From Pomacea canaliculata (taxonomy: Eukaryota > Mollusca > Gastropoda > Architaenioglossa > Ampullariidae), in NCBI RefSeq assembly GCF_003073045.1, contig NC_037594.1:25240927-25304926 (forward strand): a stretch of 64,000 nucleotides of DNA, written 5' to 3'. The notes below the pieces were generated by a model. That model saw only the letters and a list, made by a program, of their open reading frames with translations, did no database searches and was not told the DNA's origin. Shown here piece after piece: positions 1 to 64,000 of the stretch; positions within the stretch are counted from its first letter, which is position 1; every line of letters starts with the position of its first letter. Both the position numbers and the translations under genes were made by a program.

Positions 1-1556
1 CAGTGGCATCACCTCAAATTTGTCTGGTGAGACATCGCGAGACTGTATGCAATCTGTGACCTTTGCACTCTCTGGCCTGCCTGTGCGGTTCTTGGAGTCT
101 GTTCGTCAGGGTTACTGGTCCTTACCTTTGAAGTCTCGAGGAGGTGATGGAGCCGAGTCTGTGCCCATCCCCGCACATACAAAAACCAAAAAAAAACCCA
201 CAAAAAATAGAGAAAAAAATCTGCTTGCATTTACCTCCCCTTCCACCACTCCCTGTGTGCTGAGTTCACATTGTAATAAATTTACAGGTGAAGGAACAGT
301 TAGCTACACTGAGATCAGAAATGATGGGAATAAAACTGAGTTGCTTTAAGCATTTGGTCAGTAATTACCTACACTCGTCGCTTTTAGTCGTGGAAATTTT
401 CTCTCGCAAGTTGGCGAGATGCCACGTTGCCTGCCCCCGACTCCCAGCATGCATCTGGAGAACTGAATTCTCTGACCGTGGTGTCGGCAGCAGGCAGGTC
501 CCAAGCAGTAAGTAAGATGCTCCCATTTTGTTCCATTTCAGATGTCATTATTTAGTCTTTTGCTTCAGCGACTAACCTCAGGAGACACTAACTACAATTT
601 CACAGTTCGTCTTACTTTGTATCCACATTTTTCACCTCTTTCTTACATCGTTGTTTTTTTTATGTTTTAAATATTTTACCTGTTCTGAGAAACGGTTATG
701 AACGAATATTATTAGTTGCTTTGATCGAAAAAAACACCTCCAGAAGCTGTGCTGTGTTATTATGTTACTTTTATTTGCATTTATTGAATGAATTACTTTT
801 CTAGTGATTGGTCGTTTGAAAAAGTACTTTTCGCTAATGCAGGTGTCTTTTATTGTGGTTTGTAGATAAACACTAACACAAAGTTAGCATCGAGCGTGCA
901 TCTGAGATGTTTGTGGCAAAGATTCTTGGTTGGGGGAAAAAAAATGCAAATTCGGCGAACAACCCAGCCATCCATCTGCTAGTCTCTCTCTCCTGACCTG
1001 TGATTCCGTTATTGCTTATCTCCTTATTTGTTTTCTCCTTATCTCTTTGCCTACCTTTACCTTCATATTTAACGTTGACAGCTCACTTTCTTCTACCAAT
1101 TTTTATAAAATAAATATTCTAAAGTACGCAACTGCTGTTATAGAAGACAAATTATACTGCCTGCTGCTACTAAAAAATAAATAATGGGTTTATTTACTTT
1201 GCATAATTTACTAAAATTCGTATGATTTTCAATCTTAAAGTCGAAGAAAATACTTAGACATACTATTGTGTTTTTATGAAAAAGTGTTTTTGGAGTACTT
1301 ACATTTTGTCGCCAAGTAACTGGGAATACATTTTGGAAAATGTTTCGATGAACCAACTGTATTCCATAGATTTAAGCAGTTATTAATCTATTAGTTATTT
1401 TAACAAGCTGAAAGTAGCAAAGTTAGTAAGACACTCAGGTATCAGAAAAAGCAAGGGTTTGCTACAAGGTAAGAGCGACTGACCCCACCAGTTGACCTCT
1501 TACCTGTAAATCTGAATTTAATGAACTTATAGAAGGTTGTGACACTGCCAGGTGAA

Positions 1557-1685
1557 TTGTGGATCATGTCAGACTGTTCGTGTGGATCATGTCAGACTGT
1601 TCATGTGGATCATGTCAGACTGTTCATGTGGATCATGTCAGACTGTTCATGTGGATCATGTCAGACTGTTCATGTGGAGTATGTC
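1557..1685. repeat. 23-bp tandem repeat, about five copies
   Basis: The unit GTGGATCATGTCAGACTGTT plus CAT/CGT is repeated head to tail about five times with almost no divergence. It is a non-coding minisatellite. Confidence 0.9.
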
Positions 1686-3590
1686 AGGTTTTCGTGGAGG
1701 TCGAGAGATAAGTGAATGAACTCCAGGCTACTGTAGGATGTCTAGCTGGTGTCTAGCTGGCTATACTGTTTCTATGGCAAGTGCATCGTGTGACTGTGAA
1801 GTGTGTAGCATGTGTAGCACAGTTTGTGTGTGAAGTTTGTGACTGTGTAGCGTGTGACAGTGTGTAGTTTGTCTTCTGCCTTACCTCAAATTTTTGTTAT
1901 TTTGATTCTTGTTCGTTTAGAGGTTTCGGAAATTTGATTTCTTGTCTTCAAAATACAGATGGATATTCTCTATAGATTGAATGCTCTAAAGATTGATACA
2001 ACTTGGTACATAACTCAATATAGCGCTTTTCAAACAAATCGGAATTGAGATAATCAATATTTCACAATGAATAAGAAGTAAATCGTGATAATCTATAAAT
2101 CACAATAAATTAAAAGTAAATTAGCTTTTGGAAGCGACGACAGTCCTCCTTCTCTCCCTTATGTCCGACCAAAATTCATTTCCTGCGCACGTTTCTTATG
2201 TGCCCAGACCCCCCTCGTCTTCCTCCACCAGGAGTCGTATTCAAGACCGTTACATGACAAAACCGTCGGCATCCTCAATATCGGTGTTCACAAGTGAGGA
2301 TGCTCTTCCAGTGGCGACACCGTGCGACTCGTCCGTGCGGCATGTGGCGCGTGTCTTGGGCTTGAAAGTCAAAGGTCACACCTTCATTCGTTATAACAGT
2401 TTTAAGTTTTTGAAACATTAGTTCTAGTAACCCTAGAGGTCAAACTGCGTCGTCACGTGATCGCCCACATGACCTCAATGGCGGCAGCTTGACAAGGACT
2501 CTCGGGGCACGCGCCCAGCACCAGCACCAGCTCCAGCAACACCCGGGCTAATCGCCTTTCTCTCCCCCTCCCCGTATACCTCCTCCACCCGCCTTGTCGC
2601 GTCTCCGTCTTGGCTGGTCCGGACTGGGAGATGAAAGTTTAATGATGGCTGGTGACGTCTGGTGACAAGCTTGGAGGTGATCATGGGTTGGGGTTCATGT
2701 AGCAGCCAACGTCTGCCCAAGATTACATTTCCCCCGCCTTCATCCCACACCAACCTCCTCCTCGCGCTAAGTCCTGCACGGCGACTAATGGCGTCAGTAG
2801 TCACTGATGTCCTGCTGTCTCCCGAGTGTAATTCACGTCCGTCGGACTATCAAAAGTCGGAGATGACAGTCAGTAAACAGCTCTTTCAAGTCTGCTCTGA
2901 AAGTTATGTCACCTTCATTGTCATCTCTGCAAGCTTCTTTTTTTTTTCTGCCTCGGAGAAAGATAAATGTTTTGTTCAGTAAAGTATGTCAATCAGCTGA
3001 CAGATGACCAGCTGCAGTGTCGCTAGTAGCGCGTGACATGCTCAGCCCCACCCACAGTTACAAGTTGACAACAACTGGTGACATGACATCGGGGACAAGA
3101 ATGAATTTCGATTAAGTGAACCATCGTCTAGTCTGGTCAGCCTCTCAGTTTGGAAATATCCTTCAAAGGCAGTAGAGAAGCAATGGTGACTGTCCACGAA
3201 CTGTTACAGTTGTACAAGGGAGAGGACAAGGCACTGACCACAGCTGTGTTAAGGATAATAATGATGATGGTTATTTAGATAGTCATGCAAGCTCAAGACA
3301 CAATAAAGTTGCAAGAATAATTATACACTATCAATAGGCACGAAACACATCTGATTTTTTCCAAATCATTCAGAAAATAACTCTTCTCTCTCTGTCTCTC
3401 TGATATACATCTATACTTGTTAGTTAACTAGTATGCGTGTATGTATGGAAATAAGTCCTTATGCAAAGCATGTACTTATAAATCCGAGTTTTCTGAGAGT
3501 AGTTACAGACACCCATCCAGCTTACTTGCAAAGCAGACAGCTGTAGCAGTGATCATGTGCAGACAGCTGTTAATAAGTCATAATGTGTTG

Positions 3591-3710
3591 CTAGGGGTGG
3601 ACATGTGTAGACTGCTGTAATAGGAATGATATACTGCTAGGGGTGGACATGTGCAGACATCTGTAATAGTGATAATGTGTTGCTAGAGGTGGACATGTGC
3701 AGGGCTGCAG
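3591..3710. repeat. 46-bp tandem repeat, about three copies
   Basis: CTAGGGGTGGACATGTG recurs near 3591, 3637 and 3683, with intervening text such as CTGTAATAG. The copies are diverged. Confidence 0.7.
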
Positions 3711-5233
3711 ACAGCTGTGGATATTGCCTGGCTGGGAGGCAATGTCCATTGAGGGAGTGCAAATGTAAGGCAGTATTTATATGAGATCACCAAGGTATGG
3801 GTAGACATGTATATGAATGTTTGTAATTAAAATTTTGTACATTGATTTATTGGATATGAAGGTTAAAGTAACCCTCTCCTTTGGAAGTGGCTGCCTGTGT
3901 ATAGTTAGATGCAGATGTACACACCATGCTGTTTAATAGGCAATGCTTCAACTACCTCTAGAGTCTAGATGTATGTGTAGACAGATGGAAGTGCAGTAAA
4001 ATATCTATAAAAACATTAGTCATGCCCCTTTGAGAAGAGAATATGCCTGATGACCATATACTTAGGTTCATGTCCCCATGTCATAAGGACCATGAGTCAT
4101 TAAAGATGTCATGTCATGTCTCTCTCTGTCACACACACGCGCGCACACACACACACATACTCAGTGAAGGAAACCGGAGTACCCGGAGAAAACATCAAAG
4201 ATTTGTCTTGTAAACAGTTTGTTACATCCAGATATTTATTGAGATATAAGTAGATAAACCCGAGGTAGTAGCTCTTTGTTTCTTGTCTGTGCTCCCTGCT
4301 TACAGTCACAGAGCCGCTGGCATCAGCCGGTGGTGAGCACAAGGCAGTGGCGTAGGAAGATGTTCGGGTTGGGGACTTCATGCTCACAGTGAACTCACAC
4401 ATTATGAACAAAAGCAGGGCGTGCGCGAGTCACACTTACACACCTACACGGTGGTAGCATTACAACATATGCTTCTTTCAGTGTTAAACGACAAAACAAC
4501 ACTTACAATTAAACTCATTGAAAATGACTCACCCGGTTATAATAATCGCAATAAATTAGGGAATATTCAGAATACTTTATAATCATATTGATGACATTTA
4601 ATGTTTCAAATCAGCGTGTCAAAAATAACCATATCTTCTTTGATTAATTAATGCCTTTGTTTTGTAGTAAAATAGGTTTTTTTTCCTTTCTGCAGATTGA
4701 GGTCTAGATGTAGAAAAGCATAACCTTTGCTTTTCATAAATACAGATTTATCATTTGTCTCTCTCTCTCTCGGTTCCTCTATCTTATTTTTTTTAAACTT
4801 TGTGAAGAATCACATCTCAAGCATTGTGCTTTTGTTTGAGGGAGGCCGTTCCTTTGCTTCCTCCTCCTGGTTCCTAGACCGTTAGAATGAAAGTCAGTCA
4901 CGAAGGTCTGACATGTGAAAACCATCCTTTTTCCCGCCGCCAACATCAACATCCAGCTGTAACTATTCCGCAAGTACCCGACTGTAATGACACTGCGTGC
5001 ACACAGCTGTAAATGATGTTGCGGCTTACGGTGGCGTTGCTGTGAGTGGAGGCCAGGGGTGTGACACTTTGACACTTTGACACCAACGCTCAACTGGTGT
5101 CAAATGTCGCTGTTTCCATCTATGGCTAGAGGTGGGTGTAGCGAGAGTTCAAGCAACACGTGCCTGGAGGTGGGTGGGAGGATGATTCGAGTCGGAGGAG
5201 AGGGCGGAGACAAGTGGGAGGGTCCACCGCTGC

Positions 5234-5241
5234 CATAAAAG
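5234..5241 (+). promoter_or_regulatory. TATA-like box, putative gene A promoter
   Basis: CATAAAAG lies about 250 bp upstream of a good donor site (AAAGAG|GTAAGT, exon end 5491). A start roughly 25-35 bp downstream would give a first exon of about 230 nt. A perfect 10-bp inverted repeat lies upstream at 5076-5104. Assignment to gene A rests on strand and order; transcription was not tested. Confidence 0.5.
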
Positions 5242-5261
5242 CTGCCCCCCTATCAACGGCA

Positions 5262-5491
5262 CTCTGCTACCGAGTCCTTCAGTCGTGCGCTTGGTGAGCG
5301 AGCTGTGGAGGGCATCACCGAGTGCAGCCAAGTGTAACGCCGCCATTCAGACGCTAGGCAAGAGTTTGCTCATGAGATCACTCGCTCACCTCGCACCAAC
5401 AGATACCGATTTGATATAACATTGAATAGAAAAAAAAAATTCCCACAGAAGGTTAAGTATTAGTCACGTTTCTCGGGTTACTTCCAAAGAG
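5262..5491 (+). other. Predicted 5'UTR exon 1 of gene A
   Basis: The exon start is estimated from the TATA-like box and its end from the consensus donor after 5491. It has no long open frame; a 15-codon upstream ORF starts at the ATG at 5372 and stops at 5417-5419. The next exon would begin at 13587 (acceptor TTTTCAG), giving an intron of about 8.1 kb that holds a pogo-type MITE and a full RTE element. The 5'UTR exon plus signal exon layout matches B to F. Confidence 0.45.
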
Positions 5492-5853
5492 GTAAGTCTT
5501 TGTCTTTTATTTCTCTTTTGCCAGATATGTAAATAAGCTCTCAGTAAACAAATTAGCATATTATCAGTTGCTTTAAGGGAAGAAAAATGCTGTCTGGTGT
5601 TGTTTTTTTTTTAATTAGGATTTTGAAAGACATTTTAGAGCTCCTTGTGCTTAGACTTCATTACAATTTTCGTGAAAGTTTATACACAATAAATGTTTTA
5701 AATGTTTTGCCGATGGAGAAACACAGATCGGTGGGTGGGCGGACAAACAGAGAACAGATCACAATGCGAGATCGTCATGGGGAAATAATTTGACAAACAC
5801 ATAAGACATGCGAGCTATCCATGATGAAATGACTATATACTACAGTGCGTATA

Positions 5854-6355
5854 CAGTGGAACCTCGGCTAACGACCACAATCCGTTCTCGAAAGTTGGTC
5901 GGTACCCGCAATGTTCAGTATCCGAGACAATTTTCCATAAGAAATAAAGGAAATATATTTAATTGGTTCCCAGCCCCTGTTGACTCGCTAATTTATGATA
6001 ATATAGACGCATGCCTCCTTCATACTTTGAAATCATTTCCTTTTTCAATTCAATTGTTGGCCGCTTCCTTTTCATTACCTTTCTACTATTCCTCTTAATC
6101 TTCTTTGGAGCCATGATTGGGCTATATTATTAAAACAAAGCACACAAATCACTAAATAAGAAAGATGCACACATATAAAAATAACGAAGGACTGATCGTA
6201 ACTGTGTCGAGCGCGATGGTGCTTGGTCTGAGATGTTGGTCGGTCACGTGTGGGTGACGTGGCTGTTCGCTATCCGGTGCACATTTTGAACGAAATTTGT
6301 AGTTGTTATCCGAAATGTTCGCTATCGAAGGCGTTCGCTAGCCGAGGTTCCACTG
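5854..6355. mobile_element. Pogo/Tigger-type MITE in gene A intron 1
   Basis: Terminal inverted repeats start CAGTGGAACCTCGGCTA at the left and mirror that at the right, with TA on both sides (5852-5853 and 6356-6357). The 502-bp body has no transposase frame. It shares internal text (for example TTGACTCGCTAAT) with the element at 61612-62436, in the opposite orientation, so both belong to one family. Confidence 0.88.
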
Positions 6356-6399
6356 TATACATATATATCACAGTGAAATGATTACATGATATCAAACAC

Positions 6400-9300
6400 A
6401 CTTGCTTATTTACGAGTGATAACTGAGTGGGTTTTCAATCTACACTTACAGATCACGTTTATATGCAAGCAGAAATTTCATTTGCATTATTGTGATTCAA
6501 AATTAAAGTCGCATCCAAAAAGAAAACGGGAACCACGTAAAATATTGGTAAATAGTACAGGAGAATAAATGTAAAATTTGATTTTTGCTATTAAAGAGAC
6601 GAGTGAACTTCTGTTCATTTACAGCCTTCACTTCGCTCACTTTTCTCTTCTTTCTCTCGTCCCTTCCTTTGCATTAATTGTCCGCTCTTCTCTCTTATAC
6701 CCTTCCCCAGCTCCAGTCAACCTCGTTCATACTGACTCACCACTAACTCCAAGAATTTTGCACTAAATTTTTGTGCCTATATATTGCTGTAATATAGAAT
6801 GATGCGTATTATAACCGTCGTAAATTTGTATGTCTATAATGTGCCTGCAATATCAAATGATGTGTGTTATAACCGAATTGCTGGCTGTAAATGAAATAAT
6901 ACTAACGACAGAAACCACAACACGCGGCGTCCAACCTCCAGCGGGCCCCTAGTCCCTCCCTTGGCCTGACCCTCCCCATCCCATGCCCCCTATGTTCCCC
7001 AGATAGCCCCTCTCCCACTTAACATCAGCAACAACATGCAACCTTTTTCACACTTGGTTAGAACTCTTATATAAGTATAAAGTATTTGTCTTTTGAAATT
7101 ACATCTTTGTTCCAGTAAAGACTGAGATGTCTCCACTCCTGACCTTTATATAATCATTGCATGAAGAGAGAGAAAAACTGACAAAACGAACAAAGCTTGC
7201 TGACCAAGACTTCTTGCATCTGTGCGTGCATTTGTGTGTGTGTGTGTGTGTGCATGCGTGCTTCGAAGTGGGCTTTAAGAGTGGTTAGGTGAGCTGGCGG
7301 TCGGTTTGTGAAGGACAAGGTTGAGATTGTATCAATAGCTTAGAAGCTTTAAATATGAAATATGAAATTGAGAATTTCGAAGATAAATTCGAGAAAAAAA
7401 AAAAGGGTTTCGAGTGCATTGTGCCCTGAATGTTTTCCGCGAGCTATTGATACGATTCTATTTTTCAGAAGCTCTTCAAAGAATACAGAAGAACTTCAAG
7501 AGAAAAAATCACACAGGCTAGAAATGTCTGTTTGAAATCGTTTGATCCCCCAGCATCCCCCATCCCCCACTCACTAAACTGGTTTAAGAATTGTGCGAAA
7601 GGAAGTTGAGTAAACATCCGTTTTTCGGCCTTGGAACTGCTTGAGATGAAGTAGAAACTGTGGTCTAGTCAAAGCCTCTACAAGTGGTTTTGAGCTGATC
7701 CATTGTGGGCACATCACACTCCCTCTCCAGGGACCGGGGATTTCGGGAAGATTTGTGGCAATGTGAAGAAAATAAATGACAACTACTAAAAGCCTTCAGC
7801 GGGGCCGCTGCCCGACTGTTTGACTACGAGACTAACATTCAGACACCAGAGACATTCTGTAGTGAGGTCAGTTCCTGACAACAACATCATCATCGCTGTG
7901 GTCATCGCTAGTGTCATCGTTTGCACTGAGATAGTCACGCCGGTACTTAGGGAAAGACAAATAGTCATTGGACTGGCCGCAACTGCTGAGGAGGTCATTG
8001 TACCGATTAAAATATTTATTTTAAACTTTAGTATAAAATTTTTTCTTTTAATTTTATTTTTATGAAGAGAGAGGGAAACGGAAGGACAGAACAGACGTGG
8101 ACAGGGAGGTATGGATTGAAGGGGGACGATGAGAAGGAAGCAGGGGAAAGGGGAGATGCCATTGTTGAAATCGATGTGAACTTGACACTTGAGACCCAAA
8201 GCCCAAGTACAAATTATTGAGTTCGCACACAATCACCAGACTTTAAAGGAGCTACCACCTTTGAGGTCCCCCCTCCCCCATAAATCAAGTTTTGCATTTC
8301 TCCTTTATCTTCTTCTTTCTATCTTCGCCTGTCTCGCTATCCCCCACCCCTTAATCTCCCTCATTACTTCCCTATCTTCTCCCCTCACTTTCTTTTTTTC
8401 TTTCTTTCTGAAGACTATTGTCTCACATCACAAATCGTGTTTGACTTGCCGTCAGAGGGAAGTTTGAACAGGATGGAGGAATGTTTGTCTCAATCCTTGC
8501 TTTTTTTTTCCCCGAGGCCGCGAGCGTTAGCTGTACATTGACTGCTGGCTGTTTACTCTTGAGACTAACATTTTTGTTCGTCTTCTGAGGTTATGTCAAC
8601 ATGTTTGCGACTTGCGAGATGGATACAAGAGCAAGCCGTGGGGTAAACAACCTTTTTTTGCGTGAGACCTCCAACTTTGATAAGTCGTACTACACTTTGT
8701 GGACTTATCAAGTGGGTAGTTAACATAAAAGGTCAGTCGGAGGGCCCACTGTCAGTCTTCGCAGGTTTATTCTGGCAGAACAGATGAGGTGTCTGGTGCC
8801 CGAGGGAGCGGCGACAGCTTCCAACAGGCCACCGTGGCCCTGGCGGCGCCGAGATGTGCCAGCCGCGCGTCACACTAACAGACACCTTAGCGTCAGGCGA
8901 AATCACTCTGTCGATGTTTCTTAATCTTTGTGTATGTGCTTATCTCCCTTAGGACGCCGGTCCCTGGGCGCGGCCACATGATGTGCAAGATGTCTTCCAC
9001 TACTCGTTCTTTTTTTCCCCCACGCATTATCGAGGCTTTTTCTCCCTTTCATCTGAAAACTTCTGCAATTAATTGCTGAGAGTGTCTTACACCGTCACAA
9101 TGTCCCCCTGGACGTGAGAGAAATAAATGGCTTCCTGAAGACGATTACTTAATCCACAACTTTTTATTTTATTAATATTTAGTCGGAGTTTTTCGCAACA
9201 TAGAAGCTTTGATTTCGAGACACTGTAGATGTGACAAGTTACACTAGTCACATGACATATTTGACAAGTTACACTAGTCACATGACCAATCTGACTGTAA

Positions 9301-9460
9301 CATGGTCAGGATTAACAAAGTCACAATTTCAAGACAGGAGACAAACTAAAGATGGAGAAGTTACAGATTTCTGTTTCTTTCTTGTTGACAATTACTTTCA
9401 CATATTTATACAACTCGTAGTCGTCAAACTCTGAAGCCTGTTCTGTATTAGAATACAGAT
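6400..9460. other. Gene A intron 1, no recognised element
   Basis: I see only a (TG)n run near 7236-7250, pyrimidine-rich stretches and a two-copy direct repeat at 9233-9288 (GACAAGTTACACTAGTCACA unit). The 148-residue open frame around 7786-8232 (minus) has no recognisable domain and no splice support. Confidence 0.5.
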
Positions 9461-9502
9461 TTCTGTAGTAGGGCTATCTATCTATCTATTCCTCTTCGTG
9501 CA

Positions 9503-11669
9503 TCAGGTTGCACATAAGGCCTCAACCAGAGTCCGCCACCGATGTCGATCGGCTGAAACCCGCTCTAGGTGACCCCATGTCCAGCCCTTTCCCTTCATCT
9601 CCCTTTCCACTGTTCTTCTCCAAGTTTCCTTTGGGCGGCCTCGTTTTCTTCGGCCGTCTGGAGTCCATCGTAGGGCGACTCTGGAAAGGTCTGCTGTCTG
9701 CTGGCGGAGCACATGTCCAATCCATCGCCAACGCCTTCGTTGAACCTGCGTGGTGATGGACTCGGTTTCAGTTCTTCGGTGGAGTTCTTCATTGGTGATG
9801 GTGTTTGGCCAAAAGATGTTAAGTATGCGCCTGAGGCATCTGTTTTGGAAGACGTCAAGCTTGTTACTGATGGTTTGGTCATCTTCCAAGATTCTGATCC
9901 ATAAAGGAGGGTGCTGATCACATTTGACTTGAAGATTCTCAGCTTGATCTTCTGGCTGATGTTTTTGCCTTCCATGTGCTCCTGAGTGAGGCGAAGGCCT
10001 GGCTGGCTTTCGCCAGTCGGGCTCGAATCTCCACCTCCGCATCCCCGGTGTTTGACATTTTGGACCCAAGATAGGTGAAACTGTCAACTTCCTCAATCTC
10101 TTCTCCATTTAGTTTGATGCTGTCTTGGACTCTGGCGCTCACTCTCATCCTTTTCGTTTTCTTTGTGCTGACCTTCAAGCCAAGGTTTCCAGCTGTTTCT
10201 GAGAAGGCCTTTGTTTTTTCCTGCATGTCTTGGTGGCGGTGTGACAGCAGGGCAATGTCATCAGCAAAGTCTAAGTCTTCTAGCGCTGTTGTTGCTGTCA
10301 TAGTCATGGTCCATCTGATCCCTCTCCTCTCACTGTGGTGGAAGTCTTCATGATCCAGTCCATGGCCAGGATGAAGAGAACGGCGACAGAATGCAGCCCT
10401 GCTTCACCCCGGTACTGACGTTGAAGGGGTCTGTGAGCTCCGGTCACAGACAACCTGGGATTTGAAATCGCTGTACAGCATTGCAATGACCTGAACAAGT
10501 TTTGCAGGGACTCCGTAATGTCTCAGGATCTTCCATAAGGACTCTCGGTGATGCTGTCAAAAAGCCTTCTCCAGGTCGATGAAATTGATGTACAGCGGTT
10601 GGTTCCATTCGTTGCTCTGCTCCAGAATCTGTCGCAGAATGAAGATGTGTTCAGAGCAGATCGCCCAGGGCGAAATCCTGCTTGCTGTGGTCGGAGGTCT
10701 TTCTCAAGAGTTGCCGTCAGTCTTGACAAAACAATCTTGCTGAAGACCTTGCTGGTGAGGGAAAAAGTGTTATGCCCCTCCAATTATTGCAGTCTCCAAG
10801 ATCTCCTTTCTTGGGTAACTTGAAGATGAGCCCTGTCTTCCACGCAACAGGGACCTGCCCTGATTCCCAAATTTGCCTGAAGATTTCAGTCAGCTTGGGA
10901 GCTGTCACATTTATATCTGCTTTCAACATCTCTGCTGTTATTCCATCTGCCCCTGGTGCTTTGCCGCTCTTCATTGTCTTGACTGCTGCTGTCACTTCTT
11001 CCAGGCTTGTGGGTCTGTGCAGATGTCAGGTCTATAGCTGCTGGCTGGATGTCTGCAAGCTGAGGGGGATCTGGTCTGTTCAGAACGACTCAAAATGTTC
11101 CCTCCAGCGCTGTAGTTTTCCTGCCTCTCCTCTATAACATTACCGCTCATGTCTTTCACTGGAACATCACTGTTCTTAAACCCGTTGTTTAGCTGTTTGT
11201 TTATCTTGTACAGTGTCTTCAGGTCATTTTTACTTGCTGCATTTTCTGCTTCATCTGCCAGTTTCTCTATATGGTCTCTTTTGTCGGTTCTTGCCATCCT
11301 CTTTACCTCTTTGTTTAGTTTTGTATACCTTTGTCTGAGTTGTTCCTTCAGGCGTTCAGATCTGGTGCTGTTGATTCTTTGTTTGGCTGACTTTCTCTCT
11401 TCTATCTTCTTCCATGTCTCTTCTCTGATCCACTGTTCTTTTCTTTTTCCGTTGGAAGCCCAGTATTTTCTCTCCTGATCCTGTAAGACTCGATTGAAGT
11501 CGTCTAAGGTCATCTCTTGTTGGTCTCCTAGTGCTGGAACCTGTTCTTTTACTTCCATAGCAAAGGCCCTTTCGGTGGCTGGATTTTTTAGTTTGCCGGA
11601 GTCCACTCTCTGCTGACGTGCCTGTTTTCCTCGTGATCGACGCAGCTTCAGAGAAACTGTGGCTATCAC
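9503..11669 (-). pseudogene. RTE linker, reverse transcriptase and C-terminal region, frameshifted
   Basis: The protein is spread over overlapping minus-strand frames: linker (10992-11669), fingers and palm start (10717-10995, KAPGADGITAEML), AGFRPGRS segment (10523-10783), FADD catalytic box (9939-10307) and the thumb/C-terminal part (9503-10108). The frame changes between consecutive segments make it a pseudogene. Confidence 0.9.
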
Positions 11670-12247
11670 AAGAGTGTGGTCACTGGCAATGTCTGCTCCT
11701 CTGTAGGCTCTAACATCTTGAAGTGAGCTCCTCCATTTTCGGTTGATGATGACATGGTCTATCTGGTTCTTTGTGATCCCATCTGGTGATGTCCATGTTG
11801 CCTTGTGGATGTCTTTGTGTGGGAAGAGTGTCCTCCAATCAGTAGGTTGTTTTCTTCACAAAAGTCTGCCAGTCTCTCTCCGTTGTCATTGATGGTTCCG
11901 ATTCCATGTTTGCCCATGACATGCTCCCTGTAGGTGTTGTCACTTCCCACCTTGGCATTGAGGTCGCGATGATGAGCAACATGTCGTGGGCTGGAACGCT
12001 TTCTGAGGCTGCCTGGAGCTGATCGTAAAAAGCATCCTTGTCTTCTGCCTCAGAGTCATTTTTGGTGCATTAGCAAGCTAACACTGTCAGCTTGGTGTAC
12101 TTTGAATGGAATCTTGCTCTCAAAAGCCTGGGTCCATAAGGCTTCCATTCCAGCATGCCTTTTCCGTTTTCTTGTTGAGGAGTAGAGCTACTCCTTCAGA
12201 GTGCTGAGCGTCTGATCTTCCTGAGAACAAGATGGTATGTCCTGACG

Positions 12248-12532
12248 CTAGTCTTCTCTTTCCGTGCCGGTCCATCTGACCTCACTGACTCCCAGGATGT
12301 CCAAGTTGTAGTTGTCAAACTCCTTGACTAATTGGAGCATCCTGCCAGTCTGGTACAAGGTCTGGACGTTCAGCACCCCACCTTCAACTTTTGCCTCGGT
12401 TTCAGTAAATCCGCTGTCGGGGCGCCAGCTCCCTTTCGGTTGGCTGTCGTCCGTCATTAGTCCAGTCTCCTGGTGTGCTTCATTACCTTCGCCATCTGTG
12501 ACGAGTTCTCTGGTTTTAGTTTTCTGTAACAT
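12248..12532 (-). pseudogene. RTE endonuclease N-terminal fragment
   Basis: This frame holds the start of the apurinic-type endonuclease, with LNVQTLYQTGRMLQLVKEF and the acidic-residue motif ILGVSEVRW, then runs into a stop just after WTGTERED. Further endonuclease text continues downstream in other frames (for example 11759-11950), showing frameshift decay. Confidence 0.85.
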
Positions 12533-13472
12533 GATTTTTTTTACATGGTGGGGTTGTTAGCCCTACCACAACCTATTTTACCTCTAGGTGAGGTGTCCAC
12601 CTTAGTCGCCTCTTACGACATGCCTGGCTGGATGGCAGGGACCCTATTCTTACAATGCTTGCTAGGCAAGCATACCCCGGGGTCCCACAGGGGTCTGTAG
12701 TAGGGCAGAATACAGTAAACGCCATTGACTGAAGTGTGTTCGTTAGGGAGAATTATTACAGGGCGAGGTAAACATGACTCTCATACACTCTTTTAGGTTA
12801 GTTAAATTTAGAAAAATTCTCCATCGCAATTGTTCCCCCAAATGATCAACAACGACGTGGAGTCTTAATCTTCTCATTATAAAGTCAAGATACGTCTAAC
12901 ATTGTCACAACTTAGAGGCTGAAATGTACTCTGAGACTGAGAGCACTGGCGAGTTGTATTTTCAGAGCTGATATTTCGGAGAGATTGGATACTTTTTTGT
13001 TATGGAAAGTGACATGCCATTCCTGAGAGCCTAAAATGTCATCACTAAATTATATGGACTATATGTGTATGACATACTGTACTTTCTACCATCTTTGCCG
13101 AATGTGCTTTTCAAATCATTCGCACACATAAAATGTACAGTTTTTTGTGAAAAAAAATAGTTTGGTGTGTAGTTAGTGTGATGTGAGATGAATTCAGCAT
13201 CTCATGTATTATCTTGTGCACGTGCGGTCTAAGGTTTAAAAGTGACATGTGGACTACATGCAGCAGTTTGTGACAGACCAGACATCACAGCACGAGCTAT
13301 TGCAATGTTTGTCTTGTGTTTATCCAACATCAAGTGTGATGTCCCTCATTGCAATATAGTGTCGGGGTCTACAGCCTGGAGTCTAGGCATACCTGACACA
13401 TGATACTGGTGCCAGTACTTGACAAATTTTCATCTATTGCTTTACGATTGTGAGTGCTAAGGCATTAAGATT

Positions 13473-13488
13473 GACGACGACGACGACG

Positions 13489-13575
<87 letters not shown>
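13473..13575. repeat. Compound trinucleotide repeat (GAC)5-(CTG)12-(ATG)16 at a splice acceptor
   Basis: GAC repeats (13473-13487) are followed by CTG (13492-13527) and ATG (13528-13575). The array ends 11 nt before the acceptor of gene A exon 2 (TTTTCAG ending at 13586), so it takes the place of much of the usual polypyrimidine tract. Confidence 0.95.
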
Positions 13576-13595
13576 TATGTTTTCAGCTGATGACA

Positions 13596-16500
13596 ATGGC
13601 TCCCCTGTGGACCCTCGTGCTCATGATTTTGCCCTTTCTGGCCTCTTCCTTCCCACAAGGTAAGCACTGGCTCAAGTACAACTCAATTAAATTACCTAAC
13701 CCACCGGACTATTTTATTAACAAATTATAATTTTTAATCTATGCTTTTAATTTATGGAATCAACAACCATGTAGTGACTGGTGGTAGGTCTCGTATTGTC
13801 TCGTGTACGAATGGTGTCTCGTGTCTGACGTCTTGTGTGCGTCATTTGTTCCACGTCACTTGAAGCAGAAAAAGACGTCATCTGTCAGAGAAAAGCAGCG
13901 GCTCTCTAATGGCCTGATCACCAACAGCTTTAAATGGATATTTCTTAAAATAAGTGAAATCCATGAAATTAAATACAAATGGTTCCAGGTTAGACTGTGC
14001 TTATGGTATTAGCTACAAATATTATTTTTAAAGACATGAAAGTTTGAAGTAATAACCTATGTGCCTCTTGTAACCAAGAAAAAGAAACAATTGACCATAT
14101 TTTGGTAAACTATGTTAGAGAATTTTGGAAAGCATTAGAAAAGAGAATTAATAATAAATGTAAACATGTAAGTGACTTTCAATTTACTATTACACTTATC
14201 TTATTTGGATATAGTGAAAATAACTGACCGCATAATATTAAAGTTTTACACATCAATCCATATTTAGAACAAGAACTATGTATGCGGGTCTTTCTACAAG
14301 AATTATATAGACGAATGAAAGTGGAGAGAAGTACATCTCTTAGCAAGTTGGAATTGTCAACTTTTGATCAACTATGCGAACCTTATAGAAATCTTCTTAC
14401 ACCTGTGTAATTTCATATTATGGAATAACGTATGTAGTGAGAACCGATAGCTAAATGAGTTGAGAAGGAAAGAGTATGAAAACATTGTAAAAGCAGGGTT
14501 AGTTTGTGAACATTGAATGCCCTATGATACATAGTCTGTCTGTGACATGGCCAAATGTAATTTATTACCGAAATGTTTTATATGTATGAACTCTTGTAAT
14601 CATGTACTAAATAACTACTGTTGATAAAAAAAAGGGGATAAAATACCAACAAATGGGTTTTTAGTACTTGAACCAGAAGAAAAACTGTGGACATTGTATA
14701 GCATTCTGTTTAATGAATACAGGTGGTGGTAATGAGATGACAGTGTGCGCACGTGCGAAGGTGTGTGTGTGTTCGTGGGTGTGTTTCTTTTTTTCTTACT
14801 TTTGTGTGAACCTTTGTACGACTATTTGTACTGCTGTAATATACAGCCATGAAATATAGAAAAGGAAAACAATAATATAGTCAAACACACCGGCGACCAC
14901 ATACACACTGAAGTGCTGTATATGAATATAGACAAATTACGAGTCACACACTCACCGGGTGGTCCTACGTGTACAGCCCCAGCAACTACTGGGTACAACG
15001 ATACCAGGTGTATAGGTTGATGACTACACACACTATCCAATATAATTTTATTGTTTCATAAGCAGTTAAACTGTATAAACCACATGAACTAATAGGTACA
15101 TACACTGTATTGTCACATACACCGGCATGGAACTACATAAACTATTTATCAATAGCATCGTTTATTTTTACAGGAATCACACTAGTCAGTGTCAGTGTAA
15201 GTGTGTCAGTGCCAGTGTCAGTGTCAGTGAAGCTGATGGTCTCTCGGTCTGTGGGAATAACTAATGATCTCAGAGGTCGTGTGACTAATGTCAGCACCAG
15301 TGATACCAGTGTCCTCGGGTGTTGACATACCCACTGTACTCAATACGTATGGACTTGAACAGTTGTGGTTTTGACATTTGACACCATCTGTACCTTGTAC
15401 GGTTTAAAAAAAATATTTGTTAAAACACAAATCATGCAATTGCCACTCTTTGCTAGTTATCAGCTGTATCACTCTACCTATAGTAAGGTGACACTATATG
15501 CTGGCATAGTAAGGTGACACTATATGCTAGGTCATTTTACTATTTGCAGAACCATTCTCAACTCTGTCTCTCTTTCACTTATTGTCGGTAATTCTAAGTA
15601 TCGGTCATTTTAACCCATCGATCATTCTACTTATTTGTTACATACATAGACACACTCACACACAGACGAAGTGTGTTGATATATTCACTTCTGTTCATGA
15701 ACGGCACAATGTTTAATAGGTGCTTGATTCATGCAGTTCTCCATTCCCCACCTCTGACAGGACGTCGATTTTTTAGGATGATATTTTACATGAAATACCT
15801 TTTGTTGCGACAGCTTTTAATTTGTTTGTAAAACGAATAATTGTTTCTAAGCACGGGACGCGTTGTGACAACTTTCTGTTTGTGCACATGTCGATGTATC
15901 AGCCTGGACTTACTTCTCCCTCTGTCATCGTTGTGGTGGGCTTACCTGAGGGATCACAGGTAGGATGCAGCAGGTGAGGACATTCTCCAAGTCTTTGCTG
16001 AACGGCGGCGAATATGTCTCTCCACTGCCTAATGTTCATCAACAGTTCTTCTCTGTCCACCTCAGCAAGGGTAATGAACCTCCATCAAGGGTTTTACAGT
16101 GTTCTTCGCGTCACATGGTCCAGCCAGACACGCTTGTGGTGCCATCTTGTTGTTGCCAGAACGGATTCTTGTGGACCTGGGTGCTGGCAGTGCTTTATAC
16201 ATAGTCTTTGGTTTTGTGTCCCCGGTAGGAAATTCAGGGAGTTTCTTTGAGCATTCGGTCTCAAATATGTGTATCTTTTTACCTGTGTCAGCAAGCAGAG
16301 TTCGTCTCCTCCCCACCCACAGAGCAAAACGACAACTAATAGGAATTTGTGCAGTCAATTTTTAGAGGTAAAGCTGATGCGGAGAACAATTCTGTTTAGC
16401 CTGGCCATTTCTGGTGTTACTGTGGTAATGATCATTGTTTCTGCCGTGCCGCTGCCATCTTTGGACATGATGGCCCCCAGGTACTTCCAGCTGTTGATCC

Positions 16501-19500
16501 ACTGATGTAGATCTTTGCCTTCAGAGGGACCTTTCAGTGACCTTTCAGTCTCCCTGCCTGTGATGGCCTATCCCCTAGTTTACCAAGTCTGCTACTGCCC
16601 GATCGTGATCGGAGAATAGACATGATGAGATGCTTCTGGGTTTGCCGCAATTTGTAGACTAGCAGGCACAGAGACCATTTGGTCAAGTTGTATCCCCTAG
16701 TCACGTGACCCTTTGGTCAGGTCTCCCTGGCCATGTGGCCAATGACATCTGCACTGCTGGACATGAGACAAGGCTGGTCTCTAGTTATTTAGCTGAAAGC
16801 AAGCTAAGACTATGGAATATTCATCACAGCTGGTGCATTGTTCCCACTCAAAACATTTATTTACTAATGCTGTTACTCTTAATAGCCAAACACTACATCT
16901 GTCAGACCTTCCTCCTTTATGTTCTCCTCCTCCACATCTGTAGACAACTGTTTATAATTACTGATAATTGGTTGTGCAAAACAACCTATTAGAATTCTTA
17001 GTTTTTCCTGCAATGTTCGTGTCATGCCTGTCACGTGAAGAGACTGGGATCACAGAGCAAGATGTTATCTTTGTGCTAAATGTTGGCCACTTTACAAGCT
17101 GCTAATTATAGCAGAACTCGGTGAGGCTTGACTTGACCCCGTGTTTTTCTGATGAACAGGCCAAGACATTGGCGTCTGTTGCAACACCAAGAAAAGGTAA
17201 CTTGCCTTAAGTGACACAATGATGTGCGTGTTTTCTTATTTATTTATTAATTTATGTTTATATCCAACATCAACAAAAACGCTCAACAACAGGGTACTCA
17301 CCTTTAAAACATATCTTTCACCAGCGTACACGTTCTCACGGATTGTGTGATGGGAGAGGCTGTACATGTGTGTCAGTTATAAAAGAGATTTTTTTTAGTG
17401 AGTTCCAAAAGTGTTTATGATGTTTCTGGCTACTGACCTTTGACTCTTGTTTATAGGAATTTTTCCAGAGAAAAAAGTGGATTTTTCGATACCGGAAAAG
17501 ATTCTCAGGTACAAGAGGCCGGGGACGAAGAGGGTAGGTCACTGTAAGCAAACCGTTGGTCCGTGATGTCATGGGGTGGTGTTGACACACCACATGTGTG
17601 CACTACGTCACCTGTTTGTGTGACGCCAGTGGTGTGCTTATGTCGCCGAGTGCCAGAGCCCGGCTGTTGACCGGGATGTAACATGCCGCGGTATGTAGTC
17701 CCACGTTCAGCCAGCGATGTCTTGTTTGTACCCTGTTTGTACCCAATGTCTGCGGGGAATAAACAACACTCCTACTCCCCACCTCACCCCTGTCTTCAAG
17801 ATAACAACTGATGGCAATATCGTGCGTGTGGCCTCCCTTGTGTGCAGGTCGTCTTAGGGTCATAGAAATAATAAGTGGAAGCAATTTAGTCCGACTCATC
17901 TCATCTGAGAAAATTGTTTTAGCTGTTCAATAATTTGTTGCACGTGTCGGTAGAACACGAACTTGTATTACTGGACTGCTGGCAGACGATTTTTTTCCAG
18001 TTAACTACTAAAACGAGGCATGAGACTACAAAACTTCCGGTTTAGTCACATTCTTTGTTTAGGCTCACCGAGACTAACAACGGAGAACTTCGCAAGAGGC
18101 TAAGCGTTGGTCTTGGTAGACAGACAGCATCCACCTGTACACATCCGTGGGTAGACCGTTTAACGGGTGTCTTGTTTATTTTAGTTTGTACTGAAGTGTC
18201 CAAACGTGTGAGTCTTGTACACTGTCAGCATGACCGCTGATGTAGCTGGAGTTTTCAAGGTGTCAACTCTGACTACTATACTGTCAACAGCTCTGAATAT
18301 GTCTAGTATGACACATGAAGTTGTGTTGTGAGTTGTTGAGATGTTGCACGTGACTGCCATTACAATGGGAAAGGTCGCAGGTGTCGCTGTCTGTACTGTC
18401 ATGACTGACAACTGACTGGTGTCAAATGCTTAGCGTGTTCAGCTTGAAGTCAGTGGCATAGTCTAACAATCTCTTTTGTGAAGATCTTGTGAAGATACTG
18501 GCTGTCTTTTGTGAATATCTTGTGATTAACTTGTCGCCAGTCTTTTTGGTGATTTTGAGGACTCGGCATTCTTGTCATTTGTGCTGACTTCTTTCTCCTG
18601 TTTCGTCCTTTCTTTTGTGTCTGTAGCAGATGGCGCTCTTTGTTTTCATGACTTTGCACGTGTATGTCTGGCAAACTGCGGTGTTACGCAGGCCAGGTCT
18701 ACCGAGGTTGTCCCTCTGTAGTCTGTATGTAAACATCCACACACACACTCTTTATCTCTCACAGACATACACATAACATATACACACACTATCTCTGACA
18801 CACACACACACACACTTTCTCACACATATACATAAGACTCTCACACAAACTTGCTCTTTCTCTCACACACTCTGACACACACATAACACTATCTCACAGA
18901 GGTGTGAGGGAAGTGAGAGAGCGATATGAGAAATTAAACTAAAGGAAAAAAAGGGAGAAGAACAAAGTTTGGGAGGCAAAGAGAGAAAGAATGTGAAAGA
19001 AAAGAGAGAGAGAGAGAATGTAGAGAAGGGTGTGAAGGCAGGAAGGATTTTCTATGCTGACGTCATCGTTGTCCGGAAGACACTGTACAGCAGAGATGCT
19101 AGAGGTGCAAATAGGATTGCGGGCCTTTGGAAGCCGGCACAACATACATAGCTGTGCAATAAAAAATGATGGACTGTCTCCTCCAGACGGTGCACTTGTT
19201 AGCACGGACACCCCACCAGGTGCGGGGCCTTGGGCAGTCGCCCCTGCTCATCCCTAGCGCCGCCTCTGACCCCAGGGAGGAGGATAGGGGAAGTGACTGA
19301 TGCAGGGAACTGTATGATACTAACTAGGAATGAAATGTCATCATGTGACCTCACATATTGTTACTGTTGTTATTTGATGTGTATGTAACCTTCATTTCAC
19401 CTGCAGAATTTTTTCTCAAATAATGACTTTCTGACCGTTTTTCTATGATGTCAACTTATTTGGAGACTGTGAAATGTTTGCAGGGAATCCATTTGTGCGA

Positions 19501-22500
19501 GTCATTTGCACGTGCAAGCTGTACCTGTTGTCCTCGTCTCCTTCACTCGATCGTTCATTTGTCTGTTTATTCGATGCTTTGTTCGCATATTCTTCTGTCC
19601 ATTTTATTCATTGTAACTGTTCTTGGTTAATGGAAAATGTTATGACAGAGCTAATTAATGTCTAATATGTCTTATTGCGAGTAGATGGAGCTTGAGATCA
19701 TTACTAACTCATGTATGTCTCACTGCATTACTAACTCATGCTATTACCTGCAGAAGATCAAAAGTGGAATTATCAGCCGGTAAAATCACACCTGCCTCTG
19801 TTCCCTGTCCTGCAAGGTATGTCCCCCCTGACTGTCTCAGTGCTTGCTGTCAACTTGCACTCTGTCCTTGTATCCGCTTATTTACTTTTGGCATGTCCCA
19901 TACCAAAAATGTAAACTCTGTGTGTAGGCAAGTAGCTTTTCTGTGATTTTGGCTTATTTATTATTTAAATCTTTATTGTTGATGTTTTTTTAGCCATGCA
20001 ACTGAGTAAGTATTGAATGTGTCAGGTCACTAGGACTGCATGCACCAGAGACAGACTGTAATGCTCACATCAGAAACAATATCTGCTGTTCAAACCACAG
20101 CAATGTGTAAATGTCTTTATGAAATGACTGTAAAGACAGGTAAACCAAGAAAGACTTTGGTCAGTCTCTTCATGCACGTGATTACTTGTGTAGGTGGGCA
20201 GTGCAGGTGGAGCAGAGTTCCGAGTACATTGTTTACTCTGTTTACAACTGTAGCAGCAGCGGCCTCAAGCCATCAGCTTTCTGTTGCATCATTGTGTCAT
20301 GTCAACACATGGTCTAGACTAGAGTGTTGCTGATAATGTCACTGTCATGGTCATTGTGACATGACAGTACAGCAGTCTAGACTAGTATGTTGCTGATAAT
20401 GTCCATGTCATGGTCATTGTGACATGACAGTACAGCAGTCTAGACTAGTATGTTGCTGTGTGATGTCACTGTCATAGTTATCGTGATGCTCGGTGTGTGG
20501 CCATGGATACAGTGATGGACACAATCCACAACCCAGTCATTTCAAATGTTTGTAAATGTTTCAGGTACCCAGTACCTCTGAATGTTGCTGTCAGTAATTA
20601 GCAAACATTTTCAGATCACAGAAGCTGACCTTTGATATCTCCTTGCAAACAGAACTCATGGTGTAGCCTTGTTATTACAATTCTTAATATCACATTGAAA
20701 AACAGCTTTAATTGTCCTTCATTGTGTGCTAGAGTCTTCTAGAATTTTCTAGCTTCATTTGCTACTCAGCTTATTTTGCTTCTCTATGTCCTTGCCACCT
20801 TACCTAGTGCTCTGTTATGTCTTTTTTTTTTTTTTTTACAAAGTGATCACCTCAGACCATCTTCCAGTCAAGTCATTTTTCAGTGTCTTGCGATTGTGAT
20901 GCAGTAATTTGATTTTATTTGTTATTTGTAATAGTTTATTTCTCCGGAGGCAAGTGTTTTTCTTGCCTTGTTATTTATCTTAAGTTGATATCCAATTTTT
21001 TTTTTTTTTTTCACTTAATATGCATGAATTCAGCAGTTGAGATCACAGTCTGTGTTATTCTGGAGCCTTGTGTGAGTTTCAAATCCGGTATGGCAGGGCA
21101 AAGCCATAACATGGTGCCACTCCAGTTTAAGTTTTTATTAAGTATACCCCAATAAGTCAAGTTCTGAAAAAAAACAGATTGTAAGATGGTGGTTAGGATA
21201 GTTGTTAATAACAGTGGACAGAAGATTATTATTTTTCACAACTTTCACTAAGATCAATGATTCCTGTTTTAGCTATTTGACAAAATAATTTCAGAATAAA
21301 TAACATTTGTAATACTGTCAATAGATGATGACTCTTTTGTTCCTCCATACTCTGTACTTTTCTCATAAAAAGAAAGAAAGAATAAAAGAAAAAGTAAGTA
21401 AAAAACCACAAAGCTAGCTAGAGGCTGTTTTTTTTTTTTGTTAGTAAAGAGGCAGTTATCTTCCTTTGTTCAAGTATGTGTGCATTGTGTTGATGATTTT
21501 GGGTATTTATTATTATTATCATTATTTTTACAGGCTACGTGTGCTGTAATCAACCTGCAACGTGAGTAAAGTTGTCTTTATTGCTTTGAATCTTCAAAAA
21601 ACAAGTTTTCATTTATATTGGAAGATAATAAAACTGATGATTGAGTATCTGACACAGGAGGTAAAATGAAAACAGGCGCCATGCTGGTAGTCACTTATGT
21701 AATATATAGTCTGTCAGCTGCAGGAAACTAGTCGTCAAGCAGATCGAGTTGCTTCCTCTTGCTCGTTGTCTCATTAATCATCTCACTCATTGTCTTCTCA
21801 CTGTTGCACTGTTGACTGCTTTCATCTTTCTTTGTGAGACACATGCTTGCTTCAATGCAGCTGTTATTATACAAGTGATTTACCTAAGGTAATTGTTAGG
21901 TTGTTGTTGTTTATTGATTGCTGATTATTGATTCAGGAGGCCTCCTGGACGTCGGAATGGTTGGAAAAGAAATCAAGGCTATGCCCTCACAAAAAGAGGT
22001 ATGTGAGAGATTTTAGTATCCTGGGGTTAATAAAATAAGGCCACTTTCTCCCTCACACACACACACACGCGTACACACATACACACAGATACACGCATCC
22101 ATGCACATGCACAAATACACACACAGTATGAGATGATTAGATTTTACTACAAGCTGTCATGTAGCTAAACTAGCTATTTATATATTTATAAGAGTTGAAA
22201 GGTTCAGTGTGTCTAGCCTGTTAGCCTTCTCTTACTGTTACAAATTATCTGCTATAAATAATATGAAGGTGTGCTTAAGCTGTTATATAGCCTTTCTTTC
22301 TCTCTCTAGATGATGACTACTCGGATCTGCACAAAATGATTGCAAAAATCATCCGTCGCCTGGCGGAGTCTGCAGACAGACAAGACAGCCAGCTACCAGA
22401 GTCTGCAGACAGACCAGACATCAGTCACGTGGCGGAGTCGCTAGACAGATTAGATGACTCTGTCGTTGTTCCATCTTTGCCCACAACCAGCGACGACGAC

Positions 22501-25500
22501 AACCACATTCGCAGCATTTTGGGTGACTGGGAACTCGAGGACAATGACCTGGCCTCCAGTGGCTTCAAAAAACGGTTTTCAGGTATGTGATCAAAAGTTA
22601 TATAGGTACTGTCATCACTGGGCCGCCTCTATTTACTGGTCATGTCTATCAACCGTTTTACTCAGTATGCTATCAAATGTGTGCTCGCACATGCTCTCAC
22701 TCACTTCTAAACGTGTGTGGACATGTATGTGAACACAGACACATAGAATATTATAAACACACACACACTCTCGCATGCACAGTCTTGTATATCCCACCGT
22801 CTACGGGTTTGATTGTCTGTCTAGGAACTTAGCCAGTACAAATGTTCACAATTTTCTTATTGTTGTCAGGTTTTCTCAAACGTCTATACAATAAAACCAA
22901 AGACTTTAATTAACTGGTCAGTTTTAAAATATCTGTCCGAGAAAGTCAAAGACTTGTCAGGTCAGTCCTCAAGGCTGTTTGTCACACAGCTTGAAGTCAC
23001 ATCCTGTAGTCTATAGGCACAATCAACAAAACGGTAGAATGATTAAAAATAGATGTGATCGCTGAAGCAATGAACATATGTGAGCACCATCTCTTAACAT
23101 CTCATCTCTTGTCTCATAAAAAGGCAGTGGAGCTGGGGGCATGAACATGTAGGTATTTTTCCTGACATCTCTGCTACAGTACAGCCATACCAGTGTTGTC
23201 TGGTGCAGTGTGTGTGACAGCCATACCAGTGTTGTCTGGTCCACACGTCTTTGATTTTTCTCCTCTGATCTCTAAGTGCTGTTATTTCCTTTTTTGCTGC
23301 TGCTTTTTATTTGTTGTCATTGTTGTCATGTTTGTTTTTGGCTTATTTTGCAGTCTCAAACTTTTAGTCTGTCATCTCTAATGTCAAAGACATAGAGCGC
23401 CATCATGTCACATAGGCTCAGAACTGAATGATGTCCATGACATGGTGTCCTGATATATACAAGTAGTTATAAGCTGACTATAGGGCTACAATGCTACGTA
23501 GGAGCACACATAAACAATAGAAACAACAACAGGAACGCTGTTACATAAAGTACTACAGGGGAAACAAGCCGAGATGGGCAGAAGGTTGCTGGAGGTTGAC
23601 AGAATCAGACACAGAAATAATATATAAATAATATAAATATATCTGTGTAGCACATCCCTGTGTTGTGTATTGTACATAGCTATATTATATTTGTGTTGTG
23701 TATTAGACATAGCTACACTAAATATTGCTGTGTAGTACATCTCTTGTGTTGTGTATTGTACATAGCTATATTATATTTGTTTTGTACATCCTTTGTGTTG
23801 TGTATTAGACATAGCTACACTTAATATTGCTGTGTAGTAGAACAGTTGTGTATTATAAATAGCTACACTATATTTGTGTTGTGTATTATACATAGCTTTA
23901 ATTAATATATATATATACTACATCCCTTGTGTTGTGTATTAGAATAGCTATACTCTATATATATATATATATGGTACATACCTATATTGTGTATTATAAA
24001 TAGCTACACTATTTTTGTATGGTACATTTCTTGTGTTGTGCATTAGACATAGCTACACTGTATATATCTGTGTGGTACATCCCTTGTGTTGTATATTATA
24101 CACACACATATATATATTTGTGTATTGCATCCCCGTGTTGTGCATTATAAATAGCTACACTATATTTGTGTTGCACATCTCTTGTGTTGTGTGTTATACA
24201 TAGCTACACTATAAATATATGTGCTACATCCCTTGTGTTGTGTATTCAACATAGCTATACTGTATATGTCAGTGTGGTAATCCCTTGTGTTGTGTATTAG
24301 ACATAGCTACAGTGTGTGTGTATATATATGTGTTTGTGTGTGGTGCATCGTTTGTGTTGTGTTTGTTATATTTTTTGTGTTGTCTATATGAGATACTGTA
24401 TTTGTAATGGTATCTACAAGTTGCTATTGCCAAATTAAGACCAAATGTTTTTAATATTGCTCGCCAGTATGTTTCTGAAATACTGATTATACAAGATTTC
24501 ATGTGGTCCTTTCTTTAATATAATTTTGTCTGGTCTTTCTTTAATATGATAGACGATTTTGTATCATGCATTCCATTATTACACCATCATCTTCAGCTGA
24601 GAAATAGTAATAGAAAATGGCTACAGAAAGCTCTGTAAAGTCGCTTGTGACTTACTATGTGCTAGCAATATTATAGACATTTACAGTCAGAAATGCCTTT
24701 AGAAATCTAAAATGTAATTTCTTTTATTGAAATATATGGGATTAGAGAGGGATATCACCCCTCCTACCATGCAAATGAGTTTTAATTCAGTCAGTAATCT
24801 TTAAACATTGGTTAATGCTTTGCTATGATATGCTGTGCTATGAGATGTTGCTAAAGTGTGGACTGTGTGTACACAAAGCAAAACTGCCAACAATTTAGCT
24901 GAACTTACTTTCCTTTAAGATATATTTATATCTTCATTTCTTTCTCTCGCGCTCTCTCACTCTTTTTTTGTCACGATTTTTTCTTTTCTTTCTTTTTCCT
25001 TCTTTCTTAATCAACACTGTGTTTTCCTTCTTACAGGGGAGGTTAACAAACTTCAGGACATTGGTGAGTACACTTTCTATGATGTGTCTGATCAATATTA
25101 TGCTGCTGACAGCAAGTCGACTGTCTCAGCTGAAGCATGCTTACATTATACAACATATCAATGTCAATACTTTTATTATTATAAACATTTGTCCATGTGG
25201 ACACACTCACCAACACATGCAGTGATATAGCCCTAGTTGCTGGCATGGCATAAGACACAAACAAACAAACACCAACACACACACACAAAAAAGACAATTA
25301 CATACATAATCTTAAAATGCTCACACTATTTCTCACAACTAAACACAATATGACTTTGGGAGAAAAAAGTCACACTAAACTGAGATGTAAACATGAATGC
25401 TTATTTTTAAATGTTCAGATATATCACATTATCCGACAGTTGGCCTTTTTTAACGTCTACAGTACGTGAGATCATCATGCACACACACACACCTCAAAGA

Positions 25501-26027
25501 TAGCACCATACCTACAATGAAAAGATTCCTATATAACATTTCTGTGCTTAAACATGCTCTGGCTGTGTGAATGGTCTGTCCTACAGCATGATCTGACTTT
25601 GGGAATGTTCTGCCCTATAACATGCTCTTACTGTGGGAATGTTCTGTCATATAATTAACATGCTCTGACTGTGAATGTTCTGCCCTATAACATGCTCTGA
25701 CTGTGGGAATGTTCTGTCATATAATTAACATGCTCTGACTGTGAATGTTCTGTCCTATAACATGCTCTGATCGACTGTCTAAATGCTCTGCCCTATAACA
25801 TGCTCTGACTGAATGTTCTGTCATATAATTGACATGCTCTGACTGAATGTTCTGTCCTGTAACATGCTCTGACTGTCTGAAAGCTCTGTCCTATAACATG
25901 ATCTGTCTAAATGCTCTGTCCTATAACATGCTCTGACTGTCAATGTTCTGCTGTTACAGGCCGCGACTCTCAGCTCGACACGACCATCAGCAAGTCAGTC
26001 AGGGACGTCGCGTTAGCTGGTGTATGA
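13596..26027 (+). CDS. Gene A: secreted precursor with two VCCN modules (9 coding exons)
   Basis: Predicted exons are 13596-13659, 17160-17196, 17457-17533, 19754-19816, 21534-21561, 21937-21998, 22310-22582, 25037-25063 and 25960-26027. All have AG/GT borders and matching phases, and sum to 699 nt (232 aa plus TGA). Exon 1 encodes a signal peptide (MAPLWTLVLMILPFLASS, then FPQ-G) aligning with genes B to F. Exons 2 and 5 are short, go from phase 1 to 2, and each carries a V-C-C-N motif; exons 3 and 6 follow from phase 2 to 1. Basic cleavage sites are frequent (NTKKR, GRR, GWKR, LTKR, FKKR). Exon 7 is acidic and holds about three copies of a 12-13-residue ESADR-type repeat. An AATAAA lies at 26278-26283. 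Function is unknown; a peptide-hormone, neuropeptide or toxin-type precursor is inferred. Extra exons in the long introns cannot be excluded. Confidence 0.72.
13930..14640 (+). mobile_element. L1/Tx1-like retrotransposon 3' end relic
   Basis: Two plus-strand frames give text typical of the end of a LINE ORF2: EIHEIKYKWFQVRL, then a zinc-binding-like C-x2-C-x-E-x-E-T-x2-H pattern (CASCNQEKETIDHIL) and EFWKALEKRI. A noncoding tail ends in an A-rich run near 14628-14634. It is frameshifted and 5' truncated, inside gene A intron 2. Confidence 0.7.
14660..15950. other. Gene A intron 2, no recognised element
   Basis: Only short TG-rich stretches, an AGTGTC micro-repeat near 15187-15230 and a two-copy GTAAGGTGACACTATATGCT repeat (about 15484-15528) are visible. 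Confidence 0.5.
15960..16510 (-). mobile_element. Decayed RTE-like reverse transcriptase C-terminal fragment
   Basis: Minus-strand frames read SWKYLGAIMSKDGSGTAE, MARLNRI, LCGWGGDELCLL, VKRYTYLRPNAQRNSLNF and QESVLATTRWHHKRVWLDHV. This order matches the post-catalytic part of RTE-like reverse transcriptases (YLGS, GCETW, EKRIQAFE, RRKLAWFGHV). Several frameshifts; inside gene A intron 2. Confidence 0.85.
17540..19745. other. Gene A intron 3
   Basis: No further phase-compatible exon was recognised. CA/CT-rich text lies at 18740-18900. A possible old DNA-transposon end (GGCAGTCGCCCCTGCTCA, CGCCGCCTCTGACC) lies near 19190-19275 but is too weak to call. Confidence 0.4.
20313..20495. repeat. 63-bp tandem repeat, about three copies, gene A intron 4
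   Basis: TCTAGACTAG recurs at 20313, 20376 and 20439, followed each time by GTTGCTG and text around GTCATGGTCATTGTGACATG. Confidence 0.85.
23640..24390. repeat. Diverged tandem repeat of roughly 50-60 bp in gene A intron 7
   Basis: About a dozen variable copies of a unit with TTGTGTTGTGTATTA, ACATAGCTACACTATA and GGTACATCCC. TA dinucleotide runs have expanded inside several copies. Short open frames through it are chance products. Confidence 0.88.
25565..25950. repeat. Diverged tandem repeat (about 30-40 bp) in gene A intron 8
   Basis: The unit is close to CTATAACATGCTCTGACTGT plus GGGAATGTTCTGTC. Copies with an extra ATATAATTAA block alternate with copies without it. The array stops just before the last-exon acceptor at 25959. 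Confidence 0.88.
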
Positions 26028-26277
26028 ACGTACAGAAAATCCACGCAGCTTGTTTAAAGATAATAATTTAAAAATTAATTTAACTGAATCGCCATGACAG
26101 CTAGTTGATGTGTACATGATGCCAATGGAATACCGGAACAACAGAATTCAGAGAACGCCAGACTTTGTCCAAGTGTGCAGTCTCTAGGATGTGTATAGCT
26201 GCTTAGAAAGAATTCTCATATTCTTCTACAACAATACGCAGAGGAACTTTAAGTCTTCATGTGACTGATCTCCCCTT

Positions 26278-26283
26278 AATAAA
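26278..26283 (+). terminator. Polyadenylation signal of gene A
   Basis: AATAAA lies 251 nt after the stop codon of the last exon. Confidence 0.55.
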
Positions 26284-26864
26284 CCATAATGCCAGATGTT
26301 TGTGTTTCTAGTTTTGCTGTCAACTGGTGCTTGCTGCACTTTGGTCTGTCATATTTTAGTTGTTGATATCGCGCGAACTATCACCTTGCAAGAATGTCAT
26401 GAAGTATTGAACAAGTCGTCTCACGCGCAATTAAGAGTGTTTTGCAAAAAGTTAACATTATTCTGTAATGTGAGTATCATGTGATACACTAAACTGATGT
26501 GAGTTGAAGTGTTTATTCAACCATTATACTCCTATCTTGTATCTTCAAACACCGTGTAGTCACACTTTGCTATACAAACCCTTCCTGTATATATAAATAG
26601 CTTAATATTAAGTTGCCTGAAGTGTGATATATATATCTCAGTAGAGCTTACACAAAGTTGTTGATGCTCCAAAACTTCCATATCAATTATACCATCCACC
26701 AGTCCCACCATCCATCAATTATACCATCCACCAGTCAAATTCGCGCAAAGAATGCTCCAAACATGGACAGTCATTACTCACACTACCAGTCATACATTTT
26801 ATAAAAAAAAGAAATAGCAAACAATGCCAAATTTACACAACCATATGCTTGATTAACCACCCAA

Positions 26865-27200
26865 GCAGAGTCATGCTGAAAGTAATACAGAACTGGATCA
26901 GCACCACTTATGAGGAACTGCTAGTAGAGGAAGAGGCTGGCTTCCGACCAGCCAGGAGCACAGTTGAGCAGATCTGTCATATCTCAGCATTAGTGGGACC
27001 TCTACCACAACTTTATAGACTTTAAGAAGGTTTTTGACAGCCTCTATACACTGAGGCTACTAACACAAGGGGCTGTGGCATGTGATGCAAAAATTCTGCA
27101 GCGAAGAAGGCCTCGTGCAAGTCATTGAGGAGCATAATCGAATAGGAGCTTTCTTTCACACTTCAGTAGGTCAAGTAGACCATCCCCATTCCATTTCTTT
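26865..27200 (+). mobile_element. Reverse transcriptase relic, intergenic
   Basis: Plus-strand frames give INHPSRVMLKVIQNWI, EEEAGFRPARSTVEQICHI and FIDFKKVFDSL, the fingers-to-palm text of non-LTR reverse transcriptases. It is broken by stops and frameshifts. Confidence 0.85.
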
Positions 27201-27299
27201 TGGTGAAAAACCAATGTGAAACTTTGCACACATCAGTATGATCGCAGGCAATGACGAAATCTTGCTGACAGACAGAGAGATAAACAGACATACAGACAT

Positions 27300-27640
27300 T
27301 CTAACGCATATGTAATAGAGAAAAGTTATGGTCATCGGCAATAGTGTGAGGATGCCACAGTTTCATGTTGTGGCGATACCCTCGTGTAATAATGTGGTGA
27401 CGCTTTCTTCTTGGTCCTATTCGCCCCCAGTGGAGCATAGGGCCACGACCACACCCAACGTGTAATAATGTGGCCACGCCCCAGTTTAATATTGTAAAGA
27501 TGCTCCCAGTGTAGTAGTTTAATGGTGTGACGATGCCACATTGTAACACTGTGGTAATGCCCCTGTGTAATAGTGTGGTAATGCCCACAGGTGTGACGAC
27601 ACCCCCATGTCATAGTTTGACAATATCATGAATAGTGTAA
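27300..27640. repeat. Degenerate repeat region 3' of gene B
   Basis: Loose copies of AATAGTGTGGTAATGCCCC, AATAATGTGG and GTGTGACGATGCC are spread through the stretch. No exon was recognised. Confidence 0.45.
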
Positions 27641-28022
27641 CGAGGCTTCACAGGAGCCGAGCGATGACTTAGTGAATCATGGGTGTAGTGTGATGACTGC
27701 CCTCTATGTAGACCTGTGGTCATTGTCGGTACAACCTGCTTGATCAGTCAAGCAGAGACACATGTCCGTGGTACAAGGAACTTTTTTCTGTGGCTATGAC
27801 CCTCACAACAACTCTTACCTGAGACTGTCAGTGACTGGCCTCGCTAGATGATTTCACTGACTACAGAGTCAAGTGGTTCTAAGGTTCACCTGAAATTATT
27901 AGTGGCAATCTGACAGTCTTATTATTGACAATCTGACAGCAGATATTCCACAACAAAACGGACAACTATCACAAGTACACTTGTAACACCTTGAAAAAAA
28001 TGGTCACGTGCGGCTACACATC

Positions 28023-28028
28023 TTTAAT
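28023..28028 (-). terminator. ATTAAA polyadenylation signal of gene B
   Basis: Reads ATTAAA on the minus strand in the block aligning with AATAAA at 49992-49997 (C) and 56759-56764 (D), so B carries a weaker variant of the shared signal. Confidence 0.5.
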
Positions 28029-28200
28029 TCCCAGTCATAACCGTTCACAAACTTCCATTTAACTTGTGAAGTGTGATGACTGTGTGATATGTAACATGGT
28101 TAGCTACATTAGTAATCTTCACGGATGTGTTGCACAGTTTTCAATATTTCAGGTCATCTGCTGCACGTGGTCTCAGCACTCGGTGACGTCACCACCAGTC

Positions 28201-30943
28201 TTAGCGTCTTGCACGTGCGCGCCAGCAGGGTCTGCAAACACAAATGTTCAAACTTGTGACAAATATTCAAGTCCATGTTGGCACGAGTCACACACAGACT
28301 CACACAAGCAATCAACTGAACAACACGCAGTCACATCCCACACTCCAACACAATGACTACACTTCTAAACACGCTCCACACAAAGACAAGCTCGAGAGAA
28401 ATTAACTTTGTTCCAGTGTTAGGGGTCCCACCAAAATCCACTTTTGCATTTTTACTATGGGACCCAGGCCGATATGCCATATGCCTCCAAGATACTCATG
28501 ACATGGGACCCAGATGTTCCCCCCCCCCCATTCGTTTGTTACTGAGGCTTTCCATCATAATTATAAAACATATTTTTAATGACCGGTACATGCACACAGA
28601 CACGTGTCAACCTATCCTGGACTGTACACAGACCGGTATTAATACCCGACAAAACGTTAACACTGCTACTCACGTGTTTCTTCCTCCAATCTGTGTAGCT
28701 GTCAACAGAAAACATTATTATGTGTACAGATAGAGTGGGGTACCTGTACCTGTACTCTACTTAATGTATCATATGCACAGATAGAGTGATACCTGTACCT
28801 GTACTCTACTTAATGTGTCATATGTACATATGGAGTAGGAACTTCTGTACTCTACTTAATGTATCATGTACAGATAGGGTGGGCTTCCTGTACTCTACTT
28901 TGTGGAGTGAAAGAGTTTAAACAACTTTAATTCCTCAAACGATTCTTCATGAACATTCCATGGTCTCAAGGTTTGTAAACTTCCTCAAGAGATAATGTAT
29001 TTAGTAGGTTCTACAGAAACAGCTTACAAGAATAAACATTAAACAAGCTGAGTAACTTTCGCGTTGTATCAATCCACTTCTACAGCAGACGGACAAACGG
29101 AATATGATGAATAGAAAAGCAATAAAAAGAGACAGAGAAAAGAAGAATTTAGGAGAACAAAAAATCAAAGAAAATTATTTACGTGGACATTTGAAGGCTC
29201 TTCTTCTGGAGTTTACTAACTGTCGAAGGACAGCCAGCAGGTAGTTGTAGTCACCGTCATCTGCAGAAACGAAGCAAAAGACAGAAAAGTCACCGACAGG
29301 TGCTGCTAAAATGGACAAAGACCACACAACCCAGTGTTTTAGACAAAACACACATGCTGATGTTTTGAACAAAAAGACGGTGAACAAATGTCTGTGGGGT
29401 TATCTGAATACATCAAAAATATTCAGACATTATAATTACAGACCCATGTATACACAAGACATTATGCATACATGTACAGTACAGAGCCATGTGTACACAT
29501 GAAATATTATAATACATTACAGAGCCTTGTATACATATGAGTGTCTATATGCAATGCCCATAGTTCCAGGTACATCACACATACCTGAGGCAAGAAGATG
29601 ACGGTTCTCTCTGTCTGGGTATTCCTCTAGGGTATCTGTGAAATATACTCACATAGAAAGTCTGTGTTCACATGTCTTGCTCTCTTTGTTGTCATTCAAT
29701 AAAACCGACATATTTACACATACAGACACAGACACAGACACACAGAGTCACAGATACACGCATACATGGACACATACAAATACATGAAGACACATTCATG
29801 TACACACAGACATACAGACTCACACCCACACAGATGTGTACATGTGTCACAGACCTGCAGGAAGCTGCTCGCGGTTGGTCATTTCCAGGTGATCTTCCAG
29901 GTCATCTGTGGACAGGTCAATTTAGACTGTGGCTGATGAAAAACTGAAATAAACTAGTTTGTGTTTGTTGAGCTAGACATTGCGATCTAGTGTGTATATA
30001 TATAGATAAAAGTCATGGTTGTTTCCAAATGTGGCGGCTGTTTCTTGGTTGTCCACTATCCCACTCTTCAGGGCCTCTTGCAGTTGCAAAGGACGAGATT
30101 CTCCTTCGTGACACAGGAATGATTCAAAGAAAGAGCAACTCTGATGTGATAAGAGAGAGTATATATCCACATTGCAGTCAATCAGGCTCAGGGAGGTGAC
30201 TTTCCCTCCAACCTGCACCCTGAAGAGTTCTGCAGCATGGGGGTCAATCACTGCATTCAGGTCAAAACAAGTTCGTGGTCTGGGGGTGCCACGCTTCACC
30301 TTTAGTTTGACCCTCATACTTTTGAAGAGGAGGTTGTGGTGGCTGTTAATATCCCTTATTGATGTTTGCTTTTCTTGGCAGTGGTCACGAGCCTCCACCT
30401 TTTGTGAGGAATTAGGGCGTTGGCCAGAGTTATTGTTTCTTTCAGCGATACGCTATCCGTTTGTCAAATAATTACTGTACAACCTGAAACCTGACAAATG
30501 TCTTCTGATCTACCCTGACACACGTCACACACCTAAGACCCATACACATACCTGTCACATACGTAAGACACATGCACATACCTGCAGGAAACTGTTCTCG
30601 TGCATTCATCTGTAGCTGCTTTTCCAGGAAATCTGAAACAAAATTCTTTCTCCTGTAGCTGCTAAAGATTTTACCTTCAGTAATGACAGAGAAAATGTAG
30701 TTAGTGAAGTTTTGAGAGAGAGGAAGAGAAAAAGTTAGAGACACACAGCGAGAGGTCGAGTGAGACAGAGACAAGCACACAACGAGAGGTCACGTGAGCA
30801 GGGTTAGGGTTAAGGTAAGATGAGGTGAGAGGTTAGGGAGAGTGGTCTGTGAGAAAGTAAACGTGTCCTCTGTACTCACCCTGTGGAAAGGGTGTAACCA
30901 CGGTGGGCAGCAGCAAAGCGAGAAGTAACCATAGAGACGACAT
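28201..30943 (-). CDS. Gene B: secreted single-loop cysteine peptide precursor (7 coding exons)
   Basis: Minus-strand exons in order are 30943-30880, 30632-30582, 29905-29855, 29635-29585, 29260-29183, 28698-28674 and 28231-28201, summing to 351 nt (116 aa plus TAA). Exon 1 encodes MSSLWLLLALLLPTVVTP then FPQ-G. Exons 2, 3 and 4 are each 51 nt, phase 1 to 1, and are mutually similar (D-x-L-E, R-E-Q or R-E-N-R, ending P-A-G or A-S-G). Exon 5 encodes an amphipathic YNYLLAVLRQLV helix, an RRR site, then FKCP. Exons 6 and 7 complete a region with Cys, GG-x-N and PCW, ending in RARR. The predicted mature peptide has two cysteines 11 residues apart. B is inverted relative to C, D and E and looks intact. 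Role unknown. Confidence 0.78.
28725..28900. repeat. Three-copy tandem repeat of about 60 bp in gene B intron 5
   Basis: GTACAGATAGAGTGGG, CCTGTACTCTACTTAATGT and ATCATATG recur about three times. Genes D and E have one copy each of the same text (near 55245 and 63700), so the expansion is specific to B. Confidence 0.8.
29975..30430 (-). mobile_element. RTE-like endonuclease/linker relic in gene B intron 2
   Basis: A minus-strand frame reads KQTSIRDINSHHNLLFKSMR, VKLKVKRGTPRPRTCFDL and FRVQVGGKV. This matches the region after the endonuclease in RTE/CR1-like ORFs (typically SDHNLV, RVRLKK, RFDLEKL, FQATIGGKF). The catalytic SDH aspartate is changed (DINSHH). It lies in gene sense. Confidence 0.75.
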
Positions 30944-31439
30944 CGTGACACGCAGCGACACTCGCCTGAAATCACACGATACCTTCATGTAGCACGGGTA
31001 GCCACTCGGTGTCTTGTACACACCTGACACATATTGACATACCCTGACATATTCTGACATACCCTCGCATACCCTGACACATCCTGACATACAGGGAGAG
31101 CATACAGAACTTAGCCAAACTGTATTGTCTTCCCTTTTCCTGGAAAGGAATTCAGCTCAGGCCATTGTGTCGTCTGTCCCCGCCATCCTTGTGTTTTCGT
31201 TGCCATCTCTCAGTAGATGGTTGTGTTTATAGTCTGTGTAAGTTTACTTATCATCTACTTGTCTGGGGATGTGGAGAGAGAAAGAGAGGTATACACATTC
31301 TACTGTTTTACTCAATATGACCATATTTTCCGACAAGAGCAAGACGCCCTTTTTACAACATATTATAAGAATAAAAATTTTACAATACTGCACATTCCTT
31401 GGGTGTAAAGCCTTAAACAAGTACACAGTACGACATGAC

Positions 31440-31830
31440 TTTATTATTCTACAAGAGCAATTACAGGTAAAAGTGATCGGTGTTCATGCACTGGCAGTAC
31501 ACAGGCGAGGACATACATAGTCGAGAAATGTTTGTGACATGAGTGTACAAAGTGTCGAAGAATGCCAGTGTGAACATGTTGACTATAACAAAAGAATGAC
31601 AAAATGGCGGTGTCCCCAGAAAATGGTGTAAGAAGGCTTCTGTCAGCTTCTATCAGACAGGTAGTAGGTGGGGTAGACGGAAGTCTGGAAGTAGAGTCTG
31701 TTAACAAGTGAGGTTTCACGGTGTTGAAAGCAGAAGACAAGTTAGCAACGAGAAGTGTGGCATGAGCTCTGGCTCTACCCCTCTTCTGGCTTTATAGACA
31801 AACTGCAGTGGGTCAAGATATTTATCAACT
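31440..31830 (-). mobile_element. Non-LTR reverse transcriptase relic in gene B intron 1
   Basis: Minus-strand frames give DPLQFVYKARRGVE, then SSAFNTVKPHLLTD, then LLTPFSGDTAILSF, which is the order QFAYR, DFSSAFNTIQPHLL, YADDT of CR1/Rex-like reverse transcriptases. The catalytic box is degraded. Gene E carries the same relic at 59640-60200. Confidence 0.8.
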
Positions 31831-31923
31831 GCTGTCATCATGTAGACAAGAATATAGACAAAGAAAGGAAACATGTGAGAAAACACACAAACGTCTCTCC
31901 GTGAACAGGTGCGACTGTCTCAC

Positions 31924-32026
31924 CTGAGTCTTGAGACTCTGAAGTTGTGGTGTCCTAGTGTCAGGTCAGACCTCGAGGATGTGCCTTGACTGAAGTGTAG
32001 ACAGCAGACAACATGGTGTCGCCTGC
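31924..32026 (-). other. Predicted 5'UTR exon 1 of gene B
   Basis: The minus strand ends in GACTCAG|GTGAGAC, a donor conserved in C (46122) and E (59580). The upstream limit shown is where strong conservation among the copies starts; the true start site is unknown. It would join the acceptor about 22 nt before the ATG at 30943. Confidence 0.5.
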
Positions 32027-32039
32027 AACTGTCGACTTT

Positions 32040-32760
32040 TTGTCTGTTGCTGCAGATGGTGCACGTGGGTGGAGACCGGACACAAGTGGACATCAGATGT
32101 CACGTGTCTTCCGAGCTGGTGGCGAGACCCTCGTGCTGTGTGTCTGTCTCCCTCTTCTCAGGATGCGATGTTATCTCACATGAACAATGTCTCTCTCTCT
32201 ACATATGATATTATCTCATCATGTTCAGAGAACTGGCATGACAAGCCGAACTCAACCTTTCAGAGATCATCGCGAAAACTGTTTCCTGATTGCGATTGAA
32301 GACGAAGCTTCAGAAAAGAAATCCTGGCTTGCACATGCACTAAACTGCGCGAAACATTGCTAAACTTTCTTGAGCAGGAAGTGGATTCAATTTTAGTGGC
32401 ATCTTAACATCTTAACATCTTAACATCTTAACACTCGGCAAACTCCGCACATCCATAAAAGTGAGAAAACAAAGCAACCTCTCCTGTCTGTCTTTGTCAA
32501 GAAAACTCATAAACAACACAAGGACGGTAAGAGCTTCACTCTGCAGAAACTGTCCTACCATCTGACAATTTTTAGAATTATTTTCGATTATTCCTGATTT
32601 TTTTTTTATTGTCCGGATGGCGGGCGCCAGTCATTACCCGATAATTAAGGTTGTATAATATCTGTATTGTATTTGTATTCTTTCTGTATAAGCTGGCTGC
32701 ATTATCGTTTGTAATATCTCCTCTGTATTAGTTCACAAGTATATACGTTCCGCATGGTTG
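32040..32760. other. Upstream flank of gene B, putative regulatory region
   Basis: The first 130 bp are conserved (inverted) upstream of C, D and E, including TCTTCCGAGCTGGTGGCGAG. A five-copy ACATCTTA micro-repeat lies near 32400-32435. No TATA box is evident. Confidence 0.4.
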
Positions 32761-32869
32761 ACGTTGAATAGACTCTGGGCATGTTTCAACTGTTACCTCT
32801 GTCTCCTCACTCAAGTGCAGCCATGGTCCACCCTGGGTCATGCTTCATCCCATACTGCAACCTTGGTTA

Positions 32870-33890
32870 GTGCTACATCCAGGGTACATTACAGCCACAT
32901 CCAGGGTACATTACAGATACATTCAGGGTACATTACAGCCACATCCAGAGTACATTACAGATACATTCAGGGTACATTACAGCCACATCCAGGGTACATT
33001 ACAGATACATTCAGGGTACATTACAGCCCCATTCAGGGTACATTACAGATACATTCAGGGTACATTACAGCCCCATTCAGGGTCATTACAGCCACATCCA
33101 GAGTACATTACAGATACATCCAGGGTACATTACAGCAACATCCAGGGTACATTACAGATACATTCAGGGTACATTACAGTCACACTCAGGGTCATTACAG
33201 CCACATCCAGAGTACATTACAGATACATCCAGGGTACATTACAGCCACATCCAGAGTACATTACAGATACATTCAGGGTACATTACAGCCCCATTCAGGG
33301 TCATTACAGCCACATCCAGAGTACATTACAGATACATCCAGGGTACATTACAGCCACATCCAGAGTACATTACAGATACATTCAGGGTACATTACAGCCC
33401 CATTCAGGGTCATTACAGCCACATCCAGAGTACATTACAGATACATTCAGGGTACATTACAGCCCCATTCAGGGTCATTACAGCCACATCCAGAGTACAT
33501 TACAGATACATTCAGGGTACATTACAGCCCCATTCAGGGTCATTACAGCCACATCCAGAGTACATTACAGATACATTCAGGGTACATTACAGCCACATCC
33601 AGGGTACATTACAGATACATTCATGGTACATTACAGCCACATCCAGGGTACATTACAGCCACACTCAGGGTTCATTACAGCCACATTCAGGGTACATTAC
33701 AGTCACACTCAGGGTTCATTACAGCCACATTCAGGGTACATCACAGCCGCATTCAGGGTACATTACAGTCACACTCAGGGTTCATTACAGCCACATTCAG
33801 GGTACATTACAGATACATTCAGGGTACATTACAGTCACACTCAGGGTACATTACAGATACATTCAGGGTACATTACAGCCACAGCATATT
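32870..33890. repeat. 22-bp minisatellite, about 46 copies
   Basis: The array is made of a 22-bp unit resembling CAGGGTACATTACAGNNACA plus TT/TC, with two alternating variants (CCACATCCAG and ATACATTCAG). Because no variant contains a plus-strand stop and 22 is not a multiple of 3, frames of about 396 and 350 residues stay open by construction. There is no sign of a gene. Confidence 0.95.
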
Positions 33891-34149
33891 AGATGAGGCC
33901 TCTAGAGATTCCTCCCAACTCCAGGACCCTTATAAATATTTGTTTTAATCACTTTTGTACATTTTCACCTTCCAGTTTCCTTTGATATCTTACCTTATGT
34001 TTACTACTAACTTTTCTTTTAGAAATTTATTATTTTAATTTCGTATCCTATTTTTTCACTGTTTACGGCGAGGGTTAAAAGGAAAAAAAATTTTTGCTTA
34101 CATTACCTCTCATAAACAAACATTTCTAATTGTCATTGGTGTTGACTTG

Positions 34150-34290
34150 CGGTCGCCTTCCTGTACCAGACGCTTATCACTTGCGGGCAGACAACCTTTT
34201 ACAAGTGGATTATTTCCTGATTATCTCTTTAAAATCCGTTTCAGACCTTGTCACACAGTTGTTTGGATCTTTTACGAAGAAACGGAATGA
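34150..34290 (-). repeat. Decayed copy of duplication-unit segment X
   Basis: The minus strand matches 35430-35600 and the plus-strand segments at 51430-51540 and 57120-57230 (for example AAGTGATAAGCGTCTG). This is the shortest and most diverged copy. Confidence 0.6.
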
Positions 34291-34674
34291 ATAATTAAAT
34301 GTCTTTTGCATTTCTGCCTTATTTTTTAATTTTCGTTTGTCAAGTTCCTGGTATTCATGGGGACACTCAAAATATCTGTCAATGTTTCTTTAATTGATGT
34401 TCTTTGAACATGTGTTTTCGTGTGTCATTCCATGAAATATGCAAATGGTGCCGAGCATTTCATTTTGAGGGCTAACGAAGGAGCGTGCATCATGGGCTGG
34501 ACAGGAAACAAAAGAACACATGACGGGAGAGACACGTGACCGTGGTGACTGCGAGGACAGCCAGAGACAGGCTGGGAGTCAAAGTGTGAACAATGTGAAG
34601 AAACTACGGCTGATTGAACACAGCAGGCTAATTTTTCAGTTAATAATTGTTTATGGCCAGCGAATGATATAAAT

Positions 34675-34718
34675 TTGCAACAGGCCCTCGGAGTGAAAAA
34701 GGTTCCCACCCCTGCATT
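34675..34718. mobile_element. hAT-like element end, fragment
   Basis: GTGAAAAAGGTTCCCACCCCTGC resembles the terminal text of hAT/Charlie-type elements (TIR reading GCAGGGGTGGGAACC on the other strand). No partner end was found upstream. Confidence 0.35.
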
Positions 34719-34974
34719 AAAAAATAATTTTTAAAAAATAGGTCTTTGGTCATCTTCCCTTTATTATCAAGGCAGTCTCCTGTGAACAGAATTTTAACAC
34801 AAAGTTATTATAATCATTCACTTAATATAAATTCATGTTGCTGTGAAAAAAGCTCCTACATTTACTGAATTTCGAGTGCCACCCGCGACTGCCTTGGCTT
34901 GGCCAGAGCAGATGAACAGTGGTGCCACGTGGAACTGGGTGTCCGGGTTACTCGACTTTTTTGTCTCTTCCTGT

Positions 34975-35095
34975 AGATGGCGCATTAGTGGAGATCAAAC
35001 ATCAGCGGTCAAGAGTTGTCTTCCGAGCTGTTGGCGACACCACCTTGTTTTTTTGTGATGTGTGTCCGTCAGCGCGTCCGCTTGTAAAGCTTCGA
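34975..35095 (-). pseudogene. Relic of a gene B-type promoter/5' exon block
   Basis: The text TCTTCCGAGCTGTTGGCGA with its flanks (GTAGATGGCGCA, GTGGAGATCAAACATCAG, GTGTGTCCGTC) aligns with 32055-32150 next to gene B and, inverted, with 45900-45990 near gene C. No signal exon follows on the minus side, so it looks like the remnant of a further duplicated copy. Confidence 0.5.
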
Positions 35096-35287
35096 CATAA
35101 TCCCATGATACAATGCGGATGACAGACTTGTTTATAGCACACAGAGCACGTGCATCCTATTCCGGTGGTAGAGTCACGTGTTCAGCTACATCATTGAATT
35201 AGTGATTTTTTAAATTTTTTTTGTTTTGTTTTGCAGAGGCCCATGAATTTTCAACATCAGTTTGTGTGTTTGTCTTAAATGTCTTAA

Positions 35288-35638
35288 TTAACGGTTCCAA
35301 CAGTTGTTTTCAACATTAAGTCTCAACATCAGGGTGTCCGTGTGTCTTACATTGATATCAACAGTCTCATCACCAGTCTCACAGTCATATGAACATTGAC
35401 CATTTTTAATTAATCGAAGGAGCGACCTGAAGAGTGTTGTATTGAGTTCTGGTGGCTTTATCTTGATGTTGACATCCGGGTTGTCTTCCTGTAGCAGACA
35501 TTTATCACTTGAGGACAGACAACTCTTTACAAGTGGAGCATTTCCTTTTTTTAAATTCGAAATCAGCTTGTAACCCTTGTCAAAAACTGGTTTACGTTTT
35601 TTCTCCGAAATCATTATCAACTTTTGTACTTTTTCCAC
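35288..35638 (-). other. Segment X: 116-residue open frame, part of the duplication unit
   Basis: The minus-strand frame from ATG at 35638 has five cysteines and text such as KSCLSSSDKCLLQEDNPDVN and NGQCSYDCETGDETVDINV. The same sequence lies upstream of D (51430-51830) and between D and E (57120-57320), but those copies have stops. In the D-upstream copy the ETVDINV part has grown into a 40-bp tandem repeat. It may be a fossil exon or a chance frame in a duplicated block; no signal peptide and no domain are recognised. Confidence 0.35.
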
Positions 35639-35744
35639 TTACGATAACAATCAAAGTGCCTCTCGATATTCCTGAAATTAATGCGTTTTCTTGGAAGGAT
35701 TTCATGTGTCATTACATAGAAGGTGCTGTTTGTGTTTAGCATTC

Positions 35745-36125
35745 TGTATCCGTGTTACAGAAGTCTGTATTAATGTTTATTCTCTGTCTGTGTTTACAGA
35801 AGTCTGTATTAGTGTTTATTTAAGGTGACCAGACGTCCCGCTTTAGGCGGGACAGTCCCGCTTTTGACCTCGTGTCCCGCCTGCTAATCGGGCAGGACGC
35901 CCAATGTCCCGCTTTCTGGCAAGTCTATCAAATGTCCCAGTTGTCTTTAAAAATCACTTTTTTCGGCGTTTTTTGACGGTGACGACACCATCATCGGCAC
36001 GTGACCCGCTTTCGCCCTCGAAACGTCTGGTCACCTTAGTTTATTACTCTGTGTCTGTGTTTACAGAAGTATTATTAGGGTTTAATATTCAGTGTCCATA
36101 TTTCCGGAAGTCTGTTTGCATGTCA
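35745..36125. repeat. About 40-bp tandem repeat interrupted by a MITE
   Basis: Copies of GTCTGTATTAATGTTTATT plus CTGTGTTTACAGAA lie on both sides of the element at 35821-36038, continuing to about 36125. Confidence 0.65.
35821..36038. mobile_element. hAT-like MITE (218 bp)
   Basis: Terminal inverted repeats TAAGGTGACCAGACG and CGTCTGGTCACCTTA are perfect over 15 bp. GTTTATT flanks both sides (35814-35820 and 36039-36045), consistent with a 7-8 bp hAT-type duplication. The interior is rich in GTCCCGC motifs, partly palindromic, and has no transposase. Confidence 0.85.
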
Positions 36126-36344
36126 TATTCTATTTTTAGTGGCACGAGGCGCCAGGACTTTGGTCAAGTACGGCGAAGATGAAACATTCAAGTCGACAGC
36201 ATTTAGTACCGACTCGTGTAATTCGCAGATAATTAACTCTTCTTTTGTAATTAACTTTCATCGATATCTTCTAAAGAGTCTCACTAACAACATTAACACT
36301 CAGTAAAACTCACGTGATAAGACACAGTGTCAAGGTTGGTGTCT

Positions 36345-36350
36345 TTTAAT
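36345..36350 (-). terminator. Possible ATTAAA polyadenylation signal of gene F
   Basis: Minus strand ATTAAA lies about 256 nt beyond the gene F stop; no canonical AATAAA was seen closer. Confidence 0.3.
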
Positions 36351-36605
36351 GATTCCTATTTCTAACAAAAATTAATAACATAATGATAACAGGATAAGCA
36401 CTGCTGCACACAGCCTTAACCACGTTGGCAACAATCAGCTTGTGGATCATGGCTGCCGGGCTGACATCTGGTCACGTGACGTACACAACGCCATCTTGCT
36501 CGTCCCTTCTAAGTGAACAGTTCGCAAAATAAATAGTTCCCAGTGGAAACACATCGGAAAAAGGGCTTTGAAACACAAATGATGCAGAAAATCGTGTGGA
36601 ATGTG

Positions 36606-39600
36606 TTAACCGCACCTTGTAGTGCCTGGAAAAGGTCAGAAAAACAAAATAAGTGATTTGACAAATGACTAAAGAACTAATTCTATCAGACGACAGAGTT
36701 AGTGTAGAGAACAGCCTTGTAGATAAGGTTTTTTTTTTTCGTCAAAGAGTCAAGAAAAATAAGAAAAGATAAGAATAAGGATAGATAAAATAACAAACTT
36801 ACCCAGACAGTGTGCACGGTTTCTGAAAAAAGGACAGTGCGGTATGATAGATAAAAATTATGAAAACACGCCCAGACTTTCACAAAACCAATGCCAATCA
36901 ACCATTAATACACGAGACGCTATTGAGTGGAAAGGTTAGGACAGAATATTGCGAAAACAACAGGAAATATCAGAAGACAGAGGTAGTATGAGAATAACAG
37001 AAGGCACCAGACGACAGACAGATGTAAGAATAACTGGAGGTATCAGACGACAGACGTGTTGTTAGAATAACAGCCTCATGGATGAGAATCAAACGCTGAT
37101 TTCTCATACTTTACAGAAAAAATTATTACTCACTCGTTAATACCGCCTGGTCCTCCTGTTGATGTAGAAAACGATCATAAGCAAAAACACAAACAAGTAA
37201 ACAAGTAAAAACCACCCAAAAAATAAAAACAAAGACAGTATCATCACCATCACACACACAAATAGGCAAGCCTGTGCACACGCACACACACACGCACGCA
37301 GACACACATACGACACACACACACACAGAGTAGCGCGAGAAAGGTTCCTTGGACTGGTGGTTGTGATGGTTGTGAGGTAGAGGGGATTGAAGGTACAGTG
37401 ATTATCTCCCTTCTCCTCTTACCCACGTATGCTTGTCTCCCCTACGCCTCTCCCAAAGAACGCGAAACTCTCTCCCGTCTTAAAAACACTGGCTATAAAT
37501 GTTGGGAATGTAAACAAGGCAACAATTTGAGACGTTGGAGGTATTCACACAGTCATAATACATGAATGAGAGAAGAAAAAACCGCATGCTTAAGAGAAGA
37601 ATAAACCGCATGCTTAAGAGAAGAAGAAACTATTTGCATAAGAGAAGAACTTAGACTACATATATGAAGGAAGAAAGAGTTGTATTCTATAGAGAAGAAT
37701 AAACTGCATGTAGGAGAAAAAGAAAAAAAAACTGCAGGTGGGAGAAGAAGAGCGCCAAGTGAATGTATGAGAGAAAAACACTCTGTGATGTAAGTCAGGT
37801 TAACAGTCAAAGGTTTGCATGTCTGTGGTGAGTCCTCGAGTCTCTACAGCGCTACTTACGTTTGGCCATGGAATCTTCTGGAAAACACAAAAATACTGTC
37901 ACTTACCTAGGTACTGCTATAAAAATAAAATACTGCCACACACATCAAACAGTCACACACGTAAAATACTGTCACACACATGAAACTGTCACACAATTAA
38001 AATACTGCCACCGAAACTTTGTTCACAGACATTTCCTAATCTCTGTTCACAGACGCTTCATAAGCTGGTAGTTCACAGATTATTTTAAGCTCTCTTTTAT
38101 TCTTTTATTGCTAAGCTCTCTGTTCATAGACAGACGGTTAGTAAGCACTCTGTTCACATGCTGCCACACACCGTCGTTGTTGAAAGTGTCGCTGATGTAG
38201 CTGGGATCGTTGAAGTCACGGATGGCGGACGCCTGGTAGTCCGGCGACTGAAGTGTTCTTTGCCTTGACGCCAGCACCAGATGGTCGAGGAGGGCTCTCA
38301 GAAACAGCTTGTTGTCTGCAATAGAGAGGTCAAGGGGTCAAGGCACAGTTTCTGTACTCTGTTAACTGTGCACGTGTCAGGTCAGTCCTCGCGGTGTGAG
38401 TGAAATCATCTGTACATCTGTACACCTGTACACACCTTTCTGAGACGGCGCCGAAAGCTCACCATCCCTCTCTCTCATCTGGAGTTCGGAGTAGTCTGCA
38501 ACAGGTACAAAGGAATCTTACATGTGATATATGCAGATGCAAGATTTACAGCGATGTGCAAGCTCACACGTGTGAGTGGTTCATCGGCCAGCTGACCATG
38601 TGCGTACCCTCAGCACATTGAGGACCGCGCGGCCTTTTCCAGTCGGCGTATCATCCACCCGTGGTGGATGCACCGCTGTAACCACAGTAGAGTCTAAACT
38701 TGTCACTGTACGTAAATGAATGAATCCATAAGGGAGGAAACCCTGGATACTTTAGGAATTGTTCCTCTGGGGATTGCTTCCCTTTAACATCTGAAAAAGT
38801 CAACCAATCAGGTATTTTGTTTGAAAGTAGGCGAAGTTTTGGTTGACTTCGCGCCATGTTGATGTTCGTTGCCAGTTACTCAATTAGACATAGATTTGTA
38901 CTCAAACAACAGAAAATGAGAATAAAACAGTAAGTAATATTTAAATTCTAATGTATATTGTAATAAAATATATGCTTGTTTTGTACTTTGTCTTTCTATA
39001 TATTGTGTAAATAATTTTTCTCAATTTCTAACTTTTTACCTACTTCCCGATTTGTGAATTCTCTGCCCCTTACAGTTACAATCTTTGATTTGATTTTACT
39101 CCAAGAAAACAAAACCTAATATTTTTTAAATTTACAGCACGTAAATGTTTTTAAAACGGAGTATCGCGTATACTACCTATAGTGCAGACAATGCTAGGTG
39201 AGGAAGTTTCCTCGAGTGTAGACACAGTGTTCCCGAACGTTCTGGAAGGCTACCCAGCATGCATTTAGCGGAAACTCGGATAGCAGCGGGTCAGGAGGGT
39301 GGTTGCGAGGATTTCACGGGTGAATGGATTGTCAGTTAAACAGTTTGTCCACACGCTCCACACGAGTGTGACATGCAACTGGTTTCTGGTTGTAGGACAG
39401 AGGGTGAACTCACTCTCTGATATACTGCCACTCACCCTCTCACATAGTTTCTGTCACTCACGTAGAGGACAAAAAGACGGACGTAGTGGGAGGGGAAGGC
39501 GCGCTGGGGGGAGGGGACACCGGAAGGGAGAAGGTGAAAGAGAGACATAGAGATCGGTGTGACCTTACTAACCTCTCGTCAGCGGTGCCAGTCGTTCATA

Positions 39601-39928
39601 ATTAATGATGCCAACGTTACACCACCACCGCGAACTTTCGCGACATTTCAGCAGTGAAAGCAGAGAAGGAGGAAACAGTATGGCGCGGTCCTCGGGGTCT
39701 TTTGCTGACCTCACACAGAGACCCATAATGCATTAGTCTGTAGCTCCCAGTCCGTGTACTGACCACACAGGGCTATCTATAATGCAGCGGCCGTCAACAT
39801 CCAGCTTTTCTGCTGCTGGGCATGTGTGCGTGTGTCTGTGCGTGTGTGTGTGTGTCCGTGCGTGTGCATGTGTGTGTCCGTGCGTGTGCATGTGTGTGTG
39901 TGTGAGAGAGAGAGGGTGTTTGTGCATA

Positions 39929-39963
<35 letters not shown>

Positions 39964-40892
39964 GTGCGTGTGCATGTGTGTGTGTGTGTGTGTGAGAGAG
40001 AGAGGGGGGTGTGTCTGTGCGTGTGTGTGTGTGTCCGTGTGTGTGAGAGAGAGAAAGAGGGTGTGTGTATATATATATAGGAGGGATCCTGAAGACCGAG
40101 GGAGGTAGGGAAAGCTAAAGGGAGGGAGAGAACGAGAGAGAGGGGGAGGAGAACTAAAGTTATTTACTAAGAGGGTTTCAAGTGAGAATTCAACTAACAA
40201 AAACATCAAATGGATAAACAAATTAAAAAATTTAAATCCGGTTGTGATATGAAGTAGAGATATAGTCATTTGAAGGAAAAACATCTTGTGCTGTCTGAAA
40301 TTTCGACAAGACTTAAGAAAAAGTTTTATTCAGAGGCACAGTGAGGAACTTAATACGACCACACTTTACAACACACACATGTACACGGATTCATTCACTC
40401 TCTGTCCTCGCATAATCCTCGAATTGATGTGGGATGGTGGGATGACAAAAGCAAATCATTCTAGTTTAGATACTTTTCTCTCACAGCAATTCAGGATTTG
40501 GGTTTAACGTTCTAGTATCTATGACACTGCAGTCTTATTAGTGCCATCGTAATGTTTGTCAGGGATAAAACTTCAGAGAGAAAACATCTTTATGACTAAT
40601 TTAGGGTACAGTGCTGACTTCATGGTACAGTGCTGTATTATAGTTATGACAATAATTTACTTTCAAGTGCTATGTTATAGTTATGACAGTAATGTATACT
40701 GTGTAGTGCTCGATTCTTTGATGTATAATGCGAGATTCCATATTGTTTATATTTTCTCTTTTTTTCAAATGTCTGATGAAAGCAGGAGGACACAATGAAA
40801 TTGAGGCAGCAACACTCACCTGACGGGTAGGAGAAGGTCAGACTGGGCACCAGCACCAACACCAGTGTCAGAGATAACCAAGCTGGGGACAT
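36606..40892 (-). CDS. Gene F: secreted precursor ending in an amidated C-x6-C peptide (7 coding exons)
   Basis: Minus-strand exons are 40892-40820, 38495-38436, 38315-38172, 37877-37860, 37155-37134, 36822-36803 and 36625-36606, summing to 357 nt (118 aa plus TAA) with all phases consistent. Exon 1 encodes the signal peptide ([20 protein letters not shown], then SYPS-G). Exon 2 ([10 protein letters not shown]) resembles the 51-nt propeptide exons of B to E. Exon 3 is long and starts [12 protein letters not shown], the counterpart of the LLAVLR helix exon. A KR site formed at the exon 4/5 junction precedes GPGGIN; the last exons supply AHCLGG and TTRCG then stop. The final glycine after Cys suggests C-terminal amidation. 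The exon 3 donor (GTGTGT) is weak; reading on would end at a TAA near 38080. Function unknown. Confidence 0.68.
38640..38860 (-). other. Open stretch of 68 codons inside gene F intron 1
   Basis: Contains a TTTTTCAG acceptor followed by [16 protein letters not shown], loosely like a propeptide exon, but the only donor-like site after it (GGTTTCC) is poor and the frame simply runs to a TGA. I do not include it in gene F. Confidence 0.2.
39815..40080. repeat. TG/GAGA-rich microsatellite
   Basis: Interleaved (TG)n, GTGTCCGTGCG and (GA)n blocks, repeated in a higher-order pattern of roughly 110 bp. Frames through it on both strands are low-complexity. Confidence 0.9.
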
Positions 40893-41254
40893 GTTGTTTA
40901 CCTGCTGACAAGTCACAGAGATAGATATCAGACTCGCATGGGGCGTGGCAAAAACACTACTAAGCCATCCACGGGCCGCGAGAATGTACAGAAGAAAATA
41001 AACTAAGGAAAGAGAAAAGAGAAGCAATAGCTGAGAAACGGAAAGAAAAAGGAAAGAGAGAGAGAGAACTTGCAGTAAGACACCCTTGACCTCTCAGAAT
41101 ACAGTGTAAACAGTTCCTAACACGAAACTTTTGTTTGCGATAGACGGGCACCAATGTGTTGGTCTCTCAATTGACAAGACGACAGGCAAGACTGCAACAG
41201 AGATGTGTTGTCAGATGTGGACAGACGACAGGAGGACAGCGGGTAGGTTCTTAC

Positions 41255-41400
41255 CTGGGCTGAAGACAGAGTGGGCAAGTTGTGCGACTGGATCGTTGTG
41301 TCGTCAGGTGCGTGTGAAGGTCGAGTCAACCAACGACGGGCGAGTTGCCAGTGAGTCTGATGCTGGTCGGAACCTCAGTCCTGATGGTCATTCCAGCAGC
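41255..41400 (-). other. Predicted 5'UTR exon 1 of gene F
   Basis: The minus strand shows the donor TTCAGCCCAG|GTAAGAA at 41255, in the position expected for a 5' noncoding exon. The coding exon acceptor is at 40904/40905 (CTTGTCAG), giving an intron of about 350 bp. The 5' limit is arbitrary; no TATA box was seen. Confidence 0.4.
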
Positions 41401-41949
41401 CGGGGGCTGGTGAGTTATTGACTACTAGTGACCCCGCCTCTGGTTCCGCCCATCGAAGTTGTGTGGTAACACGTGGACCGGACAAACATGGCCTCGTACC
41501 ACGTGACTTCAACAACCATTTTGATCCTTTGACGATTACATTGCGACTCCACCAATACGTGCACAGCTTCTTTGTTTTTATTTAGAAAGCTGCGTGCACC
41601 ATGTTGTACACTTTGTGTGGAGGGCTGTCAATTGGTTAGCATTAACTTATCGCAAAATCATATCCGCATGACCGTTGGAGTGACTGTTATTACGACAGCT
41701 CATTATGACTGCACGTGAGGATCAGTCTAGAATTAAGCCAACAGCCCGGTCATTCCTTTAACTGACGTGTCACGTGTTCTTTGCACAGCGCCAGGAATCT
41801 GCCTGTAGGGCTGGGACAGGGTGTTATATCAGCTCACCTTATTATTCATAAAATAAAACAACAAACAATTTATTAATCATAATAAACTGTGTTTTTAAAA
41901 TGCAATATCCTAGCGACTGACTGCCAGCGCTTAAGGTTGTTTACTAAAC

Positions 41950-42180
41950 ACTACATTCAGGGTTCTCATTGCTGCTGGTCTGAACTATGACATGTCTCCT
42001 GATGAACATGTTTCTCTCATCTGTCGCTCTGCATGCTATGAGTTCCGGAAGATCAGCTCCATATTCTGTCCATCTCAACCACCAACATTTTAATTTGCTC
42101 ATTTGTTCTGTGTCAACTAGACTACTGCAATTCCACTGCAATTCAAACACAACAAATTCGTAAAACATAGTTGTGAGCTT
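41950..42180 (+). mobile_element. CR1-like reverse transcriptase relic
   Basis: Plus-strand frames read LICRSACYEFRKISSI, then text like CSVSTRLLQFH, matching the CRSACYELRRISSI and VLSRLDYCNSLL region common to CR1/Jockey-type elements. Frameshifted. Confidence 0.65.
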
Positions 42181-44399
42181 GGTTATTTTGCATGAAGACA
42201 CCATATTTCAAGTACTCCATTTCAAATACTAATTTACTAAATACACATAAAACATTTTTTTTCAAAGTAACCACTTTATACTGTTGTCCTATTTTTTAAT
42301 TTGCAAGGTCTCTTTTTGTGAGATATACAGCTTCAAATATTACCAAACAGTTCACAAACAGTTCCAACATGGACAAAAACCTGGCTGCCATGTCAGTGAT
42401 GTCATACACCACCGTAGTCAGCAGACAAGGTCTTTCATCCTCACCTAGGGAACCACGTGGTATTGTGCACGTGGTCCAGCGACGTCATTTCAAAGTGAAA
42501 AATATTTTGCGTCATCGTTTATTGCGCTTTAGAACTGTTACACGTCAGCAAGAAATGCACAGACATGTCCGCCAATCTTTACCGATTTCATTCGATATGT
42601 AAACATCAATATCCACGAGAAAGTTTGTGAACGCGAGCACAAATACCGACCCCACCCTCAACAAGTTACACAGACAATGGCCACCCCGCGGCTGGTCGAC
42701 TGTCGTGCCGGGTACCGTGTGTCATCACAAAATACACATTATTCTCCCGTCACACCAAACACAGACATACTCTAAACATATTAAGAGAAGCTGTTCTTTA
42801 TTGTGATTTAAAAGTGATATTTCTGTTCCTGATAGTCCATGAACTACTTTGAACTGAACACGAGCGAGTTTTGTGGGATCGCCGACTGTCCACCAGCGGG
42901 AGGACGTGTGGCGGGACCTGCGACATGTTCACTTGGCTATCACCTCACACTCTGAGTAGCTAGTCACTGCTGCAACTGCTGTCAACACAAAAAACAAACA
43001 AACAAAACAATAAAGCAGGTTAATATTGAGTGACAGCTGATGATCTTCCAGAGGTAATCATACTCAGTTATATTAGCCTCACACTACCTGTCGCTAAGTT
43101 ATGTATGTCACTGTGACCTCAAGTATTTGCAAGACTGTAGTCAGCAACCATCATTTTTTTTTTAATTTACATGGCGAGTAGTTCTTGTTTTGTTGTTTTG
43201 GGGTTTTTTGTTTGTTTTTTTTTTCTTCACACTATTTTTATGACTTTTTTAAAATACTAGTATTAAATAGACAACTTACTTTAGTGCAAACTTAATGATG
43301 TGGTTGTTGACCTGACATTGGTCCATTGCAAAGTTTTATCTATATGTACACAATATGTAATCATGTGTGAGTGTATATATATATATCCACACAGAGAATA
43401 CACAATGTACATATATCCACAGAGCACACAGTTTATATGTATCCACAAAGTATACACAATATATAAAGAGACACAGTGTATACAAAGCATTTCAGACAAA
43501 ATACACATCACAATATGCAAGCCATGGCCAACAGAATATCAACAGCTTGTCAGACAGAGGACTAGTAACAAGTCACCGAAGGCTCGTTTTCAAACTATTT
43601 TGCGACTGATGATACAGACTGACACACGTGAAGGAGGGTTGTACTGGGGCGGACAAGATGGCCACAGGCTGCCGAGCGTGCCTTGTGTTTCTGTTGACAA
43701 GGGAAAATAACTGATGGGAGGAAGGAAATAAATAATGTTATCTGATCGAAGTCCGGGAAGAGTTTGGCTGGCGCCGTGTGTGATAAAAAGAAGTTGTGTT
43801 TTGTAGAACTCAGCTAAGCCCCTCTGGCAAATACACTACTGCGCGTGGCCAAACGATGTCGATGCTAAGGTTCGCATCTCACACCCTCCACTCCACTCCC
43901 CACCCCACCCACAAACAGGAACACAAAGTACAAGTGTTTTCTCGAAGCGGATGTCGCCTGGTCCTCGGATGTCTTCTGATCACCAGATCTCGTCTCACCC
44001 TGCAATGTTAAAGTGTCAAGCCAGAGAACGGAACACGCGCCGACATCTTGAGGTTCCGGAATAAGCGAGACAACAGCGAGACCACAGCGAGATCACATGA
44101 GCATCTTTCTGAGAAGGTCTTCGCTGACAACACGTGTTAGCACACAGCATCCTGCAGGGCTCAGGGCTGAGGATTGAGGTCCTTTACATGTTTTTGTTTT
44201 GCATGTTGTATAGTAAACTACGATTAAAGAGTCCAGAGCCATATGTGGCTATACAGATGTCACATGACACGCAATCATCTCAACTGCGCCTTGTCCAAAT
44301 GCCTACGTAAGAAACTAAGCAATTAAACAAGTGTAATTGGTTAAACTCCACGGCCTATCTCCCTCATCAGGGTCGCCCTCAACCTTAAGAAAAAATAAT

Positions 44400-44915
44400 A
44401 GATAAGATGCGACTTTATTGGTCCCACTGGACAATTAGTAGCAGCTCTATAGGAAAGCCAGGCTTAGAATCACAGAGCACAACAACAACAACGACAACAA
44501 TAACAATCAGAAATATCATAACACTCATGCCCGCTCTACTAGACAACTCGTCGTACAATAATGAGACAGATGTGATATGATCGACATTCTGTAATGTCCA
44601 GAAGCCTTTTGTTGGAGATGGTGTTCAGGTGCCTCAATGTCAGCAGGTGCTTGTTGTGATGGAGTCAGATAGTTACACGGACAAGAACTGACTGCAGAGT
44701 GAATGATCCACGACACCAGCTGATGATCAGAGGAAGATTCGTCAGGCAGTCTGGCCAGGACACACGGCTGGATGGTGAGAAAAATGAGAGCAGGCAGCAG
44801 TCTCGCATGGCTGTGTGGTATCTCTCGGTGTTTATACAAGATAATTTGGCATCAACACTTCTGTTTGTCCCATATGCAAATGGCAGTGGGTCAAGACATT
44901 TTCAGTGGAATTAGA
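44400..44915 (-). mobile_element. Reverse transcriptase relic
   Basis: Minus-strand text LDPLPFAYGTNRSVDAKLSC matches the DPLQFAYRANRSVDDA box of CR1/Rex-like reverse transcriptases; downstream frames (CPCNYLTPSQ) are damaged. The 3' side ends near a TTATTGGTCCCACTGG motif at 44414. Confidence 0.65.
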
Positions 44916-45719
44916 GTCAGAGCTTTTATGATTTTGTCTGTTACGAGAGCGCCGTAGTAGTAGCACCCTGACCTTTGAGGTTAAAGACATTTGGCGAAGC
45001 TTTTAAATTATAAATATCGCTAAATGTTGAACGTTTTAGAGGGCTATTGGGTGGTTGATCGTCTAGACAGAGGAGAATGGTGTCTGGGTATAAAAATGTG
45101 TGTGTGTGAGTGAGAGAGAGAACACTTCGCAAAAGCCATGAACTTTCTAGTCAGGGTGATGTATGGGCGTCAACAACATTCTGTTACATATATTATGATA
45201 TACGAAGGTAATCATTCAAAAACTTTCAAACCTTTGGTTAGCATTGTTCCTAATAGCACACAATTATTATAAATGTATATAGAAAAGTATTATATTTCTG
45301 AATCATCTACATTTCTGCCAGTGCAACTGTCCCAGCGCCTACGAATGACTGGATTCCTCTTGAAAACTATTCATGTTTCGTGTGCAGCCATTGAAATACC
45401 ATTTGTTGTACATTTATACACCCAGCTACAAACTGTGAATCCTTATATAAGTCTGATGGTCAGAGTAAAGGAAAGTCGTTCTGGTTCCTTCTTCATGGAC
45501 ATTGTGAATTCATCCATGGATAAATTGTCTTAGGTGATATCGAACTAATAAGTTTATCACACTCACACACACACACAGAGCCTATATTCGGGATGAGTTC
45601 TTGACTGTCATGGTAATAAGAAGCTGATGTCAATACCGTAATCAATACCGTGTTTAACCATTATTATATAGGATATTATTATATATTGTTATGTATAACA
45701 ATAGTTAAATAAGAGTCTA

Positions 45720-46015
45720 TAAACTCCCAGAGAGCACTGTTGAACTCAACCGGTCGGCTGATGGCCTGAACAACTTCCAGTTGAAGACAGACGCTAACAT
45801 CCTTACAAGCAACCAGCTTGCAGACCTAACCAACTTACAAAAGGAGAGAGAGATGTAGAGAGAGACTCAAATCAGATGAGATAACATCACATTCTGAGAA
45901 GCATGAGGGTCTCGCCAACAGCTCGGAAGCCACGACACTTGACATCTGGTGTCCTCTTGTGTCTGGTCTCCACCCATGCCCACTATCTCCAGCAACAGAC
46001 AAAAAGTCGACAGTT
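45720..46015 (+). promoter_or_regulatory. Duplicated upstream block of gene C
   Basis: The block from CCCAGAGAGCACTGTTGAAC through ACAAAAGGAGAGAGA aligns with 52367-52500 upstream of D. The following GAGGGTCTCGCCAACAGCTC part aligns with all of B, D and E. It should include the promoter, but no core element is obvious. Confidence 0.45.
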
Positions 46016-46122
46016 GCAGGCGACACCCTGTTGTCTGCTGTCTACACTTCAGTCAAGGCACATCCTCGAGGTCTGACCTGACACTAGGACATCACAACTT
46101 CAGTCTAAGACTCAAGACTCAG
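46016..46122 (+). other. Predicted 5'UTR exon 1 of gene C
   Basis: The block ends in ACTCAG|GTGAGAC, the same donor as in B and E. It would be spliced to the acceptor at 46394/46395, 22 nt before the ATG. The start is set by copy conservation only. Confidence 0.5.
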
Positions 46123-46416
46123 GTGAGACAGTCGCACCTGTTCACGGAGAGACGTTTCTGGGTTTTCTCCTCCAACATGATTCCTTTCTTTGTCTATATT
46201 CTTGTTGAAGGCTTCACACAGGAGGCCGAATTCCTTTCTAGGAAAAGGGAAGTTTAATTAAGTTCTGTATGCGCTCCCCGTATGTCAGGTTATGTTAGGA
46301 TGTCAGGATGTGTCAGAATATGTCAGGGTATGTCAAGTTTGTACAAGACACTGAGTGGCTACCCGTGCTACAAGAAGGTATCGTGTGATTTCAGGCGAGT
46401 GTCGCTGCGGGTCACG

Positions 46417-48976
46417 ATGTCGTCTCTATGGTTACTTCTCGCTTTGCTGCTGCCCACCGTGGTTACACCCTTTCCACAGGGTGAGTAGAGAGGACACGCT
46501 TACTTTCTCACAGACCACTCTCCTTAACCTCTCTCATCTCATCTTACCTGCTCACGTGACCTCTCGTTGTGTGCTTGTCTCTGTCTCACCTGACCTATCG
46601 CTGTGTTTCTCTAACACTTTCTCTTCCTCTCTCTCAAAATCTTCACTTACTACATTTTCTTTCTCATCACTGAAAGTAACATCTGTACCAGCTACAGGAG
46701 AAAGAATTTTGTTTCAGATTTCCTGCAAAAGCAGCTACAGATGATGCTACGAGAACAGCTTCCTGCAGGTATGTGTATGTGTCTTACGTATGTGCGATGT
46801 ATATGTATGTGTACACCTTACATTCCCACAAGAAATCTGACACGGCCACCTGATACTCACCAAACGGATTGGTCCTTAATCAAATCAACAATATCCTGCT
46901 TCCGAGATACTTCAAATCCAGCATCAACAAAGCCAAGACAAGGACGTACCCAGGCGCTGACACGGGTAGCGACCATGAACTTGTTCTTACAAACCTGAAG
47001 CTGAAGCTGAAAGCGAAGCAGCTCTCAAGCATCAACCCTCCCTCTTCACGAATTCTGTTTGAATTTGGAGAAGCTGCAAGATGCAAGGTTTCAGAAATTT
47101 TCAAGGCCACAGTTGAAAGTAAATTTCCCGCACTAAAGATGTCAAAGAGATGCTAATGTCAACAACCCAGTGGTCTTACTGAAGGTCAGAGACTGGACTG
47201 GTCCTGTACAGGACCTGCTGAATATATACTTATCTAAGTTAGCTTCTGCTGAAGGTGATCCAGAAGCGACTCATGACTAGGTCAGGTAAGGAGCAGGCCG
47301 GATTTCAGACTATTAGGAGCATTCTACAACAAATAGTCAACGGTCAATCCTAATTGAAAGTCTCTTTGTGCGTGTGTTATTAAATTGTGTATGTTTGTAC
47401 GTGTGTTAACTGTATACATATTTATGTAAACTTTAAGACCAACCTCTGGTCACAGAGATTTAGGATGCTATTTGTGACCCAGGGTTATTTACACACCAGA
47501 AAACTAGTTTGTCCTCAACCAAAGTATAACTGAACTTTGCCTTAGTCTGCAGGTCAAGAATTTGTGTCTCAATGACACAAGTGCATAACATGTTTATGTT
47601 TATCACTCTGTTTCACTGTGTACATACCTGCTTCATCTAGATATATCTATATACACACTAGGTCACCATGTCCAGCTCAACAGCCACAAACTAGTTTATT
47701 CTGGTTTAAATGAACCACAGTCTAAACTGACTTGTCCACAGATTACCTGGAAAATCGTCTGGAAATGAATAATCGTGAACAGCTTCCCTCAGGTCTGTGA
47801 CACATGTACACATCTGTGTGGGTAGTGATGGAGGAATTACATGTATGTGTGGATATGAGTATCTCTGTGTGTATGTATCGGTGTGTATGTGTCTATGTAT
47901 GTGTATATCTCTGCCAGTGTGTCTGTGTCTGTATGGGTAAATATGTGTGGTTTTATTGAATGACAACAAAGAGAGCAAGACTTGTGAACACAGACTTTCT
48001 ATGTGAGTATATTTCACAGATACCCTTGAGGAATATCCAGACAGAGAGAACCGTCAACTTCTTGCCTCGGGTATGTGTGATGTACCTGGAACTATGGGCA
48101 TTGCATACAAAAACCACTCATGTGTAAACTTGGCTCTGTAATGTAATGTATGCATAGTGTTTCATGTGTATACATGTCTCTCTATTGTAGATACATGGCT
48201 GTGTAATGTATGTATAGTGTCTATGTAATGTTTATACAAGACTCTGTAATATATGTATTATGTTTCATGTGTTTACATGGTCTTTATTGCATGTATAATT
48301 TCTCATGTGTTTATATCAATCTATAATTATGTATAGTGTCTCATGTGTGTACATGGCATGGCTCTCTATTGTTTGTATAATATCTGAATTGTTTTGATGT
48401 ACTTCACACTTCTCTGAAACAGAGATATGTTCGCCTCTCAGTCTGTTTCTTTTCTGCAGATGACGGTGGCCACAACATCCTGCTGGCTGTGCTTCGTGAG
48501 GCAGAGATTGCCAGAAAACGATGTAAATTAAATAATTTTATTTTTTGTTCTGTTCACACCAGCTTTTCTTCTCTCATTTTGTCCTTTGATCTATTATCAT
48601 GATGTTGACCATTATATCATTGTCCGTCTGTCTGTTGTTAGGTTATAGGGTGGGACTGTCATTGTAAGAAATTTTATTACAAGGAACATAGCATCATTAA
48701 TAAGGCCATGTCGCCCCAGTCAGTTACCATACATCTCGTCACAACGCTGAAAGTCAAATCCATCTAGACCCTCAAGACTAATTAATTTTCAGTAATAGGA
48801 GTAACTTGTGAATATATATTATCAACAGACTATGCGCTCCTCCAACAAGTTTAGTTTTTATCCTACTCAACAAAAAATGGCCGCTTGCAATACAAACTCG
48901 AAAACAAATGACACAATAAAGAATGACGGTGTTTTATTTAAACTTTTGTTTGTTTGTTTGTTTGTTTGTTTGTTTG

Positions 48977-49008
<32 letters not shown>

Positions 49009-49734
49009 GCTTTGAAAGAAGTTTTTATCGTCATTATTCTTTAGTTTGGAGGTTTTTATTTAGTGTCTATGCAGATGTTTGGTTTATATGAAACAGATGT
49101 TACTCCAAGACATTTAGTCAGGGTGTGGTCGATAGGACCTTCAGTGTCAGAGCGATGTGTGATGTCAAGTGAGACGATGTGTGATGTCAAGTGAGACGAT
49201 GTGCGATGTCAAGTGAGACGATGTGCGATGTCAAGTGAGACGATGTGTGATGTCAAGTGAGACGATGTGTGATGTCAAGTGAGACGATGTGTGATGTCAA
49301 GTGAGACGATGTGCGATGTCAAGTGAGACGATGTGTGATGTCACGTGAGACGATGTGGTCAAGGCGGGGACGATGTGGTGTTTAGTTGAAATGTATTGTC
49401 GCCTCTCTCAGCTCCCTGTCACCTCTCTCGGCTCATTGTTCTTTTTTCTGATGACAGGTACACAGCCTGGAGGAGGAAACAGGTGAGTATCGTTGTGACG
49501 TCTTGTCACACTATGATATGAGCCAGTGTATTACCTGGACAGATTTACACATGTGTCCGTGTGTGTGTGTGTGTGGCTGCACTGAGTGATCAACACAAAC
49601 ATCGATCATGTCCTGAACTCTGTGTGTGTGTGAATCGTGGACTTAAATGTTTGTCACAAGTTTGAACATTTCTGTTTTGCAGAATCTGCTGGGGCACACC
49701 TGAAAAGACTGGTGGAGACGACACCGGGTACTGA
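46417..49734 (+). CDS. Gene C: secreted single-loop cysteine peptide precursor with extended C-terminus (7 coding exons)
   Basis: Exons are 46417-46480, 46718-46768, 47742-47792, 48020-48070, 48460-48522, 49458-49482 and 49683-49734, summing to 357 nt (118 aa plus TGA). The signal exon is identical to B, D and E. Exons 2 to 4 are the 51-nt symmetric propeptide modules. Exon 5 encodes HNILLAVLREAEIARKR and the first base of a cysteine codon completed by exon 6 (TQPGGGN). Exon 7 adds ICWGTPEKTGG and ends at TGA. Cleavage after RKR would put Cys at the peptide N-terminus, with nine residues between the cysteines (11 in B and D). Where B and D have TAA, C has an AAA codon and continues to the next stop, giving a longer acidic tail. 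AATAAA at 49992-49997. Confidence 0.78.
46830..47160 (+). mobile_element. RTE/CR1-like endonuclease fragment in gene C intron 2
   Basis: Plus frames read LPRYFKSSINKAKTRTYPGA, DTGSDHELVLTNLKLKLKAK and FEFGEAARCKVSEIFKATV, the end of a non-LTR endonuclease domain (SDH box kept) and the linker after it. Gene E has the same fragment (61140-61345). Confidence 0.8.
48947..48994. repeat. (TTTG)n microsatellite
   Basis: About 12 perfect GTTT units in gene C intron 5. Confidence 0.95.
49152..49360. repeat. 22-bp tandem repeat, about nine copies, gene C intron 5
   Basis: Unit GATGTGTGATGTCAAGTGAG plus AC, alternating with a GTGCGATG variant, nearly perfect. It is not seen in the same intron of D, so it expanded after duplication. 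Confidence 0.93.
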
Positions 49735-49991
49735 CACCACATGTAGCAGATGACCTGAAATATTGAAACTGTGTATCACATCCGTGAACATTACTAATGT
49801 AGTTAACTATGTTAGATATCATACAGCCATCCATCACACTTCACAACGATGTTACGTATCACACTCTTATCACACTTCACAACGATGTCACATATCACAT
49901 AGCCATAGCACTTCACAACGATGTTATATATCACACAGACATCGCGCTTCACAAGTCTAACGGAACTCTGTGAACAGGAATGACTGTGTGA

Positions 49992-49997
49992 AATAAA
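49992..49997 (+). terminator. Polyadenylation signal of gene C
   Basis: AATAAA, 258 nt after the stop, in a block conserved in D. Confidence 0.6.
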
Positions 49998-50441
49998 CGC
50001 ATTTTGCAGATACTTGATCTTTCTTTGGAATGAGTGAATGTTGAAATTGGGCTTGTCTTCACAGACACACTCGTTATCTGGCTATCAGCACTTACAACTC
50101 ATTATCTCGCCACTATTTCTCCAATAAATATTTAGCAAGACACAGCACTGGTAACAAAAAGATTGAGCATGACACACGGGGAAGAAATCCCTTCCATGTT
50201 TGGCGAGAGGCGTGGTAAAACATGATCTTGATCATCTTCTTACTTCTGTATAATATAGTACTTAAAATAACCTTTTGAATAATCATCTTCGCCTTCTACT
50301 GTTTCATAAAACAGTTTTTTTTCTAGAGACATTTTGATTATCTACCTTTTCTAGTTCTTCCTCCTGTAGCAGTACAGACTCCAGTGAACATGGAAATTAA
50401 AAACAACAATCGAGATAGTCTATATCCTATATATATATATA

Positions 50442-51327
50442 CAGTGATACCTCGGTTCTCGAACGCCTTGACTTTCGACCAAATCGGTATTCGACCAGGA
50501 AAGTCGAGAAAATTTTGTCTTGGAATCCGAACAAATATTTGGAACTCGAACATCCGAACGTCCGAGATGAGCCGAGTTGAGTCGAGTTGAGCCGAATGGC
50601 GTTCATTCTGCCCAGCGCGCCTTGCTTGCGTCATCAGTGTGAGTGCAGAGAGAGAGAGTCACGTTTTTGTGGAGAGAGTCATGAAATGTGTGCAAAATGG
50701 GCAGAAATCGCAAATTTTGTTGAACAACATCACCCTGATAAAGTGGTAGCAAATAGAGCAGTTAACATTTTTAATGACAATGTTATGTCCACTTTCCGCA
50801 AAATTTTTGCAAAGGAGAAAAAAAACAGCAAACAATTGACAAATTCTTCCGTAAAGAAACCAGACAAGCAACTGCAGAGCAAGATTCTGATTCTCCTCAG
50901 CAAAAGATACAGAGAACAGAAACACCCGAAGAGCAGTTACCCTCTGTTTTTATTGAAGAGGACTCCCCTTCAAAACAATAACCATCCCCCTTCCCTCCTC
51001 CCTCCACATTCATTCCCTCCTGCCATAAAGTTTGGTACAGGTACAGTAAATGAAACACAATTTACTGTACTGTACTGTACAGTACAGTACATTTTTTTTT
51101 TGTTTTGTTTTAATAAATACACTTTTATTTCTTATTTCTTGTTGAGACTCATGTTTTTCTACATATTACATACAAATTAGGCCAGTAAATAGGCATTTTC
51201 TGGGGCTTGGAACGAGTTAATCCAGTTTCCATTATTTCCTATGGGTTTCATTGCTTCGGTTCTCGAACAATTTGGTTCTCGACCGTCCTCCCGGAACGAA
51301 TTATGTTCGAGAACCGAGGTATCACTG
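50442..51327 (+). mobile_element. Pogo/Tigger element with transposase C-terminal remnant
   Basis: TIRs start CAGTGATACCTCGGTTCTCG, flanked by TA (50440-50441 and 51328-51329). The 886-bp interior keeps only the last part of a Tigger transposase: VEQHHPDKVVANRAVNIFND, then in another frame TIDKFF and VFIEEDSPSKQ. The N-terminal and catalytic parts are missing. An AGTAC/GTACT-rich palindrome lies near 51064-51092. The sister unit between D and E has the empty site at about 57010. Confidence 0.93.
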
Positions 51328-51429
51328 TATATCATTTATAGAGGGACACCTGAAAAACACGCAGAAAACTCGACATCAATTAACCAAGCATTGACAGGTA
51401 TTCTCATCGTAAACTATTCTGTGGCGAAA

Positions 51430-51655
51430 GTCAAAAACTGATTCTAGAGAGATAATCAGGAAATAACCCACTTGTAAAGAGTTGTCTGCCCTCAAGTGAT
51501 AAGCGTCTGCTAAAGGAAGACAACCCGGATGTCAACATCAAGATAAAGCCACAGGAACACCACACTCGTTAGGTCGCTTCTTCCATCTTAAAAATTAATA
51601 GCATTGAAAGACACATGTACACATTGTGTTGAGACTGTAATATCAATGTAAGATA
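51430..51655 (+). repeat. Segment X copy upstream of gene D
   Basis: Matches the minus-strand 35430-35640 and the plus-strand 57120-57290 (AAGTGATAAGCGTCTGCTA, AACATCAAGATAAAGCCA). Frames are interrupted by stops. Confidence 0.75.
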
Positions 51656-51659
51656 TATA

Positions 51660-51830
51660 TATATATAGACTGGTGCTGAGACTGTTAATACCAATGTAAA
51701 ATATACACTGTAGTGTTGAGACTGTTAATACCAATGTAAAATATACACTGTAGTGTTGAGACTGTTAATACCAATGTAAAATATACACTGTAGTGTTGAG
51801 ACTGTTAATATCAATGTAAGGCACATTAAT
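51660..51830. repeat. 40-bp tandem repeat, four copies
   Basis: Unit GTGTTGAGACTGTTAATACC plus AATGTAAAATATACACTGTA. It derives from a single-copy stretch of segment X (GAGACTGTTGATATCAATGT on the minus strand near 35350). Confidence 0.9.
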
Positions 51831-51839
51831 ACGAGCGGT

Positions 51840-52366
51840 GAGACAGATATCATCCAAAAGCATATGAACAAACTTGTATTAAGACTTTCAGGACTGTGGC
51901 CTGAATGAACCGCTTGTTACAAGGCTAACTGCAGGGTGCGACCATCAGTTAATGAGTTACAAGCTGTAGCCCCTCTCAGTCTCTCCCTCTTTGCTTTCTC
52001 TCTCTCCACAGGTGAGCTGTGTAGTCCAGTACCTGGCCTTGTCTTCTTTGCCCCTCTCATACACCCGCACTGAGCCAAAGGATGCCCTGGACGTGAAGAC
52101 TCACAACTCCATGGCAATGGACGGGTACAGTAAGGTCAAGGTCCATGTTAGGAAAGAGATGGCAACCCTGGAAAACTGGACCGAGGCGTCCATAATAATA
52201 GTTATCTAGGAGTTATATAGAAGTCTGTATAGTGATTGTTGAATGTTTGTTTATTAATGGTTATATAGGAGTGTGTATAACAACAGTTATATGGAGTGTG
52301 TAGTGGGATAATTATAAAGGATTCTTTACATCAATAGTTATATAGCAGTGGATATAACCCCCAGAA
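51840..52366. other. Spacer between segment X and the gene D upstream block
   Basis: The text from CAGGTGAGCTGTGTAGTCCA (about 52010) recurs at 57337 after the next copy of segment X, so it belongs to the duplicated unit. An open frame of 72 codons (51991-52209) is not kept in the other copy. No function assigned. Confidence 0.45.
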
Positions 52367-52850
52367 AGCACTGTTGTACTCAACCTATAGGCTGAAAGCC
52401 TGAACAACTTCCGGCTGACGACAGACGCTAACATCTCTACAAGCAACCGACGTGCAGACCTACCCGACTTACAAAAGGAGAGAGACAGAGCTGCACGTAG
52501 TCGCAAGGGAGGAAATGTCGGTGATGTCTCGTCTGGGTGGGGGAGAAACAAAGGCCCTCACTGCTCTGTGCGCAAAAATCTGGGAACGCAAAGAGTATGA
52601 ATACAGTCACTAGTTATTTACATTCAATCAACAGTAAACAGTGCCAGGAACTTCACATTCTGAGACAGAGACACTGTTCACATGAGACAACATCACATCC
52701 TGAGAAGAAGGCGCTGAGACGGAGACAGACACACAGCACGAGGGTCTCGCCAACAGCTCGGAAGACACGACACGTGACAGCTGGTGTCCACTTGTGTCTG
52801 GTCTCCAATCACGTGCACCATCTGCAGCAACAGACAGAAAGTCGACAGTT

Positions 52851-52955
52851 GCAGGCGACACCCTGTTGTCTGCTGTCTACACTTCAGTCAAGGCACATCC
52901 TCGAGGTCTGACCTGCCACTAGGACACCTTCTTCAGCCTAAGACTCCAGACTCGG
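52851..52955 (+). other. Predicted 5'UTR exon 1 of gene D
   Basis: Same block as in B, C and E, but the end reads ACTCGG|GTGAG where the others read ACTCAG|GTGAG, so the donor is one step further from consensus. The following intron is shortened relative to E. Confidence 0.45.
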
Positions 52956-53166
52956 GTGAGACAGTCGCACCTGTTTCTCGACTATGTATGTCCTCACCTG
53001 TGTATTGCCAGCGCATGAACACCTATCAATCTTACCTGTAGTTGCTCTTGTGGATTAATAAAGTCATGTTGTATTGTGTTCTTCTAAGACTTCAAACACA
53101 AGGAATGTGCAGTGCTACAAGAAGGTATCTCATTGTGATTTCAGGTGAGTGTCGCTGCAGGTCACG

Positions 53167-56100
53167 ATGTCGTCTCTATGGTTACTTCTCGCTTTGCTGC
53201 TGCCCACCGTGGTTACACCCTTTCCACAGGGTGAGTAGAGAGGACACGCTTACTTTCCCACAGACCACTCTCCCTAACCTCTCACCTCATCTTACCTGCT
53301 CCCGTGACCTCTCGTTGTGTGCTTGTCTCTAAGTTTGTCTCTGCCTCTCTTCGTCTATCTCTCTCAATAAATGATCAAAGGTCAAAGGTCTCTCAAAATC
53401 TTCACTAACTACATTTTCTCTGTCATCACTGAAAGTAAAATCTTTACCAACTACAGGAGAAAGAATTTTGTTTCAGATTTCCTGGAAAAGCAGCTACAGA
53501 TGATGCTTCGAGAACAGTTTCCTGCAGGTATGTGTATGAGTTTTTGTATGTGACATTTATAGGTGTTCTATGTATGTAACAGGTATGTGTCATATGTATG
53601 TGGCATTTGTATGTGTAACCCTGGCGAGTTTTCCTCCTTTCAACTCTTCTTGTAGGCTGGTAGGTGTTCCAGGCTCACTGTCTCTATTCAGTTGTTTTTG
53701 GAGGAGGTCTTTAGTCGGAAGTTGTACAGGTCTTGCAGTACTCAGTCCATCGGTTGAGTACAGCATTGCTTTCTATGAGAAGGTGGCCATTGCTGTCTTT
53801 AATGACTGAAGTCTTGTGCTGCTCTGTCTTATTGAAGGTCTTTAGAAGTTGGTAGGCCTTCTTGCTGTCACCTCGTGTCGTTCCATCTGACCCCTGACCT
53901 CTGCCAGTCCCACTATGTCTCACTGATGCTCTTATCCCTCATGCCTGAGTTTTCTCCCTTTGCTGTATGAGTGTAATGTGCCAATCTTTCAGGTTGATGT
54001 TTCTTACCTTGACAGTGGCTGTGTTGTCATGTATGTGATATACATGTCAGGTCGCTACATTTACACAGCAGACACAAACTAGTTGATTTCTGTTTTTCAT
54101 CAACCAAAGTATAACTGAAGTTTGCCTTAGTCTGCATGTCAGGCATTTGTGTCTCAATGACACAGGTACATAACATGTGTATCACTCTGTTTCACTGCGT
54201 ACATGTTTTATCTATCTATATATACACTATATCACAATGTCCAGCACAACAAACACAAACTAATTTATTCCAGTTTTTCATGCGACACAGTCTAAACTGA
54301 CTTGTCCACAGATGACCTGGAAAATCACCTGGAAATGACCAATCGTGAGCAGCTTCCTGCAGGTCTGTGACACATGTACACATCTGTGTGGGTGGGGGTG
54401 GAGTTGGGTGCATATGTGTGTAAAGAGGTATCTCTGTCTGTAGGTATGAATCTCTGTGTATGAGTGTGTCTGTGCCTGTGTGTGTCTGTGTGTCTCTGTA
54501 TGTGTTTTATTGAATGACAACAAAGAGAGCAAGACTTGTGAACACAGACTTTCTATGTGAGTATATTTCACAGATACCTAGAGGAATACCCAGACAGAGA
54601 GAACCGTCAACTTCTTGCCTCAGGTATGTGTGGCAAACCTGGCACAAGGGGCATTGCATATAGACACTCATGCGTAAACAAGACTGTGTAATGTACATGT
54701 AACTATAATGTCTGATTTTAACACATGCTTCAATAATGCAATGTATGTAAAATGTATCATGTGTATAATGGCTCTGTGATGTATGTATAATGTCCCATGT
54801 GTATACATGGCTCTGTAATGTATTGTATGTATAATGTCTCAAGTGCTTACATGACCCTGTAATGTATGTATAATGTCCCATGTGTATACGTGGCTCTGTA
54901 ACGTAATGCATGTACAATGTTTAAATATTTTTTAATGTATTCAGGTAACCTACAGACACTCATGCACGCACTCTTTATGTTGTTTAAAACATCAGCATGT
55001 GTGTTTTGTCTAAACACTGGGTTATATGGTCTTTGTACATTTTAGCAGCACCTCTTGGTGACCATCTGTTTGTTTTGCTCCATTTCTGCAGCAGATGGTG
55101 GCTACAACAACCTGCTGCCTGTCCTTCGACAGTTAAAAACCACTAAATGTCCACGTAAACAATTTCTTTTGATACTTTGTTCTCCACATTTCTTCTTTAT
55201 TATGTTGATCATTATATCATTGTCCATCTGTACATATAATACAGTAAGTAGAGTACAGATACAGGTACCCCACCCCATTTGTACATATGATACACTAAGC
55301 ATGTCCAAGCTCGCTCCAAGGCTTCAGTCATTTTGTATGGATAACTTGAAAGGTGATGTGAACATGTCTCTAAAATATAAGAAATATTTTAAACTAAGTC
55401 ACAGCAAGACGATAACCTCACTTTCAACAGAGTTTAGACTTACAAATGGCACTCACTGTTTATAGTTTGCTGGGCAGAAAATTGTAAACGTGATATAACA
55501 AGTAGCTATCGTGTATATTTTTTACACTGACATTGCTTCATTAACGGTCTTTGCACGTCACGTGTCTTACAAAATAAAATTATTGTAACCGACTGTTTGT
55601 GTCTTGTTGCCACATTTTGCGGAAATCACATTCAAAATATAACAAGTACATTGTAGATCGACACTGCTTGACCGTACACATGCACACGTGTAGTGATTAC
55701 CTGCCCTTAGCTGGAGACTTAGCTCCCCTACATACTCTAGTCCAGTCTAAACGATGGCACAGTAAGCAGGACCACGTGAAGCCGAAACCACAAAGAAGAG
55801 TTATGATGTGACTTGTAGGAGCTTGGCTTCAACATTTAAACAAATTAACTTCAAGTTTTGTCTTTGAAGTTCTGGTTACTGGCACACTAGCAATCACGAG
55901 TTAATGTTGATTTAATTATTTGAATGTCTCTCAGCTCATAGTTAGCCCATTGTCACCTCTCTCATCTCATTGTTCTCTGTTTGCTGTTTACAGCTACATT
56001 GCTGGGAGGATCAAACAGGTAAGTAGCAGTCGTTACATCTTGTCACATGTAAATATATACGGTCCTGTGTTTGTTCCCAAGGTGTGGTTGTGAACATGTC

Positions 56101-56547
56101 TGTGTGCATTTATCTGTCATTAAAAATATGTTTTATAATAGGATTGACATTTTGTGTGTGTGTGTGTGTGCCCCCCAGTGTATGTACCCGATGTGTACTT
56201 GGTTAGTGACCTATACATCAGGATACACAGCTATACATCTGTTTACCAGTGTCTAGACACTAGTGGCCTATACACCAGGCTCTTTAGCTTACAAGTCATC
56301 AGTATTATGAAGACCCTCTTACCCACTACATCACTATTACCAAATGCTAGCCTCTGGCCGTAGGTGGAAACAATTGGTTTTCAAGAAAAGTGTTTTGGCC
56401 AAGTCCTTGGTACCATCGGCAACATCACTTGAACAGGACTAGCAAGTGTACTCTCTGTGTGTGTGTGTGGCACCAACAAGGACTTAAATGTTTGTCATGA
56501 GTATGGACATTTCTGTTTGCAGACCCTGCTGGCTCAGTAATGGCTAA
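53167..56547 (+). CDS. Gene D: secreted single-loop cysteine peptide precursor with a frame-broken exon 4
   Basis: Exons are 53167-53230, 53477-53527, 54312-54362, 54574-54623, 55095-55154 (or from 55092), 55994-56018 and 56523-56547. Exon 4 is 50 nt instead of 51: one base is missing after ATACC, which puts a TAG in frame two codons in. The other exons are in phase; because exons of this class are symmetric (phase 1 to 1), leaving out exon 4 gives a 91-aa open precursor (276 nt with stop). Exon 5 encodes NNLLPVLRQLKTTKCP; exons 6 and 7 encode TLLGGSN and PCWLSNG then TAA, with 11 residues between the cysteines and a terminal Gly suggesting amidation. AATAAA at 56759-56764. It may be an early pseudogene, an exon-skipped gene or a sequencing error. 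Confidence 0.65.
53620..53935 (-). mobile_element. RTE-like fragment, antisense in gene D intron 2
   Basis: The minus frame reads SKKAYQLLKTFNKTEQHKTS, IKDSNGHLLIES and VLNRWTEYCKT, matching the linker before the reverse transcriptase in RTE-like ORFs (NSKKAYQLVKDL, ILNRWTEYC). Confidence 0.85.
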
Positions 56548-56758
56548 GACTCGTCGAGACGTCACCGAGTGCTGAGACCCCATGTAGGAGATGACCTGAA
56601 ATATTGAAAACTGTGTAACACATCCGTGAACATTTCTAATGTGGTTAACCATGTAAGATATTACATAGTATATTACACTTCTCAACCATGTTATATATCA
56701 CACAGACATCGCGCTTCACAAGTCTAAAGGAACGCTGTGAACAGGAATGACTGTGTGA

Positions 56759-56764
56759 AATAAA
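56759..56764 (+). terminator. Polyadenylation signal of gene D
   Basis: AATAAA, 212 nt after the stop codon, in the block shared with gene C. Confidence 0.6.
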
Positions 56765-57119
56765 CGCATTTTGCAGATACTTGATCTTTGTTTGGAATGA
56801 GTGAATGTTGAAACTGGGCTTGTCTTCACAGACACAATCGTCATCTGGCTATCAGCACTTACAACTCATTATTTAGTCACTATTACTCATGAGTCCTTAT
56901 CTCGCCACTATTTTGAAAAACGAGTTCTTGACCATCTTCATCTTGTAGCAGTACAGACTCCACTGAACATGGAAATTAAAAACAACAATCGAGATAGTCT
57001 ATGTCCTTTATATATCATTTATAGAGGGACACCTGAAAAACACACAGAGAATCAATTAAACAAGCATTGATAGGTATTTTCATTGTAAACTATTCTGTGG
57101 CGAAAGTCAAAAACTGATT

Positions 57120-57320
57120 TTAGAGAGATAACCAAGAAAATAACCTACTTTTTAAAGATTGTCTGCCCTCAAGTGATAAGCGTCTGCTACAGGAAGACAA
57201 CCCCGATGTCAACATCAAGATAAAGCCACAGGAACACCACACTCGTCAAGTCGCTTTTTCCATTTAAAAAAAAATTAATATCCCGTGTACACACTGTGTT
57301 GAGACTGTAATATCAATGCT
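57120..57320 (+). repeat. Segment X copy between genes D and E
   Basis: Third good copy of the block (CTACAGGAAGACAACCCCGA, GATAAAGCCACAGGAACACC). It is not followed by the 40-bp expansion seen near gene D. Confidence 0.75.
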
Positions 57321-57850
57321 TTCTCTTACTCTACAGGTGAGCTGTCTAGTCCAGTACCCGGCTTTGTCTTCATATTTCCCTCTCATACACCCGCACTGAG
57401 CCCACCCCGCCATCCACAACACGCAAGCAGTTCAACTGACTGGCATACACAGGGGACATGCCGTGAGATTGATGAAGTGGTGGCTTGGGGAGACCTCGGT
57501 ACTTCTCAATTGTTCTCTGCAGGTCTCTGAGTTCTCTGGAGTTCTGTGTAATTTAGTTTTCTGTAGTTCTCTGTAAGTCTTCGTTTACTTACGACCCTCA
57601 GCAACGAAGGTCAGCAGAGAACATCAGTCATCGAAGACAGCGATGGACATCGTCTGACAGAAGACAAGCCTGTACTCGACTGATGGACTAAACCTGACCG
57701 TCCTTTAAAGGACTCCACACTCTCACACCATGCCGTTCACAGTTTCTTTTTTTCATCGTATTAATGACTTATGTTAATGTTGTTGTTTCCTTTGAGTCTC
57801 AGCTCATTGTCGACTCTCTTTGCTCATTATTTTGTGTTTGCTCTTGACAG

Positions 57851-57875
57851 CGACATCAAGAGCAGGACCCCACAG
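57851..57875 (+). pseudogene. Orphan penultimate exon (25 nt) between D and E
   Basis: CTTGACAG precedes and GTGAGCAGCAGT follows a 25-nt stretch that aligns in length, phase and flanks (TCTCAGCTCAT upstream, CAGCAGTC downstream) with exon 6 of B, C and D. In frame it would encode TSRAGPH, without the GG-x-N motif. No signal, propeptide or terminal exon accompanies it, and a pogo element starts 33 bp downstream. Either a remnant of a deleted gene copy or an alternative exon. Confidence 0.6.
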
Positions 57876-57907
57876 GTGAGCAGCAGTCAAACCATCATAT
57901 ATATATA

Positions 57908-58816
57908 CAGTGGTACCTCGACATACGAGTGCCCTGACATACGAGTGTTTTGAGATACGAGCCGCCGAGTGAGCGATATTTTGCTTCGAGATAAGAGCAA
58001 GATTTGAGATACGAGGAATCGCACACTACACCGCTGCACACGACCCCAACATGCGGGGCGGATGTTAGGGTCGTGTGCAGCGTCTAACAATTTCTCCCAC
58101 CTCAGACTAGACCTCAGTCTGTGTGCTTGTTTCCCTCGTTTTCGAAGCATTTTTGATAAGTTGGGTTCGCGTTTTTTTGCTTTTTGTACATTTACAAAAC
58201 ATTATCACATTTATTTTTATAACCATGGGTCGAAGAAAGAAGATGATGTCTATTGAATTAAAGCGCGAAATCGTAGAAAAACATGAGCAAGGTGTGAGAG
58301 TAATTGACTTGGCGAGGATGTACGGGTGTAGCACATCAATGATATGTTTCTGAGCTTAAACAGGAGTTGATAAAGGGTACAACGCCAGCTAGGGGCGTTA
58401 CAATAATTTCTAAGCTCCGGACTTCTCTCCATGAAAAGATGGAGAAACTATTGACTGTGTGGGTGACAGAGAAGCAGCTTCAAGGAGGAACCTTAACACA
58501 AAGCATCATGTGTGAGAAGGCACGAGCGATTTACGGTGATTTGCTGAAGCAGATCCCACACACTTCCACAAACGAAGAATTTAATGTTTTTATAGAATAT
58601 GTATTTGTTATTCATAAATAAATGTTTCTTCTTGTAAATACATTTTTCTTATTTAAAAACACTTAACAAAAACAACTGAGGTGGTGTTTTGGGAGCTGGA
58701 ACGGATTAATGGCATTTCAAGGAATTTCAATGGGGAAAATTGCTTTGAGATACGAGCAATTTGACATACGAGCAAGGTTACGGAACGAATTAAACTCGTA
58801 TGTCGAGGTACCACTG
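57908..58816 (+). mobile_element. Pogo/Tigger element encoding only the DNA-binding region
   Basis: TIRs start CAGTGGTACCTCGACATACG, with TA flanks (57906-57907 and 58817-58818). Inside, from ATG at 58225, a pogo/CENP-B-type helix-turn-helix N-terminus is readable (KKMMSIELKREIVEKHEQGV, DLARMYGCSTSMIC), broken by a stop. The second helix-turn-helix follows in another frame (KMEKLLTVWVTEKQLQGGT, MCEKARAIYGDL). There is no DDE domain, so it is non-autonomous. Confidence 0.94.
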
Positions 58817-59219
58817 TATATACATTTTCATATGTTCCCCTTTCTGTGTACTTCATTACTATTTTTATTGTTGTTAATGCATGGATGTATCTGGGTGCCA
58901 GCGTATGTACACCTCTGTATGTCTATGTGTTCGTGTGTCTGTCTTTGTTCATGTCTTTATGTACGTCTATGGAGGTGCCTTCTTTTTTTTTGTACTAAGC
59001 CTCTGTGTATATCCAGAGCTGGCTGGGAGAATTGAACTCAAACAAACATACTCAAGTACTAGAATGTTTCAAGGTAGCTTTTCACTAAAACCTTATTTAA
59101 AATACTTCCTGGGGACGAGGGATGCGGTGAGGTGTGCTTTGGAGGGTCATCTGATGAACAAAGGCCCTCACTGCTCTGTGCACAAAACTCTGGGAATACA
59201 AAGAGTATGAATACAGTCA

Positions 59220-59473
59220 CTAGTTAGACACATTCAATAAACAGCAAAAGTGCCAGTAACATCACATTCTGAGAAAGAGACTGTTCACAAGAGATAACAT
59301 CACATGTATGAGATAACATCACATCCTGAGAAGAGGGCGCTGTGAGGGAGACAGACACTCAGCACGAGGGTCTCGCCAACAGCTCGGATGACAGGACACG
59401 TGACATCTAGTGTCCTCTTGTTTCTGGTCTACAATCATGTGCATCATCTACAGCAACAGATAAAAAGACGGTT
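59220..59473 (+). promoter_or_regulatory. Duplicated upstream block of gene E
   Basis: Aligns with the D block at 52620-52850 (CACTGCTCTGTGC, GAGTATGAATACAGTCACTA, GAGGGTCTCGCCAACAGCTC). A promoter is expected here, but no core motif was identified. Confidence 0.45.
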
Positions 59474-59580
59474 GCAGGCGACACCCTGTTGTCTGCTGTC
59501 TACACTTCAGTCCAGGCACATCCTCGAGGTCTGACCTGACACTAGGACATCACAACTTCAGCCTAAGACTCCAGACTCAG
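59474..59580 (+). other. Predicted 5'UTR exon 1 of gene E
   Basis: Ends in ACTCAG|GTGAGAC as in B and C, and would join the acceptor just upstream of the ATG at 60734. Confidence 0.5.
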
Positions 59581-59639
59581 GTGAGACAATCGCACCTGTT
59601 CACGGAGAGACGTTTGTGTGTTTTCTCCTCCAGCATGTT

Positions 59640-60215
59640 TCCTTTCTTTGTCTATATTCTTGTCTACATGATGACTGCTGTTGATAACTTGACCCACTGC
59701 AGTGTGTCTATAAAGCCAGAAGAGGGGTAGAGCCAGAGCTCATGCCACACTTCTCTTTGCTGACTTGTCTTCTGCTTTAAACACTGTGCAACCTCACTTA
59801 TTAACAGACTCTACTTCCAGACTTCCGTCTACCACACCTACTACCTGTCTGCATCATGGAATTGGGAACAAACGGGCAGCAGAGAGTTTCCATTAACGGT
59901 CCTCTCTCACATTTTGTTGTCCCCTGTACAGGCTGCCCTCGAGGCTGCTGCTGGTCCCCACTACTCCTCATGCTACATACTAGCAGTTGTAGAAGCTGAT
60001 AGAAGCCTTCTTACACCATTTGCTGAGGACACCACCCTGCTGTCATTCTTGTATGATAGTCAACATGTTCACAGTGGCATTCTTCCACACTTTGTACACT
60101 CATGTCACAAACATTTCTCCACTTTGTATGTCCTCACCTGTGTATTGCCACCGCATGAACTCCCATCACTCTTACCTGTAATTGCTCTTGTGGAATAATA
60201 AAGTCATGTTGTATT
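59640..60215 (+). mobile_element. Non-LTR reverse transcriptase relic in gene E intron 1
   Basis: Same order as in gene B intron 1: DPLQ, YKARRGVEPELMPH, SSALNTVQPHLLTD, then LLTPFAEDTTLLSFLYDSQ. A 95-codon open frame at 59914-60198 is part of this relic, not a host gene. Confidence 0.8.
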
Positions 60216-60733
60216 GTGTACTTGTACAAGACTTTACACCCAAGGAATGTGCTGTATTGTAAATTTTTAATTGATATAATATGTTGTAAATAAGGCGTCT
60301 ACCTCCTGCCGGAAAATATTTTTATGTTGAGTAAAACAGTAAAATGTGTATACCTCCCTTACTCTCTCTCCACATCCCCAGACAAGTAGATGATAAGTAA
60401 ACTTACACAGACTATATACACAACTATCTACTGAGAGTATGGCAAAGTAGACTTAAGGACAGACGACACAATGGCCTAAGCTGAATTCCTTTCCAGGAAA
60501 AGGGAAGACAATACAGTTTGGCTAAGTTCTGTATGCTCTCCCCGTATGTCAGGATGTGTCAGGATATGTCGAGATGTGTCAAGATGTCAGGATATTTCAG
60601 GGTATGTCAGTGCAAGTCAGAATATGTCAGGGTATGTCAATATATGTCAGGTTTGTACAAGACACTGAGTGGCTACCCGTGCTACAAGAAGGTATCTCAT
60701 TGTGATTTCAGGCGAGTGTTGCTGCGAGTCACG

Positions 60734-63597
60734 ATGTCGTCTCTATGGTTACTTCTCGCTTTGCTGCTGCCCACCGTGGTTACACCCTTTCCACAGGGTG
60801 AGTAGAGAGGACACGCCTACTTTCTCACAGACGACTCTCCTTAACCTATCACCTCATCTTACTTGCTCACGTGACCTCTCGTTGTGTGCTTGTCTCTGTC
60901 TCACCTGACCTTTCGCTCTGTGTCTCTCTTTCTCTTCCTCTCTCTCACAAACTTCACTAACTACATTTTCTCTGTCATCACTGAAAGTAACATCTTTACC
61001 AGCTACAGGAGAAAGAATTTTGTTTCAGATTTCCTGGCAAAGCAGCTACAGATGAGGCTTCGAGAACAGCTTCCTGCAGGTATGTGTATGTGTTTTTGTA
61101 TGTGTGATGTATATGTATGTGTACACCTTACATTCCCACAAGAAGTCTGACACGGCCACCTGACACTCAACAAACGGATTGGTCCATAATCAACTCAACA
61201 ATATCCTGCTTCCGAGATACTTCAAATCCAGCATCAACAAAGCCAAGACAAGGACATACCCAGGCGCTGACATGGGTAGCCACCATGAACTTGTTCTTAC
61301 TAACCTGAAGCTGAAGATGAAAGCGAAGAAGCTCTCTAACATCTGTCTGTCACCGTGAAGTGTTTGTACTGTTGAAAGTAGAAAATGTTTGATGTCTAGA
61401 ATGAGGGGTGTACATCAAACTGTCCCCCAGTCCCGTGTATCTGTCCTGTCTCTGAGTTTTTATTTACCATCATTTCAATCTGTGAGTAAAACTCTTGTCT
61501 TCTGTGTCTTTGTGTCTTTGTGTCTTTGAGCGTGGAGGTCGGAGTGGACACTTCCAGAGCCTGCTGCCATTGTCATTTGTTGTTTCCTCCTACCCACCCC
61601 CCAAACACATACAGTGGAACCTCGGTTAGCGAACGCCTCGGATAGCGAATATTTCGGTTAACGAACAAAAATTTCGTTAAAAGTTTGTCTCGGATAGCGA
61701 ACAAAATTTCGGATAACGAACAGCCACGTGAACCACACGTGACCGACCATCATGTCATCATTCGCGCTCCAGACACAGTTACGATCGGTCGTTCCCTATC
61801 TATGCGCATCCTTCTTATTTAGTGATTGTTGTGCTTTATTTTAATAAGATAATCCTCAATCATGATTCCAAAGAAGATTAAGAGCAATTAATAGTAGTGA
61901 GGTAATGACAAGGAAGCGGCCAACAAATGAATTTAAAAAGGAAATGATTTCAAAGTATGAAGGTGGCATGCGTCTGTCGGATATGTGATGTCGTATTACC
62001 GAAGAGTTTTACAAAAAAGACAGAAGGAACAGACACTGGACAAGTTTTTTTCCTTTAACCTCAAAGCTACAGAAAAGGTTACCCCGATTTTATAATGTCA
62101 CGTGCTCATGGAGGGGGAATCAAAGCAGTAATTCCACCCCATCCTCACCACACCTGCTTCCATCCACGCCGTCAAAACGGCAAGTTTTCTGATGTTTCAA
62201 TGCTTTCATTAATGTTTTTATATTTAACTTCATTTAAACTGCATTATAACTCTTCTCATTAAAACAAATACCTATATAGCCTGCAACTTTCAAATATTAG
62301 CGAGTCAACAGGGGCTGGGAACCAATTAAATCTATTTCCTTTATTTCTTATGGAAAAAATTGTTTCGGATAACGAACATTTCGGATAACGAACAGTTTTC
62401 CAGAACGGATTAAGTTCGTTAACCGAGGTTCCACTGTACATACAAGTGCTGGCCATCTAACCTTTGACCTTGCCAGTCCCACTATGTCTCACAGGTGCTG
62501 TTATCTCTCATGCCTGAGTTTTCTCCCTTTGGTGTATGAGTGTAATGTGCCAATCTTTCATGCTGATGTTCCTTAACTTTACAGCTGCTATGTTGTCATG
62601 TAAGTGATGTACATGTCAGGTAACCAGACACAAACTAGTTTGTCATCAACCAAAGTATAACTGAAGTTTGCCTTAGTCTGTATATCAGGCATTTGTGACA
62701 GGTACATGACATGTGTATGTTTATCATTCTGTTTCACTATATACATACCTGTTTCATCTATATATATACACACTAGGACACCATGACCAGCTCAACAGCC
62801 ACAAACTAGTTTATTCTGGTTTTAATGAGCCACAGTCTAACTTGACTTGTCCACAGATTATCTGGAAAATCACCTGGAAATGAATAATCGTGAACAGCTT
62901 CCCTCAGGTCTGTGACACATGTACACATCTGTGTGGGTGAGGGTGGAGGTGGGTGCACATGTATGTGTGCGTATGCATGTATATAAGTATCTCTGTGTGT
63001 ATGTATCGATGTGTGCCTGTGTGTGTATTTGTTTATGTATGTATATATCTGTGCCTGTGTGTCTGTATGTGTAAATATGTCGGTTTTATTGAATGACAGC
63101 AAAGAGAGCAAAACTTGTGAACACAGACTTTCTATGTGAGTATATTTCACAGATACCCTTGAGGAATACCCAGACAGAGAGAACCGTCAACTTCTTGCCT
63201 CAGGTATGTGTGGCAAACCTGGCACAATGGGCATTGCATATAGACACTCATGCATAAACAGGGCTGTGTAATGTATTATATAATGTCTCAAGTGCTTACA
63301 TGACCCTGTAATGTATGTATAATGTCCTGTTATACATAGCTCTGTAATGTATTGTATGTATAATGTTTAAATATTTTTAATGTATTCAGGTAACCTTACA
63401 GACACTCATGCACACACTCTTATTGTTTAAAACAGCGGCATGTGTGTTTTGTCTAAAACACTGGGTTATATGGTCTTTGTACATTTAGCAGCACTTCTTG
63501 GTGACCATCTGTTTGTTTTGCTCCATTTCTGCAGCAGATGATGGCTACAACAACCTGCTGGCTGTCCTTCGACAGTTAAAAAACACTACATGTCCAC
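60734..63597 (+). CDS. Gene E: secreted cysteine peptide precursor, 3' end outside the window
   Basis: Exons are 60734-60797, 61029-61079, 62857-62907, 63153-63203 and 63538-63597 (or from 63535). All are open and in phase (277 nt, so 92 codons plus one base). The signal exon is identical to B, C and D; the three 51-nt propeptide exons are intact, including exon 4 (DTLEEYPDRENRQLLASG). Exon 5 encodes NNLLAVLRQLKNTTCP with the first cysteine. Exons 6 and 7, with the second cysteine and the stop, must lie beyond 64000. Intron 2 is enlarged by an endonuclease fragment and a pogo element. Confidence 0.75.
61140..61345 (+). mobile_element. RTE/CR1-like endonuclease fragment in gene E intron 2
   Basis: Homologous to 46830-47160 in gene C (FKSSINKAKTRTYPGADMGS), but here the box reads GSHHELVL and the fragment stops sooner. 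Confidence 0.75.
61612..62436. mobile_element. Pogo/Tigger element in gene E intron 2
   Basis: TIRs start CAGTGGAACCTCGGTTA, with TA flanks (61610-61611 and 62437-62438). The interior holds a damaged transposase N-terminus (RPTNEFKKEMISKYEGGMRL) and later frameshifted text. It shares its family with 5854-6355. Confidence 0.92.
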
Positions 63598-63599
63598 GT

Positions 63600-64000
63600 A
63601 AACAATTTCTTTTGATACTTTGTTCTCCACATTTCTTCTTTATTATGTTGATCATTATATCATTGTCCATCTGAACATATAATACAGCAAGTAGAGTACA
63701 GATACAGGTACCCCACTCTATCTGTACATATGATACACTAAGCATGTCCAAGCTCGCTCCAAGGCTTCAGTCGTTTTGTATGGATAACTTGAAAGGTGAT
63801 GTGAACATGTCTCTAAAATATAAGAAATATTTTAAACTAAGTCACAGGAAGACGATAACCTCACTGTCAACAGAGTTTAAACTTACAAATGGCACTCACT
63901 GTTTATAGTTTGTTGGACAGAAAATTGTAAACTTGACATAACAAGTAGCTGTCAGTGTACATTTTTATTACACTGAAATTTGTTTCCTTACCTTGCACAA
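63600..64000. other. Gene E intron 5 (partial)
   Basis: Aligns with 55160-55560 in gene D (CTCGCTCCAAGGCTTCAGTC). No exon seen before the window ends. Confidence 0.6.

Follow-up and report, generated by a model that had tools for sequence, protein, structure and literature searches.

A cluster of duplicated genes for putative secreted cysteine peptides in the apple snail Pomacea canaliculata combines an invariant signal exon with fast-changing mature exons in one gene pair

Analysis of a 64,000-nucleotide window of one Pomacea canaliculata chromosome placed six predicted secreted-precursor genes, A to F, at the positions proposed by an earlier sequence-only reading. Genes A, D, E and F lie on the plus strand, and genes B and C on the minus strand. 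Each of the six starts with a signal exon that has a phase-1 donor, and the small exons that follow have AG/GT borders and compatible phases throughout, with E exon 4 as the sole exception; the exon models thus bear out that reading on both points. That the genes go beyond chance is supported by NCBI records, themselves predicted proteins, which are identical letter for letter to the models read from the DNA for A (P0004), B (P0001), C (P0006) and D (P0007). The exons are listed below by window position. Exons 2 to 8 of A are contained in P0004, and all coding exons of B, C and D in P0001 (LOC112565011 isoform X1), P0006 (LOC112565263 isoform X2) and P0007 (LOC112564663), respectively.

13596–13659, plus strand: gene A exon 1, signal peptide with a phase-1 donor (LOC112565174 isoform X2)
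17160–17196, plus: A exon 2, phase 1 to 2, QDIGVCCNTKK
17457–17533, plus: A exon 3, phase 2 to 1
19754–19816, plus: A exon 4, phase 1 to 1
21534–21561, plus: A exon 5, phase 1 to 2, YVCCNQPA
21937–21998, plus: A exon 6, phase 2 to 1, containing basic sites
22310–22582, plus: A exon 7, leucine/isoleucine-rich start, KKR site
23124–23148, plus: A mini-exon 8, 25 nt, phase 1 to 2, GSGAGGMN
25037–25063, plus: A exon 9, MGG then stop after the mini-exon (P0004 frame)
25960–26027, plus: A last exon in the earlier 699-nt version, absent from P0004
40820–40892, minus strand: gene B exon 1, signal peptide
38436–38495, minus: B exon 2, absent from isoform X2 (P0003)
38172–38315, minus: B exon 3, leucine-rich
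37860–37877, minus: B exon 4, runs into KR site
37134–37155, minus: B mini-exon 5, phase 1 to 2, GPGGIN
36803–36822, minus: B exon 6, first cysteine
36606–36625, minus: B exon 7, second cysteine, final glycine, stop
30880–30943, minus: gene C exon 1, signal peptide
30582–30632, minus: C exon 2, 17-residue module
29855–29905, minus: C exon 3, 17-residue module, absent from P0010
29585–29635, minus: C exon 4, 17-residue module
29183–29260, minus: C exon 5, leucine-rich, with an RRR site and the first cysteine
28674–28698, minus: C mini-exon 6, phase 1 to 2, absent from P0010
28201–28231, minus: C exon 7, second cysteine, stop
45853–46122, plus: probable 5′ untranslated exon of D, conserved donor
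46417–46480, plus: gene D exon 1, signal peptide
46718–46768, plus: D exon 2, module
47742–47792, plus: D exon 3, module
48020–48070, plus: D exon 4, module
48460–48522, plus: D exon 5, leucine-rich, ending in KR and the first base of a split cysteine codon
49458–49482, plus: D mini-exon 6
49683–49734, plus: D exon 7, second cysteine, stop
53167–53230, plus: gene E exon 1, signal peptide
53477–53527, plus: E exon 2, module, followed by F exons 3–7 in P0009
54312–54362, plus: E exon 3, module
54574–54623, plus: E exon 4, 50 nt long and out of frame
55095–55154, plus: E exon 5, leucine-rich, first cysteine
55994–56018, plus: E mini-exon 6, 6 of 25 sites different from F
56523–56547, plus: E exon 7, 6 of 25 sites different from F
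60734–60797, plus: gene F exon 1, signal peptide
61029–61079, plus: F exon 2, module
62857–62907, plus: F exon 3, module (in P0009)
63153–63203, plus: F exon 4, module (in P0009)
63538–63597, plus: F exon 5, leucine-rich, first cysteine (in P0009 with an earlier start)

The NCBI form of gene A starts at an in-frame ATG upstream of the listed exon 1, at 13590, and ends in ...GSGAGGMNMGG; all 82 residues of exon 7 recur in P0005. The sequence-only reading was incomplete here, having left out the 25-nt mini-exon of this gene, which the NCBI form contains; in its 699-nt version exon 9 was read in phase 1. The coding lengths of C (351 nt), B (357 nt) and D (357 nt) and that of E without exon 4 (326 minus 50, or 276 nt) recovered, together with the 699 nt of A, the multiples of three that it had reported. 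Because these sums are equal, its genes A, B, D and E probably correspond to our A, C, E and F, and its C and F to our D and B, in either order. Two annotated products lack the C-terminal peptide, namely P0002 (gene B with another end) and P0010 (gene C, likewise with another end).

Gene F is cut by the end of the window; its exons 6 and 7 lie at window coordinates 64626–64650 and 65149–65173. Just beyond the window are a seventh gene, G, whose model is a computed match to NCBI protein P0008, and an eighth, decayed-looking copy, H. The cluster of six described earlier is thus correct for the window but incomplete, with seven genes and a decayed-looking copy overall. The genes are duplicates. 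In A, B and C the signal exons resemble one another (2,000 shuffles reached the observed score 0 times for A–B, 0 times for A–C and five times for B–C). A DNA search with exons 1 and 2 of D gave seven matches, every one inside this cluster, and counterparts of the probable 5′ untranslated exon of D end at 31924 on the minus strand (C), 52955 (E) and 59580 (F). The computed match to P0009 (LOC112564664) joins E exons 1 and 2 to F exons 3 to 7, with the exon corresponding to F exon 5 beginning 3 nt earlier than in our model. As far as the matches show, E is present in NCBI only through these two exons.

All of A to G carry a signal-like exon, followed by further coding exons to a total of seven in B to G and nine in A. 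The glycine of the proposed boundary motif [FY]-P-[QS]-G is borne out only in A; in B to G, intron 1 splits a codon for aspartate. The propeptide modules were recovered as 17-residue phase-1 units in C to G, and their exon-versus-exon scores beat most shuffles (exon 2 versus 3, 0 of 2,000 reaching the score; 3 versus 4, 5 of 2,000; 2 versus 4, 290 of 2,000). The leucine-rich exon was likewise found. A short cysteine-bearing C-terminus is a property of B to G, whose C-terminal peptide has two cysteines on separate exons, but not of A, whose cysteines form two internal CC pairs and whose C-terminus has none. Similarly, a dibasic site precedes the end peptide in A to D, but not in E, F or G. A terminal glycine is confined to A, B, E and F.

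The cluster loci are already annotated in NCBI under the name "uncharacterized", with no function given, and the expectation that ordinary annotation would miss such small exons is therefore not supported. That the family is unrecognised held up in a Pfam scan of the A to D models, in which no family, of toxins or otherwise, reached its cut-off; one sub-threshold match was obtained for B (Rad26-like, E 0.23). Protein searches matched only P. canaliculata proteins and one close relative. Searches of solved structures up to E = 10 returned no matches for B, four for A and three for C, and we took those for A and C (best E 0.28) as chance. An AlphaFold2 model was poor (mean pLDDT 52.7) and therefore unfit for comparison with a fold library. 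Six LOC numbers and two C0Q70 tags of these genes were absent from the main texts of the literature searched.

We compared the rates of change of the exons among the five copies C to G. The signal exon is identical at 64 of 64 nt in all 10 pairs, and its 70-nt flanks have mean identities of 87.1% and 89.6%. In the youngest pair, E/F, exons 6 and 7 differ at 12 of 50 sites, compared with 131 of 1,949 non-coding sites (24% versus 6.7%; Fisher 1.3e-4, uncorrected for the 10 pairs), and 12 differences are not reached in any of the 933 windows of 50 nt in ungapped non-coding sequence. Eleven of the 12 changes are non-synonymous (pN 0.31, pS 0.08), no stops were created and the cysteines are kept. 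The pair D/G supports fast change of the mature exons weakly: exons 5 to 7 differ at 31 of 140 sites, compared with 194 of 1,474 non-coding sites (Fisher 0.0038, uncorrected), but exons 6 and 7 alone gave a Fisher value of 0.083, and as many as six differences occur in 120 of the 887 non-coding windows of 25 nt. The other eight of the 10 pairs, which are older, show no such excess, but the test says little for them, since their introns now align poorly and in five of them the alignment did not place exon 6 opposite exon 6.

These findings make it probable, in our judgement, that the cluster encodes a family of apple-snail precursors of small, single-disulfide secreted peptides under diversifying selection, a family that appears, as far as the sequence searches saw, to be restricted to apple snails. 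It would have grown by tandem duplication on one chromosome. The signal exon would direct the precursor into the secretory pathway, the phase-1 modules and leucine-rich exon would form a propeptide, and cleavage would release a short product encoded by the last two or three tiny exons, plus the end of exon 5 in C to G. In B to G two cysteines would close one ring, and B, E and F may be amidated; A would yield a related, cysteine-free end rich in glycine and carries two CC segments internally. If the mature exons of E and F are indeed under diversifying selection, the peptide most likely acts extracellularly on an ever-changing target, be it a mate, microbe, parasite, predator or prey. A more tentative reading, which we consider less likely than not, is that the lineage-restricted family diversifies by the exon-by-exon rule of conotoxins, with a fixed signal exon and hypervariable mature mini-exons, and that its tandem copies share exons through inter-gene splicing, as in P0009, which would bypass the out-of-frame exon of E.

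A role in host defence or in egg or mucus protection, comparable to that of mussel CRP-I, seems somewhat unlikely. CRP-I shows the same contrast between conserved signal and propeptide and a variable mature part, according to PMC10138031, and the net charges of peptides C (+6) and F (+3) would suit such a role, but across all seven peptides the charge spans −1 to +6, being 0 in A and G and −1 in D, and the cysteines number two instead of six. It is distinctly unlikely that these are ordinary duplicated neuropeptide or peptide-hormone genes whose extra copies evolve under relaxed constraint instead of positive selection. A prohormone plan would fit the signal, the dibasic sites of A to D and a final glycine available for amidation in B, E and F, and both NCBI isoforms of B retain the KR site and glycine-ended peptide; relaxed constraint, however, would raise pN to the level of pS or of introns and not beyond it as in E/F, none of A to D matches a Pfam family, and the features of excitatory peptide and CCHamide are lacking, as described below. 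Decay of pseudogene copies, with C-terminal differences arising from loss of function, is very improbable, since the out-of-frame exon 4 of E and the lack in H, by eye, of the AG that its relatives have at the acceptor of exon 2 are set against open frames and splice sites kept in A, B, C, D, F and G and against E/F changes of which 11 of 12 alter residues, yet none creates a stop and the cysteines are retained.

Diversifying selection on single-disulfide peptides remains our preferred reading. Weighing against it are the eight pairs that show no excess, the lack of a dibasic site in E, F and G, the cysteine-free C-terminus of A, the two annotated products that lack the peptide, the spread of net charge among the seven peptides and the poor structure model. 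The best-known cases of diversifying secreted peptides come from venoms and from arms races in immunity or reproduction. Apple snails are not known to have venom. A compact cluster mapped in full, in a non-venomous snail with a good assembly, would make it possible to test directly whether conotoxin-like evolution is independent of venom. It would also supply RNA, peptidomics and receptor studies of this invasive crop pest with named targets.

Several known systems share parts of this plan. Excitatory peptide, GGNG and CCHamide share with the present peptides two cysteines, a glycine-rich stretch and, in some of the latter, possible amidation, but according to PMC6617912 the peptide mostly follows the signal directly, with exceptions named, and Gly-Gly or Gly and Ala lead from the second cysteine to the amidated end. 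The cysteine peptide of B to G is C-terminal, not directly behind the signal peptide, and the shared glycines of C to F precede the second cysteine. Gly-Gly or Gly-Ala after that cysteine is absent from B, C, E and F; in D and G a Gly-Gly does occur farther downstream (KTGGDD), yet these peptides do not end in a glycine that could be amidated. Between the two cysteines, F has one tyrosine and B, C, D, E and G no aromatic residue. We therefore dropped this assignment. Elevenin, also a short peptide with a single disulfide, was provisionally set aside because a figure legend of PMC9963005 gives a P. canaliculata elevenin a different accession, UniProt A0A2T7PKS3. Vertebrate melanin-concentrating hormone and somatostatin-like peptides were considered as candidates and dropped as well.

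Mytilus CRP-I, for which PMC10138031 describes positive selection and an unsettled function, has a conserved signal and propeptide and a variable mature cysteine part, but its six-cysteine knottin array lies in the final exon, whereas here two cysteines lie on separate exons behind modular propeptide exons; we rejected it as the family because the cysteine array differs. Conotoxin superfamilies share the order of signal, propeptide and C-terminal mature part and the conserved signal, and PMC10561478 cites a roughly threefold higher divergence of mature exons in Conus relative to the non-coding DNA beside them, which compares with 24% versus 6.7% in E/F. By comparison with that account, our genes belong to another snail family, have one possible disulfide and seven (B to G) or nine (A) coding exons instead of mainly three, and split the mature part over mini-exons. 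A conserved signal with a hypervariable mature exon, as in conotoxin-like evolution, is present here, with one pair of ten carrying most of it; what is new is an identical signal exon in five copies beside fast-changing mature exons in E and F.

A reading-frame scan of the window detected nine methionine-containing frames ending in [FY]P.G, six of which are the signal exons of the secreted-precursor genes A to F; the other three comprise exon 2 of C, exon 2 of E, and an unrelated frame at 9.5 kb. All six signal exons proposed by the sequence-only reading were thereby recovered, and the gene cluster is real. Comparison of the window with itself placed C, D, E, and F in one segmental duplication, with C inverted, and detected no DNA match of A or B to F, or of A to B, at E 1e-5. 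Alignment of the four copies revealed conserved exon islands with AG/GT borders and, downstream in C, D, and E, a 25-nt mini-exon followed by the last exon; for A and B, exons were called by visual inspection of the sequence. C, D, E, and F are each preceded by a conserved block, with a donor common to the four, that looks like a 5′ untranslated exon.

Four of the six gene models (A, B, C, and D) are identical, letter for letter, to public proteins. The matched NCBI records, all predicted proteins, are listed below with their handles (P numbers); window coordinates above 64,000 lie past the end of the window.

Cluster genes and their database records
Gene A: LOC112565174 isoform X2 (P0004), identical to the model
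Gene B: LOC112565011 isoform X1 (P0001), identical to the model
Gene C: LOC112565263 isoform X2 (P0006), identical to the model
Gene D: LOC112564663 (P0007), identical to the model
53167-53527, 62857-63597, and past the window end: LOC112564664 isoform X2 (P0009), identical to E exons 1-2 plus F exons 3-7, two tandem genes listed as one locus
68439-71907, outside the window: seventh gene, G, equal to LOC112564662 (P0008)
38172-40892 and about 32103-32198, minus strand: parts of P0002 (C0Q70_09953), placed by eye

In P0009, F exon 5 begins 3 nt earlier than in our model, and replacing the E exons 1-2 with F's own would introduce 3 mismatches in 109. E exons 3-7 occur in none of the protein-search matches. 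The cluster described by the sequence-only reading stands, but not as an overlooked one, since its loci are already in databases as uncharacterized. The identifiers of the cluster genes were not found in the texts of the literature searched.

For P. canaliculata, whose published assembly is reported as 440 Mb in 14 large scaffolds, one per chromosome (PMC6129957), a whole-genome DNA search with a 390-nt query over D exons 1-2 returned seven matches, all inside the cluster. Five cover the full query (C, D, E, F, and G), and the other two (window coordinates 78702-78760 and 79218-79324) are pieces of an eighth, decayed-looking copy, H, whose exon 2, inspected by eye, is missing the AG at the acceptor position used by its relatives. 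Protein searches (5.8 billion proteins, up to E = 10) yielded matches for 3 of 13, 2 of 736, and 5 of 125 candidates: nine P. canaliculata proteins and P0005, which is identical to A exon 7 at 82 of 82 residues and diverges afterwards. As far as seen in these sequences, the family is restricted to its lineage; this does not prove uniqueness, because the method requires shared five-residue words and distant relatives could escape it.

The window also carries repeats. Remains resembling a non-LTR retrotransposon lie at 9503-11669 on the minus strand, where one frame shows a reverse transcriptase match (PF00078, E 1.3e-7). Two minisatellites, each built of 22-base units, occupy 32758-33948, where repetition gives rise to a long open frame, and 49131-49401. 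A dispersed repeat some 140 bases long sits in intron 1 of gene A (about 13760-13917); a genome-wide query with 13500-14000 gave at least 46 matches, of which at least 45 lie besides the window itself, all those listed falling on this repeat. Another element of about 100-300 bases recurs at 34.1, 35.4, 51.5, and 57.1 kb, and a 116-residue frame in one copy had no Pfam match at E 0.01.

Genes C to G share one order: signal exon, three modules, leucine-rich exon, mini-exon, and last exon. The modules are 17-residue propeptide exons of the type D.LE..LEM..REQLP, and their likeness was reached by 0 of 2000 shuffles for exon 2 versus 3, 5 of 2000 for 3 versus 4, and 290 of 2000 for 2 versus 4. The mini-exon runs from phase 1 to phase 2 and encodes a Gly/Ala-rich stretch and Asn. 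A and B show weak similarity to the other genes outside the signal exon: the likeness of B exon 2 to the modules is weak (score reached in 49 to 1230 of 2000 shuffles); for the leucine-rich exon the counts per 2000 were 7 (A-F), 24 (A-C), 98 (B-C), 307 (A-D), 1186 (B-F), 1273 (A-B), and 1306 (B-D); and for the mini-exon they were 3 of 2000 for A-B and 49 to 2000 of 2000 for the remaining pairs with A or B. Family membership of A and B hence rests on the signal exon, phase plan, and neighbourhood. The two cysteines of the end peptides are separated by 9 to 11 intervening residues in C to G and by five in B, and the A end peptide has no cysteine. An AlphaFold2 model of D, poor overall (mean pLDDT 52.7), places helices at residues 21-35, 38-52, and 79-93 and leaves the end peptide without ordered structure; at most, this is compatible with a propeptide that is helical and a product that is flexible.

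Each module begins and ends in phase 1, so one can be skipped without loss of frame; the in-frame length sum previously noted for E without its exon 4 fits such skipping. Among the database isoforms, P0003 (B isoform X2) is B without exon 2, and P0010 is C minus exons 3 and 6, with exon 7 shifted in frame to a different end. In that frame, C exon 7 (28201-28231, minus strand, and beyond) ends in ...DVTEC, with a cysteine again present; by eye, E has a comparable second frame. By eye, P0002 opens with B exons 1-3, reads on through the exon-3 donor, and finishes at 32.1-32.2 kb, immediately upstream of gene C, a pattern that suggests either read-through or a merge made in prediction. The C-terminal peptide is missing from both P0002 and P0010.

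The cluster is more interesting for its mode of evolution than for having been overlooked. Among C to G, the signal exon shows zero differences in all ten pairs; mean identity in the 70 nt on either side of it is 87.1% and 89.6%. In the mature exons 6-7 of E and F, 12 of 50 sites differ as against 131 of 1949 non-coding sites (Fisher 1.3e-4; about 1.3e-3 after ten-pair correction), and 11 of the 12 changes are non-synonymous. Ungapped non-coding 50-nt windows of this pair (n = 933) contain at most 11 differences, and 25 of 1312 25-nt windows reach 6. D/G gives a weaker signal: 31 of 140 sites differ in exons 5-7 versus 194 of 1474 non-coding sites (p 0.0038), p rises to 0.083 when exons 6-7 are taken by themselves, and 120 of 887 non-coding 25-nt windows hold 6 differences or more. 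For exons 5-7 or 6-7 in the other eight pairs, p ranged from 0.41 to 0.9998; non-coding sites there are 35-45% different and so poor as controls, and five of these pairs lack an alignment of exon 6 to exon 6. Over exons 5-7, pN exceeds pS in eight of ten pairs, clearly only in E/F (0.192 versus 0.037); all ten pairs have a lower pN than pS over exons 1-3.

Judging from the signal-like exon, the precursors would be secreted, and those of A to D may be cleaved at KR, KKR, or RRR. Given the contrast between a frozen signal and a variable product, we favour, by analogy, a secreted peptide acting on a changing target outside the cell. The same contrast is reported for conotoxins, and that reported for mussel CRP-I, between conserved signal and variable product, likewise resembles the cluster.
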